Shown here: positions 1-64,000 of the stretch, piece by piece
How positions within the stretch are numbered: position 1 is the stretch's first letter
Layout: each line of letters opens with the position of its first letter
DNA from: Pseudonocardia humida
GTDB taxonomy: Bacteria > Actinomycetota > Actinomycetes > Mycobacteriales > Pseudonocardiaceae
Direction: 5' to 3'
Length of the DNA stretch: 64,000 nucleotides
NCBI RefSeq assembly: GCF_023898865.1
Contig: NZ_JAGSOV010000062.1
Coordinates: forward strand, 1 to 64,000
Translations under genes and position numbers: made by a program
The notes under the pieces: model-generated
What the model saw: the letters and a program-made list of their open reading frames with translations, nothing else
Databases searched by the model: none
What the model was told of the DNA's origin: nothing

Positions 1-1
1 C

Positions 2-106
2 GCCCTGGCCTGCCCCACAGCCTGGTCGAGCTGGCGCCGACGACACCAACACCGCGCCCGCACCAGCCACTACCAGCGCCAGGAAGCAACCCTCAACTGG
101 CCATAA
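2..106 (+). mobile_element. IS701-like transposase, C-terminal end only (partial, cut by window edge)
   Basis: An open frame enters from the left edge and stops at TAA 104-106, giving 34 residues with a basic, Trp-rich tail (WSSWRRRHQHRARTSHYQ). That tail resembles the C-termini of actinobacterial IS701-type DDE transposases. The bases after the stop, to the CTAG at 125-128, look like the right end of an element; CTAG fits the YTAR target sites described for this family. Only the tail is visible, so neither completeness nor activity can be judged, and the family call is from memory of related tails. Confidence 0.55.
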
Positions 107-175
107 CGATCTACGGCTGGAGTACTAGGGAGCGTCCTCGAAGCCGTTCGGCCTGGCCTGGTTTGATCTTGAGTT

Positions 176-230
176 GTGGTGTGCAGGCACGAGTTGACCG
201 ACGAGCAGTGGCAGGCGGTCGAACTCGACT
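176..230 (+). pseudogene. IS5-like transposase N-terminal fragment
   Basis: Codons from the GTG at 176 read MVCRHELTDEQWQAVE, the characteristic opening of actinobacterial IS5-type transposases (RHELTDEQW followed by a helix). Resemblance ends about 16 codons in, and the frame then continues as Arg/Pro-rich sequence with no DDE core, so this is a decayed remnant. It sits directly beside the IS701-like end, consistent with an insertion hotspot or old nested insertions. Together with that end it accounts for most of the non-coding DNA before the acetyltransferase gene. Confidence 0.5.
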
Positions 231-398
231 ATCGTCACCACCATCGGCCGTTCGATGGTGCTGCCCCCGAGGCTCCGACCGCGACCGGCGCCCGTCGGCC
301 GCGGGCGGATCCGCTGCGTGGGCCACGGCGATCCGGTCCCGGCCGGGGTCCGGATCGGACGACCTCGACGTCCGTCCCGATGACGAAGGAGCAGCGAC

Positions 399-977
399 AT
401 GACGACCGTCGCGGCGGCCCCCCTCACGCCGCAGACCTGGGCGGACTTCGAGAAGGTCATGGGATCGAACGGCGGGGCCCGGGACTGCTGGTGCATGCAC
501 TGGCGGCTGTCCTTCGCCGAGTGGGAGGCCGGCCGGGACGGCGGGAACAGGAGCGCGCTGCGGGCACGTGCCGAGCAGCAGCCGCCGCCCGGCCTGGTCT
601 GCTACGTCGACGACGAGCCGGTCGGGTGGGTCGGGATCGGTGACCGCTCCGAGTACCCCCGCCTGCAGCGCTCGCCGGTGACCAAGGCGCTCGACGACAC
701 GCCGGTCTGGGTGATCACCTGCCTGTACGTGCGGCGCAGCCACCGCCGGCAGGGCCTGCAGGCCGGGATGATCGAGGCGGCGTGCTCGTTCGCCGCCGAG
801 AACGGTCTGCGGACGGTCGAGGGCTTCCCCGTCGAACCGGCACCGGGCACGAAGGCCGGCGCGGACAACGCCATGACCGGGATGGCGTCCGCGTTCGTCG
901 CGGCCGGGTTCACCGAGGTCGCTCGCCGGAAGAAGGACCGGCCGGCGATGCGCCGCGACGTCGGCCGGAAGGGGTGA
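399..977 (+). CDS. GNAT-family N-acetyltransferase
   Basis: The 192-residue product is a single-domain cytoplasmic GNAT acetyltransferase, expected to move an acetyl group from acetyl-CoA to an amine; the substrate cannot be told. An N-terminal Trp/Cys-rich stretch (ARDCWCMHWRL) precedes the core. Strand beta4 with the CoA loop is at about residues 107-125 (VWVITCLYVRRSHRRQGLQ), where R-R-Q-G-L is motif A, and 'SAFVAAGF' near residue 168 is the usual C-terminal signature. AAGGAG at 383-388 lies about 10 bases before the ATG and supports the start. It stands alone on the plus strand next to insertion-sequence debris. Confidence 0.85.
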   Translation: MTTVAAAPLTPQTWADFEKVMGSNGGARDCWCMHWRLSFAEWEAGRDGGNRSALRARAEQQPPPGLVCYVDDEPVGWVGIGDRSEYPRLQRSPVTKALDDTPVWVITCLYVRRSHRRQGLQAGMIEAACSFAAENGLRTVEGFPVEPAPGTKAGADNAMTGMASAFVAAGFTEVARRKKDRPAMRRDVGRKG

Positions 978-1128
978 GGGCGGCGATGGAGCCGCGCGAC
1001 CGGCGGGCCCGCCGAGCGGACACGCTGACCAAGCCGGCCACCCCGGCGATCGACGTCCGGGTCTCCAGCGCCCTCCGCGGCCGGCTACGTGTTCCTCGTG
1101 CTGCGCCCCTGTCCGCGGGCAGGCCCGC

Positions 1129-1389
1129 GTGGCGCCGTCGCCGGTCGTCGAGCTGAACCGCGCGGTCGCCGTCTCGATGGCCGACGGTCCGGCGGCCGCC
1201 CTGGAACTGGTCGACGGGCTGGGCGGGCGCTTGCGCGACTACTACCTGCTGCCGAGCGTCCGCGGCGACCTGCTGGCCAAGCTGGGCCGCGCGGCCGAGG
1301 CCAGGGCCGAGTTCGAGCGGGCCGCCGGGCTCACGGCCAACGAGCGCGAGCGGGACCTGCTGCTCGCCCGGGCCCGCGAGTGTGCGTGA
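1129..1389 (+). pseudogene. C-terminal fragment of an ECF42-like sigma factor
   Basis: The 86 codons match the C-terminal helical-repeat extension of ECF42-type sigma factors: SPVVELNRAVAVSMADGP, then LLPSVRGDLLAKLGR, then AEARAEFERAAGLTANERE, the order seen at the end of full-length proteins of about 400 residues. The sigma-2 and sigma-4 regions that bind polymerase and DNA are missing: the upstream 150 bases (978-1128) hold no sequence like them in any frame. I read this as a deletion remnant, so the GTG at 1129 may not be a real start. The DGPF/YCII protein gene that usually accompanies ECF42 is also absent nearby. Confidence 0.7.
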
Positions 1390-1501
1390 GCAGCGTGCAG
1401 CGGGACGCCGTCGCCGAGGCGCCCGTGTGGCCGGGCGGGCGCATCGGACGAGCCGGGCTCGGGGCTGGACGCGGTTGCACCGACGCCCCGCCCGCTGCAC
1501 A

Positions 1502-2215
1502 GTGGCGCCGGTGCGACTCGAGAACATCGTCTGGGATGCCCGTGACCCCCACCGGCTCGGCCGGTTCTGGGCGGCCGCCCTCGGCGCGGAGTCGATGACG
1601 AACGAGCCGGACCTCTTCGAGGCCCGGCTGCACCTCAGCGACGAGGCGTTCCTCGATCTGTGCTTCCAGCGGGTCGCCTCGCCCTCCACCTCACCGGCCC
1701 GCCTGCACCTCGACCTCGCCGGCGGACCGCGCCAGCAGGAGGTCGCGCAACGGCTGCTCGACCTCGGCGCCGAGCACGCCGACATCGGCCAGGGCGGGGT
1801 GCCGTGGACGGTGCTCAGCGATCCCGACGGCAACGCCTTCTGCGTGATGGAGGACCGCGAGGTCTACCGCGGCACCACCGGGCCCATCGCGGCGCTGCCG
1901 CTCGACAGCGCCGATCCCGACCGGGACACCGCGTTCTGGGCCGAGATCACCGACTGGGTACCGCGGGCGGGGACGACGACGCTGCGCCACCCGTCGGGTG
2001 TCGGCCCGCTGCTCGAGCTCTGCCCCGAGCCCGAGCCCAGCCGCGGGAAGAACCTGCTGCACCTCGACGTGCGCCCCGACGCCGGCGACCACGACATCGT
2101 CGAACGCGTCCTGGAGCGGGGGGCCACGGCGCTCTCCGACCCGTCCGACCACCCCTGGCGGGTGTTCGCCGACCCCTCCGGCAACGAGTTCTGCATCCTG
2201 GCCCGGCAGTCCTGA
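1502..2215 (+). CDS. Two-domain VOC (glyoxalase-like) protein
   Basis: The 237-residue protein contains two vicinal-oxygen-chelate half-domains. The first opens with RLENIVWDARDPHRLGRFW and ends in DPDGNAFCVME. The second opens near SADPDRDTAFWAEI and ends in DPSGNEFCIL. The DP(D/S)GN(A/E)FC ends are typical of the 'glyoxalase-like' (Glyoxalase_6) subgroup often found in actinobacterial resistance or detoxification genes. The GTG at 1502 is chosen because family homology begins a few residues later; a GTG at 1511 is equally possible. The 3' end is 8 bases from the convergent MarR gene. Substrate and metal cannot be read from the sequence. Confidence 0.8.
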   Translation: MAPVRLENIVWDARDPHRLGRFWAAALGAESMTNEPDLFEARLHLSDEAFLDLCFQRVASPSTSPARLHLDLAGGPRQQEVAQRLLDLGAEHADIGQGGVPWTVLSDPDGNAFCVMEDREVYRGTTGPIAALPLDSADPDRDTAFWAEITDWVPRAGTTTLRHPSGVGPLLELCPEPEPSRGKNLLHLDVRPDAGDHDIVERVLERGATALSDPSDHPWRVFADPSGNEFCILARQS

Positions 2216-2223
2216 GGCCGCGC

Positions 2224-2655
2224 TCAGCCCGTGGGGGCGTCCGAGGAGCGCAGGCCGTGCGAGAGCCGGCGCAGGAGCTCGTCGAGCGCGTCGGTGTCGG
2301 GGCCGAGGATCTCCCCGAACTGCTCCCGCACGGTCGCCGCGGCGACGTCCCACACGGCCAGGGCCTGTCGGCCGCGGGCGGTGGCGAAGATCAGGACGCG
2401 CCTGCGGTCCTCCTCGTCGACGCGGCGCAGCACGAGGTTGGCCGAGACCATCCGGTCGACGAGCTTGGACAGCTTCGGGGCGAGCAGGAGGGCGTGCTCG
2501 GCGACCGCGCTCATCGGGCAGCCGCCCCGCTGCGTGAGCAGCGACAGGATGCGCCACTGGTCGACGTCGCCGCCGGCGGCGCGCAGGGCGTCGTCGAGGC
2601 GCTGGGTCGCGGCACGTTCGACGAGCGAGAGCAGGCGCAGCGATTCGTCGCTCAC
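2224..2655 (-). CDS. MarR-family transcriptional regulator
   Basis: This is a 143-residue winged-helix dimer of MarR type. The DNA-binding part covers about residues 30-100: recognition-helix region (APKLSKLVDRMVSANLV) followed by the wing D-E-E-D-R-R-R (VDEEDRRRVLIFATARGR). A dimerising helix follows. It is divergent from the AmiC-like amide-binding protein across a 58-base gap that contains a 16-base palindrome at 2677-2692, so it may control that gene and itself. The ligand is unknown. Confidence 0.85.
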   Translation of the reverse strand: MSDESLRLLSLVERAATQRLDDALRAAGGDVDQWRILSLLTQRGGCPMSAVAEHALLLAPKLSKLVDRMVSANLVLRRVDEEDRRRVLIFATARGRQALAVWDVAAATVREQFGEILGPDTDALDELLRRLSHGLRSSDAPTG

Positions 2656-2676
2656 TCGACCCGTCCTCCGAACGGA

Positions 2677-2692
2677 GCAGTCCGCGAACTGC
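2677..2692. promoter_or_regulatory. Candidate MarR operator (inverted repeat)
   Basis: GCAGT and ACTGC form perfect 5-base arms around a 6-base centre, midway between the divergent MarR gene and the amide-binding protein gene. The size and position suit a MarR dimer; binding is inferred. Confidence 0.4.
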
Positions 2693-2713
2693 GGATGTGG
2701 CTAGCGTGGCCGG

Positions 2714-3811
2714 ATGGCCCGCTACGAGGCCCCTCAGCATCTCACGATGCCGCCCGTCCGCAGCCGCGACGTGTTGAACATGGCGCTGGTCATCCCGTTG
2801 CAGGGGCCGGCGGGCATCTTCGGGCCGTCGTGCGAGAGCTGCGCCTCGCTGGCCGTGGAGGAGATCAACGCTGAGGGCGGCGTGCTCGGCCGCGAGCTGA
2901 ACCTGGTCCCGGTCGACGGCGGCGCCGCCCCGGCGACGGTGGCCCGCGAGGTCGACGCGCTGCTCAAGGCCGGCTCCGTCGAGGCCGTGACGGGCTGGCA
3001 CATCTCGGCCGTCCGCGAGGCCGTCGCCCCGGTTATCGACGGCCGGGTGCCCTACGCCTACACCGCGCTGTACGAGGGCGGTGAGCACCGGCCCGGGGTG
3101 TTCCTCACCGGCGAGACGCCCGACCTGCAGCTGGGCCCGGCGCTGGACTGGTTCGCCGCGTCGGCCGGGGCCCGGCGGTGGACGATCGTCGGCGACGACT
3201 ACGTCTGGCCGCGCCGCTCGGCCGCGGTGGCGCGGCGCTACCTGCGCCGCATCGGCGGCACGGTCTGCGACGAGGTGTACGTGCCGCTGGGCACGACCGA
3301 GTTCGGGCCGGTGCTGCGGCGCGTGGAGCGCAGCGGCTGCGACGCCGTGCTGATGCTGCTGATCGGCGCCGACGCCGTCGAGTTCAACCGGGCGTTCAGC
3401 GCGCTCGGCCTGGACCGCGACATGCTGCGGTTCAGCTCGCTGATCGACGAGAACGTGCTGCTCGCCTCCGGCGCGGAGAACACGCGTGGGCTGATGACCT
3501 CGGCGGGCTACTTCGAGGACCTCACGACGGCGTCGAGCCTGGACTTCGCGACGGCGTACTTCCGCCGCTTCGGCGCCGAGGCGCCGGTGCTCAACAGCCT
3601 GGGCGAGTCGTGCTACGAGGGCGTGCGGCTGCTCACGGCGCTCATGCGGCGGGCGGGCTCGGCGGAGGTCCCGCCGATGACGGCGGTGGCCGAGGGGCTG
3701 TCCTACGAGAGCCCGCGCGGCACCGTCCAGGTCCGCGACCGCCACCTGCGCCAGCGCGTGTTCCTGGCCGCCGCGGACGGCCTGACCTGGGATGTCATCC
3801 AGCAGCTCTGA
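2714..3811 (+). CDS. AmiC/FmdD-type amide- or urea-binding protein
   Basis: The 365-residue product belongs to the type I periplasmic-binding-protein fold used by UrtA, FmdD and AmiC. After a short lead, the fold begins at NMALVIPLQGPAGIFGPS; SLAVEEINAEGGVLGREL is the classic first-helix signature and YCYE-like 'GESCYEGVRLL' sits near residue 300. There is no signal peptide, lipobox or transmembrane segment, so it is more likely a cytoplasmic AmiC-like ligand sensor than an ABC-transporter lipoprotein. It directly precedes the FmdB-FmdA-AmiS operon on the same strand, which supports short-chain amides or formamide as ligand. No AmiR/ANTAR partner is visible in the window. An internal ATG at 2749 is an alternative start. 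Confidence 0.8.
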   Translation: MARYEAPQHLTMPPVRSRDVLNMALVIPLQGPAGIFGPSCESCASLAVEEINAEGGVLGRELNLVPVDGGAAPATVAREVDALLKAGSVEAVTGWHISAVREAVAPVIDGRVPYAYTALYEGGEHRPGVFLTGETPDLQLGPALDWFAASAGARRWTIVGDDYVWPRRSAAVARRYLRRIGGTVCDEVYVPLGTTEFGPVLRRVERSGCDAVLMLLIGADAVEFNRAFSALGLDRDMLRFSSLIDENVLLASGAENTRGLMTSAGYFEDLTTASSLDFATAYFRRFGAEAPVLNSLGESCYEGVRLLTALMRRAGSAEVPPMTAVAEGLSYESPRGTVQVRDRHLRQRVFLAAADGLTWDVIQQL

Positions 3812-3824
3812 TCCAACCCGACCG

Positions 3825-3853
3825 TTGACACCCCCGCGCCCGACAAGTACTTT
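3825..3853 (+). promoter_or_regulatory. Sigma-70-type promoter for the amide operon
   Basis: TTGACA at 3825-3830 and TACTTT at 3848-3853 are separated by exactly 17 bases, in an AT-richer patch between the amide-binding protein and the FmdB-like gene. This is the best consensus-like promoter in the window. The start codon of the first gene is about 50 bases downstream. Confidence 0.65.
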
Positions 3854-3903
3854 CCTGAGAAATAGTTTCCGCACCGGCCGATGACGACCGTGAGGGGCCC
3901 CCG

Positions 3904-4197
3904 ATGGCGACGTACACGTACCGCTGCGACGCCGACGGCCCGCTCGACGTCCGCCGACCGATCGGCACCGCCCCGGCGACGGTCCCGTGCCCGACCTGCG
4001 GCGCGACCGCGCCGCGGATGATCACCGCGCCCATGCTGGGGCTCGCCGACCGCGGCCGGATGGCCCTGATCGACCGGACCGAGGCCTCGCGGACCGAGCC
4101 CGCCGTCGTGTCGACCATCCCGGGCGCACCCCGCCCTGGTCGCGCCGCACCCGCGCCGCGGCTGGACCCGCGCACCCGCCACCTCCCCCGCCCCTGA
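3904..4197 (+). CDS. fmdB: FmdB-family zinc-ribbon protein
   Basis: The 97-residue protein begins MATYTYRCDADGPLD and carries CPTCG near residue 32; YRC...CPTCG is the hallmark of the FmdB putative regulatory zinc ribbon. The first Cys pair is reduced to a single Cys (YRCDADGP rather than CxxC), so one metal ligand may be missing or supplied otherwise. The C-terminal half is Pro/Arg-rich and probably disordered. It is the first gene after the strong promoter and lies about 100 bases upstream of the amidase gene, the same pairing as in the Methylophilus formamidase cluster that gave the family its name. Its molecular role is not established in the family. Confidence 0.8.
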   Translation: MATYTYRCDADGPLDVRRPIGTAPATVPCPTCGATAPRMITAPMLGLADRGRMALIDRTEASRTEPAVVSTIPGAPRPGRAAPAPRLDPRTRHLPRP

Positions 4198-4294
4198 TCC
4201 CAGCCCGATCCCGGCCCCCCGGGGCCGCGTCCTCATCGGCCCGTCCGTCGGACGGGCCGCGATCGACCGTGCCACCGAGAAGAGGTGCTCCCGC

Positions 4295-5548
4295 ATGCCC
4301 GAGCTCGTGTTCCCGCTCGACTCCGAGAAGAAGTTCACCGAGCAGCGCATCGTCGGCCACAACCGCTGGCACCCCGACATCCCCGCGCAGGTGCGCGTCA
4401 AGCCCGGGGACAGCTTCCGGGTGCACTGCCGCGAGTGGTTCGACGGCGCGATCCACAACGACGACTCCGCCGAGGACATCCTCAACGCCCCGCTGGCCGG
4501 CGTGCACGTGCTGTCCGGCCCGATCGCCGTCGAGGGCGCCGAGCCGGGCGACCTGCTCATCGTCGACATCCTCGACGTCGGCCCGATCCCGCAGGAGGAC
4601 TCGGGGCCGCTCGCCGGCCAGGGCTGGGGCTACACCGGCGTCTTCGCCACCCGCAACGGCGGCGGGTTCCTGACCGAGCAGTTCCCGGACGCCTACAAGG
4701 TCATCTGGGACTTCCAGGGCGGGAAGGCGACATCACGGCACGTGCCGGGGGTGTCGTTCACCGGCATCGTGCACCCCGGGCTGATGGGCACCGCCCCGTC
4801 GGCGGAGCTGCTGGGCCGGTGGAACGCCCGCGAGCAGGCCCTCATCGACACCGACCCGGACCGGGTGCCCCCGCTGGCGCTGCCCCCCAACCCCGACTCC
4901 GCGGTCCTGGGCAGCCTGAGCGGCGACGACTTCACCCGGGCCGCGGCGGAGGGCGCCCGCACCGCACCGCCGCGCGAGAACGGCGGCAACCAGGACATCA
5001 AGAACCTCACCAAGGGTTCGCGGGTGTTCTACCCGGTCTTCGTCGACGGCGCGAAGCTCTCGATGGGCGACCTGCACTTCTCCCAGGGCGACGGCGAGAT
5101 CACCTTCTGCGGGGCGATCGAGATGGGCGGGTTCATGGACCTGCACGTCGACGTCATCAAGGGCGGGATGGCGACCTACGGGGTCAGCGAGAACGCGATC
5201 TTCATGCCGGGCAACGTCGACCCCCGCTACGACCAGTGGCTCGCGTTCTCCGGCACGTCGGTGACGCTCTCGGGCGAGCAGCGCTACCTCGACTCGCACC
5301 TGTCCTACCAGCGGGCCTGCCTGCACGCCATCGACTACCTGCAGAAGTTCGGCTACAGCGCCATCCAGGCCTACATGATCCTGGGCGCCGCGCCGATCGA
5401 GGGCCGCCTGTCGGGCGTGGTCGACATCCCGAACTCGTGCTCGACGGTCTACCTCCCGACCGCGATCTTCGACATCGACGTGCGGCCGAGCGCGAACGGG
5501 CCGCAGCAGGTCGACCCCGGTCAGGGCGTCCCGATGGCGAAGGCCTGA
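4295..5548 (+). CDS. fmdA: Acetamidase/formamidase
   Basis: The 417-residue enzyme matches the FmdA_AmdA family in length and sequence throughout. It would hydrolyse formamide or acetamide to the acid plus ammonia in the cytoplasm. Recognisable family stretches include HNRWHPDIPAQVRVKPGD near residue 22, GVSFTGIVHPGLMGTAPS near residue 152, GAKLSMGDLHFSQGDGE near residue 250 and the late GAAPIEGRLSGVVDIPN. It starts at ATG 4295 behind GAGAAGAGG. Flanked by the FmdB-like protein and an AmiS/UreI channel, it is the catalytic centre of a nitrogen-scavenging operon. Confidence 0.92.
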   Translation: MPELVFPLDSEKKFTEQRIVGHNRWHPDIPAQVRVKPGDSFRVHCREWFDGAIHNDDSAEDILNAPLAGVHVLSGPIAVEGAEPGDLLIVDILDVGPIPQEDSGPLAGQGWGYTGVFATRNGGGFLTEQFPDAYKVIWDFQGGKATSRHVPGVSFTGIVHPGLMGTAPSAELLGRWNAREQALIDTDPDRVPPLALPPNPDSAVLGSLSGDDFTRAAAEGARTAPPRENGGNQDIKNLTKGSRVFYPVFVDGAKLSMGDLHFSQGDGEITFCGAIEMGGFMDLHVDVIKGGMATYGVSENAIFMPGNVDPRYDQWLAFSGTSVTLSGEQRYLDSHLSYQRACLHAIDYLQKFGYSAIQAYMILGAAPIEGRLSGVVDIPNSCSTVYLPTAIFDIDVRPSANGPQQVDPGQGVPMAKA

Positions 5549-5583
5549 CCGACTCCGGGCGCCCGGCACCGCCGGGCCCCCTG

Positions 5584-5619
5584 CGGTGACGGGCGGCGCG
5601 AGCGCGGCGCCCGTCACCG
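5584..5619 (+). terminator. Intra-operon hairpin between fmdA and the channel gene
   Basis: A 12-base perfect stem, CGGTGACGGGCG (5584-5595) with its complement at 5608-5619, encloses a 12-base GC-rich loop. No U-tract follows, so it could be a partial terminator, an attenuator or an mRNA-stabilising 3' structure for fmdA. It lies 33 bases before the AmiS start codon. Confidence 0.5.
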
Positions 5620-5651
5620 ATCACCCGTGTACCCCGAGAGAGGGACGAGCC

Positions 5652-6290
5652 ATGGGATCGGTCGGACTGCTGTTCGTCGGCGCCGTGCTGTTCATCAACG
5701 GGGCGATGCTGCTGGGCTGGGTGGACGCGACGTCCGCCGCGCCGATGAACTTCTTCGTCGGCGCGCTGCAGATCATCACCCCGACATACCTGATCTTCAC
5801 CGCGAACGGCGACGCCGACACGATCCTGTCGGCGGCGGGGCTCTACCTGTTCGCCTTCACCTACCTCTACGTCGGGTTGAACCTGACGTTCGGCCTCGAC
5901 GGCACCGGGCTGGGCTACTTCTGCCTGTTCGTGTTCGTCTCCGCGCTGGTCTACTCCGGACTGAACTTCACCCGGCTCGACGACCCCGGCTTCGGCGTGA
6001 TCTGGCTGCACTGGGCCTTCCTGTGGCTGCTGTTCTTCCTGGTGCTCGGCCTGAAGCGGGAGAGCCTGAGCCGCTACACCGGGGCGGTCTGCGCGATCCA
6101 GGGCTGGGTGACGGGGTGGGTGCCCGCGCTGCTGCTGCTCACCGGCACCTACGCCGCGCTCGCGGTCCCGCTGGCCGTGGCCCTCGCCGTGTTCGGTGTG
6201 GTCGTCTTCGGGGGCCTGTACGTCGTCATGGTGCGGCGAGCGGGGCACCCGGACGCGCCGGTCGCACCGGACCGGCACGTCGCGGCCTGA
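5652..6290 (+). CDS. amiS: AmiS/UreI-family amide/urea channel
   Basis: The 212-residue membrane protein has about six or seven hydrophobic helices and no long soluble part, as expected for the AmiS/UreI family of inner-membrane urea and short-chain amide channels. Family signatures are visible at MGSVGLLFVGAVLFINGAM (residue 1), the motif around MNFFVGALQIITPTY, and YLYVGLNLTFGLDGTGLGY. ATG 5652 is preferred over upstream frame extension because AGAGAGGGACGAG precedes it and the family begins with this helix. It should supply substrate to the formamidase encoded just upstream. Confidence 0.92.
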   Translation: MGSVGLLFVGAVLFINGAMLLGWVDATSAAPMNFFVGALQIITPTYLIFTANGDADTILSAAGLYLFAFTYLYVGLNLTFGLDGTGLGYFCLFVFVSALVYSGLNFTRLDDPGFGVIWLHWAFLWLLFFLVLGLKRESLSRYTGAVCAIQGWVTGWVPALLLLTGTYAALAVPLAVALAVFGVVVFGGLYVVMVRRAGHPDAPVAPDRHVAA

Positions 6291-6328
6291 TACGCCGCCG
6301 ATATGCCCCGGTCGGGAGGATGGGGGGC

Positions 6329-7006
6329 ATGCGGGTGCTGATCGTCGAGGACGAGCCCTTCCTGGCCGAGGCCGTCCGCGACGGCCTGCGGCTGGAGGCG
6401 ATCGCCGCCGACATCGCCGGCGACGGCGACACCGCCCTGGAGCTGCTGAGCGTCAACACCTACGACATCGCCGTCCTCGACCGCGACATCCCCGGCCCGT
6501 CGGGCGACGAGATCGCCGAGAGCATCGTCGCCTCCGGCAGCGGCACGCCCATCCTCATGCTCACCGCCGCCGACCGGCTCGACGACAAGGCCTCCGGGTT
6601 CGGGCTCGGTGCCGACGACTACCTGACGAAGCCGTTCGCGCTGCGGGAGCTGGTGCTGCGGCTCAGGGCGCTCGAGCGCAGGCGCGCGCACAGCAGACCA
6701 CCGGTGCGGGAGATCGCCGGCCTGCGGCTGGACCCGTTCCGCCGCGAGGTCCACCGCGACGGCCGCTACGTCGCGCTCACCCGCAAGCAGTTCGCCGTGC
6801 TCGACGTGCTCGTCGCCGCCGAGGGCGGTGTCGTCAGCGCCGAGGAGCTCCTGGAGCGGGCGTGGGACGAGAACGCCGACCCCTTCACCAACGCCGTGCG
6901 CATCACCGTCTCCGCCCTGCGCAAGCGCCTCGGCGAACCCGCGATCATCGCCACCGAGACCGGCGTCGGCTACCGCATCGACACCGAGCGGGGCTCGTCG
7001 CGGTGA
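6329..7006 (+). CDS. OmpR/PhoB-type response regulator without adjacent kinase
   Basis: The 225-residue protein has an N-terminal receiver domain (acidic pair ED near residue 9, phospho-acceptor region AVLDRDIPGP, MLTAA, and the KPF lysine in DYLTKPFALRE) and a C-terminal winged helix (LTRKQFAVLDVLVA, then the recognition region NAVRITVSALRKRLG and GVGYRI). GGGAGGA at 6314-6320 fits a start at ATG 6329. Most such regulators are co-transcribed with a histidine kinase, but none is present here: the next gene is an alpha/beta hydrolase. It starts 38 bases after the amide operon and could be read from it. Confidence 0.9.
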   Translation: MRVLIVEDEPFLAEAVRDGLRLEAIAADIAGDGDTALELLSVNTYDIAVLDRDIPGPSGDEIAESIVASGSGTPILMLTAADRLDDKASGFGLGADDYLTKPFALRELVLRLRALERRRAHSRPPVREIAGLRLDPFRREVHRDGRYVALTRKQFAVLDVLVAAEGGVVSAEELLERAWDENADPFTNAVRITVSALRKRLGEPAIIATETGVGYRIDTERGSSR

Positions 7007-7078
7007 TCGGCGGGGCTTTGCGGACGGGCGCCGGTCGGTCAACCTGGTGGACGACAACGCCGTCAGCCAGGGAGAGCC

Positions 7079-8464
7079 ATGATCGATGGACCCGTCACCG
7101 GTGGTGACCACGGCTGGGCCTTCGGCCGGCCGGTCGTCGACCTCGCCGAGCACGGCTACGTCGAGGAGGAGTTCTTCCTCTCCGGCGACGCCACCACCTA
7201 CCGCCGGATAGAGGGCACTGGGTGGGGTCGCGACGGGCGGTGGCACGCCGAGCCGAAGGGCACGCAGCCGTTCACCACGCGGATGCTCGTCTACCGCCCC
7301 GCCGATCCGCGACGGTTCAACGGCACCGCGGTCGTCTGCTGGAACAACGTCACCGCGGGCTACGAGCTCTTCCACGGCGAGACCCCGGAGATCCTGGAGG
7401 GCGGGTACGCCTTCGTCGGCGCCACCGCGCAGCGCGTCGGTGTGCACGGCTTCGCGGCCGACCCGCAGGGCCTCGCCGCCTGGGACCCGCAGCGCTACGG
7501 GATGCTCGACATCCCGGCCGACGAGTGCTCCTACGACATCTTCGCGCAGGTCGGACGCGCGGTCGGCGCGGACCGCGACACCTCGGGCGTCGATCCGCTC
7601 GGCGGGCTCGACGTGCGCAGGGTGATCGCCATGGGGGCCTCGCAGTCCGCCGCCCGGCTGGCGACCTACGTGAACGCGATCCACCCGCTCGGCCGCGTGT
7701 TCGACGGCTTCCTGCTGCAGATCTACTTCGGGGCCGGCGCCCCGCTCGAAGGCGGCGACCGCACCGTGTCCCCCGCCGCCGGCCCGGGCCCGGCCCGGCT
7801 GCCGCGCGGCGCCAACCTGCTCCGCGAGCTCGACGTGCCGGTGATGGTGGTCAACTCCGAGCTGGAGGCGATCGCCTGCCACGGCGTGCGCCAGCCCGAC
7901 ACCGACCGCTTCGTCACCTGGGAGTCGGCGGGCACCACGCACGTCGCGGTGCAGGCGCAGGCGCTGCGCAACCGGAAGTACGAACGCGAGTTCGGCGTCG
8001 CGCCGCCGCTGTCCGAGCGGATGAACCGCATCGCGATCACGCCGTACTACGACGCCGCACTGCACCACCTGAACCGCTGGGCCGGGGGCGGCGCCCCGGC
8101 GCCCGGCCAGCCGAAGATCGAGTTCGCCGGCGACGAGCCGACCGTCGTGCGCGACGAGCACGGCATCGCGCGCGGCGGGGTCCGGCTGCCGCAGGTCGAG
8201 GCCCCGGTGGCCACCAACAGCTCGGTCCCGGTGAGCACCGACTTCGCCGGCGCGCTCCGCGGGTCCAACCGGCCCTTCACCCCCGAACAGCTCGACGCGC
8301 TCTACGGCGACGAGGCCGGCTACCTGGCGCGGTTCGAGGCGGCCACCCAGCGGGCCGTCGAGGCCGGCGTCCTGCTCCCCCGCGACGCCGCCCCCGCGGT
8401 GGCGGAGGCCGCCGCGGAGTACCGGCGCGCCCGGGCCGCGCACCGCACCCCGATCGGCGGGTAG
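7079..8464 (+). CDS. Alpha/beta-hydrolase-domain protein (Abhydrolase_10-like)
   Basis: This 461-residue protein belongs to the actinobacterial 'alpha/beta hydrolase domain' family. The nucleophile elbow is G-A-S-Q-S with Ser188 (RRVIAMGASQSAARLATYV). Ahead of it lies FNGTAVVCWNNVTAGYE, a family-specific strand. WESAGTTHVAVQAQ near residue 285 may contribute the catalytic His. No signal peptide is seen. It begins at ATG 7079 behind GGGAGAG, 72 bases after the response regulator, so the two may be co-transcribed. The natural ester or amide substrate is unknown. Confidence 0.8.
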   Translation: MIDGPVTGGDHGWAFGRPVVDLAEHGYVEEEFFLSGDATTYRRIEGTGWGRDGRWHAEPKGTQPFTTRMLVYRPADPRRFNGTAVVCWNNVTAGYELFHGETPEILEGGYAFVGATAQRVGVHGFAADPQGLAAWDPQRYGMLDIPADECSYDIFAQVGRAVGADRDTSGVDPLGGLDVRRVIAMGASQSAARLATYVNAIHPLGRVFDGFLLQIYFGAGAPLEGGDRTVSPAAGPGPARLPRGANLLRELDVPVMVVNSELEAIACHGVRQPDTDRFVTWESAGTTHVAVQAQALRNRKYEREFGVAPPLSERMNRIAITPYYDAALHHLNRWAGGGAPAPGQPKIEFAGDEPTVVRDEHGIARGGVRLPQVEAPVATNSSVPVSTDFAGALRGSNRPFTPEQLDALYGDEAGYLARFEAATQRAVEAGVLLPRDAAPAVAEAAAEYRRARAAHRTPIGG

Positions 8465-8524
8465 GCGGTGCGGTCGCGGGTCGGCGGCCCCGATCCGCGG
8501 GGCGCCACCCGCGGTCGACGCGAC

Positions 8525-8953
8525 CTACCGGGCGCGGCCCACGCCGTCGGTCCGGTGCCCAGCGGGCGCCCTGCCGTCGCCCGGCACCACCGCGGCGCCG
8601 GCGAGGTACAGCAACCCGGCCGGCAGGAACGCCACGCCGATGCCCAGCGCCAGCAGCAGGCCCCACCCGCCGACGACCGCACCGGCGAGCAGGTCGACGA
8701 CCCGGGCCGCGACGCCGACCCGCGGAGCCGCCAGCGGGAGCAGGGCGGCGACGACGGGCACACCCAACAGGTAGATCGCCGCGGAGCCGGAGTCCTGCAC
8801 CGTGGACGGCGCGAGCAGCCCGGCGGTGAGGACGACGATCGCCGCCCCGGCCGGCCGGACGATGCGCCGCGCGTCGGCGGGCCTGCCGATCAGCAGGGCG
8901 GCGGCCACCGCCACCACCGCCACGAGTGCGGTCACCACTGCAACGCCGAACAC
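8525..8953 (-). CDS. Small integral membrane protein of unknown function
   Basis: The 142-residue product has four or five hydrophobic segments (VAVVTALVAVVAVAAALLIG, AAIVVLTAGLLAPS, AIYLLGVPVVAALLPL, GGWGLLLALGIGVAF, AGLLYLAGAAVV) and short charged loops. GTG 8953 is chosen because AGGGGGT lies 7 bases upstream and the first helix follows immediately; a longer frame would add a basic, unlikely leader. It converges with the hydrolase gene 60 bases away. I do not recognise the family. Confidence 0.6.
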   Translation of the reverse strand: MFGVAVVTALVAVVAVAAALLIGRPADARRIVRPAGAAIVVLTAGLLAPSTVQDSGSAAIYLLGVPVVAALLPLAAPRVGVAARVVDLLAGAVVGGWGLLLALGIGVAFLPAGLLYLAGAAVVPGDGRAPAGHRTDGVGRAR

Positions 8954-9131
8954 GGGCACCCCCTGCGGCCGTCGCACCCTGCGAGTCGTCCCGGACGCAG
9001 GATAGCTCCGGACGGCTCCCCGCCCCTCCCGCTCGCCCGTGCCGACGACGTCCGCGACCACGCCGCCGAGCCGGTGCTGCGCTCCGCGGGCCGGGCTGTA
9101 ACCAGTCGCTCACACTCGGTGATGATCAGGA

Positions 9132-9518
9132 GTGACCCGCTCCCCGCGACTCGCCCTCGTCCTCCCCCCGCTCGTGCCGGCCGGCTGCGCCGGCGCCGCG
9201 CCGACCCCCGCCGAGGCCCCGCCCGCCCCGCCGGCCCCGGCCGCGACCGCCGCCCGACCCGCGACCGGACCCCTGACTCCGCCGGAACAGCAGTTCGTGG
9301 AGCGGCTCGCGGCGGTCGAGCCGGCGCTGGCCGAGCAGCCCGAGCAGGCCGTCGGCCGGGGCGAGAGCATCTGCTTCGGCCTGCAGAACGGCCTGCCCGA
9401 GGACAAGCCGGCCGCCAACGCGGTCGAGCGGTTCACCGCCGGCGACCGCCGGCTCTCCGAGGCCGACGCCGCGCAGGTCGTCGAGGCCGCGCGCGAGACG
9501 CTCTGCGCGGCCACCTGA
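9132..9518 (+). CDS. DUF732-like secreted or lipoprotein-like small protein
   Basis: The 128-residue protein begins with a short basic-hydrophobic leader ending in LVPAGC, a poor lipobox (Pro at -3), followed by an Ala/Pro-rich linker. The folded part (QQFVERLAAVEPAL, GRGESICFGLQNG, VVEAARETLCAAT) has two Cys and matches the DUF732 pattern of small exported actinobacterial proteins, whose Cys pair usually forms a disulfide. GTG 9132 has AGG only just upstream, so the exact start is uncertain. Function is unknown in the family. Confidence 0.65.
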   Translation: MTRSPRLALVLPPLVPAGCAGAAPTPAEAPPAPPAPAATAARPATGPLTPPEQQFVERLAAVEPALAEQPEQAVGRGESICFGLQNGLPEDKPAANAVERFTAGDRRLSEADAAQVVEAARETLCAAT

Positions 9519-9582
9519 CCAGCCGCTCGCCGACCGGGTCGGCCCGCGGGCCGCGGCCCGGCCGGATCGGCGCACCCGCGCG

Positions 9583-10395
9583 TCAGCCCCAGAGCCGCAG
9601 CACCTGCTCGGCGAAGGCCTCCGGCGACTCCAGCGGAGGCAGGTGCCCGGCTCCGGCGATCGCCGCGCTCGTACCGCGCGGCATCGCCGCGGCCGCGGCC
9701 GCCGCCCGCTCCGGCGACCAGATCGGGTCCTCGCCGCCGGCCACGAACAGGGTCGGTGCGGTGATGCGCGGCAGCCGCTCGCTCAGGTCGGGGCGCTCCA
9801 ACATCATCGCCGTCATCACCCGGTGCAGGCCGGTGCGGTCGGCCCCGGCGAACGCGTCGGCCACCAGCTGGACGGCGGCCGGGTCGTCGGCGCGGGTCGC
9901 CGGGCTCAGCAGGCTGGCCTGGACCGCCGCGCGCAGCGGGCGCGCGGCCCCGGTGACCTTGTAGGCGGCCACGAGCAGCGCGATCCGCTTGTGCTGGGCG
10001 GGCGGCAGCGGCGTGGGCGGGGCGGCCACGGCGGTCAGGGTGCGCACCCGGTCGGGGTGCCGGGCGGCGAAGGCCAGGCCCACGTGCCCGCCCCAGGCGT
10101 TGCCGACCCAGTCGACGTCGGCCGACCCCAGCGCGTCGAGGACCTGCACCGCGGCGGCAGCGCAGGTGTCCAGGTCGGTGCCGTGGGGCGGGCGACCGCT
10201 GCGGCCGTGGCCGGGCCCGTCCACCAGCACCAGCGTGCGGTGGGCACCGAGGCGGTCCCGCACGCGGTCCCACTGCCGGGAGTCGATCAGCATGCTGTGC
10301 CACAGCAGCGCGGGCGGGCCACTGCCGACGGTGCTGACGTGCAGCTCTCCGGCGTCGGTGGGGATCGATGCGGTGGTGGCGGGGTTCGTCGGCAC
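9583..10395 (-). CDS. Alpha/beta hydrolase-fold protein lacking the nucleophile serine
   Basis: The 270-residue protein has a canonical alpha/beta-hydrolase core: oxyanion-loop region GPPALLWHSMLIDSRQW, VDGPGHGRSG, late Asp in FVAGGEDPIWSPE and late His in IAGAGHLPPLE. The nucleophile elbow, however, reads V-G-N-A-W-G-G, so alanine stands where Ser/Asp/Cys is expected in G-x-Nuc-x-G. It is either non-hydrolytic (a binder or lyase-like member) or uses another residue. GTG 10395 is chosen because GAGGAG precedes it; a longer frame from 10410 is less likely. It diverges from a MarR gene across a 34-base palindrome. Confidence 0.8.
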   Translation of the reverse strand: MPTNPATTASIPTDAGELHVSTVGSGPPALLWHSMLIDSRQWDRVRDRLGAHRTLVLVDGPGHGRSGRPPHGTDLDTCAAAAVQVLDALGSADVDWVGNAWGGHVGLAFAARHPDRVRTLTAVAAPPTPLPPAQHKRIALLVAAYKVTGAARPLRAAVQASLLSPATRADDPAAVQLVADAFAGADRTGLHRVMTAMMLERPDLSERLPRITAPTLFVAGGEDPIWSPERAAAAAAAMPRGTSAAIAGAGHLPPLESPEAFAEQVLRLWG

Positions 10396-10411
10396 GGCTG
10401 GTCTCCTCAAG

Positions 10412-10445
10412 TACTACGGAATCCGAAGTTTCGGCTTCCGTAGTA
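10412..10445. promoter_or_regulatory. 34-base palindromic operator (MarR target)
   Basis: The 17-base arms TACTACGGAATCCGAAG and TTTCGGCTTCCGTAGTA are inverted repeats with two mismatches per arm. The element starts 17 bases upstream of the hydrolase start and ends 12 bases before the MarR start, so a bound MarR dimer (or two) would block both genes. It stands out as AT-rich against its surroundings. Confidence 0.8.
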
Positions 10446-10457
10446 TCATTCCGGGCC

Positions 10458-10943
10458 ATGGCATCGTCAAGTCCGGTCCGCCCGCTCCCGCAGGACCGCC
10501 CGGCCGTGGGACAGCTGCTGGTGCGGCTGCTGCACCGGTTCCGGCGGGAGGTCTTCGAGGTCGCGCAGGAACGCGGGTTCGGCGACATCCGGGAGGCCCA
10601 CCTGCAGGTGTTCGGCAACGTCGGGGTGGACGGCATCCGGCTCACCGCACTGGCCGCCCGGGCCAACCTCAGCCTGGCCGCGGCCGCCGAACTGGTCGAC
10701 GACCTGCAGCGCCGCGGCTACCTGGAGCGGGTGCCCGACCCCACCGACGGGCGCGCCCGGCTGATCCGGCCCACCCCTCGCGGCCGCGAGGCGCTCGCCG
10801 TGGCCGGGCACCGGGTGGCCGAGATCGAGACCCGCTGGGGCGACATCGTCGGCGCGACGGAGTTCGACGAGGCCTGCCGCACCCTCGACCGGCTGCTCGC
10901 GGTGCTCGACGCGGAGGCCGACCGGCCGGACCGGCCGCGGTAG
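10458..10943 (+). CDS. MarR-family transcriptional regulator
   Basis: The 161-residue protein is a MarR winged helix: helix-turn-helix at about residues 55-85 (RLTALAARANLSLAAAAELVDDLQRRGYLERV) and wing PDPTDGRARLIRPTPRGRE. An N-terminal helix (VGQLLVRLLHRFRREVFEVA) and a C-terminal helix form the dimer interface. It starts at ATG 10458, immediately beyond the palindrome at 10412-10445, which it very probably binds, regulating itself and the divergent alpha/beta-hydrolase gene. Confidence 0.88.
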   Translation: MASSSPVRPLPQDRPAVGQLLVRLLHRFRREVFEVAQERGFGDIREAHLQVFGNVGVDGIRLTALAARANLSLAAAAELVDDLQRRGYLERVPDPTDGRARLIRPTPRGREALAVAGHRVAEIETRWGDIVGATEFDEACRTLDRLLAVLDAEADRPDRPR

Positions 10944-11046
10944 GACGCCCCCTCCCCCACGCGGCGCCGAGCGGCCCGGCCGGGCCCGTGCCACGACCCT
11001 GCTGGACGGGAGGCGCCGCCGCGCACCTCGGACCGGCGACCGACGA

Positions 11047-11250
11047 TCACGGTCCGTCCGAGTCCGAGTCCGAGTCCGGGTCCGAGTCCGACCACCGCGG
11101 CCGGGCCCAGGGCAGGATCGCCACGTCCTGGAACAGGGCGTGGTACACCACGGTCGCCCCGGGCTCGACGCTGAACAGCGGCATCGCCACCGCCTCCCGC
11201 AGCTCCTCCAGGCTCAGCAGCCGCAGGTCGCGGTCGAGCACCCGGTGCAC
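11047..11250 (-). CDS. Hypothetical small protein with Asp/Ser repeat tail
   Basis: A frame of 67 residues from GTG 11250 (LRLLSLEELREAVAMPLFSV, then ATVVYHALFQDVAILPW) ends in an SDSDPDSDSDSD tail made by a TCCGAG-type hexamer repeat. Recognisable-looking residues continue upstream in the same frame (DLASGITDDERWLV) without a conventional start, so the gene may be truncated or start at an unusual codon. The family is not recognised. The rest of the 10944-11394 gap shows nothing else coding. Confidence 0.35.
   Translation of the reverse strand: MHRVLDRDLRLLSLEELREAVAMPLFSVEPGATVVYHALFQDVAILPWARPRWSDSDPDSDSDSDGP
11054..11090. repeat. Short tandem hexamer repeat (GTCCGA)n
   Basis: Six imperfect copies of a GTCCGA-type hexamer run in tandem; one copy has a G substitution. 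Read on the minus strand they encode the Ser-Asp tail of the small hypothetical protein. Confidence 0.75.
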
Positions 11251-11394
11251 CAGCCACCGCTCGTCGTCGGTGATGCCGGACGCGAGGTCGCCGGTGATGA
11301 CCCGCTCCCACCCGCCGCTCCCGGCCTCCGCGGACCAGGGTGGCGGAGTCGGTGGGCAGGCGACCGGCGACTTCGTGCGCCGACCGCCGCGGGC

Positions 11395-12309
11395 TCAGCC
11401 CGCGCCGTGCGCGACGGGGAGGTCGACGGGGATGTCGAGGACGGCGAGGAAGGCGGTCGCCGCGGGCGAGCAGCCGTCGCGGCTCCAGGCGGCGTACTCG
11501 ACCCGGACCGGTGCGTCCACGACCTCGACCGTGGTCACGCCGGTGAGCTGGGGGACGTAGGCGGACGGGAGCATGGCGACGCCCAGGCCCTGCTCGACCA
11601 GCCGGGCGATGAGGTGCGCGGTGGTCACCTCGAAGGCGACGTCGCGGCTGAGGCCCGCGGCCGAGAAGGCCTGGTCGGACTGGGCGCGCCCGGCCGTCCT
11701 GGCCGGCAGGTCGACGAACACCTCGGTGGAGAGCCTGCGGAGGTCGACCGCCGGTTCCCCGGCGAGGGGATGGTCCGGTGCGACCACCGCGACGAGCCGG
11801 TCGCGGGCGAGCTCGCGGGCGTCGACGCCGCGGGGCCGCGCCGTGGTCGGCAGCCCGAGGAAGGCCACGTCGACCGCACCCTGCTCCACCTGCTCGACGA
11901 GTTCCTCGCTCGCCCGCACGCGCAGGCTGATGCGCACGTGCGGGTACCGCCGGCGGAACTCGCGCAGGGCGCCGGCGACGTCGATCGCGGCGACCGTGGA
12001 GATCAGGCCCACGGCGAGTCGCCCGCGCACCTCGCCGACCGCGGCGGCGACCTCGGCGGCGGCGCGCTCGGCGGCGTCCAGGCACTGGCGGGCGGCGGGC
12101 AGGAACGCGGCGCCGGCCGGCGTGAGGCGCACCCGGCGGCTGGTGCGCTCGAAGAGCCGGGCGCCCAGTTCCCGCTCCAGGCGCGCGATCTGGTGGCTGA
12201 GGGCGGACTGCACGACCAGGCACCGCTCGGCGGCCCGGGTGAAGCTGCTCGTCTCCGCGACGGCGACGACGTAGCGCATCTGCTGGAGCTCCACGGATTC
12301 ATCGTTCAT
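11395..12309 (-). CDS. LysR-family transcriptional regulator
   Basis: This regulator of about 304 residues has the LysR layout: winged helix at residues 1-65 (MRYVVAVAETSSFTRAAERC, then VVQSALSHQIARLERELG and FERTSRRVRLT) and a two-lobed effector domain from about residue 90 (VGLISTVAAIDV, DVAFLGLP, VDLPARTAGR, GLGVAMLPSAY). ATG 12309 is preferred to an upstream start at 12333. It is divergent from an MFS exporter gene, the usual regulator-target arrangement. CATCGA-GA-TCGATG at 12307-12320 overlaps its start codon and may be part of its binding region. Confidence 0.88.
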   Translation of the reverse strand: MNDESVELQQMRYVVAVAETSSFTRAAERCLVVQSALSHQIARLERELGARLFERTSRRVRLTPAGAAFLPAARQCLDAAERAAAEVAAAVGEVRGRLAVGLISTVAAIDVAGALREFRRRYPHVRISLRVRASEELVEQVEQGAVDVAFLGLPTTARPRGVDARELARDRLVAVVAPDHPLAGEPAVDLRRLSTEVFVDLPARTAGRAQSDQAFSAAGLSRDVAFEVTTAHLIARLVEQGLGVAMLPSAYVPQLTGVTTVEVVDAPVRVEYAAWSRDGCSPAATAFLAVLDIPVDLPVAHGAG

Positions 12310-12320
12310 CGAGATCGATG
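12307..12320. promoter_or_regulatory. Palindrome in the LysR-MFS divergent region
   Basis: CATCGA and TCGATG flank a 2-base centre and overlap the LysR start codon. The motif GATTCATCG also occurs twice in this region, near 12297 and 12350. These are candidate LysR contact sites; a clear T-N11-A box was not singled out. Confidence 0.35.
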
Positions 12321-12398
12321 GGATGACAAGCATGTATTGGATTCATCGCTCGCCTTCGACTGGAATCGCCGGTGACACCCAGCGGACGAAGGAACCAC

Positions 12399-13592
12399 AT
12401 GGAAACGCAGGAGCGCCGGTACTCGACCCGGAGGGGCTGGTCGGGCGTCGCGGCGATCACGGCCAGCCTCTTCGTCTTCCTCACCACCGAACTGATGCCC
12501 ATCGGCCTGCTCACCCCGTTGAGCACCAGCCTGGGCACGTCGACGGGGACGGCCGCGCTGATGGTCACCCTGTACGGCATCTCGGCCGGACTGGGCGCGC
12601 CGTTCATCGTGGCCTGGACCAGGCGCCTCGACCGGCGCGCGCTGCTGACGGCGCTGCTGGCGGTGCTGGCACTGGGGAACGTGGTCACCGCCGTCTCCCC
12701 GGACTACCCGCTGGTGCTGCTCACGCGGCTGGTCACCGGATTCGCCAGCGGCGTGTTCTGGGCCATCGGCGTGAGCATGGCGATGCGCATCGTCCCGGAA
12801 CGACACGCGAGCAGGGCGGCCGCCGTCGTGATGTCCGGCATCTCGGTGGCCGCCGTCGTGGGCATCCCCTTGGGCACGGTCGTCGAGAGCGTCACGGATT
12901 GGCGGAGCACGTTCCTCATCTGGGCCGGTCTCAGCGTGCTGGCGCTCCTCGCGGTCGCCGCGGCGGTCCCGTCGCTGCCCCCGCAGAACACCGTGACGCT
13001 CCGGGAGGTCTTCGGGCTGCCGCGGCGGAACGCGCGGCTGCGCCTCGTCCTGCTCGTCGTCGTGCTGTTCGTGCTCGGCCACTTCGGGGCGTACACGTTC
13101 GTCCGCCCCTTCCTGGAGGGCGGCGCAGCGGCCACGCCCGCGTTCATCACGGTGTGCCTGGTGGTCTTCGGGGTGGGCGGGGCCGTCGGGAACGCCATCG
13201 CCGGGTGGACGGTGCCCAGGAGCCCGCGGACCGGCTACGTCGTCGGCGGCTCGGGACTCGCGGCGACCCTGCTGCTGCTCGCGGTCGGCCGGGGCGAGGT
13301 CGCCCCGGTCGTCCTGCTGGCCCTCTGGGGCATCTCCTACGGCATCACCCAGCTCAGCCAGCTCACCATGACGCAGGCCGCCGCACCCGGGACCTTCGAA
13401 GCCGCCATGTCGCTCAACACGCTGGCCTACAACACCTCCATCGCGATCGGCGCCTTCGTGGCCGGCCTGCTCGTCGACGGCCTCGGCGTCACCAGCGCCG
13501 TCTGGTTCGGGGTGGCGCTGACCGCGGCGTCGGTGCTCGTCGCGCTCAGCACCCGCCGGACGACGTCGGACGAGCCGGCCCCCACCGGGTGA
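12399..13592 (+). CDS. MFS drug/metabolite exporter (AraJ/Cmx-like, 12 TM)
   Basis: The 397-residue protein is a 12-helix major facilitator of the DHA1/AraJ-like group. Visible landmarks are the first helix VAAITASLFVFLTTELMPIG, the loop 2-3 arginine-rich motif A region (RRLDRRALLTALLAVLALGN), motif C-like GISVAAVVGIPLGTVV in helix 5 and LSLNTLAYN-type 'MSLNTLAYNTSIAIGAFVAG' in helix 10/11. Motif C is typical of antiporters, so export of a small toxic compound is likely. AAGGA about 8 bases upstream supports ATG 12399. It is probably controlled by the divergent LysR protein. Confidence 0.88.
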   Translation: METQERRYSTRRGWSGVAAITASLFVFLTTELMPIGLLTPLSTSLGTSTGTAALMVTLYGISAGLGAPFIVAWTRRLDRRALLTALLAVLALGNVVTAVSPDYPLVLLTRLVTGFASGVFWAIGVSMAMRIVPERHASRAAAVVMSGISVAAVVGIPLGTVVESVTDWRSTFLIWAGLSVLALLAVAAAVPSLPPQNTVTLREVFGLPRRNARLRLVLLVVVLFVLGHFGAYTFVRPFLEGGAAATPAFITVCLVVFGVGGAVGNAIAGWTVPRSPRTGYVVGGSGLAATLLLLAVGRGEVAPVVLLALWGISYGITQLSQLTMTQAAAPGTFEAAMSLNTLAYNTSIAIGAFVAGLLVDGLGVTSAVWFGVALTAASVLVALSTRRTTSDEPAPTG

Positions 13593-13640
13593 GCCGTCGC
13601 CGCCCCGGGCGGTGCGGCCCCGGCGGCGGGGACGCGGACC

Positions 13641-14228
13641 TCAGCGTGCCCGGATACCGTCGACGATGAGCGAGATGACGCCCTCGGACTCCGCTTCGAC
13701 CTCGGGGGAGCCCCATTCCGCGACGTGCCTCGGATCGTGGAAGCGGCTGGTCGCGTTCAGGACCGCTCGCGCGATCACCTCCGGGTCGCCCCCGGCGAAT
13801 GCGCCGTCGGCGATGCCGTCGACGACGACGGCGCGGATCCGGTCGAGCAGGAAGGCGATGTGGGCCGACGACACCGCGCTGTGCTCCGCGGCCAGCACCT
13901 GGAAGGTGGCGAACAGTTCCGGGTCCTGGCGGGCCTTCGCCCACTTCGCGGCGAACACCGTGACGAGCAGGCCTCGCAACCGGTCGGCAGGAGCCGTCGC
14001 GGGGTCCCCGGCCGCCGCGGCGAGGTCCTCGCGCACCCGGTCGAGCCAGCGGCGGGTCACCGCCTCGCGCAGCGCCGCCTTGGACGGGAAGTGCCGGTAG
14101 ACGCTGCCGTGGCTCACCCCCAGCAGCCGTGCGACGTCGACCACGGTGGCCTTGTCCGGGCCGTGGCGGCGCAGCACCTCCTCGGTGGCCGACACGATCG
14201 CCTCCGCGTCGAGCGGCTCCGCGCGCAT
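13641..14228 (-). CDS. TetR-family repressor
   Basis: The 195-residue protein has a TetR helix-turn-helix at about residues 10-55: AIVSATEEVLRRHG, ATVVDVARLLGVSHGSVYRHFPSK. The remainder is the usual all-helical ligand and dimer domain (AKWAKARQDPELFATFQVLA). It diverges from an aldo/keto reductase gene across about 180 bases that contain two TGACA/TGTCA inverted repeats, so it most likely represses both. The inducer is unknown. Confidence 0.9.
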   Translation of the reverse strand: MRAEPLDAEAIVSATEEVLRRHGPDKATVVDVARLLGVSHGSVYRHFPSKAALREAVTRRWLDRVREDLAAAAGDPATAPADRLRGLLVTVFAAKWAKARQDPELFATFQVLAAEHSAVSSAHIAFLLDRIRAVVVDGIADGAFAGGDPEVIARAVLNATSRFHDPRHVAEWGSPEVEAESEGVISLIVDGIRAR

Positions 14229-14276
14229 CCGGTCTCCTCGTCACTGGCCCGCCGACACGAACGTAAGCCACTGCCC

Positions 14277-14298
14277 TGACAGATGTCGAACTCTGTCA
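14277..14298. promoter_or_regulatory. TetR operator 1
   Basis: TGACAGA at 14277-14283 and TCTGTCA at 14292-14298 are perfect 7-base inverted arms. The same TGACA/TGTCA halves recur in operator 2, 43 bases downstream, which strengthens the reading as a repressor site for the divergent TetR gene. Confidence 0.65.
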
Positions 14299-14319
14299 GG
14301 CGAACTGGCGCACACTGAC

Positions 14320-14341
14320 TGACAACTATTGACATCTGTCA
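14320..14341. promoter_or_regulatory. TetR operator 2 overlapping a -35-like box
   Basis: TGACA at 14320-14324 and the 12-base palindrome TGACATCTGTCA at 14330-14341 form a second site. TTGACA at 14329-14334, a consensus -35 box, lies inside it, so repressor binding would directly cover the promoter of the aldo/keto reductase gene. Confidence 0.6.
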
Positions 14342-14408
14342 TTCCACGCACGAGGGTCGACCACGCGACGAACACGAGCGTTCGTCCCGATCACCGAGGA
14401 GACCCGCC

Positions 14409-15308
14409 ATCAGCACTCCCACCCGCACCGCCGCGATCGCCGGCCGCGCCGTCGCCCGGATCGGCTACGGCGCGGCCCAGCTCGACCGCCTGCACGACCG
14501 CCGCGACGAGGCCGTCGCCCTGCTGCGCCACGCGGTCGACGCGGGCGTGGACCACGTCGACACCGCCGAGTTCTACGGCTTCGGCTTCGCCAACGCCGTG
14601 ATCCGCGAAGCCCTGCGCCCCACCGACGACGTCATGGTCGCCACCAAGGTCGGCGCCGACCCCGACCCCGGCGGGCGGCTGCCGCTGCGGACCGCGCAGC
14701 GGCCCGAGGAGCTGCGCGCCAGCGTCGAGGACAACCTGCGCAGCCTCGGCGTCGACCGCCTCGCGGTGGTCAACCTCCGCCGGCTCGACTCCGGCCCCGG
14801 GATGCGCCCCGAGGGCGACCAGGTGGTCGACCTCGACGACCAGCTCGCGGTGATGACCGCCCTGCGCGACGAGGGCAAGGTCGGCGCGATCGGCCTGAGC
14901 GGCGTCACCCCCGACGGCCTGCGCCGCGCCCTGCCCGCCGGCATCGCCTGCGTGCAGAACGCCTACAGCCTCGTCGCCCGCGACGACGACGACCTGCTGG
15001 GGCTGTGCGCGGCCGAGGGCGTCGCGTGGGTGCCGTTCTTCCCGCTCGGCGGGGCGTTCGCGGGGTTGCCCAAGGTCACCGAGGAGCCCGCCGTCCACGT
15101 CGTCGCCGACTCCCTCGGTGTCACGCCCGCCCAGGTGGGCCTCGCCTGGCTGCTGCACCGCGCCCCGAACGTCCTGCTCATCCCCGGCACCGCCGACCAC
15201 GACCACCTCGACGCCAACCTGGCGGTCGGCGGGATCACCCTCGACGACGCCGCCCTCGCCACCCTGGACGCCGTCGAGTCCCGCTCCACCGACGTCCGGC
15301 TCGGCTAG
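14409..15308 (+). CDS. Aldo/keto reductase with apparent non-canonical ATC start
   Basis: The frame encodes a TIM-barrel aldo/keto reductase of about 299 residues. Strand 1 is ARIGYGAAQLD, the catalytic Asp/Tyr region is VDHVDTAEFYGFGFAN and the catalytic Lys is in VATKVGADPD. The usual catalytic His position reads VVNLRRLD, as in some actinobacterial members. IGLSGVTPDGLRRAL and VLLIPGTADHDHLDAN complete the barrel and NADPH site. Homology begins at about 14412, but no ATG, GTG or TTG precedes it in frame. ATC at 14409 (ATCAGCACTCCC) lies 8 bases after GAGGAG, exactly where ATG is expected. The first conventional start, GTG 14547, would remove about 46 residues of the barrel. The gene is controlled by the divergent TetR. 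Confidence 0.82.
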   Translation: MSTPTRTAAIAGRAVARIGYGAAQLDRLHDRRDEAVALLRHAVDAGVDHVDTAEFYGFGFANAVIREALRPTDDVMVATKVGADPDPGGRLPLRTAQRPEELRASVEDNLRSLGVDRLAVVNLRRLDSGPGMRPEGDQVVDLDDQLAVMTALRDEGKVGAIGLSGVTPDGLRRALPAGIACVQNAYSLVARDDDDLLGLCAAEGVAWVPFFPLGGAFAGLPKVTEEPAVHVVADSLGVTPAQVGLAWLLHRAPNVLLIPGTADHDHLDANLAVGGITLDDAALATLDAVESRSTDVRLG

Positions 15309-15609
15309 GACCGCCCTCGCCCGTGGTCCGACCGGCGCAGCGACCCGCCGGGGCGGGGATCACCCACCGGACCGGAGTCCTGCGTGCGCCCAGCGCGGTG
15401 GTGGGGGTTGCGCTGACCTGCGGACGTGGGGCGTGTTCCCGGGCATCACCGCGAACACCCGGACCAGCCCGTTGAACGCGTGGCTGCTGGCCGCCGGGAT
15501 GGTGGTCGTCGACCAGCCGCTGCTGGTCGCGAGCGCGGTCGCGGTCGCGTGCCTGGCCGCGGGCGCAGCACGCTGGTGCTCACCGACCGGCGCGGGTGAC
15601 GCCGGGGGC
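15309..15609. other. Intergenic stretch, no supported feature
   Basis: About 300 bases separate the aldo/keto reductase from the convergent TetR gene. A short hydrophobic frame lies around 15470-15570 but has no start, ribosome site or recognisable relative, so nothing is called. Confidence 0.5.
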
Positions 15610-16242
15610 TCAGCGCAGGGCCGCGTCGAGCGGGACGGCGGTGGGTCGGGGCAGCGGGGCGGCGCCGTCGGCCCGGAACGCCTGCAGCAGGTAGGCCACG
15701 AGACGGCGCGACGCGGCCGCGGTCAGCTCCGCCGTCCCGGCCCGCACGCCGCCGTTGGCCAGCAGGATCAGCGACAGGTCGGCCGGGTGGAAGTCGCGGC
15801 GCAGGCCGCCCGCCTCCTGCGCGCGCCGGACGAGCTCGGCGAAGCCCCGCTCGGCCCGCTCGCGCAGCGCGCCGAACTCGGTCGTCCTCTGCGAGGCCGT
15901 GACGAACGCCGCGGAGAACCCCCGGTCCCTGGCCTGCATCTCGCACAGCTGCGTGACCATCCAGCAGAACGCGCGCCACGGATCGGGATCGGCGAGCGCG
16001 GCGTCGAGCAGGCCGGCGCACTCGTCCAGCTGTTCGGTGAAGGCCTCCGCGACCAGGTCCTCCTTGGTGGGGAAGCGGCGGTAGAGCGTCGCGACGCCGA
16101 GGCCGGCGCGGTGCGCGATCGCCGTCATCGGGACGTCCAGCCCTTCGGCCGCGAACGCCTCCCGCGCGACCTCCAGGATCCGCGCGCGGTTGGCCGCCGC
16201 GTCCGCGCGCAAGCGAGGCAATGCTGTCGGCACGCCTCCCAC
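15610..16242 (-). CDS. TetR-family repressor
   Basis: The 210-residue protein has an N-terminal TetR domain (NRARILEVAREAFAAEGLDV, then MTAIAHRAGLGVATLYRRFP and TKEDLVAEAF) and a C-terminal ligand domain of the SbtR-like type (GFAELVRRAQEAGGLRRDFHPADL). It may start at GTG 16242 or GTG 16233. It diverges from a quinone-oxidoreductase-like gene, and a 26-base palindrome covers its own start region, so it should autoregulate and repress that neighbour. Confidence 0.88.
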   Translation of the reverse strand: MGGVPTALPRLRADAAANRARILEVAREAFAAEGLDVPMTAIAHRAGLGVATLYRRFPTKEDLVAEAFTEQLDECAGLLDAALADPDPWRAFCWMVTQLCEMQARDRGFSAAFVTASQRTTEFGALRERAERGFAELVRRAQEAGGLRRDFHPADLSLILLANGGVRAGTAELTAAASRRLVAYLLQAFRADGAAPLPRPTAVPLDAALR

Positions 16243-16260
16243 TTTAGGTCAAGTGGAAGG
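16235..16260. promoter_or_regulatory. 26-base TetR operator
   Basis: CCTCCCACTT and AAGTGGAAGG form inverted 10-base arms with a single mismatch around the 6-base centre TAGGTC. The site overlaps the start of the TetR gene and ends 31 bases before the oxidoreductase start. Confidence 0.7.
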
Positions 16261-16291
16261 CACCGTCCGCTTCCGCTGCTAGAAGTGGACC

Positions 16292-17251
16292 ATGGCTTCC
16301 ACGGCGACTCCCACGACGACGAGGCTCGCGACCTTCGACCGGTACGGCCCACCCGAGGTCCTGACCGTGACCACCGCTCCCGTTCCGCGCCCCGGCCCGG
16401 GCGAGGTACTGGTCCGGGTGCGGGCGGTGTCGGTCAACGGGGGCGAGCTGGCGCTCCGCGCCGGGCGGCTGCGCCCGTTCAGCGGCTACCGGTTCCCCAA
16501 GCGCATCGGGATCGACCTGGCCGGTGAGGTGGTCGAGCCCGGAAACAGCAGGTTCGCGGCGGGAGACTTCGTCTGGGGGTTGCTCGGGCGGACGATGGGA
16601 TCGGCCGCGGAGTACGTCGCCGTGCCGGCCCGCCGGCTCGACCACGTCCCGGCCGGGCTCGACGCGGTGCGGGCCGCCGCGCTGCCCGTCGGGACGACGG
16701 CGATCACCGCCCTGCGCGACGTGGCGGCCCTCGCGCCCGGCGAGCGGCTGCTCGTGCGGGGGGCCAGCGGCGGGGTCGGCTACGTCGCCGTGCAGCTCGG
16801 CAAGGCCATGGGGGCGCACGTCACCGGGCTGGCCGGCGCGGACAACCTCGACCTGGTCACGGAGCTCGGCGCGGACGAGGCGATCGACTACCGCGGCCCG
16901 GCCGACCTGGGCCGCTTCGACGTCGTGCTGGACACCGTGGGCAGCGCCCTGCCCTCCTTCCGCCGGGTACTCACCCCGAGCGGGCGGATGGTCGCGATCG
17001 CGTTCGACCTCGACCACCCCCTCCGCTCGCTGGGCTTCATCGCGGCGCACGCGCCGCGGCGGCGCCGCTGGGTCCGCTTCTTCAGCGGCAACCCGACCAC
17101 CCCGCTCCTGGCCGAGCTCGGCCGCTGGGTGCGGTCCGGAGCGCTGCGCCCGCAGGTCGACCGCGTGTTCCCGCTGGCCGATATCGCCGGCGCGCACCGG
17201 GCCCTGGAGCGGGGCGGGGTGCGGGGCAAGATCGTCGTCGAGCTCCCCTGA
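16292..17251 (+). CDS. NAD(P)-dependent quinone-oxidoreductase-like MDR protein
   Basis: The 319-residue protein is a zinc-free medium-chain reductase of the quinone oxidoreductase group. The N-terminal GroES-like fold (ATFDRYGPPEVLTV, PGPGEVLVRVRAVSVN, RIGIDLAGEVVEPG) is followed by the Rossmann nucleotide site near residue 155 (LLVRGASGGVGYVAVQLGKA) and ADEAIDYRG, typical of NADPH users. The structural and catalytic Cys/His zinc ligands of true alcohol dehydrogenases are absent. The C-terminus VRGKIVVELP matches family ends. It is probably induced when the divergent TetR releases its operator, as in reactive quinone or enone detoxification; the substrate is inferred only from class. Confidence 0.88.
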   Translation: MASTATPTTTRLATFDRYGPPEVLTVTTAPVPRPGPGEVLVRVRAVSVNGGELALRAGRLRPFSGYRFPKRIGIDLAGEVVEPGNSRFAAGDFVWGLLGRTMGSAAEYVAVPARRLDHVPAGLDAVRAAALPVGTTAITALRDVAALAPGERLLVRGASGGVGYVAVQLGKAMGAHVTGLAGADNLDLVTELGADEAIDYRGPADLGRFDVVLDTVGSALPSFRRVLTPSGRMVAIAFDLDHPLRSLGFIAAHAPRRRRWVRFFSGNPTTPLLAELGRWVRSGALRPQVDRVFPLADIAGAHRALERGGVRGKIVVELP

Positions 17252-17289
17252 GCCGTGGCGGTCGGTGCCCGCCGCCTCCGGACCGGACC

Positions 17290-18336
17290 TCAGCGCCGCG
17301 GTCCGGGCCCGTGCCGCGGGCCGGACGCGGTGAGGGCCGCGGCGATCCACTGCTCGCTCTCCCCCGGGTCCTGCGGGTCCGGTTCCGGCGGCGGGTTGAT
17401 GGTGGCCATCAGTGAGATGTAGGTGCCCAGCAGGTCGGTGAACTCCGACACCACGCGATCGGCCTGCTGGTGGGCGGCGCCGGCGGGGTCGGGGGCAGCC
17501 ATGGAGCGCCGCAGCTCGGCGATGTCGGGCTCGCCGAGCGGGCCCCCGCTCGCGTCGGCGAAGAGCTCGGCGACCGTGGCCAGCAGCCGCTCGGCGATCT
17601 CCTGCGCCCGCGGGGAGTCCGGCGGCAGCCCGGCCCGCTGCGCCTCCCATGCCTCGACCTGCACCCGGCGGCACTCCTCGATGAGGTCCAGCCGTCGGGG
17701 CGCGGTCAGCTCGAGCGACCGGGGCGAGGAGAAGGCGGTGCGGAAGAACCGGCGGACCTCGCGGCGGAAGGCGTCGTCGCGCACCAGGTCGGCCAGTGCG
17801 ATCCAGGCCTGGAGCTGCTCGGTGGTCGGTTCCTCCGGCAGGTCGGGCCGCATCCGGTGCAGGTGCTCGACGAACGCGGGGTGCACGGTGAGGCCGTCGG
17901 TGATCTCGTCCCAGAACTCGTCGAGGAGCCGGTTGCGGTCGTCGTCGGACATGGAGACGAGGTCGTGCATGAGGGCCACCCGTTCGGTCGTGGTGTGCTG
18001 GTCGGCGACGGTCCGCAGGACGGCCCGCCGGGCGCGCAGGTGGCGCAGCTGCCGCTCGACGAGCGCCAGGTGCGTCGTGGCCAGGTCGCGCAGGGTCGTC
18101 TCCTCGGCCAGCAGCCGGCGGATGTCGTCCAGACCCGCGCCGAGCTCGCGCAGCGTGCGGACGATCTCCAGCCGCGCGATGGCGTCGACGTCGTAGAGCC
18201 GGTGACCGGCGTCGTTGTGGCCGGTGGGCGCGATGACGCCGTCGTCGGCGTAGTACCGGATGGCGCTCACGCTCAGCCCGGTCCGGCGCGCCACGTCCCC
18301 GATGGGGTAGAGCTGGTTGTCCTCCACGGCGCCCAC
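17290..18336 (-). CDS. MerR-family regulator with long C-terminal effector domain
   Basis: The 348-residue protein opens with a MerR DNA-binding domain (YPIGDVARRTGLSVSAIRYY, HRLYDVDAIARLEIVRTLRE) and a dimerising coiled coil to about residue 110. The remaining ~230 residues are helical and could bind a ligand, as in TipA-like regulators, although I do not recognise the domain. It may start at GTG 18336 or GTG 18327. The mRNA is probably nearly leaderless because a GGCTTG/CAAGCC palindrome lies 16 bases upstream. No obvious target gene is divergent and close, so autoregulation is the main inference. Confidence 0.85.
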   Translation of the reverse strand: MGAVEDNQLYPIGDVARRTGLSVSAIRYYADDGVIAPTGHNDAGHRLYDVDAIARLEIVRTLRELGAGLDDIRRLLAEETTLRDLATTHLALVERQLRHLRARRAVLRTVADQHTTTERVALMHDLVSMSDDDRNRLLDEFWDEITDGLTVHPAFVEHLHRMRPDLPEEPTTEQLQAWIALADLVRDDAFRREVRRFFRTAFSSPRSLELTAPRRLDLIEECRRVQVEAWEAQRAGLPPDSPRAQEIAERLLATVAELFADASGGPLGEPDIAELRRSMAAPDPAGAAHQQADRVVSEFTDLLGTYISLMATINPPPEPDPQDPGESEQWIAAALTASGPRHGPGPRR

Positions 18337-18351
18337 TCTGGGGTCTCATGC

Positions 18352-18368
18352 GGCTTGAGGCGCAAGCC
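18352..18368. promoter_or_regulatory. Candidate MerR operator
   Basis: GGCTTG and CAAGCC are perfect 6-base inverted arms around AGGCG. The element lies immediately upstream of the MerR gene in the spacing expected for a MerR-bound promoter. Confidence 0.5.
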
Positions 18369-18648
18369 CCTGGCAACGCCGTCGCGGGTCGCGGTGCCAC
18401 CGGTGGTCCGAACGGTCAGCGGGTGCCGTCGTCGGCCAGGGTGCCGGCGGTGCCGGTGACGCCCTCACCGATCTGGCGCTGCACGGTGACGTCGCTGACC
18501 CGACACCGCCGAGTGAAAGGCTGTCTACGTATCGTGACGGCTGCCCCGCCGTTACACGTCCGACACAGACCTCCGCCGGGCCCGGTGCCGCCGCGGCCGG
18601 GACGGCGATCACATGCCGCAGCAGGGGGCGATCCCCCAGACTGGGCCG

Positions 18649-19011
18649 ATGGCCGTCGACCCCACCGGCGCGGACCTCAAGGCCTTCCTCGCCGAGGCCC
18701 CCGATCAGCCGGTCACCATGCTCAACCTGCTGCGGTTCGCCGACGGCGGCCGCGCCCGCTACGACGAGTACATCGCGCACTTCCACCGGACCTCGGCCCG
18801 CTTCGGCGCCGAGGTCGTCTACTACGGCTACGGCCACACCCCCGTGGTGGCCGAGTCCGGGCAGGCCTGGGACGCGGTGCTGCTGGTCCGCTACCCCAGC
18901 CGGCGGGCGTTCGCGGACATGGTCCGCGACCCCGAGTACCAGACCGGCACCCACCTCCGGTCCGAGGCGCTGGTGGAGGCGGTGCTGCAGCCGACGACCG
19001 CGGCGCCCTGA
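18649..19011 (+). CDS. DUF1330-like small protein
   Basis: The 120-residue protein has the ferredoxin-like dimeric barrel pattern of DUF1330 and related proteins: PVTMLNLLRFADGGRARYDEY, AEVVYYGYGHTPVV and AVLLVRYPSRRAFADMVRD, then EYQTGTHLRSEALVEA. Members are cytoplasmic and mostly uncharacterised. ATG 18649 is preferred because the family begins with this region; an ATG at 18613 is in frame. The 280 bases upstream hold the MerR operator and otherwise only AT-richer DNA with the 11-base motif CTACGTATCGT at 18525. Confidence 0.75.
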   Translation: MAVDPTGADLKAFLAEAPDQPVTMLNLLRFADGGRARYDEYIAHFHRTSARFGAEVVYYGYGHTPVVAESGQAWDAVLLVRYPSRRAFADMVRDPEYQTGTHLRSEALVEAVLQPTTAAP

Positions 19012-19024
19012 CCGGCGGGGCGCG

Positions 19025-19234
19025 TCAGGCGCCGTCCAGCAGGTGGTCGAACTCGCGACCGCGGGCGCCGTCGAGCCACGCGGCGAACTCGGCGCGGGTG
19101 AACCGCAGCACCGGGCCGCCGCGGTCCTTGGTGTCCCGCACCTCGATCATGTCGTCGTGCGACCGCATCTCGACGCACGAGCCTTCCTCGTTGCTGGCGG
19201 ATGCCTTGATCCATGGCGTCGTCACGTCGGCCAC
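19025..19234 (-). CDS. DUF397 protein
   Basis: The 69-residue product is a typical DUF397 protein: WIKASASNEEGSCVEM at the N-terminus, IEVRDTKDRGGPVLRF in the middle and TRAEFAAWLDGA near the end. DUF397 genes in actinomycetes are almost always paired with an XRE/DUF5753 regulator and act in development or behave like toxin-antitoxin modules. Here the GTG start at 19234 overlaps the 3' end of that regulator by 13 bases, so they are translationally coupled. Confidence 0.9.
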   Translation of the reverse strand: MADVTTPWIKASASNEEGSCVEMRSHDDMIEVRDTKDRGGPVLRFTRAEFAAWLDGARGREFDHLLDGA

Positions 19235-20016
19235 TCTCCAATCGGTACCGCTCGGTCCATCAAGATCGACCAGACCTGCTCGTAGTGGGCCCAGTCGTGG
19301 GGCTTGTCGAGGTAGCGAGCGATCCCGTCGCCCTCGATGTAGACCAGGGACGGGTCGTCGGCGTCCTCGAACGCGAGCAGCGCCCACGACGAGCGTCGCG
19401 GCGATGGTCCGGCCCGGAACGGGAGGACCCGCACATCCGCGGCCGACGATCGGAGGCTCTCCAGCTGTGCGGCCATGACCTCGGGCGATCCGGCCACCAA
19501 CCGGAGCGCCCCCTCGCCCATGATCACTGTGACGCCGTCCATGGACCGCTGCTGTCGCTCCATCCGGAACCGGACCCGCTGCTCGATGATCTCGGGCGCC
19601 AGGTCCGGGAGTACCCCGATGACGGCTCGCGCGTACTCCTCGGTCTGCAGCAAGCCGTGCACGAGCTGCGGCTCGAAGCACCTGATCTCGCGCGCTGTGG
19701 ACTCCAGACCGGCGTACAGACCGAACCACTCGGGCACGACACCCGGATCGGCCTCCCACCAGTCCTCCTGCTGGGTGCCCGGCGCCAACGCCGCGAGGGC
19801 GTCCGTGGTGGCGGGGTCGGCGCCGTACAACCAGCACAGCGCACGGATGTCGGCCATCTTCACCGGTCCCTGACCGGCCTCGATCCTGGACATCTTGGCC
19901 TTGCTGGCGATGCCCGCCTCGATCACGTCGGTGACCTTCTTGCCGGACGCCAGGCGTAGCTGACGCAGCTTCGAGCCGAGTTGTCGTCGCACGACGACGG
20001 ATCCGCCCCCGCTCAT
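19222..20016 (-). CDS. XRE-family regulator with DUF5753 domain
   Basis: The 264-residue protein has an N-terminal Cro/C1 helix-turn-helix at about residues 10-65 (LGSKLRQLRLASGKKVTDVI, IASKAKMSRIEAGQGPVKM) and a C-terminal DUF5753 domain (PQLVHGLLQTEEYARAVI, RQQRSMDGVTVIMGEGALR, LAFEDADDPSLVYIEGDG). This is the BldB/WhiJ-like partner of DUF397 proteins. GGAGG about 6 bases upstream supports ATG 20016. It faces a two-gene operon of tiny proteins across 175 bases and is the likely regulator of both directions. Confidence 0.9.
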   Translation of the reverse strand: MSGGGSVVVRRQLGSKLRQLRLASGKKVTDVIEAGIASKAKMSRIEAGQGPVKMADIRALCWLYGADPATTDALAALAPGTQQEDWWEADPGVVPEWFGLYAGLESTAREIRCFEPQLVHGLLQTEEYARAVIGVLPDLAPEIIEQRVRFRMERQQRSMDGVTVIMGEGALRLVAGSPEVMAAQLESLRSSAADVRVLPFRAGPSPRRSSWALLAFEDADDPSLVYIEGDGIARYLDKPHDWAHYEQVWSILMDRAVPIGEWPT

Positions 20017-20191
20017 GACCACCTCCGAAGTGTTTCACGGTGAGCCCCTGGTCTGCGAGCGCCGCGCACGGCAACGTACAGCGGCGAATCGCTGAGCGGT
20101 GAGAGTTCCACAGAGAGACCTCGCATCGCCAGTAGTTCCACTGCAATCTGTGACTGTGCGGCCACGCGCATCACGGAAGGGGAACCAGAGC

Positions 20192-20428
20192 GTGATCACT
20201 TACGAGGTCCAGGGACGACGGACGGAGCGCGACGCCGGCGGCGGGGTGCGGGACGTCGTCCGCCTGCGGTCCACCCCGAGCAGGGCCGCGGCGTTCGACA
20301 TCGCCGAGACCATGACGGCAGAGCGCCTGACGGTGTGGGTGTTCGCGGCCGAGCGGCGGGAGGGGAGGCCGACCTACGTGCTCCTCGGCGTCGTGCCCGC
20401 CGCCGACCCGCGGCCGCGGAAGGCATGA
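20192..20428 (+). CDS. Hypothetical small protein divergent from XRE/DUF397
   Basis: The frame gives 78 residues from GTG 20192 (ITYEVQGRRTERDAGGG, then STPSRAAAFDIAETMTAERL and VWVFAAERREGRPTYVLLG). It looks like a compact alpha/beta protein without membrane segments or Cys. AGAG precedes the start. Its stop overlaps the next ATG (ATGA), so the pair is translationally coupled. I do not recognise the family; its position opposite an XRE/DUF397 module is the only functional clue. Confidence 0.65.
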   Translation: MITYEVQGRRTERDAGGGVRDVVRLRSTPSRAAAFDIAETMTAERLTVWVFAAERREGRPTYVLLGVVPAADPRPRKA

Positions 20429-20637
20429 GCCGCCTCGGGCCCGGGCGGTCGTTCGTGCTGGTGCGCGGGGCCGACGACGGCATGGCGCACCTCGTCGGGT
20501 ACCGCCTCTACGAGTCCGGGCTGATCGGCGGCGAGGGCCGGTACCTGGCGGTGTGCGGGCGCACCGTGCTCGCCGCGGCGATGGCCGCCGAGCCCGGTCG
20601 GGTGTGCCGGCTGTGCCGGGCGCAGCTCACGCCCTGA
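20425..20637 (+). CDS. Small Cys-containing protein (AVCGR...CRLC type)
   Basis: The 70-residue protein has LAVCGRTVLAAAMAAEPGR followed by VCRLCRAQLTP. One Cys plus a terminal CxxC, with a His earlier (MAHLVGYRLY), is the pattern of small actinobacterial zinc-binding-like proteins often found next to XRE/DUF397 genes. It overlaps the upstream gene by ATGA. Zinc binding is inferred from spacing; function is unknown. Confidence 0.7.
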   Translation: MSRLGPGRSFVLVRGADDGMAHLVGYRLYESGLIGGEGRYLAVCGRTVLAAAMAAEPGRVCRLCRAQLTP

Positions 20638-20678
20638 TCACTCCGGCGGCGACGGGCCGCCCCTGCGCCCTCCGACGG

Positions 20679-20894
20679 TCAGCGGGTCGCGGTCTCCAGC
20701 AGTCCGGCGTCGGCCAGGACCCAGCGCGCGTCGTCGAGCCGGTCGTCGGGGACGAGCAGCCGGGGCTGCGACCCTCCGACCGGCGGGTCGCCGTCGAGCC
20801 GGCCCGCCACCTGGTGGTCGATGCCGGATCCGGTCAGCAGCGCGCGGGCGAAACTCAGCATGACCTGGTCCGCGGTCCGCAGCAGTTCCACCAT
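20679..20894 (-). CDS. DUF2007-like putative signal-transducing protein
   Basis: The 71-residue protein matches the DUF2007 pattern: MVELLRTADQVMLSFARALL, SGIDHQVAG, RLLVPDDRLDDARWVLADAG. DUF2007 proteins are small ferredoxin-like folds suspected of signalling but without known partners. The gene converges with the preceding small-protein operon at a 41-base gap. Confidence 0.8.
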   Translation of the reverse strand: MVELLRTADQVMLSFARALLTGSGIDHQVAGRLDGDPPVGGSQPRLLVPDDRLDDARWVLADAGLLETATR

Positions 20895-20996
20895 GTCTCG
20901 ACCGTACTGATGCCCCGCCCCGCTGTCGTTGGCCTTTCCCCACAGCGCCGACCGCCGACCTCAGCGGCACGGGGGTTGACTTCCGCCGGCCGGCCG

Positions 20997-21185
20997 TCAC
21001 CGCGCCCTGGCGCGCAGGGCCCGGACCAGCAGCCAGCCGCCGGCGACCAGGGCGAGCAGGCCGATCACCAGCCACAGCCGGGAGCCGGTCATGAAGCTGC
21101 CGCCGACCAGGCCGGCGCCCTGCAGGGTCCAGACGACGCCGACCACGGCCAGGACCACGCCGAGGGCGGGGAGGAGGAAGCGCAT
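20997..21185 (-). CDS. Small two-helix membrane protein
   Basis: From ATG 21185 the frame encodes 62 residues with two transmembrane helices (LLPALGVVLAVVGVVWTL and RLWLVIGLLALVAGGWLLV) joined by a short Gly-rich loop and ended by a basic tail. It resembles many unassigned actinobacterial small membrane proteins. No function can be given. Confidence 0.6.
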   Translation of the reverse strand: MRFLLPALGVVLAVVGVVWTLQGAGLVGGSFMTGSRLWLVIGLLALVAGGWLLVRALRARAR

Positions 21186-21357
21186 CCCCGGGATGATGCC
21201 CGCCGGCCGCCGCACCGCGCGGTGCCGCGCGCGGGCAGGCTCCCGGGCCCGTCCTCGCAGACTCTCCATGCTCCGCGCAGGTGCGGTGCGCTCTGCGAGG
21301 AGCACGCCGCCTCTGCGACGACGCGGTGCCACGAGCCGCGGCCGGCGTTCCGCAAGC

Positions 21358-21831
21358 TCAGCGCCCGGTCAGGCCGTCGATCTGCTCGCGGAGGATGTCG
21401 GCGTGCCCGGCGTGGCGGGCGGTCTCCTGCAGCAGGTGCGCCAGCACCCAGCGCAACGTCGGCGGAGGACCGCTCCCGGGATCGCGGCAGACGTCGTCGA
21501 GGTCGGCGCCCTCGATGACGGAGTCGACGCGCGACCACCCGCTGCGATAGGCGTCGAGCGCGGCGGTGACGGTGTCGTCCGGGCCGACCTCGTCATCGGC
21601 GACCACGGCACCGCGGCCGGCGAACCGCACCTCCACCCACCACGATTCGACCCACGCCATGTGCCGCACGAGCCAGAGCAGCGAGGTCCCGCTCGGGACG
21701 AGTGCGCGGCGGGCGTCCCATTCGTCGACGCCGTCGACCTTGCGGGCCAGCGACTCCCGTTCGTACCGCAGCAGGGTGCCGAGGATCCGGCGGTCGTCGC
21801 CGTCGAGCCGCGGGGGACTGGAGTCGGCCAC
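21358..21831 (-). CDS. DinB-family (DUF664) protein
   Basis: The 157-residue protein is a DinB/YfiT-like four-helix bundle of the DUF664 type: LGTLLRYERESLARKVDG, SLLWLVRHMAWVESWWVEV and LRWVLAHLLQETARHAGHAD. The three His residues in LVRHMA and RHAGHAD sit where the family binds a divalent metal. Members are often thiol-dependent transferases (mycothiol in Actinobacteria), but the substrate is not known. GTG 21831 is chosen to match the usual family start. Confidence 0.85.
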   Translation of the reverse strand: MADSSPPRLDGDDRRILGTLLRYERESLARKVDGVDEWDARRALVPSGTSLLWLVRHMAWVESWWVEVRFAGRGAVVADDEVGPDDTVTAALDAYRSGWSRVDSVIEGADLDDVCRDPGSGPPPTLRWVLAHLLQETARHAGHADILREQIDGLTGR

Positions 21832-21905
21832 GGACCGGACGCTACTGGCCCGCGGCACCCGCCGGGGCGCTTCGCCGGGATGCGGGCGGATCTTCGCCGG
21901 AAACG

Positions 21906-21937
21906 CGACGCGCCCCCGCGGTCGCGGGGGCGCGTCG
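21906..21937. terminator. Strong 14-bp hairpin terminator
   Basis: CGACGCGCCCCCGC (21906-21919) pairs perfectly with 21924-21937 around the loop GGTC. It lies just downstream of the minus-strand small membrane gene ending at 21961. It lacks a T-tract, as is common in very GC-rich actinomycetes. Confidence 0.8.
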
Positions 21938-21960
21938 GTGTGCGCGGAACGGCGGAACGG

Positions 21961-22152
21961 TCAGCGGGCGGGACGGCGACGCGAGTAGCCGCGCACCCTC
22001 ACCGGCCCGCTGCCCACGCCCGCGAGGTGCAGCGCCAGGCAGAGCAGACCGGCCAGCATCAGGACCTCGGCGGTGATGATCGAGAGGCTGATCCCGAAGA
22101 GGGCGAAGAGCAGTGCGAGACCGAACAGGACGGCGGAGATGATGGCGGTCAC
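21961..22152 (-). CDS. Small two-helix membrane protein
   Basis: The 63-residue product has two hydrophobic helices (ISAVLFGLALLFALFGISL and AEVLMLAGLLCLALHLAG) and an Arg-rich tail (RVRGYSRRRPAR). GGGAGGAAACCC places a clear ribosome site 5-7 bases before GTG 22152. A perfect 14-bp hairpin follows the stop. No relative with a known function is recognised. Confidence 0.65.
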   Translation of the reverse strand: MTAIISAVLFGLALLFALFGISLSIITAEVLMLAGLLCLALHLAGVGSGPVRVRGYSRRRPAR

Positions 22153-22291
22153 GGGTTTCCTCCCGGTCGGGGGCCACGGCGGCCTGGAACGCTCGGAGGC
22201 CGAGTGCCCGTTCCGCCCGACGCTCAATCACGCTCCGTGCATGACGGCGACGGGCCGACCGGGCCGCAGCGCGAGGTGCGTCCCGGGCTCG

Positions 22292-22321
22292 TTGACAGCT
22301 TCTCCGCGGCGCTCGTACGTT
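22292..22321 (+). promoter_or_regulatory. Candidate promoter of the amidase gene
   Basis: TTGACA at 22292-22297 and TACGTT at 22316-22321 are 18 bases apart, 43 bases before the amidase start codon. Confidence 0.45.
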
Positions 22322-22363
22322 TCGCGCTGGTAGGCCCCCCGCCCTCGTCCCCGAGGAGTCCCC

Positions 22364-23902
22364 GTGCCGATCCCTCCCCCCGACGCCGCCCGTCTCGCCG
22401 CGCTGGGCGAGCACTACTCGTTCCGCCTCACCCCCGACGACCTGGCGGCGTACGCGCCTGCGGTCGCCGCGACCCTCGCCGCCTCGGAGCGGGTGGCGGA
22501 GCTGTACGCCGCGGGCGCGCCGCAGGCGCCGGAGCGGGCGTGGTCGGAGCCCGCCGACAACCCGCTGGGCGCCTGGTACGTCACGACGTCGATCGAGGGC
22601 GCGGCCGAGGGGCCGCTCGCCGGGCGCACGGTCGCGATCAAGGACAACGTGGCGGTGGCCGGGGTGCCGATGATGAACGGCTCCCGGACGGTGGAGGGCT
22701 TCGTGCCCTCCCGCGACGCCACGGTGGTCACCCGGCTGCTGGCCGCGGGCGCGACGATCGCCGGCAAGGCGGTCTGCGAGGACCTCTGCTTCTCCGGGGG
22801 CAGCTTCACCTCGCACCCCGGGCCGGTGCGCAACCCGTGGGACCCGTCGCGCAACGCCGGCGGGTCGTCCAGCGGCAGCGCGGTGCTGGTGGCCACCGGG
22901 GAGGTCGACCTGGCGCTGGGCGGCGACCAGGGCGGGTCGGTGCGCATCCCGAGCGCGTTCTGCGGGACCGTCGGGCACAAGCCGACCCACGGCCTGGTGC
23001 CCTACACCGGGGCGTTCCCGATCGAGCAGACCATCGACCACCTCGGCCCGATGACCCGCACGGTCGCCGACGCCGCGCTGATGCTGGGCGTGCTGGCCGG
23101 CGTCGACGGGTTCGACCCGCGCCAGCCGACGACCCTGCCCCCGGTCGACTACGCCTCGGCGCTGGCCGAGTCCACGACCGGGCTGCGGATCGGCGTGGTC
23201 GGCGAGGGCTTCGGCACGGCGGTGTCCGAGCCCGGCGTCGACGAGGCCGTCCGGGCGGCGGTCGACGTGCTGCGCGGCGCGGGGATGACGGCGCAGGACG
23301 TGTCGGTCCCCTGGCACGCCGACGCGATGGCGGTCTGGAACGTGATCGCCACCGAGGGCGCGGCGCTGCAGATGCTCGACGGCAACGGCTACGGCATGAA
23401 CTGGCAGGGCCTCTACGACCCGGAGCTCATCGCGCACTTCGCGCGGGGCCGGGCGACGCACGGGGCGGAGCTGTCCAAGACGGTGAAGCTGGTCGGGCTG
23501 TCCGGGCGCTACACGTTCGAGCTGGGCGGCGGGCGGTACTACGCGATGGCCCGCAACCTGGCGCTCACCCTGCGCCAGGCCTACGACGACGCCCTGACCA
23601 CCCACGACGTGCTGGTCATGCCGACGCTGCCGTTCGTGGCCCAGCCGATCGTCGGGCTGGACGCCCCGCTGGAGCAGTACCTGCCGACCGCGCTGTCGAT
23701 GATCGGCAACTGCGCGCCGTTCGACGTGACCGGCCACCCTGCGTGCACGGTGCCCGCGGGGTTGGTGGGCGGTCTGCCGGCCGGGTTGATGATCATCGGG
23801 CGGCGCTTCGACGACGCCACCGTGCTGCGCGTGGCGCACGCGTTCGAGCAGGCGGTGGGCGGTTTCCCGGCCCCGCGACCGGCGGCGGCGAACACCGCCT
23901 GA
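22364..23902 (+). CDS. Amidase-signature-family amidase
   Basis: The 512-residue enzyme belongs to the amidase signature family. The catalytic triad is visible: Lys93 in RTVAIKDNVAV, the cis-Ser in the Ser-rich loop NAGGSSSGSA (residues 168-170) and the nucleophile Ser192 in GGDQGGSVRIPSA. It would hydrolyse carboxamides or, in related enzymes, act as an indole-acetamide, nicotinamide or aryl-amide hydrolase; the substrate cannot be read. Two hundred residues of helical lead and insertions (ALQMLDGNGYGMNWQG) fit acetamidase-like members. GAGGAG precedes GTG 22364. An Nramp-like transporter follows on the same strand. Confidence 0.92.
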   Translation: MPIPPPDAARLAALGEHYSFRLTPDDLAAYAPAVAATLAASERVAELYAAGAPQAPERAWSEPADNPLGAWYVTTSIEGAAEGPLAGRTVAIKDNVAVAGVPMMNGSRTVEGFVPSRDATVVTRLLAAGATIAGKAVCEDLCFSGGSFTSHPGPVRNPWDPSRNAGGSSSGSAVLVATGEVDLALGGDQGGSVRIPSAFCGTVGHKPTHGLVPYTGAFPIEQTIDHLGPMTRTVADAALMLGVLAGVDGFDPRQPTTLPPVDYASALAESTTGLRIGVVGEGFGTAVSEPGVDEAVRAAVDVLRGAGMTAQDVSVPWHADAMAVWNVIATEGAALQMLDGNGYGMNWQGLYDPELIAHFARGRATHGAELSKTVKLVGLSGRYTFELGGGRYYAMARNLALTLRQAYDDALTTHDVLVMPTLPFVAQPIVGLDAPLEQYLPTALSMIGNCAPFDVTGHPACTVPAGLVGGLPAGLMIIGRRFDDATVLRVAHAFEQAVGGFPAPRPAAANTA

Positions 23903-24048
23903 CCGCACATACGTGCGGATGCGCAAGATCTGCTCGCCCGGAGCCCTCGTGACGGACCGGGGTGATCTGCGACACTCCGTGCGAACGGGACGCCGGTCCG
24001 GCTCCGCGGGGGTAGTCGGTGGCGTCCCCGGACGCGCTAGGAGGCGCG

Positions 24049-25479
24049 GTGGCCGAGAAGACCCAGACCACCCTTCCGAGCAAGTACCTACCGCCGGTCG
24101 ACTTCCGCGACCTGCCCGAACCGGTTCCCCTGCGCAAGGTCGCCGGGGCGAGCGTCATCATCCTGGCCACGGCCATCGGCTCCGGCGAGGTGATCCTCTG
24201 GCCCTACATCACCTCGCAGGTCGGCTTCATCTTCATCTGGGCCGCCGTGGTGGGTTTCGGCATCCAGTTCGTGCTCAACATGGAGATCGAGCGCTACACG
24301 CTGGCCACCGGTGAGTCCGCCATCACCGGGTTCGCCCGGTTCTGGAAGCCGTGGTGGTGGCTGTTCGTGGTCTTCGCGCTGCTGCAGAACCTCTGGCCCG
24401 GCTGGGCCACCGGCGCGGCCACCACCGCGACGTTCGTGTTCGGGCTCGGCGATGACGCGCCGATCGTCCCGATCACCATCGCGGCGCTGATCGCCATCGG
24501 CCTCACGTTGACCCTGTCGCCGGTGGTGTACCAGGCCGTCGAGAAGATCCAGGGCGTCCTGGTGGTGCTGATCATGCTGTTCGTGCTGGTCGCCATCCCG
24601 ACCGCCACCACCGGGGCGTCGTGGGGCGCGCTGGTCACCGACGGCGTCGGCTTCCCCGTCGGGCAGTCGGACCTGACCATCGCCCTGCTGCTCGGGGCGC
24701 TGGCCTTCGCCGGCGCGGGCGGGGCGAACAACCTGGTGCAGAGCAACTACATCCGCGACAAGGGCATGGGGATGGGCCGGCACATGCCCCGGATCGTCTC
24801 CCCGATCACCGGCCACGAGGAGGCCAGGCCCTCCCTGGGCTACATGTTCCCGACCGACGCCGAGAACATGCGGCGCTGGCGCGGCTGGTGGAAGGTGGCG
24901 AACTGGGAGCAGTTCATCACCTTCTTCCTCATCGGCGTCGCGTCGCTGGTCGTACTGGCGGTGCTGGCGCACTCGACGCTCGGCGTCGGCCAGGTGCAGG
25001 AGCGCGACCTCGCCTTCCTTCGGTTGGAGGGCGAGGTCCTGTCCGAGACCGTGGCGCCGTGGTTCGGCATGGCGTTCTGGATCGGCGTCACCATCGCGCT
25101 CTTCACCACCAACCTCGGCATCCTCGACTACACCAGCCGCCTCATCGCCGACCAGTTCAAGATCAACGCCCTGCGGGACAGCGCGGTCTGGACCGAGAGC
25201 CGGATCTACGCCGCGACCGTCTGGCTCATGATCGCGGTGGGCTCGACGATCCTGCTGGTGGGCGTCGACCGGCCGTTCCTGCTCGTGGTGATCGCGTCCT
25301 CGATCGCGGGCGTGCAGATGTTCATCTACTCCGGGCTGCTGATCATGCTGAACCGGCGGGCGCTGCCGGCGGAGCTGAAGGTCCGCGGGTTCCGACTGGC
25401 CGTGCTGGGGCTGTCGTTCCTGTTCTTCGGCTTCCTGTCGGTGCTGCTCGTCCTCGATGAGCTGGGGCTCGCCGGTTGA
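24049..25479 (+). CDS. Nramp-like transporter lacking the metal-site motifs
   Basis: The 476-residue protein has about eleven transmembrane helices in the LeuT-like order of Nramp proteins and would sit in the cytoplasmic membrane. In canonical Nramp, helix 1 has DPGN and helix 6 has MPH, which bind Mn or Fe. Here helix 1 reads TAIGSGEVILW and helix 6 reads GAGGANNLVQSNY, so the metal ligands are gone. A ~40-residue cytosolic insertion (YIRDKGMGMGRHM to MFPTDAENMRRWRGWW) follows helix 6. It may carry another cation or an organic substrate. AGGAGG at 24039-24044 favours GTG 24049 over the GTG 30 bases earlier. Confidence 0.75.
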   Translation: MAEKTQTTLPSKYLPPVDFRDLPEPVPLRKVAGASVIILATAIGSGEVILWPYITSQVGFIFIWAAVVGFGIQFVLNMEIERYTLATGESAITGFARFWKPWWWLFVVFALLQNLWPGWATGAATTATFVFGLGDDAPIVPITIAALIAIGLTLTLSPVVYQAVEKIQGVLVVLIMLFVLVAIPTATTGASWGALVTDGVGFPVGQSDLTIALLLGALAFAGAGGANNLVQSNYIRDKGMGMGRHMPRIVSPITGHEEARPSLGYMFPTDAENMRRWRGWWKVANWEQFITFFLIGVASLVVLAVLAHSTLGVGQVQERDLAFLRLEGEVLSETVAPWFGMAFWIGVTIALFTTNLGILDYTSRLIADQFKINALRDSAVWTESRIYAATVWLMIAVGSTILLVGVDRPFLLVVIASSIAGVQMFIYSGLLIMLNRRALPAELKVRGFRLAVLGLSFLFFGFLSVLLVLDELGLAG

Positions 25480-25481
25480 CG

Positions 25482-25568
25482 GTGCGGCAGCTGTGGCTGC
25501 GGGTGCTCACGGCCATGACGATCTGGCTGGTCCTCATCGGGCTGATGTGGCTGGTCGGGATCATCTGA
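25482..25568 (+). CDS. 28-residue membrane peptide coupled to the Nramp-like gene
   Basis: Three bases after the transporter stop, GTG 25482 opens a 28-codon frame that is almost a single transmembrane helix (RQLWLRVLTAMTIWLVLIGL, then MWLVGII). A TTG at 25476 overlapping the transporter stop (TTGA) is an alternative start that would give 30 residues. Arg at both ends of the first turn suggests N-in orientation. It could be a small accessory subunit of the transporter. No ribosome site other than re-initiation from the upstream stop is evident. Confidence 0.5.
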   Translation: MRQLWLRVLTAMTIWLVLIGLMWLVGII

Positions 25569-25582
25569 CCGGCCGGTCGGGC

Positions 25583-25604
25583 CGGGCGCGCGCGTGCGCG
25601 CCCG
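25583..25604. terminator. Hairpin terminator between convergent genes
   Basis: A 9-base perfect stem (CGGGCGCGC with its complement) around the loop GCGT lies between the membrane peptide and the convergent beta-helix gene, so it can serve both strands. Confidence 0.7.
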
Positions 25605-25630
25605 ACCCGACCGGGTGACGGGCGCGCCGC

Positions 25631-26743
25631 TCAGATGCCGCCGAGCGCGGCGAACTGCCCCGAGCTGACGACGACGCCCGGGCCGACCTGGATCGGGATG
25701 GCCACCTCGGTGACCAGGTTGCCGGCCGAGACGACCTCCAGGCTGTTCGCGTTGCCCTTGATGTAGTCCAGCCCGACCCCGCCGCCGTTGCCGCGGATGG
25801 CGTTGCCGGTCACCGCGACCTTGCCGTCGCCGTAGTTGCCCTCGACGCGCAGGAACGTGCCGTCACCGTCGTTGAACTTGAGGATGCGGTTGTTGGAGAT
25901 GGTGCTGGCCGCGTCGCCCTGGACGCGGGCGATGAGCCCGACGGTGCAGAAGTCCTCGATGTAGTTGTCGCTGATGCCCGTGCCGTAGATGCGGTTGGCG
26001 CGCAGGCCGTAGTTGCCGTCGACGCCGGCCGCGTTGTCGAGCGAGACGCCGTAGCCGCCGGTGCCCGCGACGTAGTTGTCGGCGAACTGCCAGTCGGTGA
26101 CGGAGTTGCCCGGGTCCTCCACGTACAGCCCGCTGCCGCCGGAGTCGTTGATCTGCGTGCTGGCGATGCGGCCGTTGACCTGGGTGTTGGTGATCCGGGT
26201 GCCGTTCTGCGACAGGCTGGTCACCCGCACCCCGTGGCGCCGGCTGCCGTTGATCTCGATGTCCTCGACCTGGGTCTGCCAGGAGCGGATGACGATCGAG
26301 TCCTTGGCGGTCGGGTTGTTCTCGGGGTTGCCGTCGACGGTCAGCGTCCGCAGCGCGAACGGCAGGCCCGTGGTCGTGGTGTTGTCGAGGTAGCCGTCGC
26401 TGGCGAAGATCGCGTCGAGGTTCGCCCCGTCGGCCTGCTTGATGACGGTGCCGGTGCGCGAACCGCCCCGGTAGGTGCGTCCGCCCACCAGCTTGATCGT
26501 CTTGTTCACCAGGCAGGTGCCGTCGAAGACGGTCTCGTCGCCGGGCCGGCTGTTGGCGATCCGGCGGTTGATCAGGTCGGCGTCGCGGAGGCTGTTGCGG
26601 CACGGCACGGTGCGCTCGGCCAGCGAGAGCTTCTGCGGCCCGTCCAGCGGGACCGGGGGCAGCGGTCCGGGCGGGGGCTGCGCCGGGGAGAAGGTGAGCG
26701 CCGCCGCGACGACGGCGGTGGCGAGCGCAACGAGGCTTGGCAC
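25631..26743 (-). CDS. Secreted right-handed beta-helix protein
   Basis: The 370-residue protein begins with a signal peptide (MPSLVALATAVVAAALTF, cleavage near SPAQ) and a Pro-rich linker. From about residue 70 it consists of parallel beta-helix coils rich in Asn, Asp and Gly: TVIKQADGANLDAIFASDG, then ITNTQVNGRIASTQINDSGG, ISDNYIEDFCTVGLIA, ISNNRILKFNDGDGTF, VTGNAIRGNGGGVGLD. This is the PbH1/pectate-lyase-like fold. No pectate-lyase catalytic Arg/Asp set could be identified, so it may bind or cleave an extracellular polysaccharide or only form a scaffold. GGGAG lies 7 bases before GTG 26743. Confidence 0.8.
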   Translation of the reverse strand: MPSLVALATAVVAAALTFSPAQPPPGPLPPVPLDGPQKLSLAERTVPCRNSLRDADLINRRIANSRPGDETVFDGTCLVNKTIKLVGGRTYRGGSRTGTVIKQADGANLDAIFASDGYLDNTTTTGLPFALRTLTVDGNPENNPTAKDSIVIRSWQTQVEDIEINGSRRHGVRVTSLSQNGTRITNTQVNGRIASTQINDSGGSGLYVEDPGNSVTDWQFADNYVAGTGGYGVSLDNAAGVDGNYGLRANRIYGTGISDNYIEDFCTVGLIARVQGDAASTISNNRILKFNDGDGTFLRVEGNYGDGKVAVTGNAIRGNGGGVGLDYIKGNANSLEVVSAGNLVTEVAIPIQVGPGVVVSSGQFAALGGI

Positions 26744-27188
26744 GTTCGGTACTCCCGGTCGGTCGGTCGCGCGCCCAGGCCGGGACCGGTGCCGTGGGGC
26801 GCCGGGCTGGGGGTCGCTGGGGAGCGGCCGGACCGGGAGCGTGGAGCTGGCCTCGACCGGGTGACGCGCGCCCGGTCGGTGAGACGCGAGCCCCGCGACG
26901 GCGTCCCTCCCGACCGGTGTGCGACCGACCGCGCGCGGGCTCACCGAGCACGGGCTCCCCGCGTCATCCCCGACGTGACCGATCGAGAAGCCGACTACGT
27001 ATCGTCGTGGCCCCTCCGCGCTGACAACTCCGCGTGAAGATGTTCTCACCGCTGGTCACTGCGGGTTGCGGGATTTACCCCGATCGTGTCGTCGACGCGA
27101 CCGGTCGACCACGGGGGGTGCCGTACGCTCCGGCTGCCCCGCGGTCCGCGGACGGCACCCCTCCCGCCGCGCCGAACAGGAGCACCCG
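26744..27188. other. 445-base divergent intergenic region
   Basis: The space between the beta-helix gene and the ferric-reductase-like gene holds no supportable gene. CTACGTATCGT at 26995-27005 repeats a motif found upstream of the DUF1330-like gene. It must contain two divergent promoters, but no clear -35/-10 pair was identified. Confidence 0.4.
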
Positions 27189-28523
27189 ATGACGGCGACG
27201 AGCCCCGCGCTCACCCGCCCCGCCTCGACCCCGGCCCAGACCGCGCGCCTGGCGCTGGGCGCGTTCGTGCTGGCCAACCTGCTGCTCGTCGAGGTCCTGT
27301 TCGTCGTCTACGGCACCGGCAAGAACGGCGTGCTGACCATCGCCAAGTTCTTCGGGCTGCACGCCGGGCTGGTGATGATGGTGCAACTGGTGCTGATCGC
27401 CCGGCTGCCGTGGCTGGACCGGCGCATCGGGATGGACCGGCTGACCGCGTGGCACCGCTGGGTCGGGTTCGGGCTGTTCTGGACCGTGCTGCTGCACTTC
27501 TCGTTCATCATCGCCGGCTACGCCACGCTCTACGCGATGACGCCGGGGGCGACGTTCCTCAGCCTGGCCGTGGTGCCCGCCTCGCTGTTCGGCATGGTCG
27601 CCGCCGCGATCATCGTCGTGGTCGCCGCGACCTCGGTCCGCTACGCGCGCAGGCGCATGTCCTACGAGACGTGGCACGCCGTGCACTTCCTGCTCTACAT
27701 CACGATCGCCCTCGGGGTGACCCACCAGCTGCTGGAGGGCACCACGTTCCCGGGGTCGCCGATCGCGGCGGGCTACTGGTGGACGCTGTGGGCCGTCGTG
27801 ATCGCCGCGCTGCTCGTCGGGCGGGTCGGCGTGCCGGTGTGGCGCAACGCCCGCCACCGGTACCGGGTGGCCGCGGTCGTGCCGGAGTCCGACGACGTCG
27901 TGTCCGTGCACATCACCGGGCGCCACCTCGAGCAGCTGCCCGCCAGGGCGGGCCAGTTCATGATCTGGCGCTTCGTCGGGCACAACCCCTGGTGGCAGGC
28001 CAACCCGTTCTCGCTCTCGGCCGCCCCCGACGGCCGCTCGCTGCGGCTCACGGCCAAGGCCGCGGGCAAGACGAGCGCCGGGCTGCGCAACGTCCCGGTC
28101 GGCAGCCGGGTCTTCATCGAGGGCCCCTACGGCGCGTTCACCGGGATGCACCGGGTCCGCCCCGGCGCCCTGCTGGTCGCCGGCGGGGTGGGCATCACGC
28201 CGGTCCGGGCGCTGCTCGAGGAGGGCACCGGGCCCACGGTGGTGCTCTACCGCGCGCGCAGCACGACCGACGCGGTGCTGCTCGGCGAGATCCAGGAGCT
28301 GGCCCGGTCGCGGGGCGCGCAGCTGCACGTGCTGACGGGGCGGACGGTGCCGGGCAACTCCCCGTTCGACCCGGCCAACCTGCTGGCCCTGGTGCCCGAC
28401 ATCGTCGAGCGCGAGGTCTTCGTCTGCGGCCCGCCCGCCATGACCGAGGCCGTCCTCAGGAGCGTGCGCGCGCTGGGGGTGCCGAACCGGCAGGTGCACG
28501 CCGAGCGCTTCGGCCTCGGGTAG
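27189..28523 (+). CDS. Ferric-reductase-like flavocytochrome (membrane heme, FAD, NAD)
   Basis: The 444-residue protein joins a six-helix ferric-reductase-type membrane domain (residues ~20-210) to a ferredoxin-NADP reductase-type C-terminus. Heme-ligand His candidates lie in AWHRWVGFG, LLHFSFIIAGY, TWHAVHFLLY and THQLLEG. The FAD site is NPFSLSAAPDGR, then KTSAGLRNVPVGSRVFIEGP. The pyridine-nucleotide site is AGGVGITPVRALLEEG, and EVFVCGPPAMTEAV and HAERF complete the fold. It would pass electrons from NAD(P)H across the membrane to ferric iron, oxygen or another acceptor. The start is ATG 27189 behind CAGGAGC. Confidence 0.9.
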   Translation: MTATSPALTRPASTPAQTARLALGAFVLANLLLVEVLFVVYGTGKNGVLTIAKFFGLHAGLVMMVQLVLIARLPWLDRRIGMDRLTAWHRWVGFGLFWTVLLHFSFIIAGYATLYAMTPGATFLSLAVVPASLFGMVAAAIIVVVAATSVRYARRRMSYETWHAVHFLLYITIALGVTHQLLEGTTFPGSPIAAGYWWTLWAVVIAALLVGRVGVPVWRNARHRYRVAAVVPESDDVVSVHITGRHLEQLPARAGQFMIWRFVGHNPWWQANPFSLSAAPDGRSLRLTAKAAGKTSAGLRNVPVGSRVFIEGPYGAFTGMHRVRPGALLVAGGVGITPVRALLEEGTGPTVVLYRARSTTDAVLLGEIQELARSRGAQLHVLTGRTVPGNSPFDPANLLALVPDIVEREVFVCGPPAMTEAVLRSVRALGVPNRQVHAERFGLG

Positions 28524-28614
28524 CGCCCGACCCGCCACGCGCGCATAGGATCGACCGGTCCCTCCGCCCTGCCCCCGCGGGAGATGCAGCCGTGGTGCGC
28601 GCGGAAGGGTGCGG

Positions 28615-29040
28615 ATGAGTGGGGTTTTCGACGTCGGCGATCTCGCCGACGTCCCGGGACCGGGCAGGCGCGGGGTGCTGCTGACCGCCCGGGCCGACCT
28701 GGACATGGCCACCGAGGAGGTGGCCAGGGCGCAGATCGCCGCGTCGGTCGGCGCGTCGACCGGCGCCGTGCTGCTCGACCTGGCGCTCGTCTTCGTCGGG
28801 GCCGCCGCGGTGCGCTGCATCGAGGACGCGGTCGACCGGGCGCCCGCGGTGGCCGTGGTCGGGGCGCCGCGCTGGCTGGCCGAGCTGGTCGGGGCGGGCA
28901 TCGGACCGCTGCCGTTCACGCGGACCGTGCGGGAGGCGGTCGCGGTGCTGCGGGCCGCAACCCGGGGACCCGTCCCGCCGGCGGGGCGGACCGCGCCGGT
29001 GCACCCCACCTGCGGCGCGCGGCGGAGCACCGACCGCTGA
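28615..29040 (+). CDS. STAS-domain (anti-sigma-factor-antagonist-like) protein
   Basis: The 141-residue protein has a STAS-like core: RRGVLLTARADLDMATEE, a strand-helix GAVLLDLALVFVGAAAVRCIEDA and AVAVVGAPRWLAELVG. In true anti-anti-sigma factors the phosphorylated Ser sits in a D-S-S/T-G loop after strand 3; here that region reads ALVFVGAAAVR, so the Ser is not obvious and the protein may be regulated otherwise. The 30-residue tail is Pro/Arg-rich. A sigma/anti-sigma partner is not in the window. Confidence 0.65.
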   Translation: MSGVFDVGDLADVPGPGRRGVLLTARADLDMATEEVARAQIAASVGASTGAVLLDLALVFVGAAAVRCIEDAVDRAPAVAVVGAPRWLAELVGAGIGPLPFTRTVREAVAVLRAATRGPVPPAGRTAPVHPTCGARRSTDR

Positions 29041-29049
29041 GCGGGGCGG

Positions 29050-30093
29050 TCAGCCGCCCGCGGCGACGCGCAGGGCCGCCGGCAGCTCCCGGTCGAGCGC
29101 GGCGTCGGCCAGGGCCGCGCCGAGCACCGGGGCGAACTTGAAGAGGTTGTCGCCCCACACGACGACCACCGGCCCGGCGACCGCCGCCGACACGCCGTCG
29201 CCGAGCCCGGGCGGGGCGGCGCAGTACACGGTCTCGACGACCTCGGGCAGCGCCCCGGTCACGTACTCCTGGACGTAGGCGGTCACCAGCTGGCGCGAGC
29301 GCAGCTCGACGGCCTCGCGACCGGACTCCCAGCTCTCGTCGAGCTGGTCGGCGTGCGCGCCGATCGCCCACCGGCCCGGCCCGGCGAGCTGGCCGTAGCT
29401 GCCGAACCCGGGCCGCCAGCTCGCGGAGCGGTCGATCCAGGCCGGTGGAACGCGTGCGGGGTCGCGCAGGGGGAAGGTGAACCGGTGGTGGTGGACCAGC
29501 GCGTCCGGCACCGCGACGCCCAGCGGCGCGGCCAGCCCCGCCGTCCCCGCGCCCGCCGCGACCACGGCGGCGTCGAAGGTCGCGGTCCCGGTCGTGGAGG
29601 CCACCTCGACCAGCCCGCCGGACACCCGCAGGTCCGCCACGGCCTCGCCGACGAGCGCGGCGCCGACGACGTCGAGCAGGAAGCGGCCGGTGTCGGCGGC
29701 CCGCACGACGCCACCGCCCGGGTCGAGCAGGAACGGCCCGCCCGGCGCGGCGGCGGGGAGCTCGGGGCGGGTGTCGGTGACCTCGAACGGCGCGCCAGCC
29801 GCGGACATGGCGGCGGTCCAGGGGCCGATGTCGCCGCCGACCACGGCGCCCTCGTCGCCGACGAGGGGCCGGCCGGCCCGCTCGCCCCACGCCCGCCACC
29901 GCTCGCGGGCCCGTGCCGCCCAGTCGACGAGCTCGGGGCGCTGGTGGAGGAGGCGGAAGATCCGGGTGTCGCCGACCGAGCGGGCCGCCATCGGGGTGTC
30001 CGCCTCGTAGCAGCGCACTTCGTGCCCGCGGTCCAGCAGCTCGGTGGCGGTGGCCAGCCCGACCACCCCGGCCCCGACGACGGCGATCCGCAC
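29050..30093 (-). CDS. FAD-dependent oxidoreductase (DAO family)
   Basis: The 347-residue enzyme has an N-terminal FAD Rossmann motif (RIAVVGAGVVGLATATELLD, then acidic YEAD), the substrate-domain stretch DTRIFRLLHQRPELVDWA and late ATP/FAD loop VVVVWGDNLFKFAPVLGAAL. This is the DAO fold of sarcosine oxidase-like amine oxidases. The covalent-flavin Cys of monomeric sarcosine oxidase near the C-terminus is not evident. It starts at GTG 30093 and its 3' end faces the STAS gene at a 9-base gap. The substrate, probably an N-methyl or amino compound, is inferred from the fold. Confidence 0.85.
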   Translation of the reverse strand: MRIAVVGAGVVGLATATELLDRGHEVRCYEADTPMAARSVGDTRIFRLLHQRPELVDWAARARERWRAWGERAGRPLVGDEGAVVGGDIGPWTAAMSAAGAPFEVTDTRPELPAAAPGGPFLLDPGGGVVRAADTGRFLLDVVGAALVGEAVADLRVSGGLVEVASTTGTATFDAAVVAAGAGTAGLAAPLGVAVPDALVHHHRFTFPLRDPARVPPAWIDRSASWRPGFGSYGQLAGPGRWAIGAHADQLDESWESGREAVELRSRQLVTAYVQEYVTGALPEVVETVYCAAPPGLGDGVSAAVAGPVVVVWGDNLFKFAPVLGAALADAALDRELPAALRVAAGG

Positions 30094-30488
30094 AGGGGGA
30101 CGATACGCGCCGGTCGTGCCCGTCCGGATGGTTCGACGTCGGCCGCCGCTCACCGAACGTCACCGTCCTGTGATCCAAGCCACAGCGGCGTCAGTGGATG
30201 TCGCATTCACCACACCGACGCAACCCGGGCCCGCCCCGAGGACTCTTCACCTTGTCGAAGAGCAGCTCTCTAGGCCGAATGAGCCATTCGCCGACGCTTC
30301 TCGTCGATCGTCGGCAATGACGGCGCGCACACCACCCACTACGGAACGTTCCTCTCCGCAGGCCGGTGGATTGGTGCGAGCGCACAGAAACCGGACACCG
30401 CGGGCTGTTGCGCTGAACCAGTTCCCCGACCCGGAAGTAACGCCTCGGCGAACGACCGCCTCCCGGCAGGTTGCTAGAGTCCGGCGCC
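30094..30488. other. 395-base intergenic region upstream of the flippase-kinase operon
   Basis: Between divergent genes, this stretch is AT-richer than its flanks and contains no supportable gene. It probably carries promoters for the oxidoreductase and the envelope operon. No clear operator palindrome was seen. Confidence 0.4.
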
Positions 30489-32891
30489 ATGACGACGGCG
30501 GAGCGGCAGGTCGTGGTTCCCGCTCCCGGCGCCACACCTCGACCGGAGACCCGCGGACGACCCTTGGCGCGCCTCGCCCCCGCCCACCGCGACGGGCTCG
30601 CCCTGGTGCTCAGCTCGGGTCTGACCTCGGTCGTCGGCCTGCTCTACTGGGTCATCGCGGCGCGCTTGTTCCCGCCGGCCGTGCTGGGCGTCAACCAGGT
30701 CGCGCTGAACACGATGATGCTGCTCGGCAGCGTGGCGCACCTGAACATGACCTACGCGCTGCTGCGGTTCGTGCCCGTCGCCGGCCTGGCGGCCCGCCGC
30801 CTCGTCGCGCTGGGCTACCTCGCCGCCATCACGTTCGCCGCACTGGTCGGCGGGGTCTTCGCCCTCGGCGCCGAGATCTGGGCGCCCGAGCTCGTCGAGG
30901 GCCTGGGCTACGGCAGGCTGGTCGCCTTCTTCCTGATCGCGACGCCCGTCTGGTCGCTGTTCGTGATCCAGGACTTCGTGCTCACCGCGGTCAAGAAGGC
31001 CACCGCGGTACCCGTCGAGAACGCCGTCTTCTCGGTGCTGAAGATCGCCCTGCTGGTGGTGGCGTTCGTCGGCGCCGTCCCCGGCGGCATCGCGATCTCC
31101 TGGGTCGTCTCGACGGCGGCCGTCGTGCTGGCGATCAACGCCTGGCTGCTGCTGAAGGTCCTGCCCGCGCACGGTCGGGCGACCGTCGCCAGCGCCACCC
31201 CGATCACCCTGGGGGGGTTCACCCGGTTCATCCGGGCCGACTACGCGGGCGCCGCGCTGTGGCAGTGCGCGCTGTTCGGCCTGCCGCTGCTGGTGCTGGC
31301 CCGGCTGGAGGCCGAGTCGGCGGCCGTCTACGGCATCGTCTGGACGATCTCCCAGGCGCTCTACACCGTCTCCTCGGGCATGGGCCAGTCGATGGTGGCG
31401 CACAGCGCCTCCGACCTGGCCGGCCTGGAGAAGGCCCGCAAGGCCATGGTGCGCCGGGCGATGATGCTGGTCGTCCCGGTGGCCGCCGTCGTCTCCGTCG
31501 GCGCGCCGCTGTGGCTGCTGGTGTTCGGCGAGCACTACGCGGCCAACGGCTCGATGGCGCTGATCCTGGCCTCGCTGTCGGCCATCCCGAACGTCATCAC
31601 CGCCTCGACGGTCAACGCCGCGCGCGTGCGCCAGCGCATGGGCGTGCTGTTCGGGGTGCCCGCCACCCTCGCCCTCGCGGTCATCATCGGGTCCTGGGCG
31701 CTGATGCCGCACCTGGGCATCACCGGCGTCGGCCTGTCCTGGCTGGTCGCCCAGACCCTGATGGCGATCGGCATCCTGATCGCCACCGCGCCGTGGCTGC
31801 CGCCGCTGCTGAGCACCCGCATCGACGCCGTGCGCAGCGCGGCGCTGGTGCGCCGGGTCCGCCCGCTGGCCCACGAGCACAACGCCTCCTCGCCGGAGGA
31901 GTGGGGGCTCGGCGACCTGATCGCCGGCAAGTCCGACTCCATCGTCATCGACTTCAAGAACCTCTCCGGCGGCACCGGCGCGCTGCTCAAGGCGGCCGAC
32001 AGCGTCGCGGGGCGCTCGCAGCTGCTGCGCCAGACCGAGGTCCTCGACCGGCTGCACGCCGACACCCGCCTCGGCGGCTGGCGCGCGCTGATCCCCACCA
32101 TCGAACGGGCAGGTCACGTCGGGGGCAGCTACTGCATCGTGGAGTCGCGGCTGCCCGGCGAGCGCGGCGTCGGGGCGCTCTACGACCTGACCCGCACCCG
32201 CCGGTTCCGCTCCAGCGCGATCGCCACGATCTCGGAGTTCCACCGGCTCACCTCCACGCCGGTGGTCGCCGGCGACGCCCAGCTCATCCGCTGGATCCAC
32301 GAGCCGATGGCCGAGGTCGTCGGGGCGCTGCCCAAGGCCCACCGGCCCGCCGCGCTGGCGCTGGCCGACCAGCTCGCCGAGCACGTCCGCGGGGCCGTGG
32401 TGGCCACCGGCTGGGCGCACGGCGACTACACCCCCGACAACGTGCTCACCGACCAGGCCGGCCAGGTCATCGCCGTCGTCGACTGGTGCCAGGCCGACGA
32501 GCTGGGCATGCCGCTGATGGACGTCAGCGGCTTCCACCTGGTGTCCACGTTCATGGTCACCAGCGGCGCGGAGCTGGGCGCGACCGTGCTCAACCGGCTC
32601 ACCGACATCCGCCCCGACGACCACCAGCTCTTCGCCCGCACCCAGCGGATGCTCGGCAGCGACGTGCTCGACAGCCGGGTCGTGATGGTGCTGGGCTGGC
32701 TGATGCACGTGGCGCACAACATCGAGAAGTCGCCGCAGTTCGCGGCCAACCCGCTCTGGGTGCGCCGCAACCTGGTCACGGTGGTGCAGGGGGCTCCGGA
32801 GCTGCTGTCGCGCCCGGTCCGCCCGACGCCGCGCCACCGGCCGCGGCAGCGGGTTCTCGTCCCACCGACGAACGGCCGTGTGTCACGCTGA
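30489..32891 (+). CDS. Polysaccharide-type flippase fused to a phosphotransferase (APH-like) kinase domain
   Basis: The 800-residue protein has two parts. Residues ~30-450 form a multi-helix flippase of the MOP superfamily (Wzx/MurJ-like), beginning LALVLSSGLTSVVGLLYWV, with many even-spaced helices and FVIQDFVLTAVKKAT and LTLGGFTRFIRADYAG-like loops. Residues ~470-770 are an aminoglycoside-phosphotransferase-type kinase: HGDYTPDNVLTD near residue 640 is the catalytic loop and VVDWCQADELGMPL is the metal-binding DW region. The membrane part should move a lipid-linked glycan, and the kinase may phosphorylate a sugar or lipid intermediate. Fusion of the two is unusual. A membrane sulfatase-like transferase follows 37 bases later. 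Confidence 0.8.
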   Translation: MTTAERQVVVPAPGATPRPETRGRPLARLAPAHRDGLALVLSSGLTSVVGLLYWVIAARLFPPAVLGVNQVALNTMMLLGSVAHLNMTYALLRFVPVAGLAARRLVALGYLAAITFAALVGGVFALGAEIWAPELVEGLGYGRLVAFFLIATPVWSLFVIQDFVLTAVKKATAVPVENAVFSVLKIALLVVAFVGAVPGGIAISWVVSTAAVVLAINAWLLLKVLPAHGRATVASATPITLGGFTRFIRADYAGAALWQCALFGLPLLVLARLEAESAAVYGIVWTISQALYTVSSGMGQSMVAHSASDLAGLEKARKAMVRRAMMLVVPVAAVVSVGAPLWLLVFGEHYAANGSMALILASLSAIPNVITASTVNAARVRQRMGVLFGVPATLALAVIIGSWALMPHLGITGVGLSWLVAQTLMAIGILIATAPWLPPLLSTRIDAVRSAALVRRVRPLAHEHNASSPEEWGLGDLIAGKSDSIVIDFKNLSGGTGALLKAADSVAGRSQLLRQTEVLDRLHADTRLGGWRALIPTIERAGHVGGSYCIVESRLPGERGVGALYDLTRTRRFRSSAIATISEFHRLTSTPVVAGDAQLIRWIHEPMAEVVGALPKAHRPAALALADQLAEHVRGAVVATGWAHGDYTPDNVLTDQAGQVIAVVDWCQADELGMPLMDVSGFHLVSTFMVTSGAELGATVLNRLTDIRPDDHQLFARTQRMLGSDVLDSRVVMVLGWLMHVAHNIEKSPQFAANPLWVRRNLVTVVQGAPELLSRPVRPTPRHRPRQRVLVPPTNGRVSR

Positions 32892-32928
32892 CGAGGACCT
32901 GCCGGCCGCCCGGTGACCCCGGGTTGCC

Positions 32929-34791
32929 ATGATGCCCCTCCCGCACAGCACCGGCGCGCTCCCGGCCGGGCCCGGACAGAAGGACCCGGCCTTGTCGCTG
33001 CTCCCCCGCTCCCGCCGGTCCTCGACCCCGGAGCGGAACGGCCCCGTGCGCGACGAGGTGGGCGACGAGCCCGCGGCGGCGCAGCCCTCCGCCCCTGAGT
33101 CCACCGACGGCGAGGCCGAACCGACCGCGGGCGGGGAGCCGCAGCGCCCGCGCCCGCCGGTGCTGGTCGCGCTCGGCCGGCTGCTGACGGCCCTGGCCGT
33201 GCTGCTCGTGCTGGTCGCCCTGCTGGTGCCGGGCCGGTTGGCCGAGCTGACCGTCGGCGCCTTCCTGCGGCTGCCGGCCGAGGCCATCGCCTGCCTCGCG
33301 GTGCTGCTCCTGCTGCCCGTGCGGGCGCGGCGGGTGCTCGCGCCGGTGCTGGGCTTCGTGCTGGCCGTGCTGCTCATCCTGCGGATCCTCGACCTCGGCT
33401 TCCTGTCCGTGCTCGACCGCCAGTTCAACGTGCTGGTCGACTGGAAGCAGCTCGGCGACGCGCTCAACGTCCTGCGCGACTCGATCGGCGAGACCGGCAC
33501 GACCGCCGCCACGGTCGGCGCCATCGCCCTGGCCGTCGCGCTGATGGTCCTGCTCCCGCTGGCGGTCGACCGGCTGACGCGCCTCGCCGGGCGGCGCCGG
33601 CCGCTCGCGCTGCGGGTGCTGGCCGTCGCCGCCCCGGTGTGGCTCGTCTGCGCCCTGCTCGGCGTGCAGGTCGTCCCGGGCGTCCCGGTCGCCTCGGCCA
33701 ACGCGGCCGGGATGCTGACCGAGCGCAGCGTCCAAATCGTCGGCAGCATCCGCGACCGCTACGTCTTCGCCGACGAGATCGCCGTCGACGCCTACCGCGA
33801 CACCCCCGGCGACCAGCTGCTCACCGCGCTGCGCGGCAAGGACGTGCTGTTCACCTTCGTCGAGAGCTACGGGCGCAGCGCGCTGGAGAACCCCGAGTAC
33901 GCCCCGCAGATCGGTGCCCTGCTCGACCAGGGCACCCATCGGCTGGCAGCCGCCGGGTTCACCGCCCGGACGGGCTACCTGACGTCGTCGACGACCGGGG
34001 GCAACAGCTGGCTCGCCCACGCCGCGCTGATGGCCGGGCTGTGGACCAACGACCAGCAGCGCTACAACCAGCTCGTGCAGACCGACCGGCTCACCCTCAA
34101 CAAGGCGTTCGGCAAGGCCGGGTGGCGCACCGTCGGGGTGATGCCGGGCATCACCAAGGAGTGGCCGGAGGGGCGCTTCTTCGGCTACCAGCACCTCTAC
34201 GACAAGCCCACGCTCGACTACCACGGCCCGAACTTCGGCTGGGGGCCCGTCCCCGACCAGTTCACCATGCAGCGGCTGCAGGAGGGCGAGTTCAGCTCCC
34301 CCGACCACCCTCCGGTGATGGCCGAGATCGCCCTGGTGTCCAGCCACTGGCCGTGGGCCCCGCTGCCGCGCATGGTCGGCTGGGACGAGCTGGGCGACGG
34401 CTCGATCTTCAACCCGCAGATCGCCGAGGGCCTCACCTACGAGGAGGTCTGGGCGGACGAGGCCCGGGTCCGCACCGAGTACCGGCGCTCGCTGGAGTAC
34501 ACGCTGGAGGCGCTCCTGTCCTACGTCGAGACCTACGGCGACGACGACACGGTGATGGTCGTGCTCGGCGACCACCAGCCGGCCCCGAACGTCACCGGCG
34601 AGGGCGCGAGCCGCGACGTGCCGATCACGATCCTGGCCCGCGACCCCGCGGTCCTCGACCGGATCGCCGACTGGGGGTGGCGCGACGGCCTCGCCCCCGC
34701 CCCGGACTCCCCGGTGTGGCGGATGGACGAGTTCCGCGACCGCTTCCTCGTCGCCTACGGGCCGCAGGACGGGACCGACGGCCCGCGCTAG
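32929..34791 (+). CDS. Membrane-anchored alkaline-phosphatase-superfamily transferase (LTA-synthase/sulfatase-like)
   Basis: The 620-residue protein has a ~70-residue disordered cytoplasmic lead, four or five membrane helices (VALGRLLTALAVLLVLVALL to about residue 265) and an extracytoplasmic sulfatase-type domain. Metal and catalytic landmarks are LFTFVESYGRSALE near residue 310, the nucleophile region GYLTSSTTGGNSWLAHA near residue 350 and MVVLGDHQPAPN near residue 545, where D and H should bind metal. This layout is that of lipoteichoic-acid synthases and phosphoethanolamine or glycerophosphate transferases. Its position behind the flippase-kinase fusion suggests decoration of an exported envelope glycan. 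The donor is unknown. Confidence 0.8.
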   Translation: MMPLPHSTGALPAGPGQKDPALSLLPRSRRSSTPERNGPVRDEVGDEPAAAQPSAPESTDGEAEPTAGGEPQRPRPPVLVALGRLLTALAVLLVLVALLVPGRLAELTVGAFLRLPAEAIACLAVLLLLPVRARRVLAPVLGFVLAVLLILRILDLGFLSVLDRQFNVLVDWKQLGDALNVLRDSIGETGTTAATVGAIALAVALMVLLPLAVDRLTRLAGRRRPLALRVLAVAAPVWLVCALLGVQVVPGVPVASANAAGMLTERSVQIVGSIRDRYVFADEIAVDAYRDTPGDQLLTALRGKDVLFTFVESYGRSALENPEYAPQIGALLDQGTHRLAAAGFTARTGYLTSSTTGGNSWLAHAALMAGLWTNDQQRYNQLVQTDRLTLNKAFGKAGWRTVGVMPGITKEWPEGRFFGYQHLYDKPTLDYHGPNFGWGPVPDQFTMQRLQEGEFSSPDHPPVMAEIALVSSHWPWAPLPRMVGWDELGDGSIFNPQIAEGLTYEEVWADEARVRTEYRRSLEYTLEALLSYVETYGDDDTVMVVLGDHQPAPNVTGEGASRDVPITILARDPAVLDRIADWGWRDGLAPAPDSPVWRMDEFRDRFLVAYGPQDGTDGPR

Positions 34792-34813
34792 AGCACCGGC
34801 CGGGACCGGGCGG

Positions 34814-35686
34814 TCACGCCACGGCCCGCTCGGGCACCGCGGGCGCCCGCGCCCCGGTGCGCTCCGCGCCGATCCCCGCGGCGACCACGAACGCCAGCCC
34901 GACGACCGCCGCCGCCCCCGGCACCTGGTGCAGCACGACCAGCCCGACGACCAGCGCGATCCCCGGCTCCAGGCTCATCAGGGTGCCGAACGCGGCCGTG
35001 GTGAGCCGGCGCAGGGCCAGCAGCTCCAGGCAGAACGGGATCACCGGCAGCAGCACCGCGATGCCCAGCCCGGCCACCAGCAGCTCGACGGTCAGCTCGC
35101 CGAACATCGACGGCCCGGCCACCGCTGTGGCCAGCAGCCCGGCGACCGGCATCGACACCGCCAGCCCCCGGACCCCGGTGACCTCGTCGCCGACCCGCTG
35201 GGTGAGCAGGATGTAGCCGGCCCAGCAGACGGCGGCGGCCAGCGCGAAGGCCACGCCGAGCGGGTCGGCGGTGCCGTGCCACGGCTCGGTCAGCAGCAGC
35301 ACCCCCACCGCGGCGAGCGCGGGCCACAGCAGCCGACGCGCTCCCCCGCGACCGCGGGCGACCGCCACCGCCAGCGGCCCGAGGAACTCCAGCGCGCTGG
35401 CCGTGCCCAGCGGCAGCCGGGCCACCGCGGCCATGAACAGCATGGTCAGCGCGCCGGTGACCAGCCCGAGCGCGACGCAGGCCAGGAAGCTGGAGCGGGT
35501 GAACCAGGACGGCCGGGGCCGCACCACGACCGCCAGCAGCACCCCGGCCCAGGCCAGCCGCAACCAGGCGACGCCGTCCGCGCCGAGCTGGTCGAGCAGA
35601 CCCACCGAGGCGGCCAGCCCCAGCTGGACGCAGGCCATCGCGGCGATGGCGAGGGAGGCGCCGGTGCGGGAGGAGGTGGCGGTCAC
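34814..35686 (-). CDS. EamA-family (RhtA-like) exporter
   Basis: The 290-residue protein has ten transmembrane helices in two EamA repeats (repeat 1: [17 protein letters not shown]; repeat 2: [20 protein letters not shown]). The doublet 'SALEFLGPL' and 'LMSLEPG' is characteristic of RhtA-type threonine/homoserine exporters. GTG 35686 is chosen over longer frames. It diverges from a LysR gene, with two perfect inverted repeats between them, so export of an amino acid or metabolite is probably induced by that regulator. Confidence 0.88.
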
Positions 35687-35717
35687 CGGCCCAGTACACG
35701 CACCACCGACCGTCCAG

Positions 35718-35738
35718 GTCCACGTGCTCATCGTGGAC
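35718..35738. promoter_or_regulatory. LysR binding-site candidate 1
   Basis: GTCCACG (35718-35724) and CGTGGAC (35732-35738) are perfect 7-base arms 7 bases apart, lying in the divergent EamA/LysR region. Confidence 0.6.
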
Positions 35739-35742
35739 AAAC

Positions 35743-35761
35743 CGTTCACCGAACCTGAACG
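35743..35761. promoter_or_regulatory. LysR binding-site candidate 2
   Basis: CGTTCA (35743-35748) and TGAACG (35756-35761) are perfect 6-base arms 7 bases apart, ending 8 bases before the LysR start. Two adjacent sites of similar geometry suit a LysR tetramer. Confidence 0.55.
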
Positions 35762-35769
35762 ATGGCGCC

Positions 35770-36714
35770 GTGGAGACCCGTCGCCTGCAGTTCCTCCTCG
35801 AACTGGCCCGGCTCGGGTCCATGCGCGCGGTGGCCGACGAGATGCACGTCACCACGTCGACGGTCTCCCAGCAGATCGCGGTGCTGGCCCGCGAGGTCGG
35901 CGCCACGCTCGTCGAGCCGGTGGGGCGCCGCGTGCGGCTCACCCCCGCCGGGCGCAGGCTCGCCGAGCACGCCGTCACCATCCAGGCCGCCGTCGAGGCG
36001 GCCCGGCTCGACCTCGACCCGGGCACCGAACCCGCCGGCACGCTGCGGGTGGCCGGCTTCGCGACCGCCGTGCGCGGCACCCTGCTGCCCATCGCCGCCG
36101 ACATCGCCGTCGACCGCCCCGGACTGCGGCTGCTGTTCCACGAGCACGAGCCGGACGAGGCGTTCGCCCTGCTCGCCGGCGACCGCGTCGACCTGGCCCT
36201 GGTCTACGACTACAGCCTGGCCCCCGCGCCGTTCGACCCGGCGCTGGCGGCCACGCCGCTGTGGACGACCCCGTGGTCGCTCGCCGTGCCCACCGGCGCT
36301 GCGACCCCCACCGGCACCGCGCCCGCCGTCTTCGCCGCCCACCGCGACCGGGACTGGATCGTCAACTCCCGCGGCACCGCCGACGAGCGCGTCGTGCGGA
36401 CCATGGCCTCGATGGCCGGCTTCGAGCCCCGCATCGTGCAGCGCATCGACAGCCTCGACCTGGTCCAGGACATGATCGCCGGCGGGTTCGGCGTCGGGCT
36501 GCTGCCCGCCGACCAGCCGGTCCGGCCGGGGGTGGAGCTGCTCCCCCTGCACGACCCGGACGTCGTGCTGCGGTCGTACGCGGTCATCCGCCGCGGCCGG
36601 GCCGACTGGCCGCCGCTGGCCCTGGTCCTGCGCCTGCTCACCGGTCGTGCGCTCGATGTCGGCGGCACCGAGCGCGGTCACCTCCGGACAGCAGAGCGAG
36701 GCCCGGCCTCGTAG
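35770..36714 (+). CDS. LysR-family transcriptional regulator
   Basis: The 314-residue regulator has the LysR winged helix at residues 1-62 ([20 protein letters not shown], then [18 protein letters not shown] and [11 protein letters not shown]) and the effector domain from residue ~90 ([41 protein letters not shown]). The Thr-rich recognition helix is of the ArgP-like/HexR-like group often paired with amino-acid exporters, but no closer assignment is possible. It faces the EamA exporter gene and two strong inverted repeats. Confidence 0.88.
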
Positions 36715-36824
36715 TTCGAGCTGCGGTTGGCGGGCCGGGGTGGACGTACTTCCGTCTGTCCTTTCGTGCAGTCACGTTGTGGTCCCGTTGCGCAGTAGTG
36801 CCGGTGGCGGAGCCGTCCCGGCAC

Positions 36825-38474
36825 TCAACCCTCGCGCACGACCTCCAGGAGGCCGCGCTCGCGGACCACGCCGAGTGCGAGGGTCTTGTAGCCGACGTCC
36901 TCGAACATCACCGTCAGCTCGGCGGGGTCGGAGGAGACGACGACGCCGGCGCCCCACTCGGCGTGCTGGACGGCGCTGCTGACCGGGAACTCGTCGCTCT
37001 CGGGCTGGACGTCCTGGGACGTCCCGGCGTCGCAGGTGTCGCAGTCGCCGCAGCGGCGGGGCAGGGACTCGCCGAAGTAGCCGAGCAGGAACCGGCGCCG
37101 GCAGTCGGTGGTCTCGGCGTAGCCGCGCATCATCTCGATCCGCGACCGGACCAGCCGCTGCCGGGTCTCGGCCACCTCGATCGCATCGCGCACGGCGTCG
37201 GCCGGTCGGGTGTCCTCGTCGAGGTACTCCAGCCTGCCGTTCTCGGTGGTGGTCAGGGCGCCCGCCTCCTCCAGCAGGTTGACCGCGCGGGTGCGCTTGA
37301 CCGGGGTCGCGTCGACCTCGTGCTTGAGGTCGGCGGGGCGCACCGGGCCGTCGGCCCGCTCGACCGCCCGGGCCACCTCCCGCAGGGCGTCCTCGGGGGC
37401 CTTGGCCGCGGTCAGGAAGCGCTGCAGGTTGAGGTCCTCCGGGCGGTAGTGCAGCTCGACGACGGCCGGCTCGCCGTCGCGGCCCGCCCGGCCGACCTGC
37501 TGGTAGTAGGAGTCCAGCGACTCGGGGGCCGAGGCGTGCAGGACGTAGCGCACGTCGGGCTTGTCGATCCCCATCCCGAACGCCGACGTCGCCACCACCA
37601 CGTCCACGCCGTCGTCGAGGAAGCTCTCGTGCACGCGCCGGCGGTCGGCCTTGCGCATGCCGGCGTGATAGGCCTCGGCCCGCAGCCCCTCCGCGGCCAG
37701 CGCCTCGGCGTAGTACTCGGCGTCCTTGCGGGTCGCCACGTAGAGCAGGCCACCGTGGGTGGCGGGGTCGGCGTCGAGCTCGCGGACGCGGGCGACCACC
37801 TCGCGGCGCTTCTCGTCGTCCCCGCCTGCGGGCACCACGGCCAGGTGCAGGTTCGGGCGGTCGAACCCGGCGATGACCTCGCGGTGCTCGCGCAGGCCGA
37901 GCCGGTCGACGATGTCGGCGCGGACGGGCAGCGCGGCGGTCGCCGTCAGTGCGATGACGGTCGGGTGGCCGAGGCGCTCGATGACGTGGCCCAGGCGCAG
38001 GTAGTCGGGCCGGAAGTCGTGGCCCCACGCCGAGACGCAGTGCGCCTCGTCCACCACGAACAACGAGATGCCCAGCTCGGCGAGCCGCTCCACCGTCTCG
38101 TCCTTGGCCAGCTGCTCGGGCGCCAGGAACAGGTACTTGGCCCCGCCCTCGCGCACGGCGCGCCACGCCTGCTCGCGCTCGGCGGCCCGCTGGGCGGAGT
38201 TCACCGCCACCGCGTCCGGGGCCCGGGTGTCGTCGATGCCCTCCAGCTGGTCCTGCTGCAGGGCCAGCAGCGGCGAGACGACCAGCGTCGGGCCGTCCTC
38301 CAGCAGGGCGGGAACCTGGTAGATCGCGCTCTTACCGGCCCCCGTCGGCAACACCACCAGCACGTCGTGGCCGTCCACCACGTGCTCCATGGCCACCCGC
38401 TGGTCGTCGGTCAGCCGCGACCAGCCGAAGGTCCGGTCCGCCACCCGCTGCAACTCGTCGTCACGCCTGGACAC
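36825..38474 (-). CDS. recQ: ATP-dependent DNA helicase RecQ
   Basis: The 549-residue helicase has the superfamily 2 motifs: Walker A PTGAGKSAIYQ near residue 44, aromatic-rich loop neighbour VVDEAHCVSAWGHDFRPDY (DEAH at about residue 142), motif III TATAA, motif V TSAFGMGIDKPD and motif VI QQVGRAGRDG. It continues through the RecQ zinc region (CRRRFLLGYFGE, then CGDCDTCDAG) into a winged helix and ends in a short C-terminal domain; no HRDC domain follows. It unwinds DNA in repair and recombination. It is monocistronic, convergent with the LysR gene. Confidence 0.93.
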   Translation of the reverse strand: MSRRDDELQRVADRTFGWSRLTDDQRVAMEHVVDGHDVLVVLPTGAGKSAIYQVPALLEDGPTLVVSPLLALQQDQLEGIDDTRAPDAVAVNSAQRAAEREQAWRAVREGGAKYLFLAPEQLAKDETVERLAELGISLFVVDEAHCVSAWGHDFRPDYLRLGHVIERLGHPTVIALTATAALPVRADIVDRLGLREHREVIAGFDRPNLHLAVVPAGGDDEKRREVVARVRELDADPATHGGLLYVATRKDAEYYAEALAAEGLRAEAYHAGMRKADRRRVHESFLDDGVDVVVATSAFGMGIDKPDVRYVLHASAPESLDSYYQQVGRAGRDGEPAVVELHYRPEDLNLQRFLTAAKAPEDALREVARAVERADGPVRPADLKHEVDATPVKRTRAVNLLEEAGALTTTENGRLEYLDEDTRPADAVRDAIEVAETRQRLVRSRIEMMRGYAETTDCRRRFLLGYFGESLPRRCGDCDTCDAGTSQDVQPESDEFPVSSAVQHAEWGAGVVVSSDPAELTVMFEDVGYKTLALGVVRERGLLEVVREG

Positions 38475-38519
38475 GGCGGCGATCTACCCGGGGCCCCGGG
38501 CCGGAAACCGCCGCGGCGG

Positions 38520-38942
38520 TCAGCGGGCGGTCCAGCCCGTCCAGCGGATCGGCGTGACCACCAGCACCGCGCCCCTGGGCGGTGCCGCGGCGTAGGGCCG
38601 GTACTTGCCGACCAGCGCGGCCAACGCGCGGTCGCGCAGCTCGCCGTCGTGGTGGACGGCGGCGGTGCCGTCCACCCGCACCCACCACAGCTGCGACCAG
38701 TCGTCGGCGTAGTGGTCGACGACGAGCCCGGCGCGCGGGTCGCGCTCGACGTCGGCCAGGCGGGCCAGGCGGACGGTGCGCTTGGGCTTGACCTCGTCCA
38801 CCGCCGAGCACACCAGCCCGTCGACCAGCACGAACGTCACCGGCACCAGGCGTGGGGCGCCGTCGGCGCGCAACGTGGCCAGCCGGGCCACCCGGGCGGC
38901 GGCGAAGCGGGCGAGCCGGGCGTCCGGGTCGAGGTCGGGCAC
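38520..38942 (-). CDS. PPOX-class F420-dependent oxidoreductase (TIGR03668-like)
   Basis: The 140-residue protein is a split-barrel flavin/F420-binding protein: RVARLATLRADGAPRLVPVT, VDEVKPKRTVRLARLADVE, AGLVVDHYADDWSQLWWVRV. The Trp-rich DDWSQLWWVR motif and length fit the TIGR03668 group, which is thought to use deazaflavin F420, a coenzyme made by actinomycetes. The substrate is unknown. It lies upstream of and in the same direction as recQ, with 45 bases between. Confidence 0.85.
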   Translation of the reverse strand: MPDLDPDARLARFAAARVARLATLRADGAPRLVPVTFVLVDGLVCSAVDEVKPKRTVRLARLADVERDPRAGLVVDHYADDWSQLWWVRVDGTAAVHHDGELRDRALAALVGKYRPYAAAPPRGAVLVVTPIRWTGWTAR

Positions 38943-38980
38943 CGGTCCAGTGTGGCCGCCGGTGGCGGCGAAACGGGGTT

Positions 38981-39034
38981 GGAACGGCCCGTCGCCATCG
39001 TCCCCCGACGATTCCCCCGCAATCGGGCCGTTCC
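38981..39034. other. Nested inverted repeat (stem within a loop)
   Basis: GGAACGGCCCG (38981-38991) and CGGGCCGTTCC (39024-39034) are perfect 11-base arms. Inside the 32-base loop, ATCGTC and GACGAT (38997-39012) form a second perfect stem around CCCC. The element lies in a 349-base gap upstream of the F420 gene. It could be a structured leader RNA, a regulator site or a recombination-type sequence. Confidence 0.6.
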
Positions 39035-39141
39035 GCGGCGGACGCTACACCGACGGGGAGATCGGCGAATCCGGGTTACCGGCGCCGACCGGACCGCTCG
39101 ACCCCGCCGGACGCCCGCCCGCGCGTCAACGACGGGCGCTC

Positions 39142-39163
39142 GGCGCAGCGGCGCCGCTGCGCC
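39142..39163. terminator. 22-base perfect palindrome downstream of the CorC-like pair
   Basis: GGCGCAGCGGC followed directly by its complement forms a continuous 22-base palindrome 130 bases after the stop of the second CorC-like gene. It may act as a terminator or boundary; a loopless palindrome folds less readily as RNA. The remainder of 39035-39291 shows nothing coding. Confidence 0.45.
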
Positions 39164-39291
39164 GCAGGTCGCGGCCTTCCCACCGGTTGGCGCAGACCCG
39201 CCAGCCGCAGCAGCGGACCGCACAGCGGCGGTCGCGCACGGCGCTGCGATGCGACCACCGCCGCCGCGACCACCGCCGCGACCGCCCCGCC

Positions 39292-40326
39292 TCAGCGGGC
39301 GCCCGTCTCGTCGAACAGCTGCGGATCGGGCAGCAGCCGGTCGAGCAGGTCCTGCATCGTGACCATCCCCAGCAGCCGGTCGCCGTCCTCGACGAGCGCG
39401 AACTGGTTGCGCCCGCGGCGCAGCGTGCTCAACGCGTCGTGCACGGGCACGTCGGCGGGCAGGGTGGGCACCGGGCGCATCAACCGCGCGGCGGTCGCCC
39501 CCGGCTCGACGGCCAGCGTGTCGCGGACGTGCACGACACCGACCGCGTCGCCGCCCCGGCGCACCAGCAGCCGCAGGTGCCCGCTCTCCCGGGAGACCTC
39601 CCGCACGCGGTCGACGGTGTCGTCGGCGTCCACCGCGCTGATCTCCGCCGCCGGCCGCACCAGGGTGCGCAGCACGGCGGTGTCCAGCTCCAGCGCGGCG
39701 AGCAACTGGTCGCGGCGCTCGCGGTCGAGCGCACCGGCCCGCGCGGAGTGGTCGACCAGCTCGCGCAGCGTCTCCGGGTTGCGCCCGGCGGCCACCTCGT
39801 CCACCGGTTCCACCCCGACGGCCCGCAGGCAGCGGTTGGCCAGGCCGTTCAGCGCCACCAGCAGCGGCCGGGTGACGACCATGAACGCGCGCATCGGCAG
39901 GGCCAGCAGCGTCGCCGAGCGCTCGGGGTGCGCGATGGCCCACGACTTGGGCGCCATCTCCCCCACCACCAGGTGCAGGAACGTCACCACCAGCAGCGAC
40001 AGCACGAACGCGAGCACGTCGGAGGTGGCGGCGGGCAGGCCCCAGCCCTCCAGCAGCGGCACGAACAGGTCGTGCACCGCGGGCTTGGCCACCGCGCCGA
40101 GCCCGAGCGTGCACAGCGTGATGCCCAGCTGCGAGCCGGCCAGCAGCAGCGACAGGTCGCGGGAGCTGCGCAGCGCGGCGCGGGCCGACGCGCTGGTCTG
40201 CGCGGCCTCCTCCAGCCGGTAGCGGCGGGCCGCGACCAGCGCGAACTCGATCGCCACGAAGAACGCGCTCAGCGCGATGAGGGCCGCGCCGACCAGCAGC
40301 GACCCGACCGGTCCGATGCCGCTCAC
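39292..40326 (-). CDS. CNNM/DUF21 transporter-like protein with CBS pair (second of two)
   Basis: The 344-residue protein has an N-terminal DUF21 membrane domain of three to four helices (IGPVGSLLVGAALIALSAFF, FVLSLLVVTFLHLVVGEMAP) and a CBS pair (ISAVDADDTVDRVREV to VEDGDRLLGMVTMQDLL). It lacks the C-terminal CorC_HlyC domain of its partner. CNNM/CorC proteins export or regulate Mg2+ and other divalent cations. Its start codon overlaps the stop of the upstream partner (ATGA), so the two are coupled and may form a heteromer. Confidence 0.88.
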   Translation of the reverse strand: MSGIGPVGSLLVGAALIALSAFFVAIEFALVAARRYRLEEAAQTSASARAALRSSRDLSLLLAGSQLGITLCTLGLGAVAKPAVHDLFVPLLEGWGLPAATSDVLAFVLSLLVVTFLHLVVGEMAPKSWAIAHPERSATLLALPMRAFMVVTRPLLVALNGLANRCLRAVGVEPVDEVAAGRNPETLRELVDHSARAGALDRERRDQLLAALELDTAVLRTLVRPAAEISAVDADDTVDRVREVSRESGHLRLLVRRGGDAVGVVHVRDTLAVEPGATAARLMRPVPTLPADVPVHDALSTLRRGRNQFALVEDGDRLLGMVTMQDLLDRLLPDPQLFDETGAR

Positions 40327-41714
40327 GACCGGCTCCCCTCGGTGACGCCCTCACGGGCGGAATCGCGCTCGGGGTCGGGGTCGAGCCAGCGCACCTCGAG
40401 CGTCTCGGCGACGCGGCGCTGCACCGTGCGGACCGTCAGCCCCAGCACCCGCTCCGGCTCGTCGGTGGCCCCGCGCAACGGCACCTCCACGGTGTCGCCG
40501 GGCTCGGGCAGCCGACCGAGCCGGCTGGTCAGCAGGCCGCCGATGGTCGTGTAGTCGCCCTCGGGCAGGTCGTGGTCGATCAGCCGCTCGACCTCGTCGA
40601 CGTGCATGGAACCGGACACCTGCCACCCGTCGCGGCCGGTCTTCGGCCCGGTGTCGACGCCGGCCGGGTCGTGCTCGTCGGTGATCTCCCCGACCAGCTC
40701 CTCCGCGACGTCCTCGACGGTGATCACGCCGGCCAGCCCGCCGTACTCGTCGAGCACGCAGGCCAGCTCGTCGCCGGTGTCGCGCAACTGCTCCAGCACC
40801 GCGGGCAGCGGCAGCGACTCCGGGACGAACACCGGCGGGCGCATCACGTCGCGCACGGTGCGCTCGGCGGCCTCCTCGGCGGTGAGGGCGAGGACGGCGC
40901 GCAGGTGCACGACGCCGATGACGTCGTCGACGCCGTCGCCGGTGACGGGGTAGCGGGAGTGCCCGCGCGCCATCTGGGCCACCAGGTCGGGCAGCGGCAC
41001 GTCGGCGGCGACGGTGCCCACGCGCGGGCGCGGGATCATGGCCTCGCGCGCGGTGCGGTCGGTGAAGTCGAGGACCCGGTCGAGCAGGGTCGACAGCCCC
41101 ACCGGCAGCTCGCCCTGCTCGCGGGACTCGTCGATGATCGCTTCGAGGTCGCGCGGGGTCGCGGCGTGCTCGACGTCGTGCACGGGCTCGATCCGCACGG
41201 CCTTGAGCAGCAGGTTGGACGCCGCGTCGAAGACGTGGATGAGCCAGCCGAGGACCCGCAGGTAGATCAGGGTGGACAGGGCCAGCGCCCGGGCGACCCG
41301 CTCGGGGCGGGCGATGGCCAGGTTCTTGGGGAACAGCTCCCCGAGCACCATCTGCACGACGGTCGCGAGCAGCAGCGCCAGCACCGTGCCGATGGCGACG
41401 CCGACAGCGGTGGGGACGCCGGCCACGCCCAGCAGCTCACCGACCCCCTCGCCGATCATCGGCTCGGCCACGTACCCGACCACCAGACCGGTGACCGTGA
41501 TGCCCAGCTGGGCGCCGGAGAGCATGAACGAGGTGCGCTTGGTGACCGCCAGCGCCCGGCGCGCGCCCGCGTCGCCGGTGGCCGCCGCGGCCCGCAGGCG
41601 GGACCGGTCGACGGCCATGAAGCCGAACTCCTGGGCGACGAAGTACCCGGTCAACGCGCTGATGGCGATGACGACGAGCACGCCGAGCAGGATCGTGAGA
41701 ACGGTACCGGTCAC
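40323..41714 (-). CDS. CNNM/CorC-like protein (DUF21, CBS pair, CorC_HlyC)
   Basis: The 463-residue protein has a DUF21 membrane domain (residues 1-200, with LGELFPKNLAIARPERVA as a signature loop), a CBS pair (REAMIPRPRVGTVAADVPL and VDVMRPPVFVPESLPL-type 'RDVMRPPVFVPESLPLPAV') and a C-terminal CorC_HlyC domain (GWQVSGSMHVDEVERLID, TTIGGLLTSRLGRLPEPGD). It is the full-length partner of the overlapping second gene and should sit in the cytoplasmic membrane in divalent-cation homeostasis. Confidence 0.9.
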   Translation of the reverse strand: MTGTVLTILLGVLVVIAISALTGYFVAQEFGFMAVDRSRLRAAAATGDAGARRALAVTKRTSFMLSGAQLGITVTGLVVGYVAEPMIGEGVGELLGVAGVPTAVGVAIGTVLALLLATVVQMVLGELFPKNLAIARPERVARALALSTLIYLRVLGWLIHVFDAASNLLLKAVRIEPVHDVEHAATPRDLEAIIDESREQGELPVGLSTLLDRVLDFTDRTAREAMIPRPRVGTVAADVPLPDLVAQMARGHSRYPVTGDGVDDVIGVVHLRAVLALTAEEAAERTVRDVMRPPVFVPESLPLPAVLEQLRDTGDELACVLDEYGGLAGVITVEDVAEELVGEITDEHDPAGVDTGPKTGRDGWQVSGSMHVDEVERLIDHDLPEGDYTTIGGLLTSRLGRLPEPGDTVEVPLRGATDEPERVLGLTVRTVQRRVAETLEVRWLDPDPERDSAREGVTEGSRS

Positions 41715-41970
41715 CGCGGCGCCCCCACGGGCCGCGAGCCGTCAGATCGGTGGTGCGTCCGGCGGCTCGCGCCGGTACTGGGGGGATCGTCCATGACCTC
41801 TTCCGAGTGGGTGTTCTGTCCGTTTTCAGATCTACCACAGACGGTGGTCGGCAAAACCCCCACCGGGCACAACTCACTCACCGCTCACTCCGTCGAGAAC
41901 GACGTCGTCGTGATCGACAGGTGCGGACGATCAAGGCGAGATCGTCCTCGACGGGGCCTAGGGTGAGCCG

Positions 41971-43338
41971 GTGAGCGCGCAGACCATCGACGTCATCGAG
42001 CCGGCGACCGAGCAGGTGCTGGAGACCGTCGCGACGACCGATCCCGGCGAGCTGGACGCCATCGTCGCCCGGGCCCGCGCCGCCCAGCGGGAGTGGCACG
42101 CGGCCGCCCCGCGCGACCGGGCGCAGGCGCTGCGCCGCATCGCCGACGGGCTGGAGGCCGAGCTCGACGAGCTGGCCCGGCTGGAGGCCCGCAACGTCGG
42201 CATGCCGATCGGCGACGCGCGGTTCTGCGTGCAGTCCGCGGCCGACACCTTCCGCTACTGCTCCGCCGGGCCCGAGCGGCTGCTCGGGGAGACCATCCCG
42301 GTCGCGGGCGGGGTGGACATGACGTTCCGCGAGCCGATCGGCGTGGTCGGGCTGATCACCCCGTGGAACTTCCCGCTGATGATCGAGAGCTGGAAGGTGG
42401 CGCCCGCGCTGGCCGCGGGCAACGGGGTCGTGCTCAAGCCCTCGGAGCTGACCCCGCTCACGGCGCACGCGCTGGCCCGCATCGGCGCCGCCGCCGGGCT
42501 GCCCGACGGGCTGTTCACCGTCATCCACGGCGAGGGCCCGACGGTCGGGCGCGCGCTGGTCGACCACCCGGGCATCGGCAAGATCGGGTTCACCGGGTCG
42601 ACCGCGGTGGGCAAGGACATCGCCCGCCGGGCCGCGGAGAAGATCGCCCGCGTCACCCTGGAGCTGGGCGGGAAGTCCGCCTCGGTCGTCTTCGCCGACG
42701 CCGACCTGCGCGCCGCCGCCGACGGCCTGCGCGGCGCGGTGTTCGGCAACTCCGGCCAGGACTGCTGCGCCCGCTCGCGGGTGTTCGTCCAGCGCCCGGC
42801 CGTGGAGGAGTTCCTGGGGCTGCTCGACGAGGTGGTCGCCGGCACGGTCGTCGGCGACCCGCTCGACGAGGCCACCCACATGGGCCCGCTCATCTCGGCG
42901 AAGCAACGCGACCGCGTCCGCGGCTACGTCGACGGCGCCCCCGTGCGCACCACCGGCTCCGCGCCGGACGGGCCGGGCTACTGGTTCGCCCCGACCGTCC
43001 TGCACCCCATCGCCGACGACCACCCCGCGGCCCGCGAGGAGATCTTCGGCCCGGTCGTGTCGGTGCTGCCGTTCGACACCGAGGACGAGGCCGTCACCCG
43101 GGCCAACGACTCGGTGTACGGGCTGGCCGGCTCGATCTGGACCGGCGACGCGCAGCGCTCGCTGCGGGTGGCCCGCCGGATCGACGCCGGGGCGCTCGCG
43201 GTGAACTCCTACAGCGGGGTGCGGGTGCACACGCCGTTCGGCGGGTTCAAGCAGTCCGGGACCGGGCGCGAGCTGGGGCCGCACGCGGTGGAGAGCTACA
43301 CCGAGGTCAAGAACGTGTTCTTCAGCACCGGGACCTGA
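41971..43338 (+). CDS. NAD(P)-dependent aldehyde dehydrogenase
   Basis: The 455-residue enzyme has all aldehyde dehydrogenase marks: [18 protein letters not shown] with the oxyanion Asn, [14 protein letters not shown] for [14 protein letters not shown] (Rossmann), the general-base Glu in TLELGGKSA and catalytic Cys265 in [10 protein letters not shown], immediately followed by a second Cys. [13 protein letters not shown] and [15 protein letters not shown] complete the fold. It would oxidise an aldehyde to the acid. A 256-base gap upstream separates it from the divergent CorC-like operon. Another aldehyde dehydrogenase gene follows 59 bases later. Confidence 0.93.
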
Positions 43339-43397
43339 ACGGACGTCCAGGCGGTCGGCCCATCGTCGGGGCCGGTGCCCGGTGCTTGTATGAGGGC

Positions 43398-44834
43398 ATG
43401 GCAACTCCAGCGGTGGAACCCGGGTCCGGCACGTCCGCGCACTGGATCGGCGGCGAGCGCGTCGCCGGCGGCGGCGAGGTCATCGAGGTCGTCAACCCCG
43501 CCGACGGCTCGATCGTCGGCACCGTGCCCGCCGGCACCGCCGCCGACGTCGACCGCGCGGTCGCCGCGGCCCGGGCGGCACTGCCCGGCTGGGCGGGCAC
43601 GCCGGTCGAGGAGCGGATCGCCGTCGCCCAGCGCATCTCCCAGGGCCTGCAGGCCCGCGCGGGCGACATCGCCGCCTCGATCACCGCCGAGATGGGCTCG
43701 CCGATCTCGTTCTCCCGCACCGTGCAGGTCGGGCTGCCGATCGGCTCGTCGGCCACCGCGGCCGGGGTGGCGGCGAGCTTCCCGTGGACCGAGGAGATCG
43801 GCAACTCGCTGGTCGTGCGCGAGCCGATCGGCGTGGTCGGCGCGATCACCCCGTGGAACTACCCGCTGCACCAGGTCGTGGCCAAGGTCGTGCCCGCGCT
43901 GATCGCCGGCAACACCGTGGTGCTCAAGCCCACCGAGGTCGCCCCGCTGACCGCGGCGATCCTGGCCGAGGTCGCCGCCGAGGCGGGGCTGCCCGCCGGC
44001 GCGTTCAACGTCGTGCACGGCACCGGCCCGGTGGTCGGCGAGGCGATCGCCGCGCACCCCGACGTCGACATGGTCTCCTTCACCGGCTCCACCCGGGCGG
44101 GCAAGCGCGTCTCGGTGGTCGCCTCGGACACCGTCAAGCGGGTGGCCCTCGAGCTGGGCGGCAAGTCCGCGAACGTGATCCTCGACGACGCCGACATGGG
44201 CAAGGCGGTCAAGGTCGGGCTGGCCAACGCCTGGATCAACGGCGGGCAGACCTGCACCGCGTGGACCCGGATGCTGGTCCCGGCGAGCCGGCACGACGAG
44301 ATCGTCGAGCAGGTCGTGGCCGCCGCGGCGAAGTACTCGGTCGGCGACCCGACCGAGGAGAAGACCCGGATCGGCCCGATGTCCTCCACCGCCCAGCAGC
44401 AGCGGGTCAACGGCTACATCGAGCGCGGTGCCGCCGACGGCGCCACCGTCGCGTTCGGCGGCCCGGGCGCCCCCGAGGGCCTGGAGTCCGGCGCCTACGT
44501 CCGCCCCACGATCTTCGCGAACGTCGACCCGAACGCCGTCATCGCCCAGGAGGAGATCTTCGGCCCGGTCCTGTCGGTGATCCCCTACGCCGACGAGGAG
44601 CAGGCCGTCGAGATCGCCAACAGCACCGTCTACGGCCTGGCCGGCGCGGTGTTCGGCGAGCAGGAGCACGCCATGGCCGTGGCCCGGCGGCTGCGCACCG
44701 GTCAGGTCGACGTCAACGGCGGCACGTTCAACATCGCCGCGCCGTTCGGCGGCTACAAGCAGTCCGGCAACGGCCGCGAGCTCGGCCGCTTCGGGCTGGA
44801 GGAGTTCGTGGAGACCAAGTCCATCCAACGCTGA
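43398..44834 (+). CDS. NAD(P)-dependent aldehyde dehydrogenase
   Basis: The 478-residue enzyme is a second, distinct aldehyde dehydrogenase: [47 protein letters not shown], base Glu in [10 protein letters not shown], catalytic Cys in [12 protein letters not shown] and [13 protein letters not shown]. The two enzymes differ throughout, so this is not a recent tandem duplication. Lying 59 bases apart in the same direction they are probably co-expressed and may act on related aldehydes. The 3' end is 5 bases from the convergent unknown gene. Confidence 0.93.
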
Positions 44835-44839
44835 CCCGC

Positions 44840-45421
44840 TCACGACCCCCGCAGCAGGTCGGTGGCGTCCTCGGCGAGCTGCCGGTAGGTCCGCACGCGG
44901 TGCTCCAGGGCGGCCCGGGTGAAGCGCTCCGGGTCGGCCCGGCGGGTCTGCCGGCTGCGCTCGGTCCAGAACGCGGTGTCGGGCAGCTCCGCGGCACCCT
45001 CGGGCAGGAACCGCAGCACCTCCCCCGCGACGTCGACGGCGAAGCGCCAGGCCAGCAGCGCCTCCTCGCGCAGGTCGTCGCGGCCACCCGTCACGGCCAT
45101 CTCCGCCTCGACGGCCTGCTCGACGTAGACCTCGGCCATCTCCAACCACTGGCCGGCGTCGATCAGCGTGGACCGGCCCGGACCGAACCGGACCCCGGTG
45201 CGGCGGGCCTCGGCGAGGTCGGCGTAGGCGATCGTGATGCCGAACGGCGCGAACCGCCCGCCCGCGCCGTCGGCGCGCAGGATCCAGGAGATCGGGCCCT
45301 CGACGAGGGTCGTCCAGCCCTCCGGGTCGCCCGGGTCGTCGGGGCCGAGGCCGCCGTCGGCGCGCAGCAGGTCGAGGTAGAGGTGCGCCTCGACGATCGT
45401 CCGTGCCCGCAGCTCGCCCAT
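44840..45421 (-). CDS. Unknown 193-residue protein downstream of the giant SecA-like gene
   Basis: The soluble, acidic product has an alpha/beta N-terminal half (IVEAHLYLDLLRADGG, then PISWILRADGAGGRFAPFGI) and a helical C-terminal half (LDAGQWLEMAEVYVEQAVEA-type, ALLAWRFAVDVAGEVLRFLP and WTERSRQTRRADPERFTRAA). It has no signal peptide or membrane segment and I do not recognise a family. It follows the giant gene by 114 bases on the same strand. In polymorphic-toxin loci that position is usual for an immunity protein, so this is a candidate; a simple unrelated housekeeping role is equally possible. Confidence 0.6.
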   Translation of the reverse strand: MGELRARTIVEAHLYLDLLRADGGLGPDDPGDPEGWTTLVEGPISWILRADGAGGRFAPFGITIAYADLAEARRTGVRFGPGRSTLIDAGQWLEMAEVYVEQAVEAEMAVTGGRDDLREEALLAWRFAVDVAGEVLRFLPEGAAELPDTAFWTERSRQTRRADPERFTRAALEHRVRTYRQLAEDATDLLRGS

Positions 45422-45535
45422 GCTCCCCCGTCCGACGGGCCCAGTCTCCCCGTCCCGGGGCCGGTGGCGCCCTCCGGGTCAGGGCGGGCGCGCCGGCCCC
45501 GGGAGCAGGAGAGCCACTGGCGGGGCCGCCCGCGC

Positions 45536-48500
45536 CTACGGACGGCTCGGGCCCCACCGGTACCCGACGGCCGTCCCGGAGAAGGGCAGCTCGACCGCGC
45601 CGGTCAGCTGCGAGGAGAACGTGCCCGGACCGCCGGCGGGCCGGTCGATCGTGACGGTCAGCTCGCGCACCGGCCGACCGGAGAAATCCAGGCCCAGCTC
45701 GGCGGCGTGGGCGGCGGTCAGCTCCAACGCCCGGTCCGCGTCCCGCACCAGGTACCGCCCGAACACCCGGCCCGACGCCCGCGCGTCGGTGATCGGGTGG
45801 TGGCCGAGCACCTGCAGGCCGTCCGCGGTGCCCAGCACCACCAGCACCCCGACGGCGGTGAGCCTCCCGTCGGAGTGCGACTCCCGGGCGAGCAGCACCG
45901 CGATGTCGGGGTGCAGGGCGGCCACCGCACGGAGCGCGGACAGGTCGCGCAGCGGCGCCTCCGCGTGCACCCGCGCCTCGGACCAGTCCGGGTGCGCGGC
46001 GTGGGTGAGCTCGTGGCGCCACAGCGCGCCCAGCGCCACAGGGTCGAGCACCCCGTTGGCCAGCGCTTCCCACACGCGGTCGTCGACGTGCACCCGGCGG
46101 TCCGCTGTCGTCCACATCGCGACGTCGGCCGGACCACCCGAGGACGCCGCGCGTTCGGTGAGATCGCGGTGGACGCACACCTCCTGGCAGCCGGCGCGGT
46201 CGAACTCCGCCGGGTCCAGGCCACCGATCCGGGCGGTCAGCTCCTGGCTGCCCACCGCCACCGTCGAGGCGGGGGTTGCGCGCCTCAGGTAGCGGTCGAC
46301 CGCGAGCGCTTCCCCACGGGTGGGCGCGCGGCCGGAGAACAGCGCCGCCCCACCCCGCGGACCCGCCACCGGCGGGCCACGACCCGCCACCGCACCCACC
46401 GGGCGACCGGCCGCGCCGGGCCGGTCGCCGGAGCGCAGACCCCCTCCGGACCGGGTGGCGGGCCGAGCCCGCCCGCGCCGCTGCTGCAGGAGCGAGTCGA
46501 CCACCACGGCGGTGACCTCCGGCCCGCCCTGGCCGTGCACCGACGTCACGCCCTCCTCATCCAGCATCCCGCCGGTGAGCAGGCTCACCAGCTCGCCGCG
46601 GGAGTTGACCACGGCACCGCCGGAGGCGCCGCCGTAGGACCAGCCCAGGAAGCTGAAGTCCTTCAGGTCCGGCCGGTCGTCCGCGTCGAACGGCCGGAAC
46701 GGGCTGACCGGCCCACCGGCCACGGTCAGGAACTGCGCGGTGTCCGAGGCACCGGGGTAGCCGATGCTCATCACCGGCTCACCCGGCGCCGGACGCACCC
46801 GGGCGACCGGCAGGAACGGCAGCGGCCCGCGGTCGTCGTCGAGGGTGAGCCGCAGCGCGCCGATGTCGACGCCGTCGGCGTCCTCGCCGGTGAAGCTCAC
46901 CGGCCCGGACAACCGACCCGGACCGTGCAGCCGCTCGATCCGGCGCTGCACCGCCTCGGCGTCGGGCATCTCCAGCACCCGCGTCCCGATCGTGCGCCCG
47001 TTCCACAGCTCGGCCACGATCGCCTCGCCCTGCTCGCGGGCCCCGTCCAGGACGTGGGCGGCGGTCAGCACCGTCCCGGACGGGTCGACCAGCACCCCGC
47101 TGCCCAGGCTGCGGCCCCCGGCCAGCCGCAGCCGCACGACCGCCCGCGTCACCCGCTCGACCAGGTCGCCGGCCAGCACCGGTCCCGCCCCGACGGCACC
47201 CGGGGCGGCCGCGGCGTAGTCGGCGGGCACCCGTTGCGACTGCACCAGCCACGCTCCCAGCTCGGTGCGCACCACCAGCAGAGCGACCGTGTGCTCGGAC
47301 ATGCCGGCCCTGTTCGCCGAGGTGGTGAGGTAGGACTCCAGCGCTCCCGCGCGGGCGTAGGGCCGCTCCGCGCGGTTCTGCCACGCCCCCGCGATCTCCA
47401 ACGGCGTCGCCGACTCCCCGAGGACCCCGGGGCTGAACACGTCGGGGACCAGGTACCGGGAGAACGTCAGGCCGCGCAGCTCGTCGAGCAGCGACATCAC
47501 CGGGTCGGCCGCCACGCCGATCAGCAGCTCGTCGCCGCGCGCGTCGGGCAGCGCCAGCAGCTCACCGCGGCCCGCCACCGCACCACGGGACACGAACCCC
47601 TTCTCGGTGAACTCCGCGGCCAGCTCCCGCCGCTCGGCCTCCTCCTCGCGGACCGCGGCCGGGTCCCGCAACGGCAGGTAGTCGATCACCATCGGCGCGC
47701 TGCCGCGCACTCCGCCCAGGAGCACCGCCGCGGCCACCCCGGCCGCCCACCGCCGCACAGCCCGCCACCGGGTCGCCTGCCGGGTCGCGGCATCCGGCGC
47801 GGGGTCGGCCGTCGCGGACGCGAACGGCGCTCGGAGGAGGAGCGCCAGTCCGCCGACCCCACCCGCCACGGCCACCGCGATCGCCATCCACCCGCCGGGC
47901 CCGGAGGCCTCCGGCGCGGCCGCGGCACCGGCCGACGCCGCCGCGGCCGGGACCGGGTCCAGCACCGCCGTCATCGCTGTCACCGCCGCGAGGACGAGTG
48001 CCCGAGCGATCCGCCCACCCCACCCGGTGGCGACCGACCCGGTCCGTGCACCGGGTCCGACAGTGGGCGCATCGGCACCGCCGGTCGCCGGTGCCGATCC
48101 ACCGGCCTCCACGAGCTGGAACGCTTCCCCTTCGACGGTCACCACCGTTCCGAGCGGCACCGCCGCGACCCCCGCGACCGGCTGCCCACCCACCAGCACC
48201 GGCGGTGCCCGAGGCATCGCGGCGACGTGCCAGCCGTCCGCGCGGTGCAACAGCAGCGCCGACACGATCTCCGAGCCGCGGGAGGTCCGGACCGCGGCGG
48301 CGACCGACGCGCCGACCGACAGGATCGGCGCGTCCACCGGCTCACGCGTCCCGTCGGCGAGCCGGACCAGCGCGGTCCCGACCGGTGGGGCGATCACGTC
48401 GTTCGCGTCGACACCCGCCGGGACGGCCACGACCCCGCGCATCCGGTCGTCACCGTCGGCACCCGGCCGGCCGAGCACCAGCCGCGGCGAACGCTCGGCC

Positions 48501-51500
48501 GCCGCCAGCACGTCCTCCTCGGCCGCGCCGAGGGGGAAGAGCTCGTTGCCGACCAGGTTGGCGAGCAACGACGAGCCGCCGTCCCGCGTCAACCTGACGA
48601 CCAGGTCGTGCGCGAGCCGGTCCAGCTCCTCCGGTCGCAGGCCCACGCCGACGACGTCCGCACCCGTGACGCCGCTCGCTCGGGCATACCCGCCCACCAC
48701 CGGCCCGTCGACGACCCCGGTGAACGGTCCGCGGTGGGGGAACAGCGACAACGGCCTGGCCGGCAACGTCCCGTGGTGGAGCGCAACGATGGTCGAACCG
48801 CTCGCGGCCCGGCCGACCCGGCCGACCGGGCCACCGGAGCTGCCCTGCACCGCCCACGGGTTGCCGTCGAGCCGGAGCCCGACGGACAGGTCCTGCCGCT
48901 CCTTCGCCACCGCTCGGGCCGCGCTCACCAGCAGGTGGGCGGCACCCGTCGCGAGGTCCGCGACAGCGCCGTCCGGACCGGAGGCCGGGATCACCGTCTT
49001 CGGGAACCCGACCACCGCGGCGGCTTCACCCGCGTCGAGGCGGTCGAAGGACAGCGGTGGGAGCTGCATGCCGGTCAGCTGCGGGTGCACGATCCGGACC
49101 AGCGCCAGGTCGAACTTCCCCCGGTCGATCTGCCAGCGCGCGTCGCGCAGGTCCACCGCCGCGCCGACCGCGACGAGCGCGGCGGCGAAGTCCTCGTCCT
49201 CCGGCTTCGCCACGACCCAACCCGGCACCCGGAGCACCCCGGAGGCGGTGGTGACCTCGACCTGGAGCCTGCCGCCCCGCTTGCCGACCACGTCGGCCAC
49301 GACGTGCCGGTTCGTCAACACGTACCCGGTGACGCCGTCGACCCGGTGGAGCACCCCGGAGGCGACGAACCGCTCGCTCCGCCCGCCGTCGGCGGGCGGC
49401 ACGGTGCTGGTGATCCGGACGGTCCGGGCCACCAGCGGGTGCGGCTCGGTCCCCAGCTCGGCGCCCTGCCACGCCGACTCCGCACGCCCGTCGTCGATCT
49501 CGACGAAGTGCCGGGGCCGACCGGCGACCGGTGCCACCGCGCCGAACCGCCAGACCACGCGGTTCGAGGCGGACAGGGTCAGCACCGCCTCGAACTGCGC
49601 CCGTCGGGCCCCCGCATCCACAGCGCTCGCGGCGGTGCCGGCCCGCGGGTCCAGGTACGCGGTCCCGTCGAGGACGCCCACCGTCGCATCGCGCGGGCCG
49701 CCCGCCGCCGCCACCGCCTCCGCCAGCCCGTCGACGACGCACAGCCCGAGGCATCCGGCGGCGCGCAGCTCGTCGCCGGTGAGACCGCTCAGCGCCGTCG
49801 TGGCGGGGTCGCCGACGTCGAGCCGGTGCACACCCGCTCGACCGTGTTCGACCTCCGCCGCCAGCCCGGACACGACGTGGGCGACGACGGCGGCGTCCTG
49901 GGCCCGGGCACCTTCGAGCAGCCCCAGGATCCGCTGCGCGTCGTGGCTGTGGCCGCCGCGTGCGGCGCGGAGCAGGTGGAAGCGCCGCTCGTGCCCCAGC
50001 ACCTCGTCCCACAGCCCGTACCGCAGCAGCTCGGCGAACCGCTCCGCCGGCACCACGATCACACCCAGGCCACTCACCCGGTCGCGCCAGCTGAACGCGT
50101 ACATCCGGGCGGCGAGGTCCACCGCCCGGGCCGGGTCGGCCCCGACGGCGCGGAACGCGCTGACCAACTCGTCGAAACCGACCTCCAGCAGCCGCTCGTC
50201 CGACTGCAGCCCCGCCTCCGGCGGGCCGCGCCCCGGCACCGAACCCACCGGAGCGGCCGCCAGCCGGTCCGCCCACCACTCGGCCACCGCCTGCGCGACC
50301 AGCGCGTTGTCCTCCGCCTCGTACCCGTCCTCGGCCAGCGCGCCGGGCCGTGCCACGGGCGGCCCGGCGGCGTCCAGCTCCGCGACGCGGCGGGCCACCG
50401 CCGCCGACACCGCGGCCCGGATCTCGGCCTTGGTGACCGCGACGTGGAGCCCGGGGCCGTCGCTCGCCGGGGTGAGCCGGTGCACGGCCACCCCCGCCCG
50501 ACCGACTCCGGGGTAGCGGCTGCGGAACTCGGCCAGCGGTACCGGGCCCCCCGATCCCTCCCACTCCACGAAGGCGGCGTTGATGCGGCGCAGCTTCTTC
50601 TCGCTGATCTGGGGGACCATCGCCTTGACCGAGGCCTGCAGCTCGTCGAGCGAACTGGCGGCCATCAGGTACAGCCGATCGAGCAACTGCTGCTCGTGCG
50701 CCTGGCGGTACTTGCCCGAGTCGAGCTTGACGCTGACCGACGCCCGCGCGCCGGCCGGACCGACGATCAGATAGTCGATCTCGGCGAGGTCGGCGCCCAC
50801 CTTCCCCGACTGCGCCAAGGCGAACAGGTGCACGTTCTTGAGCACCGCGTCCGCCGGCCCGGCCAGCTGCTCGACCTCCGGGCGCGCCAGCTCCTCGAGC
50901 ACCGCCCCCGCGACCTGCCCCACCCAGCCCTGGGCCGTGGTGTAGCGCTGCGGATCGGCGTGGTACTTCGCCCGCTCCGCCGCGGCGAGCAGCACCCCGC
51001 CGTACTCGCGAACCTCCGCGTCGGCGATCCCGACGAGCCGTGCGGCACCGGGCGCGAGGGGCGGACCGCGCGGACTGTCCAGCTCGGCGATCCGCTGGGT
51101 CACCGCCGGGGCGGCGGCGGTGGCTGCGGTCGGCGCACCGCCGACCGCAGCCCTCCCCTGCCGCCCGATGATCCGGTCGGCGTCCGCACGGTGCTCGGCG
51201 CCGTGCGGGTCGTCGTGTCCCCGCAGGTGGAAGCGCCGCTCGTGCTCCAGCACCTCGCCCAACAGGCCCGAGCGCCGCAGCTCGGCGAACCGCTGCGCCG
51301 GCACCACGATCACGCCCAGACCGGTCGCCCGATCGCGCCAGCTGAACGCGTGCATCCGGGCAGCGAGGTCCACCGCCCGCACCGGGTCGGCTCCGACGGC
51401 GCGGAACGCGCCGACCAACTCGTCGAAGCCCACCTCCAGCAGCCGCTCGTCCGACTGCAGCCCCACCTCCGGCGGGCCACGACCCGGCACCGCACCCACC

Positions 51501-54500
51501 GGAGCGGCCGCCAACCGGTCCGCCCACAGTTCGGCCAGCGCCTGCGCGACCAGATCGTTGTCGGAAGCCCCGTACCCGCCCTCGGCCAGCGCGCCGCCGC
51601 CGCTGAAGCTGCCGGTCGAGGCCGTGCCGCCCAGGTGGGCGCTCGGACCGGGACCCCAGCGGGGCGCCGGGAACGGCGTCCCCTCCGCCCGCGGCACCTC
51701 GACGGCGTGCGCACGCTCGCCGTCGATGCCCCATCCGGTGCGGCGAAGACCGGCGAGGTCGTTGGCGAAGGCCGTCAGGTACGCCACGCCCTCCACCAGG
51801 TCCGGCAGCACCCGCTCGCTGATGGTGCGGGAGGCCGCGCCGCCGCGGACGACGACCCGGCGCACCGTCAGGTGGTACAGGACCGCGGCCGCGATGGTGC
51901 TGGCCGTGCCCTGCTCGTACACCGTGGTCTCGTAGCGCAGCCCGTGCACGGAGTTGCGGCCGTGGCTGGACTGGTCGAACACCGCACCGCCGACGCTCAG
52001 CGCGGTCGGGTCCGCCCCGAGGCCGCCCGACAGCGTCGGGAACGGCAGGTGCGAGGTGCCACTGGCCGTGTTGACCTGGTCCTGGTCGCGGAAGACCGTG
52101 CGGATCTCGACCTTGCCCCGGTCCAGGACGATGAACCGGTCGGCGCGCAGCTCGGCGCGCAGCTCCACGTCGACGAACTCGCCGGGCCAGCCGGGCACCG
52201 GGATCCGGGCCATCCGCACCCCGTCGGGCGTGGCGATGCGGTCGAGGAACACGCTCAGCGCCACCGGGGCCAGCACGTGCTCCAGCAGGTGGCGCTGGTC
52301 CGCGGCCACTCCAGGACCGAGGAGGTCGCGGCTCGACAGCGCCTCGACCAGGGGCGCGACCAGAGCGGCGCCCCGGGCGTCGATGCGGACCTGCGCCGGC
52401 AGGGTGAACGGCACCCGGGCCGCCGGCTGGGTGCGCCTCCGGGCGGCCTCCGCCTCGGCGACAGTCGTGGGTTGGACCAGACCGTCGGGCAGCAGGCGGA
52501 TGATCTCGCCGTCGAGCGCGCGCACGACGGCTTGCGTGGGCCCGGCCCGGTGGACCGCGGCCGCGGCCCCACGCCGCAGCCACGCCGGCAGGGTGCGCGG
52601 GTTCGGCGTCTCCTGCCACACCTGGAGGCTGAGGGTCACCTGCTGGCGGACGCGGTCGGCGCCCTCCCAGGACGCCACGCCGCGCAGCGTCGTCGCCTGG
52701 GCGGACGGCGACGACGACCGGGTGCGGTCGCGGCCGGTGCCCAGCCCGGCGCTGGGGCCCAGGACCGGCGAACCCCACGCCGAGAAGCCCGTGTCGCCCC
52801 CGATCTCGGCCCCGGGCCCGCGCGTGTGCCGGCGTGCGGCGTCGCGCTGCTGGTAGGCGTAGTCCTGGATGATCAGCCCGACGGTGTCGGTGCGCCCGGC
52901 CAGCGTGGGCAGCCCGGTGAACCGGGCGTCGACCGCGATGTGCAGCCGTCGGGTGCGGGGGAAGAACGCGCCCAGGCCGCCGGTGCGGGTCCGCACCGGC
53001 ACGGTCAGCTCCATGCCGCCGGAGCTGAACATCCGGTCGAGGTGCCCGCGCCAGCGCTTGCCGGTGAACTGGTTGGACAGCCAGTTCCACAGCATCTGGT
53101 CGTCGAGCAGGCCGGGGACGGCCTCGTCGACCGCGCCGACGATCTCGTCGAACAGCTCGGTGTGCCGGCCGCCGTGGTGCAGGTCCGCACGCTCGACGAC
53201 GGCCTCGCCGACCGTGTCGCGGAACTGCTCGGGCACGTCGACCACGAGCTCGGCCTTGGTCAGCGCCGCGGCGGAGCGCAGCACGTTGCCCAGCGCCAGC
53301 GCGCCCGGCGCGTCGCCCGGCACGTTCGGGAGTTTCGCGTCGCGACGGCGCTTGAGCTCGTCGTTCACCTGCTCGACGACGTAGTCGCGCAGGCGGTCCG
53401 GCTTGTGGTCGACGGCCATCCGGCCCGCGCCGGCGCTGTCGTCGAGGTAGCGGCGCAGCACCTGCCGCGTCGTTCGCAGGTCGAGCAGGAGGTCCTTGGC
53501 GAGCATCCGTTCCACGGCGTCGGCCACCACGTCGATCGGCAGCTCGAACGGCTTGCCGTCCTCGTCGCGGGTGGCCCGTGCGTAGTTGTCGATCACGTCG
53601 CGCTCGGGGATCGCGTGCACCAGGTTGACGTCCACCGCCGGCCGGGAGCTGACGAACTCGTCCCCGACCGCCACGTCGATCGACATGTCCATCGTGCTGA
53701 TGTGGTGCTTGCCCAGCTCGATGCTGAGGAACTCGCGGCCCCAGATCCCCAGCGACGACCAGGAGGCGCTGCGCCCGCGCCCGTAGGTGCCGCCGGGCTT
53801 GAACCCCCAGCGGGGCGGCAGCAGCTGGCTGAACCCGAATCCGAACGACCCGCCGGCGCCACCGCCGACGGACCGGCCCTGCTCGGCGCCGAGCGAGTTC
53901 AGCGTCAGGTTGATGTCGCCGGTCAGCAGCGACGCGACGGTGAGCAGCTTGCTGTGGCCGTAGCGGCCGCGCAGCGTGACGTCGACCCACTTCGTCCAGC
54001 CGATCGGCGTGCGCATCGGCACCCGGACCCGCAGCCCCGACGTGGTGAGGTCGAGCAGCGACGCGCGCAGTCGGTCGGGACCGGCGAGTTCGTGCAGCAG
54101 CTGCTCGCCCTCGGGGCCGAGCGTCAGCAGCGGGTGCTTCCTCCTCAGCGCGGCGCGGATCTCCTTGTACAGCCCGCGGGCGTCGAGCGAGAGCGGCACC
54201 AACCGGGTGCGCGCCCAGTCCGGGAGCGCCTGCGGGGTGCTCGAGACGTACCCAGGGCTGTCGGGCAGCAGGTCGGCCGCCACCATGATCGACGCGTTGA
54301 AGTTCCACCGCGGGTCGCTGAACCGGTGCACGACCTTCCCGTGTCGGCGCACCGTCACCGTGACGACGTGCTCGACCTGGAAGCCCGCGGTCGCGCCCAT
54401 GCCCTCGACGAGGGTCACGACGTTGACCGTGGTCCCGATGCTCTGGCCGGCGCTGCGGCCCCGGCCGATCCGCGCGTTCAGACCGATGCTGCGGGTGCCC

Positions 54501-57500
54501 TCGGTCTGCATCCCGGGCTCGGGGCTCTGGTCGAGCCCGACGCTCCCCGCCCGGCCGGCGTCGGCGCTGTAGCCGCTGCCCCACGACGATCCGGCCGACT
54601 GGCCCGAGGTGTTGGACTGGATGTCCAGCCCCACCTTCGTCCAGGAAGTCGTGTAGCCCTGGTATCTGGCCCCCTCGTTCCGGACCCCCCACAGCGGTTC
54701 GAGCTCGACGACCACCTGCACCCGCTGCGCGGTGCTCAGCCGCAGCCACCGCGACCGGGGCACCTCCAGCGTCATCGCGAGGCCACTGGTGACGGCCTGG
54801 TCGTAGCCGGTCTCCCAGCGGTCCGGCGAGATCAGGTCGCGCAGGTCGCGCAGGTTGGCCTGCTGGATGGCCCGCACGGACTTGTTGGGGACCGGCCCGC
54901 GGCCCGGGAGGAGACCGGTGCCGCGCAGCTTCGCCTCGACCGCCGCGCGCACCAGCTTGATCTTGTCCCACGGAACGTCGCGGACGAGCCCGTGACCGAC
55001 CGTGCGGACCTGGCCGACGCCGTTGCCCAGGAAGTCGGGCGCGCGGCCCTCCCGCCCCGGGGGCGCGTCCTTGATCAGCTCGCCGCGCAGTCGGACGGAC
55101 CCGCCCGTCTTGTCCGCGGCCGCGGGGTCGATGGGCAGGCCGTGCATGTAGGCGTCGTACTCCGCCATGCGCAGCAGCACGTCACCCTTGCCGTGCACCT
55201 CCTGCGACGACCCGCGCCGGTTCAGGTGCTCGACGCGCACCGTGTACTTCCAGGGCACCGAGTAGGCCTGGGAGTACCCGGTGTAGCGGTGCACACCGGG
55301 GCGGATCGCGGTCTGGTTGCTGCTCAGCCCGGTCGACGCGGTCGTCGACCAGTTGCGGCTGACGCCCGCGGACGGCTTGTACGGCGACGCGTCCTGCAGC
55401 GCCGCCCCCGCGAGCTCCGCCGAGAGCGCGTGGGTCCAGCCGGTCGATGCGCCCGCCGACACCGTGGCCGCGACCGTGGAGAACCAGACGTGCAGGTCCT
55501 CGAGCAGCTCCTTGCTGGAGGCGCGGCCGACCATCCGGGCGTTGGCCAGGTCCGGCGCCGCCGTCACCACCAGCTGCGCCTTCGGCCGCCCGAGCCGGTC
55601 GGTGACCTCCATGCGCAGGTCGTCGGCGTCGGCGGTGTCCAGCCGCGCCCCGAACTCCGCGATGAGGAAGGCCCGCAGCTGGGCGCGGGTCAGCCCACCG
55701 ACGCGCGCGCCCCGGCCGAGCTTGGCCGCGACCGCGTCCACCAGGTCCTCGAGACCACCGACCGAGATCGGCGCGTAGGCCGGGAACGTTCCGAACCGCG
55801 TCCCCGGCGTGTCCTTCCACTCCCGCTGCGGCGGGCCGCGCTCGTCGTAGGCGTGCGACACCCACAGCGTGGTCATCTCGGCCTGGCGGGCGGCGTCGGT
55901 GTAACCGCCCTTCAGGGTGGCAGGGCGCGCATTGCCGATCGATGCGACCTGCTCCCAGGTCCGCTCCTGCTTGCGCGTCGTGCGGATCGACAGCTGCCAC
56001 TGCGCGTCGACCTCGTACAGCGATGACGGGCCGCGGTTGTCGGAGACCCCGCCGCCCAGTGCGTAGCTGCCGGCGGAGATCGACCGCGAGTGGTTGCTCG
56101 ACCGGTTCTGGGTGAGCGAGAACGTGACGCTCACGGCCTCCCGCAGCTCGGCCAGCCTGCCGTGGACCAGCAGGTCGGCCATGGCGAGCAGGTCCACCTT
56201 CGAGGTCACACCGCCCCTGCGCTGGCCCGAGGTGGAGGCGCTGGCCAGCCCACCGCCCTGCGGCATGCTGCCGATCATCAGCTCGGCGGCGACCCGGCCC
56301 CAGGCCTGCGCGGGATCCAGCACCGCGCTCCAGCCCAGCGCCTTCCACACGACCTTGATCTCCGCGGCGACTCCGCCGAACACGGGAACCCCCGCCGGCC
56401 ACTCGAACGCCGGGACCGGCAGCACGAGGCCCTCGGGGGTGGCCGCCCGCCGGAACTGGGCGCGGACCGCCGCGTCCAGATCGGCCTGGGTGTAGCGGTG
56501 GCGCAAGCCGCGCTGCTTGAGCAGCGCGTTGACCCGCTTGGTCAGCTCGTCCAGCCGCGGCAGCCGCCCGGTCACGATGCCGGTGGCCAGGGCGATCTCT
56601 TCGGGCCTCGTCGCGGCCAGCAGTTCGCGGTACTCCTTGACCCGCTCGCTCGCCGTCTCGGCCAGTCCCACGGCCTGGTCCGCGGGGGCCGCAGCCAGCC
56701 GCACGTAGGCCTGCTGCGCGGGCTCCAGTCCGGCGATCGCCGCCTCGTGGGCCGCGACGATGCGCGTCGCCCTGGTCTCGACCTCCTTGGCGAGGTCCAG
56801 CTCCGCCTCGGCCTTGCGCACCCCCTCCTTCTGGCTGCGGTCCTTCTTCCCCTTCGCCTCCTTGACGGCCTCCTCCTTGGCCTTCTTCTCCTTCGCGGCC
56901 TCCTTCAGCTCCTCGTTCCGGGCGGCGAGAGCCGCTGCGAGCGCTTCCTCCTGAGGGGCGCCCAGCAGGTCGAACATGCGGTCCACCTCGGCGGCCAGGC
57001 GCTGCGCGGCGGCGGCGGGGTTCGATCCGGTGAGGTCGCCGGCCGCCTCCTTCACCGCCGAGGCGTCGGCCTCGAGGTCGCGGCGCAGCGCGGCGCGGTG
57101 GCGGGCCGCGTCGCGCGCGGCCAGCGTGTCGGGACCGGCGAGCTCCAGGAGGCTGGTGGCCTCGGGGATCAGCGCGCTGTGCTCGGCCGACCGCGCCGAC
57201 TCCTCGGCGAGGAGTTCGCCGGCCGCGCGGGTGCCCGCCTCGAGGAGGTGCGGCTGGGCGTCCACCTGCTCGGCGAGGGTGTTGAGGGCCGCGACCACAG
57301 CCGGCACGTCCTCCGAGCCGACCAGGAGGCCCAGCCGGGCGAGGGCGTGCACCGTGCGCCGCTGCTGGGCCGCCGCCAGCTCCGTGGGGTCGGTCAGCTG
57401 CGGCTGCCCCGGGGGTGGGGTCAGGAACGTCGTCGCGGCGACCACGTCCTCCATGGGGACCGTCCACTCGTCACCCGTCGGGACGTACCGGTCGAACCAG

Positions 57501-60500
57501 CCGCTGCGGGGGCGGACCAGGAGCTGGCCGGGCTTCCAGGACAGCTCCCAGTCCACCGTGACCGCGGCGTCGCGCAGCGCGACCAGGCCCGGCCACCAGC
57601 CGCCGGCCAGCGCCTCGGCGTCGACCAGCAGCACGTGCACGCGCTCGAGCAGGGCGCCGCGGAACCGGTGCCGGTCGGCCCAGGCCGCGGTGAACTCGGC
57701 CTCGAGCGCGGCCAGGACGCGGTCGCGCTCGGTCGTCGGGCTCGCGTCGGACGCCGGTGTGGCGAGCAGGCGCATCGTGAACGCGTACTCGGCGATCAAC
57801 AGGTCGACGGTGGCCTCCGGCAGGTAGACCGCGCCGGCGATCCGGTCGATCGCCACGCCGGTCTCCGCGACCCGGTGCATCTGCTCGGAGAGCGGCCAGC
57901 GCGTCCCGGCGTCGCCGATGTCGTGCGTGCGGCGGTACTCGGTGAGCTCGGCCAGCGCCGCACGCTGCTTCGCGCGCGCCGCCCTGGCGGCCTTCCACCG
58001 CGGCCGGGCCTCGATCAGCCACTTGACGCTCCAGCGGCCGGCGCGCCACGCCAGGTACGCCGTGCCGACGCCGATCGTCCACCTCTCCAGCCAGGCCGCC
58101 CAGCCGCCGCCTTCGTCCGCGGATGCCGCGGGCGGGGCAGGCGCGTCCGTGCCCGACGGCGCGGGCGCGGTAGGCGTCGTCTGCTCGACCGAGGTCGTGG
58201 GGTCGCCCGACGGCGCAGGCCCGCTCGCCGGAGCCGGCGTGTCCGCCGGAGCCGGCGAGTCCGAGGGGACCGGCAGGCCCGACGGGGCCGGCGTGCCGGT
58301 GCCCGACGGAGTCGCGGTGCTCGACGGCGTCGCCGTGCTCGACGGCGCACCCGGCTCGACCGGCGCGTACGCGAGGACGGCGCTGCTGGTCTGGGCCGCC
58401 GCTGCGGGGGTCATGAATCCGGATGCCACTGCCGCCACCGGCGAGAACGCCAGGGCGAGGAACATCGCGGCGACGGCGGACCGTCGGGCGAGGGCCGCGG
58501 GGGGACCGCGGGCCAGGGCCGGCGCCCACAGCTTGCGCAGCGCGGGAGTCGCGAGGACGACGGTCCCCGCGCCGAGCAGCGCCGGTCCGACGACGGCCCC
58601 GGCCGGCAGCACGGCCAGCCCGCCGCCGACGAGGGCGATCGCTGCGCCGGTGGCGACGACGGCACGCGGTCCCTGCGGCCGCGGTGAGCCCGGCGTGCCG
58701 TCCGTCCGGCCGGTGCCGGCGCCGGCGTCCGTGCTGGAGTCGGCCGGTACGGCGGCGGCCGGCCCGGCGGCCGCGACCACCTCGGCGATCAGCGCGGCCG
58801 CGGCCAGGTCCGAGTAGCCCGCACCGAGGTGGCGCAGCGCGCCCGACGCCTGCTCGACGACGGCGGCGCGCTCCGCCTCGGTGAGCGCATCGGGATCGTC
58901 GCGGACCCGACCGAGCAGACCGGTGGCCGTTGGCGAGAGCACCAGCATCCGCTCCACGCCGCTCATCTGCATCAGCGTCGGGACGTCCAGCCCGGCCTGC
59001 TCGACCAGGTCGGCGGTGTCCGGCCCACCCAGCCCGAGCGTGCCCAGCAGCACCTGGCGCAGCCCGGCCTCGGTCCACGCCGGCGTGTCGGTCAGGTCGG
59101 CGCCGCGCTGCCAGCCGGCCGCGATCCGGTCCCGCTGGGTGGGCCGGCCGAGCAGGGCCCGCACGGCGGCGAGCGCGGCGGCGTCGAGGCCCGCGGCGCG
59201 CAGGCCCTCGTCCGTGGTCCCCCGCACCTGGGTGCGGGTGGTCAGCCCGGCCGAGACCAGCGCGGCGTAGACCCCCTCCCGCATCGCCGGCGGCAGCTGG
59301 CCGACCATCTCCTCGACCCGCTCGCCGCGGTTCCACAGGGGGCGCTCAGCGCCGTATAGCCCGTCGTCCTCGGCGGTGCGGAGCCGGTCGCGCGCCTCCG
59401 CCCACTCCGCGACGAGGCTGCCGGCCTCGGCCGCCACCTGGTCGCGAACGCCGGCCTCGGTGCGCACGCCCCGTCCGTCGCGGGTGCGCAGGAGCTCGAT
59501 GGCGGTGTCGACGTACCAGGCGACCGCCTGCACGTCGACGCCCATGCCCGCGGCGATGCCCTCGATGTCGACGCCGCGGGCGTAGTCGTGGAAGGCCCGC
59601 AGCAACCGGGTCTGCAGCGTGTTCAACCGCAGCGGCTCGCCGTCGGCCGGTCGCTCGGCGGCCGTCGGCCGGGCCCGCCAGCCCTCGCCGCGCTCGTCGA
59701 GCAGGCGACCGGCGATCGTCACCGCGGCGGCCACGTCGGCCAGGTCGCTCGCCAGCCGCTCGGCCAGCTCGCTCGAGCGCTCCAGCTCCCGGAACGCCTC
59801 CTGCACCTGGGCCATCTCGGTGGTCAGGGCCGCGATGTCGGCCTCGGTGACCGGCTGCGCGACCAGCCGCGGCGCCGGGATGAGCTCGCCCAGCTCCTGG
59901 GCGGCCAGCGCCCGCTCCGCCTGCAGCGCGTCGGCGAGCACCGTCTGCGCCAGCGTCCGGGCCCGCTCCAGCTCCGGCTCGGACAGTGACGACAGGGCGG
60001 GCACGGGCTCACCGGCGACCAGCGCGGCGAGCGCGGCAGCGTCGAGGTCGGCGGCGTACCCGAACGGCATCGCGTCGAGGTCGGCGAGCCGGTCGTGGGT
60101 CAGGACACCGGGCTGCACGTCGGACTCGCGGCCACCGCTGCGTGTCGTGGCGGCCGCCAACCGGGACGCCGTGATCGCGTCGGACTGGGAGCGGGCCAGG
60201 TCGAACAGCACGCCCACGGCCGGGGCGTCCATCGCTCCGGCGTAGCCGCCCGCGGGCCGCTCTGCGGTCAGCTCGACCTGCGCCCGCTCGCGCAGCACCT
60301 GGTCCTCGAGCGAGCGGTGGATCCGGGTGGTGCCGTTGGCGCCGTTGCGGCCCGACCGCCCGCGCAGTTGCTCCTCGATGCGGGCGTTGCGGGCCGAACC
60401 GATGCCGATCATGTGCAGGCCGCCGCCCTCGACATCGAGCTGCGCCCGCTCCGCGGCGATCTGCGCCTTCGCCTGCCGGGTCGCCGCCTCCCGCGCCCGC

Positions 60501-63500
60501 GCGTAGGCGGGGCCGGCGCTCGGACCCTGGTAGTCGCGCAGCATGATCTCGTCGCGAACCGCCCGGACCTCACCGCCGAGCTTGACGTCGACCGCGCGCC
60601 CGGCGATGTCCGTGGCGACCGTGACCGCGCCCCTGCGCCCCGCCCCGGCGGTGATCTCGCTCTCCCGCGCCAGGTGCTCCGCCATCGCGGTGAGCAGCTG
60701 CGGCTCGACGCCGTGCCGGCGGAGCAGCGCCTCGACGGCCTTCGCCTCGGCCACGGTGGAGACCCGGATCAGCACCGGATAGCCCTGCTGGTGGGCGGCC
60801 AGCGCGTCGACGACCGCCGCCTCGCGCGCCTGCGCCGTCGTCGCGTGGGTGATCGGGTCGAGGTCGATGCGCTTCGAGGCGCGGTACGGCCACACGTGGG
60901 TGACCTGCTTGCCGTAGGTCCGCGCGAACAGCCCGCGGCCCGCCGCCCCGCCGACGGTGCCGGTCATGCCGGTCCACTCGGCCTTCTCGAGCAGCTCGTG
61001 GGCCTTGATCGAGTCGATGATCCGGGTCGGCGCGCCGACACCGCGTTCGCCGAACTCCTTGAACTCGATCGCCTCGTGCAGCCCGTCGCCCAGCCTGCGC
61101 CCGACCAGCGGCCGGTTGTCCTCGGCGAGCAGGACGATCGAGCCGTCCTCGACGAGGTAGTCGTGGTTGCGCCGCTTGCCGTACTCGGCGATCAGCGCGT
61201 TCTCCACGCGACGGCGCATCCCGGCGTTCTCGGCCTTGCGCAGGTCGATCGCGCCGCGCTCCAGCCCGGCGATGTGCGCGACACCCGACTCGGTGAGCTG
61301 GAAGGTGCGCGGGTCGTAGTGGCCGTTCGGGTTGTCCTTGGAGACCGGCTTGAGCCCGGAGCGCGCGGCCCAGCGGGCCGCGTACAGGTCGGCCAGCGGC
61401 CGGACGGCGTCGGGAACCTGCTCGCTGAGGATGAACGGCACGGGGCCGTCGTCCAGCAGGACCAGGTCGATCTCGTCGATCAACCGGAACGCGATCTCGC
61501 GCTTCGGCACCACGACGTTCTGGGTGCGCTCCCGCAGCACGTCGAACGCGAACTCGCTGACCGCTCCCACGACGATGTCGGCGCGGTACGCGGCGGCCTT
61601 GCCCTCGGCCGACCGCTGCCCGGTCAGCAGCTCCACCTTCAGCCCGAACTGCTCGGCGATGCGCCTGACCTCGGGCACGACGTCGGCCGCGAAGCGGTCG
61701 TTCGGACTCCACCACTGCACCGAGGTGCCGTTGCGGCGCTCCAGCAGGGCACGGGCCACGAGAGCGATCGACCCGGTCAGGGTCTTGCCCTCGCTGGTCA
61801 GCATCTCCACCACGCGCGCGTCACGCGCGAGCGCGATGGCACCGACCACCTGGTTCGGCCGCGGCGTCCGCTCGGGCTGGTCGCGGCGGGCGACCTCGCA
61901 GACGACGGCCACGCACTCGAGCATCGCGTCCGCGACGGAACGCTCCCCGCGCTCGACCTGCTCGGCGAGCCTGTCGGGCCGCTGGCGCAGCGCATCGTCG
62001 GTCCACTGGCGGAACTCCCGCCCGTAGCCCGCCGCCGCCCGGAGGTCGGCGCGGTACTGCGCGCGGGCCTGACGCCACTGCTCGATCGCGTCGCGGACGC
62101 GCGCCCCCACGCCGGCGGCCTGGGTCGGCGCCTGCGGGGTCGAAGCCGTGTCGTCGGGGATGGCACCGGCGGCTGGTGGGCCGCGGGCGCTGGTCCCGCC
62201 GGCGTGCGGGGCCGGGGCCTGCTCGGCGCCGTTGGGGCGCGCCGGAGCGGACGGTTCCAGCGTGCGGCGCGGGGGCAGCGGACCGGTGACGCCCGGCTCC
62301 CCGCCGCCGCTGCCGCCCGGCGACGCGGCGGTGCGGCCGCCTGCGCCGACGTTCTCCACCGGCGGCACGGTCGGCTGGCCGTGCGGTGCCCGGCTCGGGT
62401 CGCGCGGCGCCTGCGGGGCGCCGCCACCGGAGGGCTGTTCGGGGCTGCGGCCGCCGGGTGGCGCCGCGGCCGGATCGCCGGCGGGAACGCGACCGGTCGG
62501 GCTCGCCGACGGCTCGCCCGCCGGGGCCCGGGCACCGGACGCGTCCGCCGCAGCGGCCTGCGCCGACGCAGCCGGTTCGGGCGCTGCGCTCGCGGTCGCG
62601 CCGTCAGCGGAGCGCGCTCCAACGGGCTCGCTCGGGCTCTGGACGGTCGGCTCGGCCTCGGCCCGCAGAACTCCCGCCGGAGCGGTCGAGCCGGCCGCGC
62701 GACCGTTCGTACCGGCCACGGGCTCCTGCGGCCCGGCGGGGCGGGCCGGCGCGGCCGGCCTGATCGGCCTGACGACCGGCTCGGTCACCGGGCCCGCACC
62801 GGCGGCGGCCGGGTCGCCGATCCGGGCCGTCGGGGCAGCCGGCCGGACCACCGGAGCGGCCGGCGCACCGGCGCGCACGGGCGCCGCAGCAGGACCGGCG
62901 GCGGGCTGGACGACCGGCTCACCGGCACCGGCGGCCGGGGCCTGCACGCTGCGGGAACCCGGCTGGACCACCGGCTCACCGACAGCCGCGGGAGCCCCAC
63001 CAGCACGAGCACCCGGCTGGACGACCGGCTCACCAGCGGCCACCGGAGCCGCACCAGCACGAGCGGTGGGCTGCCCCACCGGCTCGGTGGCAGGCGCAAC
63101 CCGGCTCCCCGCTGCGCCCACCACCGGCTCACCGGCCCGGCTGCCCGCGGAACCGGACGCCGGCTCACCGCCGCGGACGGGGGCGACCACCGGGTCGGCG
63201 ACCGGCGCGCCGGCCTGTGCGTCGCGGCCGGCGGCCGCGGGGCGCGCGACCGGCTCCGCCGCCCCGGCCTGGCCGGGGACGGGCTCGGTGGCCCGCACCG
63301 GGACGTCGCCGGGTCGTCCGGCCGTCTCCTCCGCCATCCGGGCGCCCGACGCGGCAGGCTCGGCTGCCGGGGCTCCGCGCACCGGCGCGGTCGTGGTCGT
63401 GTCCCGCGCACCCGTCGGCTCGGCTCCGGGCTCGCGGCCGAGGACGAGCTCGTCGGGAGCCAGCCGCTGCGCGGGGCGCGGCTCCTGCCGGCCCGCGGCC

Positions 63501-64000
63501 TGCGCCGCGACCTGGACCGGCACGGCGTCGCCGGAGCCCGCGAGCGTGCGGTAGGCCCAGTCCAGCCTGCCCAGGCGCACAGCCGCCATGCGCTCGGGCC
63601 CGAACACCTTGGAGGCCACGGAGCTGGGCCCCATGAGGTCGGCGCCTCGGGCCAGGACCTGACCGCCGCGGTAGGCGCTGGTGATCGACCCGGGGCTCGC
63701 GTCACGGCCGACGCCGAGCACTGCGCCGGCCGCCTTGGTCGTGACCAGCCCGGTGAGGCCGCGAGTGCCGTAGGTGCCGGCCGTCCAGGCCGCCGAGTCG
63801 AGCACTCGGGCGGCCTTGGGCAGGCCCGCGGTCGAGGCGGCCTTGGCCATCGGCGCCAGGGTCGAGGACGCGCGGTTGGCCAGTCCGCGGGTGGCGACGC
63901 CCCACGCCCGGTAGGGCATCGACACGATCTGCACCGGCACGTTGATCACTGGCGAGCCGGCGATGCCGGCGAAGCGCTCGGCACGCGCGGCCAGCTGCCC
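45536..64000 (-). CDS. Giant multidomain protein: SecA-like motor, beta-rich repeats, two trypsin-like proteases, HELTH metallopeptidase motif (5' end beyond window)
   Basis: A single frame stays open from 64000 to the stop at 45536: over 6,150 residues with no start needed inside the window. Numbering from GTG 63949, the order is: Ala/Pro-rich repeats (~160-420); SecA-like motor (~640-1220); HTH-like helices (~1440-1490); membrane segments (~1757-1850); Thr/Ser/Pro linker (~1860-1945); coiled coil (~2330-2395); beta-rich repeats (~2590-4070); duplicated module (~4118-4243 and ~4535-4660) around a nuclease-like segment; protease 1 (His4882, Asp4947, Ser5038); membrane segments (~5313-5415); protease 2 (His5632, Asp5695, Ser5776); HELTH at 5979-5983. 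Real SecA is ~900 residues and lacks all later parts. It is expected at the membrane or exported; function is not known. Composition does not stand out from the neighbours. Confidence 0.85.
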   Translation of the reverse strand, partial: GQLAARAERFAGIAGSPVINVPVQIVSMPYRAWGVATRGLANRASSTLAPMAKAASTAGLPKAARVLDSAAWTAGTYGTRGLTGLVTTKAAGAVLGVGRDASPGSITSAYRGGQVLARGADLMGPSSVASKVFGPERMAAVRLGRLDWAYRTLAGSGDAVPVQVAAQAAGRQEPRPAQRLAPDELVLGREPGAEPTGARDTTTTAPVRGAPAAEPAASGARMAEETAGRPGDVPVRATEPVPGQAGAAEPVARPAAAGRDAQAGAPVADPVVAPVRGGEPASGSAGSRAGEPVVGAAGSRVAPATEPVGQPTARAGAAPVAAGEPVVQPGARAGGAPAAVGEPVVQPGSRSVQAPAAGAGEPVVQPAAGPAAAPVRAGAPAAPVVRPAAPTARIGDPAAAGAGPVTEPVVRPIRPAAPARPAGPQEPVAGTNGRAAGSTAPAGVLRAEAEPTVQSPSEPVGARSADGATASAAPEPAASAQAAAADASGARAPAGEPSASPTGRVPAGDPAAAPPGGRSPEQPSGGGAPQAPRDPSRAPHGQPTVPPVENVGAGGRTAASPGGSGGGEPGVTGPLPPRRTLEPSAPARPNGAEQAPAPHAGGTSARGPPAAGAIPDDTASTPQAPTQAAGVGARVRDAIEQWRQARAQYRADLRAAAGYGREFRQWTDDALRQRPDRLAEQVERGERSVADAMLECVAVVCEVARRDQPERTPRPNQVVGAIALARDARVVEMLTSEGKTLTGSIALVARALLERRNGTSVQWWSPNDRFAADVVPEVRRIAEQFGLKVELLTGQRSAEGKAAAYRADIVVGAVSEFAFDVLRERTQNVVVPKREIAFRLIDEIDLVLLDDGPVPFILSEQVPDAVRPLADLYAARWAARSGLKPVSKDNPNGHYDPRTFQLTESGVAHIAGLERGAIDLRKAENAGMRRRVENALIAEYGKRRNHDYLVEDGSIVLLAEDNRPLVGRRLGDGLHEAIEFKEFGERGVGAPTRIIDSIKAHELLEKAEWTGMTGTVGGAAGRGLFARTYGKQVTHVWPYRASKRIDLDPITHATTAQAREAAVVDALAAHQQGYPVLIRVSTVAEAKAVEALLRRHGVEPQLLTAMAEHLARESEITAGAGRRGAVTVATDIAGRAVDVKLGGEVRAVRDEIMLRDYQGPSAGPAYARAREAATRQAKAQIAAERAQLDVEGGGLHMIGIGSARNARIEEQLRGRSGRNGANGTTRIHRSLEDQVLRERAQVELTAERPAGGYAGAMDAPAVGVLFDLARSQSDAITASRLAAATTRSGGRESDVQPGVLTHDRLADLDAMPFGYAADLDAAALAALVAGEPVPALSSLSEPELERARTLAQTVLADALQAERALAAQELGELIPAPRLVAQPVTEADIAALTTEMAQVQEAFRELERSSELAERLASDLADVAAAVTIAGRLLDERGEGWRARPTAAERPADGEPLRLNTLQTRLLRAFHDYARGVDIEGIAAGMGVDVQAVAWYVDTAIELLRTRDGRGVRTEAGVRDQVAAEAGSLVAEWAEARDRLRTAEDDGLYGAERPLWNRGERVEEMVGQLPPAMREGVYAALVSAGLTTRTQVRGTTDEGLRAAGLDAAALAAVRALLGRPTQRDRIAAGWQRGADLTDTPAWTEAGLRQVLLGTLGLGGPDTADLVEQAGLDVPTLMQMSGVERMLVLSPTATGLLGRVRDDPDALTEAERAAVVEQASGALRHLGAGYSDLAAAALIAEVVAAAGPAAAVPADSSTDAGAGTGRTDGTPGSPRPQGPRAVVATGAAIALVGGGLAVLPAGAVVGPALLGAGTVVLATPALRKLWAPALARGPPAALARRSAVAAMFLALAFSPVAAVASGFMTPAAAAQTSSAVLAYAPVEPGAPSSTATPSSTATPSGTGTPAPSGLPVPSDSPAPADTPAPASGPAPSGDPTTSVEQTTPTAPAPSGTDAPAPPAASADEGGGWAAWLERWTIGVGTAYLAWRAGRWSVKWLIEARPRWKAARAARAKQRAALAELTEYRRTHDIGDAGTRWPLSEQMHRVAETGVAIDRIAGAVYLPEATVDLLIAEYAFTMRLLATPASDASPTTERDRVLAALEAEFTAAWADRHRFRGALLERVHVLLVDAEALAGGWWPGLVALRDAAVTVDWELSWKPGQLLVRPRSGWFDRYVPTGDEWTVPMEDVVAATTFLTPPPGQPQLTDPTELAAAQQRRTVHALARLGLLVGSEDVPAVVAALNTLAEQVDAQPHLLEAGTRAAGELLAEESARSAEHSALIPEATSLLELAGPDTLAARDAARHRAALRRDLEADASAVKEAAGDLTGSNPAAAAQRLAAEVDRMFDLLGAPQEEALAAALAARNEELKEAAKEKKAKEEAVKEAKGKKDRSQKEGVRKAEAELDLAKEVETRATRIVAAHEAAIAGLEPAQQAYVRLAAAPADQAVGLAETASERVKEYRELLAATRPEEIALATGIVTGRLPRLDELTKRVNALLKQRGLRHRYTQADLDAAVRAQFRRAATPEGLVLPVPAFEWPAGVPVFGGVAAEIKVVWKALGWSAVLDPAQAWGRVAAELMIGSMPQGGGLASASTSGQRRGGVTSKVDLLAMADLLVHGRLAELREAVSVTFSLTQNRSSNHSRSISAGSYALGGGVSDNRGPSSLYEVDAQWQLSIRTTRKQERTWEQVASIGNARPATLKGGYTDAARQAEMTTLWVSHAYDERGPPQREWKDTPGTRFGTFPAYAPISVGGLEDLVDAVAAKLGRGARVGGLTRAQLRAFLIAEFGARLDTADADDLRMEVTDRLGRPKAQLVVTAAPDLANARMVGRASSKELLEDLHVWFSTVAATVSAGASTGWTHALSAELAGAALQDASPYKPSAGVSRNWSTTASTGLSSNQTAIRPGVHRYTGYSQAYSVPWKYTVRVEHLNRRGSSQEVHGKGDVLLRMAEYDAYMHGLPIDPAAADKTGGSVRLRGELIKDAPPGREGRAPDFLGNGVGQVRTVGHGLVRDVPWDKIKLVRAAVEAKLRGTGLLPGRGPVPNKSVRAIQQANLRDLRDLISPDRWETGYDQAVTSGLAMTLEVPRSRWLRLSTAQRVQVVVELEPLWGVRNEGARYQGYTTSWTKVGLDIQSNTSGQSAGSSWGSGYSADAGRAGSVGLDQSPEPGMQTEGTRSIGLNARIGRGRSAGQSIGTTVNVVTLVEGMGATAGFQVEHVVTVTVRRHGKVVHRFSDPRWNFNASIMVAADLLPDSPGYVSSTPQALPDWARTRLVPLSLDARGLYKEIRAALRRKHPLLTLGPEGEQLLHELAGPDRLRASLLDLTTSGLRVRVPMRTPIGWTKWVDVTLRGRYGHSKLLTVASLLTGDINLTLNSLGAEQGRSVGGGAGGSFGFGFSQLLPPRWGFKPGGTYGRGRSASWSSLGIWGREFLSIELGKHHISTMDMSIDVAVGDEFVSSRPAVDVNLVHAIPERDVIDNYARATRDEDGKPFELPIDVVADAVERMLAKDLLLDLRTTRQVLRRYLDDSAGAGRMAVDHKPDRLRDYVVEQVNDELKRRRDAKLPNVPGDAPGALALGNVLRSAAALTKAELVVDVPEQFRDTVGEAVVERADLHHGGRHTELFDEIVGAVDEAVPGLLDDQMLWNWLSNQFTGKRWRGHLDRMFSSGGMELTVPVRTRTGGLGAFFPRTRRLHIAVDARFTGLPTLAGRTDTVGLIIQDYAYQQRDAARRHTRGPGAEIGGDTGFSAWGSPVLGPSAGLGTGRDRTRSSSPSAQATTLRGVASWEGADRVRQQVTLSLQVWQETPNPRTLPAWLRRGAAAAVHRAGPTQAVVRALDGEIIRLLPDGLVQPTTVAEAEAARRRTQPAARVPFTLPAQVRIDARGAALVAPLVEALSSRDLLGPGVAADQRHLLEHVLAPVALSVFLDRIATPDGVRMARIPVPGWPGEFVDVELRAELRADRFIVLDRGKVEIRTVFRDQDQVNTASGTSHLPFPTLSGGLGADPTALSVGGAVFDQSSHGRNSVHGLRYETTVYEQGTASTIAAAVLYHLTVRRVVVRGGAASRTISERVLPDLVEGVAYLTAFANDLAGLRRTGWGIDGERAHAVEVPRAEGTPFPAPRWGPGPSAHLGGTASTGSFSGGGALAEGGYGASDNDLVAQALAELWADRLAAAPVGAVPGRGPPEVGLQSDERLLEVGFDELVGAFRAVGADPVRAVDLAARMHAFSWRDRATGLGVIVVPAQRFAELRRSGLLGEVLEHERRFHLRGHDDPHGAEHRADADRIIGRQGRAAVGGAPTAATAAAPAVTQRIAELDSPRGPPLAPGAARLVGIADAEVREYGGVLLAAAERAKYHADPQRYTTAQGWVGQVAGAVLEELARPEVEQLAGPADAVLKNVHLFALAQSGKVGADLAEIDYLIVGPAGARASVSVKLDSGKYRQAHEQQLLDRLYLMAASSLDELQASVKAMVPQISEKKLRRINAAFVEWEGSGGPVPLAEFRSRYPGVGRAGVAVHRLTPASDGPGLHVAVTKAEIRAAVSAAVARRVAELDAAGPPVARPGALAEDGYEAEDNALVAQAVAEWWADRLAAAPVGSVPGRGPPEAGLQSDERLLEVGFDELVSAFRAVGADPARAVDLAARMYAFSWRDRVSGLGVIVVPAERFAELLRYGLWDEVLGHERRFHLLRAARGGHSHDAQRILGLLEGARAQDAAVVAHVVSGLAAEVEHGRAGVHRLDVGDPATTALSGLTGDELRAAGCLGLCVVDGLAEAVAAAGGPRDATVGVLDGTAYLDPRAGTAASAVDAGARRAQFEAVLTLSASNRVVWRFGAVAPVAGRPRHFVEIDDGRAESAWQGAELGTEPHPLVARTVRITSTVPPADGGRSERFVASGVLHRVDGVTGYVLTNRHVVADVVGKRGGRLQVEVTTASGVLRVPGWVVAKPEDEDFAAALVAVGAAVDLRDARWQIDRGKFDLALVRIVHPQLTGMQLPPLSFDRLDAGEAAAVVGFPKTVIPASGPDGAVADLATGAAHLLVSAARAVAKERQDLSVGLRLDGNPWAVQGSSGGPVGRVGRAASGSTIVALHHGTLPARPLSLFPHRGPFTGVVDGPVVGGYARASGVTGADVVGVGLRPEELDRLAHDLVVRLTRDGGSSLLANLVGNELFPLGAAEEDVLAAAERSPRLVLGRPGADGDDRMRGVVAVPAGVDANDVIAPPVGTALVRLADGTREPVDAPILSVGASVAAAVRTSRGSEIVSALLLHRADGWHVAAMPRAPPVLVGGQPVAGVAAVPLGTVVTVEGEAFQLVEAGGSAPATGGADAPTVGPGARTGSVATGWGGRIARALVLAAVTAMTAVLDPVPAAAASAGAAAAPEASGPGGWMAIAVAVAGGVGGLALLLRAPFASATADPAPDAATRQATRWRAVRRWAAGVAAAVLLGGVRGSAPMVIDYLPLRDPAAVREEEAERRELAAEFTEKGFVSRGAVAGRGELLALPDARGDELLIGVAADPVMSLLDELRGLTFSRYLVPDVFSPGVLGESATPLEIAGAWQNRAERPYARAGALESYLTTSANRAGMSEHTVALLVVRTELGAWLVQSQRVPADYAAAAPGAVGAGPVLAGDLVERVTRAVVRLRLAGGRSLGSGVLVDPSGTVLTAAHVLDGAREQGEAIVAELWNGRTIGTRVLEMPDAEAVQRRIERLHGPGRLSGPVSFTGEDADGVDIGALRLTLDDDRGPLPFLPVARVRPAPGEPVMSIGYPGASDTAQFLTVAGGPVSPFRPFDADDRPDLKDFSFLGWSYGGASGGAVVNSRGELVSLLTGGMLDEEGVTSVHGQGGPEVTAVVVDSLLQQRRGRARPATRSGGGLRSGDRPGAAGRPVGAVAGRGPPVAGPRGGAALFSGRAPTRGEALAVDRYLRRATPASTVAVGSQELTARIGGLDPAEFDRAGCQEVCVHRDLTERAASSGGPADVAMWTTADRRVHVDDRVWEALANGVLDPVALGALWRHELTHAAHPDWSEARVHAEAPLRDLSALRAVAALHPDIAVLLARESHSDGRLTAVGVLVVLGTADGLQVLGHHPITDARASGRVFGRYLVRDADRALELTAAHAAELGLDFSGRPVRELTVTIDRPAGGPGTFSSQLTGAVELPFSGTAVGYRWGPSRP
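45540..46230 (-). other. C-terminal metallopeptidase-like domain (HELTH) of the giant protein
   Basis: The last ~230 residues contain WRHELTHAAHP with the zinc-ligand pair at H5979 and H5983 and the base E5980 (codons at 46001-46015). Glu and His further on (HAEAPLRD) could supply a third ligand. Upstream lies the motif AGC-x3-CV...GGP, which recurs degenerately at 49680-49790. The assignment rests on HExxH plus context. Confidence 0.6.
46500..47140 (-). other. Trypsin-like protease domain 2 of the giant protein
   Basis: The triad reads His5632 in VLTAAHVLDG, Asp5695 in GVDIGALRL and Ser5776 in GGASGGAVV, in the order and spacing of chymotrypsin-fold (Trypsin_2/DegP-like) proteases. GSGVLVDPSGTVLTAAHV is the standard opening and VMSIGYPG the strand before the active Ser. 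Confidence 0.85.
47680..48030 (-). other. Membrane segments between the two proteases
   Basis: Three hydrophobic stretches (RALVLAAVTAMTAVL, GWMAIAVAVAGGVGGLALLL, WAAGVAAAVLLGGVRG) separate protease 1 from protease 2. If they span the membrane an odd number of times, the two protease domains lie on opposite sides. Confidence 0.6.
48720..49440 (-). other. Trypsin-like protease domain 1 of the giant protein
   Basis: The triad reads His4882 in VLTNRHVVADVV, Asp4947 in GKFDLALVRI and Ser5038 in QGSSGGPVGR. Strands such as AAVVGFPKTVIP are in the usual places. All three catalytic residues are intact. Confidence 0.85.
49972..50345. repeat. Direct repeat copy B inside the giant gene
   Basis: This 374-base segment is a near-identical direct repeat of 51223-51596, offset by exactly 1,251 bases. 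It encodes a ~125-residue module (LVAQAVAEWWADRLAAAPVG, then SDERLLEVGFDELV, YAFSWRDRVSGLGVIVVP and GHERRFHL). Both frame and amino-acid sequence are kept. Confidence 0.85.
50480..51020 (-). other. Possible PD-(D/E)XK-like nuclease segment between the two repeats
   Basis: The stretch KVGADLAEIDYLIVG followed by ASVSVKLDSGKYRQ has Asp4392 and Lys4408 with the strand pattern of restriction-fold nucleases. The position usually holding Glu is Ser (S-V-K), so activity is doubtful. The call is from pattern only. Confidence 0.3.
51223..51596. repeat. Direct repeat copy A inside the giant gene
   Basis: Partner of 49972-50345. It encodes LVAQALAELWADRLAAAPVG, SDERLLEVGFDELV, HAFSWRDRATGLGVIVVP and EHERRFHL. 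The two copies differ at scattered positions but share no gaps, which points to a fairly recent duplication or recombination. Confidence 0.85.
51750..56170 (-). other. Beta-rich repetitive region of the giant protein
   Basis: About 1,470 residues are dominated by alternating short strands with Ser/Gly/Thr turns, for example HSRSISAGSYALGGGVSDN, WSTTASTGLSSNQTAIRPG, NTSGQSAGSSWGSGYSAD and GGGAGGSFGFGFSQLLPP. Each such stretch is followed by a V-x-V-x-V strand run. The pattern recalls pore-forming or adhesin-like beta domains; no family is recognised. Confidence 0.5.
56700..56970 (-). other. Coiled coil of the giant protein
   Basis: A highly charged heptad-like run (NEELKEAAKEKKAKEEAVKE, then GVRKAEAELDLAKEVETRAT) of about 70 residues lies between the membrane-proximal helical region and the beta-rich region. 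It could form a stalk or mediate oligomerisation. Confidence 0.75.
58110..58680 (-). other. Membrane segments plus Thr/Ser/Pro linker of the giant protein
   Basis: Hydrophobic stretches AVVATGAAIALVGGGLAVLP, VGPALLGAGTVVLATPAL and SAVAAMFLALAFSPVAAVAS are followed by about 85 residues of T/S/P/A/G (for example SSTATPSSTATPSGTGTP) and then an amphipathic WTIGVGTAYLAWRAGRW. This resembles a wall-spanning linker after a membrane anchor, placing the SecA-like part inside and the rest outside; topology is inferred. Confidence 0.6.
60280..62030 (-). other. SecA-like motor region of the giant protein
   Basis: Every SecA motor landmark is present in order: FRQWTDDAL lead; Walker A-like MLTSEGKTLTG with Lys722; DEID at 825-828 (SecA DEVD) in LIDEIDLVLLDDGPVPFILS; the pre-protein cross-linking region with LTESGVAHIAGLE and DYLVEDGSIVLLAEDNRPLV, then GRRLGDGLHEAIEFKE; MTGT at 995-998; VTVATDIAGRAVDVKLGG; GGLHMIGIGSARNARIEEQL and RGRSGRNG. 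The downstream scaffold/wing and the C-terminal SecB-binding zinc motif of SecA are not evident. The ATPase should be active by motif content. Confidence 0.9.
62690..63480 (-). repeat. Ala/Pro-rich repeat region with GEPVVQP motif
   Basis: About 260 residues near the N-terminal side are low-complexity Ala/Pro/Gly/Arg sequence in which GEPVVQP and close variants recur at roughly 20-residue spacing. It probably forms an extended, disordered linker before the SecA-like motor. Confidence 0.75.

Follow-up and report, generated by a model that had tools for sequence, protein, structure and literature searches.

Arrest peptides of the RAPP family (ApdA, ApdP, the SecM type and those of S. lividans) tend, in the available sections of the published accounts, to be small, to carry the motif near the C-terminus and to be encoded upstream of another gene. 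RGPP is presented in the accessible part of one report as the most robust arrest core in reporters, refractory to EF-P, and as the tetrapeptide that falls furthest below its expected frequency in ten of 17 bacterial groups; the same part credits S. lividans with nine RAPP/RGPP proteins in total, of which all seven tested (7/7) gave arrest with S. lividans ribosomes, and states that the motif by itself is insufficient and that the preceding residues matter (PMC12992588). RGPP, HGPP and RSPP are listed, in the portion available of a second report, among the motifs of ORFs that cluster with the RAPP ones (PMC10987492). The Pseudonocardia humida frame described here resembles these peptides in its motifs but is not a small secretory protein with one motif near its C-terminus: it has many internal sites, nine RGPP and one RAPP in 10,121 codons, as against the nine RAPP/RGPP proteins given for the whole of S. 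lividans, and the nine RGPP are spread over the frame. Giant actinobacterial multi-toxin proteins are similar in being very large and modular with peptidase domains; the sections available of the survey that describes them mention SecA only for Amoebophilus effectors, and not for the multi-toxin proteins (Zhang et al., 2012; PMC3482391).

The frame was detected in a window of 64,000 nucleotides (positions 1 to 64,000 of contig NZ_JAGSOV010000062.1, here C35, in an assembly of 8.3 Mb and 129 contigs), of which it occupies 45536..64000; this and all further features of the giant lie on the minus strand. The window part comprises frame residues 3968-10121 and the stop codon (45536-45538). As the preliminary description had it, this is a single unbroken frame, open to the window edge and on to C35:75901, with a typical coding pattern throughout (GC at codon position 3 of 0.87-0.97 in 21/21 tiles of 500 codons). 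That description proposed to seek the N-terminus beyond position 64000, and the present analysis adds the first 3,967 codons: the start codon is likely to be the ATG at C35:75658, which has a GGGAG stretch just 5' and would give 10,040 residues, alternative start codons having been listed as well. ARAGORN called a tRNA-Arg (gcg) at window 62374-62456 on the plus strand, antisense within the coding sequence, probably falsely. An ASA-type c-region accompanies the hydrophobic segment with which the sequence after the likely start opens, much as in signal peptides, and frame residues 82-700 are 41% Lys, Glu and Asp. Cysteines, counted after the likely start, fall mostly in residues 701-3160 (98/111), with 42 spaced pairs in 701-2760, and are nearly missing downstream of the N-terminal half, a partition that would fit an exported and oxidised N-terminal half with the remainder in another setting. 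A stretch that is half Ala, Gly, Ser and Thr with 17% Pro (4101-4600) leads to the SecA-like motor (4601-5240), a cluster of hydrophobic membrane-like segments (5700-5826; 58424..58804), a beta-rich block (about 6400-8060), two HERRFH modules (8061-8700), a first protease, more membrane-like segments (9301-9356), a second protease and a HELTH module; the membrane segments noted earlier are thus found again, as membrane-like segments.

Similar giants occur within the genus. A motor search of 40 relatives found frames of 5,679-58,239 codons in 8/24 same-genus genomes and in 0/16 from other families, and a giant-specific N-terminal block was found in 21/62 genomes of the genus, in 2/249 of a family sample (both in the genus, with 0/233 among the others) and in 1/394 of a class sample (its own genome), the family and class samples being less sensitive than the genus scan since at most seven and four candidates, respectively, were scored per genome. 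The named close homologues, P0002, P0003, P0005, P0006 and P0007, are also from Pseudonocardia. A class-wide search and a scan of named genomes by motor alignment were discarded as swamped by ordinary SecA; the 80 matches listed in the latter were 29-33% identical, and none among the matches listed was titled Pseudonocardia. Eighteen giant frames (246,667 aa) were compared; three from genome G010 are open at the contig start, one at both ends, and the G021 and the 8,912-codon G012 frames run off the stretch or contig. Sixteen of the 18 match the motor, the exceptions being two G012 frames (8,057 and 8,912 codons). In 13/15 frames with a closed 5' end there is a hydrophobic segment within the first 230 residues. 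The C-terminal halves vary between paralogues, so that a constant N-terminal part is combined with variable C-terminal modules, the arrangement typical of polymorphic toxins. PP2C (6 tiles) and Trypsin_2 (5 tiles) were the commonest recurrent domains in 32 tiles of eight other giants, and relatives' modules also include aspartyl and rhomboid proteases. The 58,239-codon frame (G012:C3:815157-989876; L036-L045), with coding-type GC, is to our knowledge among the longest bacterial frames known; of its 32 tiles 30 were scanned, and among them they hold a SecA-like motor, rhomboid, MFS, PP2C, FHA, GGDEF, TauE and other domains. Another G012 frame (C3:68607-191448; L216-L222) has 40,947 codons and 25 RGPP against 1.34 expected. 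An earlier description of the giant family was not found in the literature searched, bioRxiv and most subscription journals lying outside that search.

The SecA-like part lies at 60281..62020, where the preliminary description had put it, and NBD1, the preprotein cross-linking domain (PPXD) and NBD2 all pass the Pfam cut-offs. The full set of motor motifs claimed for it (P-loop, DExD, TGT and QxxGRxGR) is present, giving the combination of domains and helicase motifs by which SecA is recognised, and structure comparison of the predicted model supports a SecA fold. It scores below the curated SecA equivalog TIGR00963 (283.1 bits against a cut-off of 800), and it differs from the SecA1 and SecA2 translocase ATPases in being embedded in a 10,000-residue protein and in giving no Pfam match to the wing/scaffold domain at E 0.01; alignment ends by model residue 673 in the structural SecA rows. 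As regards the coiled coil of the preliminary description, the model has helices after the motor. The same genome encodes an ordinary SecA too, in a 993-codon frame. In a tree, a branch with 100/99 support separates 16 giant motors from 14 SecA1 and 5 SecA2-like sequences. It is conceivable, if improbable, that the motor has lost its function and that what remains is a large scaffold of the surface or envelope with enzyme domains as passengers, as the missing wing/scaffold match and the long branches of some giant motors might suggest. Such a loss is hard to reconcile with the 13 giant motors that were aligned, which are 30-44% identical to that of the window and in which the G-K-T, the E and D of DExD, the T-G of TGT and the Q, R and R of QxxGRxGR are all invariant, or with the retention of the protease-1 triad in relatives.

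The long beta-rich region of the earlier account is also real (51722..56704, frame residues about 6400-8060) and is predicted to be a membrane beta-barrel by a model that covers 53402-56704. Foldseek matches to perforin-like pores, with TM-scores of about 0.1, were not accepted as evidence of homology. The block is common to WXG100-like (CpnT-type) proteins of the actinobacteria Nonomuraea and Sphaerisporangium, at 25-31% identity; these proteins differ at both termini, and no SecA motor was found by Pfam in P0008 and P0009 and no RGPP in any of the six beta-block relatives outside the genus (P0008-P0013). The locus set used for the block and for the RGPP site at 6688 was without L154 and L162, for which an incorrect frame had been picked and whose giants were represented by other loci, and without L156, L164, L165 and L167. 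The HERRFH modules (51161..51553 and 49916..50338, limits from the BLAST match) look metal-binding by eye and have relatives in several copies in the G017 giant, P0006 and P0007, with no family match. Both Ser-protease triads and the HExxH motif that had been reported are complete. The Trypsin_2 profile matched two stretches, namely protease 1 (48782..49384, limits approximate; H8866, D8931, S9022) and protease 2 (46586..47104, the best PF13365 stretch; H9616, D9679, S9760). The HELTH module, metallopeptidase-like, spans 45923..46288, with HELTH itself at 46001-46015, from frame residue 9963. P0006 (twice) and giants of G004 and G008 retain the protease-1 triad; for protease 2, comparison with the other giants gave no relative at E 1e-4. 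HExxH is retained in P0006 (twice), in a G010 giant and in one of the G004 copies but changed in a second G004 copy and in G008 and G012. PADLOC, as a search for a defence system, gave nothing beyond a weak LmuA match (E 7.1e-6) in the protease/HELTH tail (window 45539-51121). The preliminary description had pictured a self-driving export or effector machine whose motor could move its own or a partner's C-terminal part and whose proteases would mature it, and this is supported in part. A motor-pore-protease layout is a fair description of this second half because of the SecA fold and ATPase motifs, the retained triad and HExxH, and the predicted barrel. The motor, which gives no wing/scaffold match, might conceivably move its own chain; protease 2 lacks a relative among the giants, and the HELTH residues are altered in three other copies.

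Such a layout raises the question of whether the giant is mainly an effector of the polymorphic-toxin type, whose barrel would form a pore in a neighbouring cell with the motor and proteases acting inside. We consider this possible but doubtful as the principal role, and it is compatible with ribosome arrest. The predicted barrel and the differing C-terminal halves of paralogues would suit it, as would the company that the beta block keeps outside the genus, where 5/6 relatives have a WXG100-like domain and 2/6 a glutamine deamidase toxin domain. However, no toxin family was found in the giant's tail, and other giants carry PP2C, MFS, rhomboid, FHA and GGDEF domains. The preliminary description had proposed to look for a WXG100 partner past position 64000, and a WXG100 domain did not appear at the N-terminus either: Pfam matched none in frame residues 82-867 or 868-3967, where diverged forms could escape it. 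Nor was an immunity or secretion gene recognised among nine neighbouring genes, three of which had no match at all. The six that could be named (aldehyde dehydrogenase, two PaeA/CNNM-like proteins, a RecQ-like protein, a Sco1979-type regulator and an iron-alcohol-dehydrogenase-like protein) are ordinary and give no functional hint, and a 193-aa gene at 44840-45421 had no NCBIfam match. A conserved operon partner was considered over 14 contigs and dismissed; some flanking families are seen again in three to five of the contigs, and at the window's locus relatives near other giants exist for only four genes, none of them adjacent to the giant.

The unexpected feature of the family, which lay beyond the reach of the preliminary description, is its arrest-type motifs. 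Within the window, RGPP occurs at frame residues 4573, just before the motor (62174..62185); 5798, between membrane-like segments (58499..58510); 6688, inside the beta block (55829..55840); 8141 (51470..51481); 8278 (51059..51070); 8558 (50219..50230); and 9841, before the HELTH module (46370..46381), with RAPP at 9231 (48200..48211). Across the 18 giants there are 118 RGPP against 7.1 expected by composition (16.7-fold) and 24.8 by a Markov model, with 3 to 12 in every one of the 18 at very uneven spacing. Among tetrapeptides seen at least 25 times RGPP has the highest ratio to the Markov expectation; by composition alone some Cys-repeat strings and one Lys-rich string rank above it. When flanks were clustered, 81/117 contexts were independent. 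Also raised were RAPP (40 against 10.2), HGPP (12 against 1.7) and RSPP (10 against 3.9), so that the giants carry the RAPP-type motifs beyond chance, and other PP tetrapeptides such as GPPP, STPP and APPP were up three- to fourfold. RGPA, AGPP, AAPP and GRPP were not raised in the 18 giants, nor were KGPP (1 against 1.8), RAGP and RDPP, the last two being arrest-type or avoided as well; the remaining 11 arrangements of R, G, P and P gave 1 to 32 against 7.1, the 32 being PRGP. Three further giants, all from G012 (also the source of three of the 18) and one of them cut by the stretch end, repeated the enrichment (43 against 2.55). The 58,239-codon giant contains no more than 10, where 1.65 are expected, and they thin out in its later part. 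In contrast, RGPP and RAPP were depleted in a sample of 595 ordinary genes from three of the genomes (3 against 9.2 and 4 against 13.3), called in 800 kb and two loci by a codon-position GC rule and no gene finder, so that the three RGPP may include miscalls; avoidance of HGPP and RSPP there was not clear (1 against 2.3; 4 against 4.6). RGPP was likewise absent (0, with 1.30 expected) from a small control set of 25,487 aa analysed earlier.

It is unlikely that RGPP marks a DNA motif, such as a recombination or signal site, since the 118 sites draw on all six Arg codons. The one DNA pattern counted there covers 63/118 sites; over 14 contigs it also turns up 23 times in other sense frames and 49 times antisense, a count that decides little by itself. 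The Pro codon CCA is enriched at RGPP (33/236, against 6/228 flanking prolines), as if slow codons added to arrest. No RGPP falls within the motor domains (8,060 residues in 13 motors), and the link between RGPP and the edges of homologous blocks is weak. The position homologous to 6688 is RGPP in P0006, RAPP in P0007 and other residues in the beta-block relatives outside the genus.

The motifs also have a preferred setting. In 26 proteins (the 18 giants, the three further G012 giants, P0002, P0003, P0005, P0006 and P0007), 35% of 176 independent [RH][GAS]PP contexts have a membrane-like segment 5-45 residues upstream, against 13.4% at random, and no significant upstream excess was seen for the near-miss motifs RGPA, RGP[GVST], AAPP, AGPP, R[^GAS]PP and [^RH]GPP. 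The N-end of the upstream segment lies preferentially 20-60 residues from the stalled position, with a peak at 30-40 and baseline beyond 70. In E. coli, a membrane helix begins to exert its pull once its N-end has come to about 45 residues from the PTC, and the pull ends once its C-end has reached that distance (PMC7886326); the giants' peak is shorter, and the two windows overlap without coinciding. Downstream segments are as common as upstream ones (36% against 13.5% at random), so upstream pulling would leave them unexplained. In the window's own giant, one of the nine RGPP sites (5798) lies between membrane-like segments.

An alternative explanation is that RGPP is a protease site and the giant a polyprotein cut by its own or another protease. 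The strictness of RGPP, repeated 3 to 12 times per giant, the trypsin-like, rhomboid and aspartyl proteases in several giants, and the placing of several of the window's sites ahead of modules would all be expected of it. We nevertheless regard it as distinctly unlikely: the raised set of RGPP, RAPP, HGPP and RSPP is that listed with arrest peptides, KGPP stays at 1 against 1.8, unlike a trypsin-type specificity, and no trypsin-like Asp is seen by eye six residues before either active Ser. The sites are frequently near membrane-like segments and very unevenly spaced, and their flanks show the same disorder propensity as random positions, which also disfavours RGPP as a plain linker.

The reading that we put forward, with an even chance of being correct, is that the giant is modular, anchored in the membrane and synthesised at a pace set by ribosome arrest sites within its own sequence. 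The signal-like N-terminus, Cys-rich half and motor shared by the family, together with its variable tails and arrest-type motifs, point to a membrane-anchored machine assembled in paced steps. We propose that the N-terminus would direct the nascent chain to the membrane, that the Cys-rich half would be exported and oxidised, and that the SecA-like ATPase, made next, would fold on the side with ATP, to be followed by the beta-barrel pore block and the protease-bearing tail. RGPP and RAPP would halt the ribosome at set points, in the family often beside a membrane segment, and folding, insertion or export would then pull on the chain and release the arrest, so that modules may mature in order. 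The second half of this member, judged from its domains, probably serves to move or process protein, either at the envelope or into a neighbouring cell. A bolder and rather unlikely extension is that later arrests are released by a pull from the motor carried on the nascent chain itself, in which case the protein would drive and monitor its own assembly across the membrane and represent a class of genes with many internal arrest checkpoints.

The arrest sites so far described lie near the ends of small proteins and are avoided in proteomes, whereas here the tetrapeptide most strongly avoided elsewhere ranks among the most enriched, and within the same genomes the giants are rich in RGPP while the ordinary genes sampled in three of them avoid it. 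If these sites do stall ribosomes, they would amount to a programmed, multi-step pacing of bacterial protein synthesis, linked to a SecA-type motor that is part of the chain itself, and they would offer a way into the question of how proteins with 10,000 to 58,000 residues can be made and inserted.
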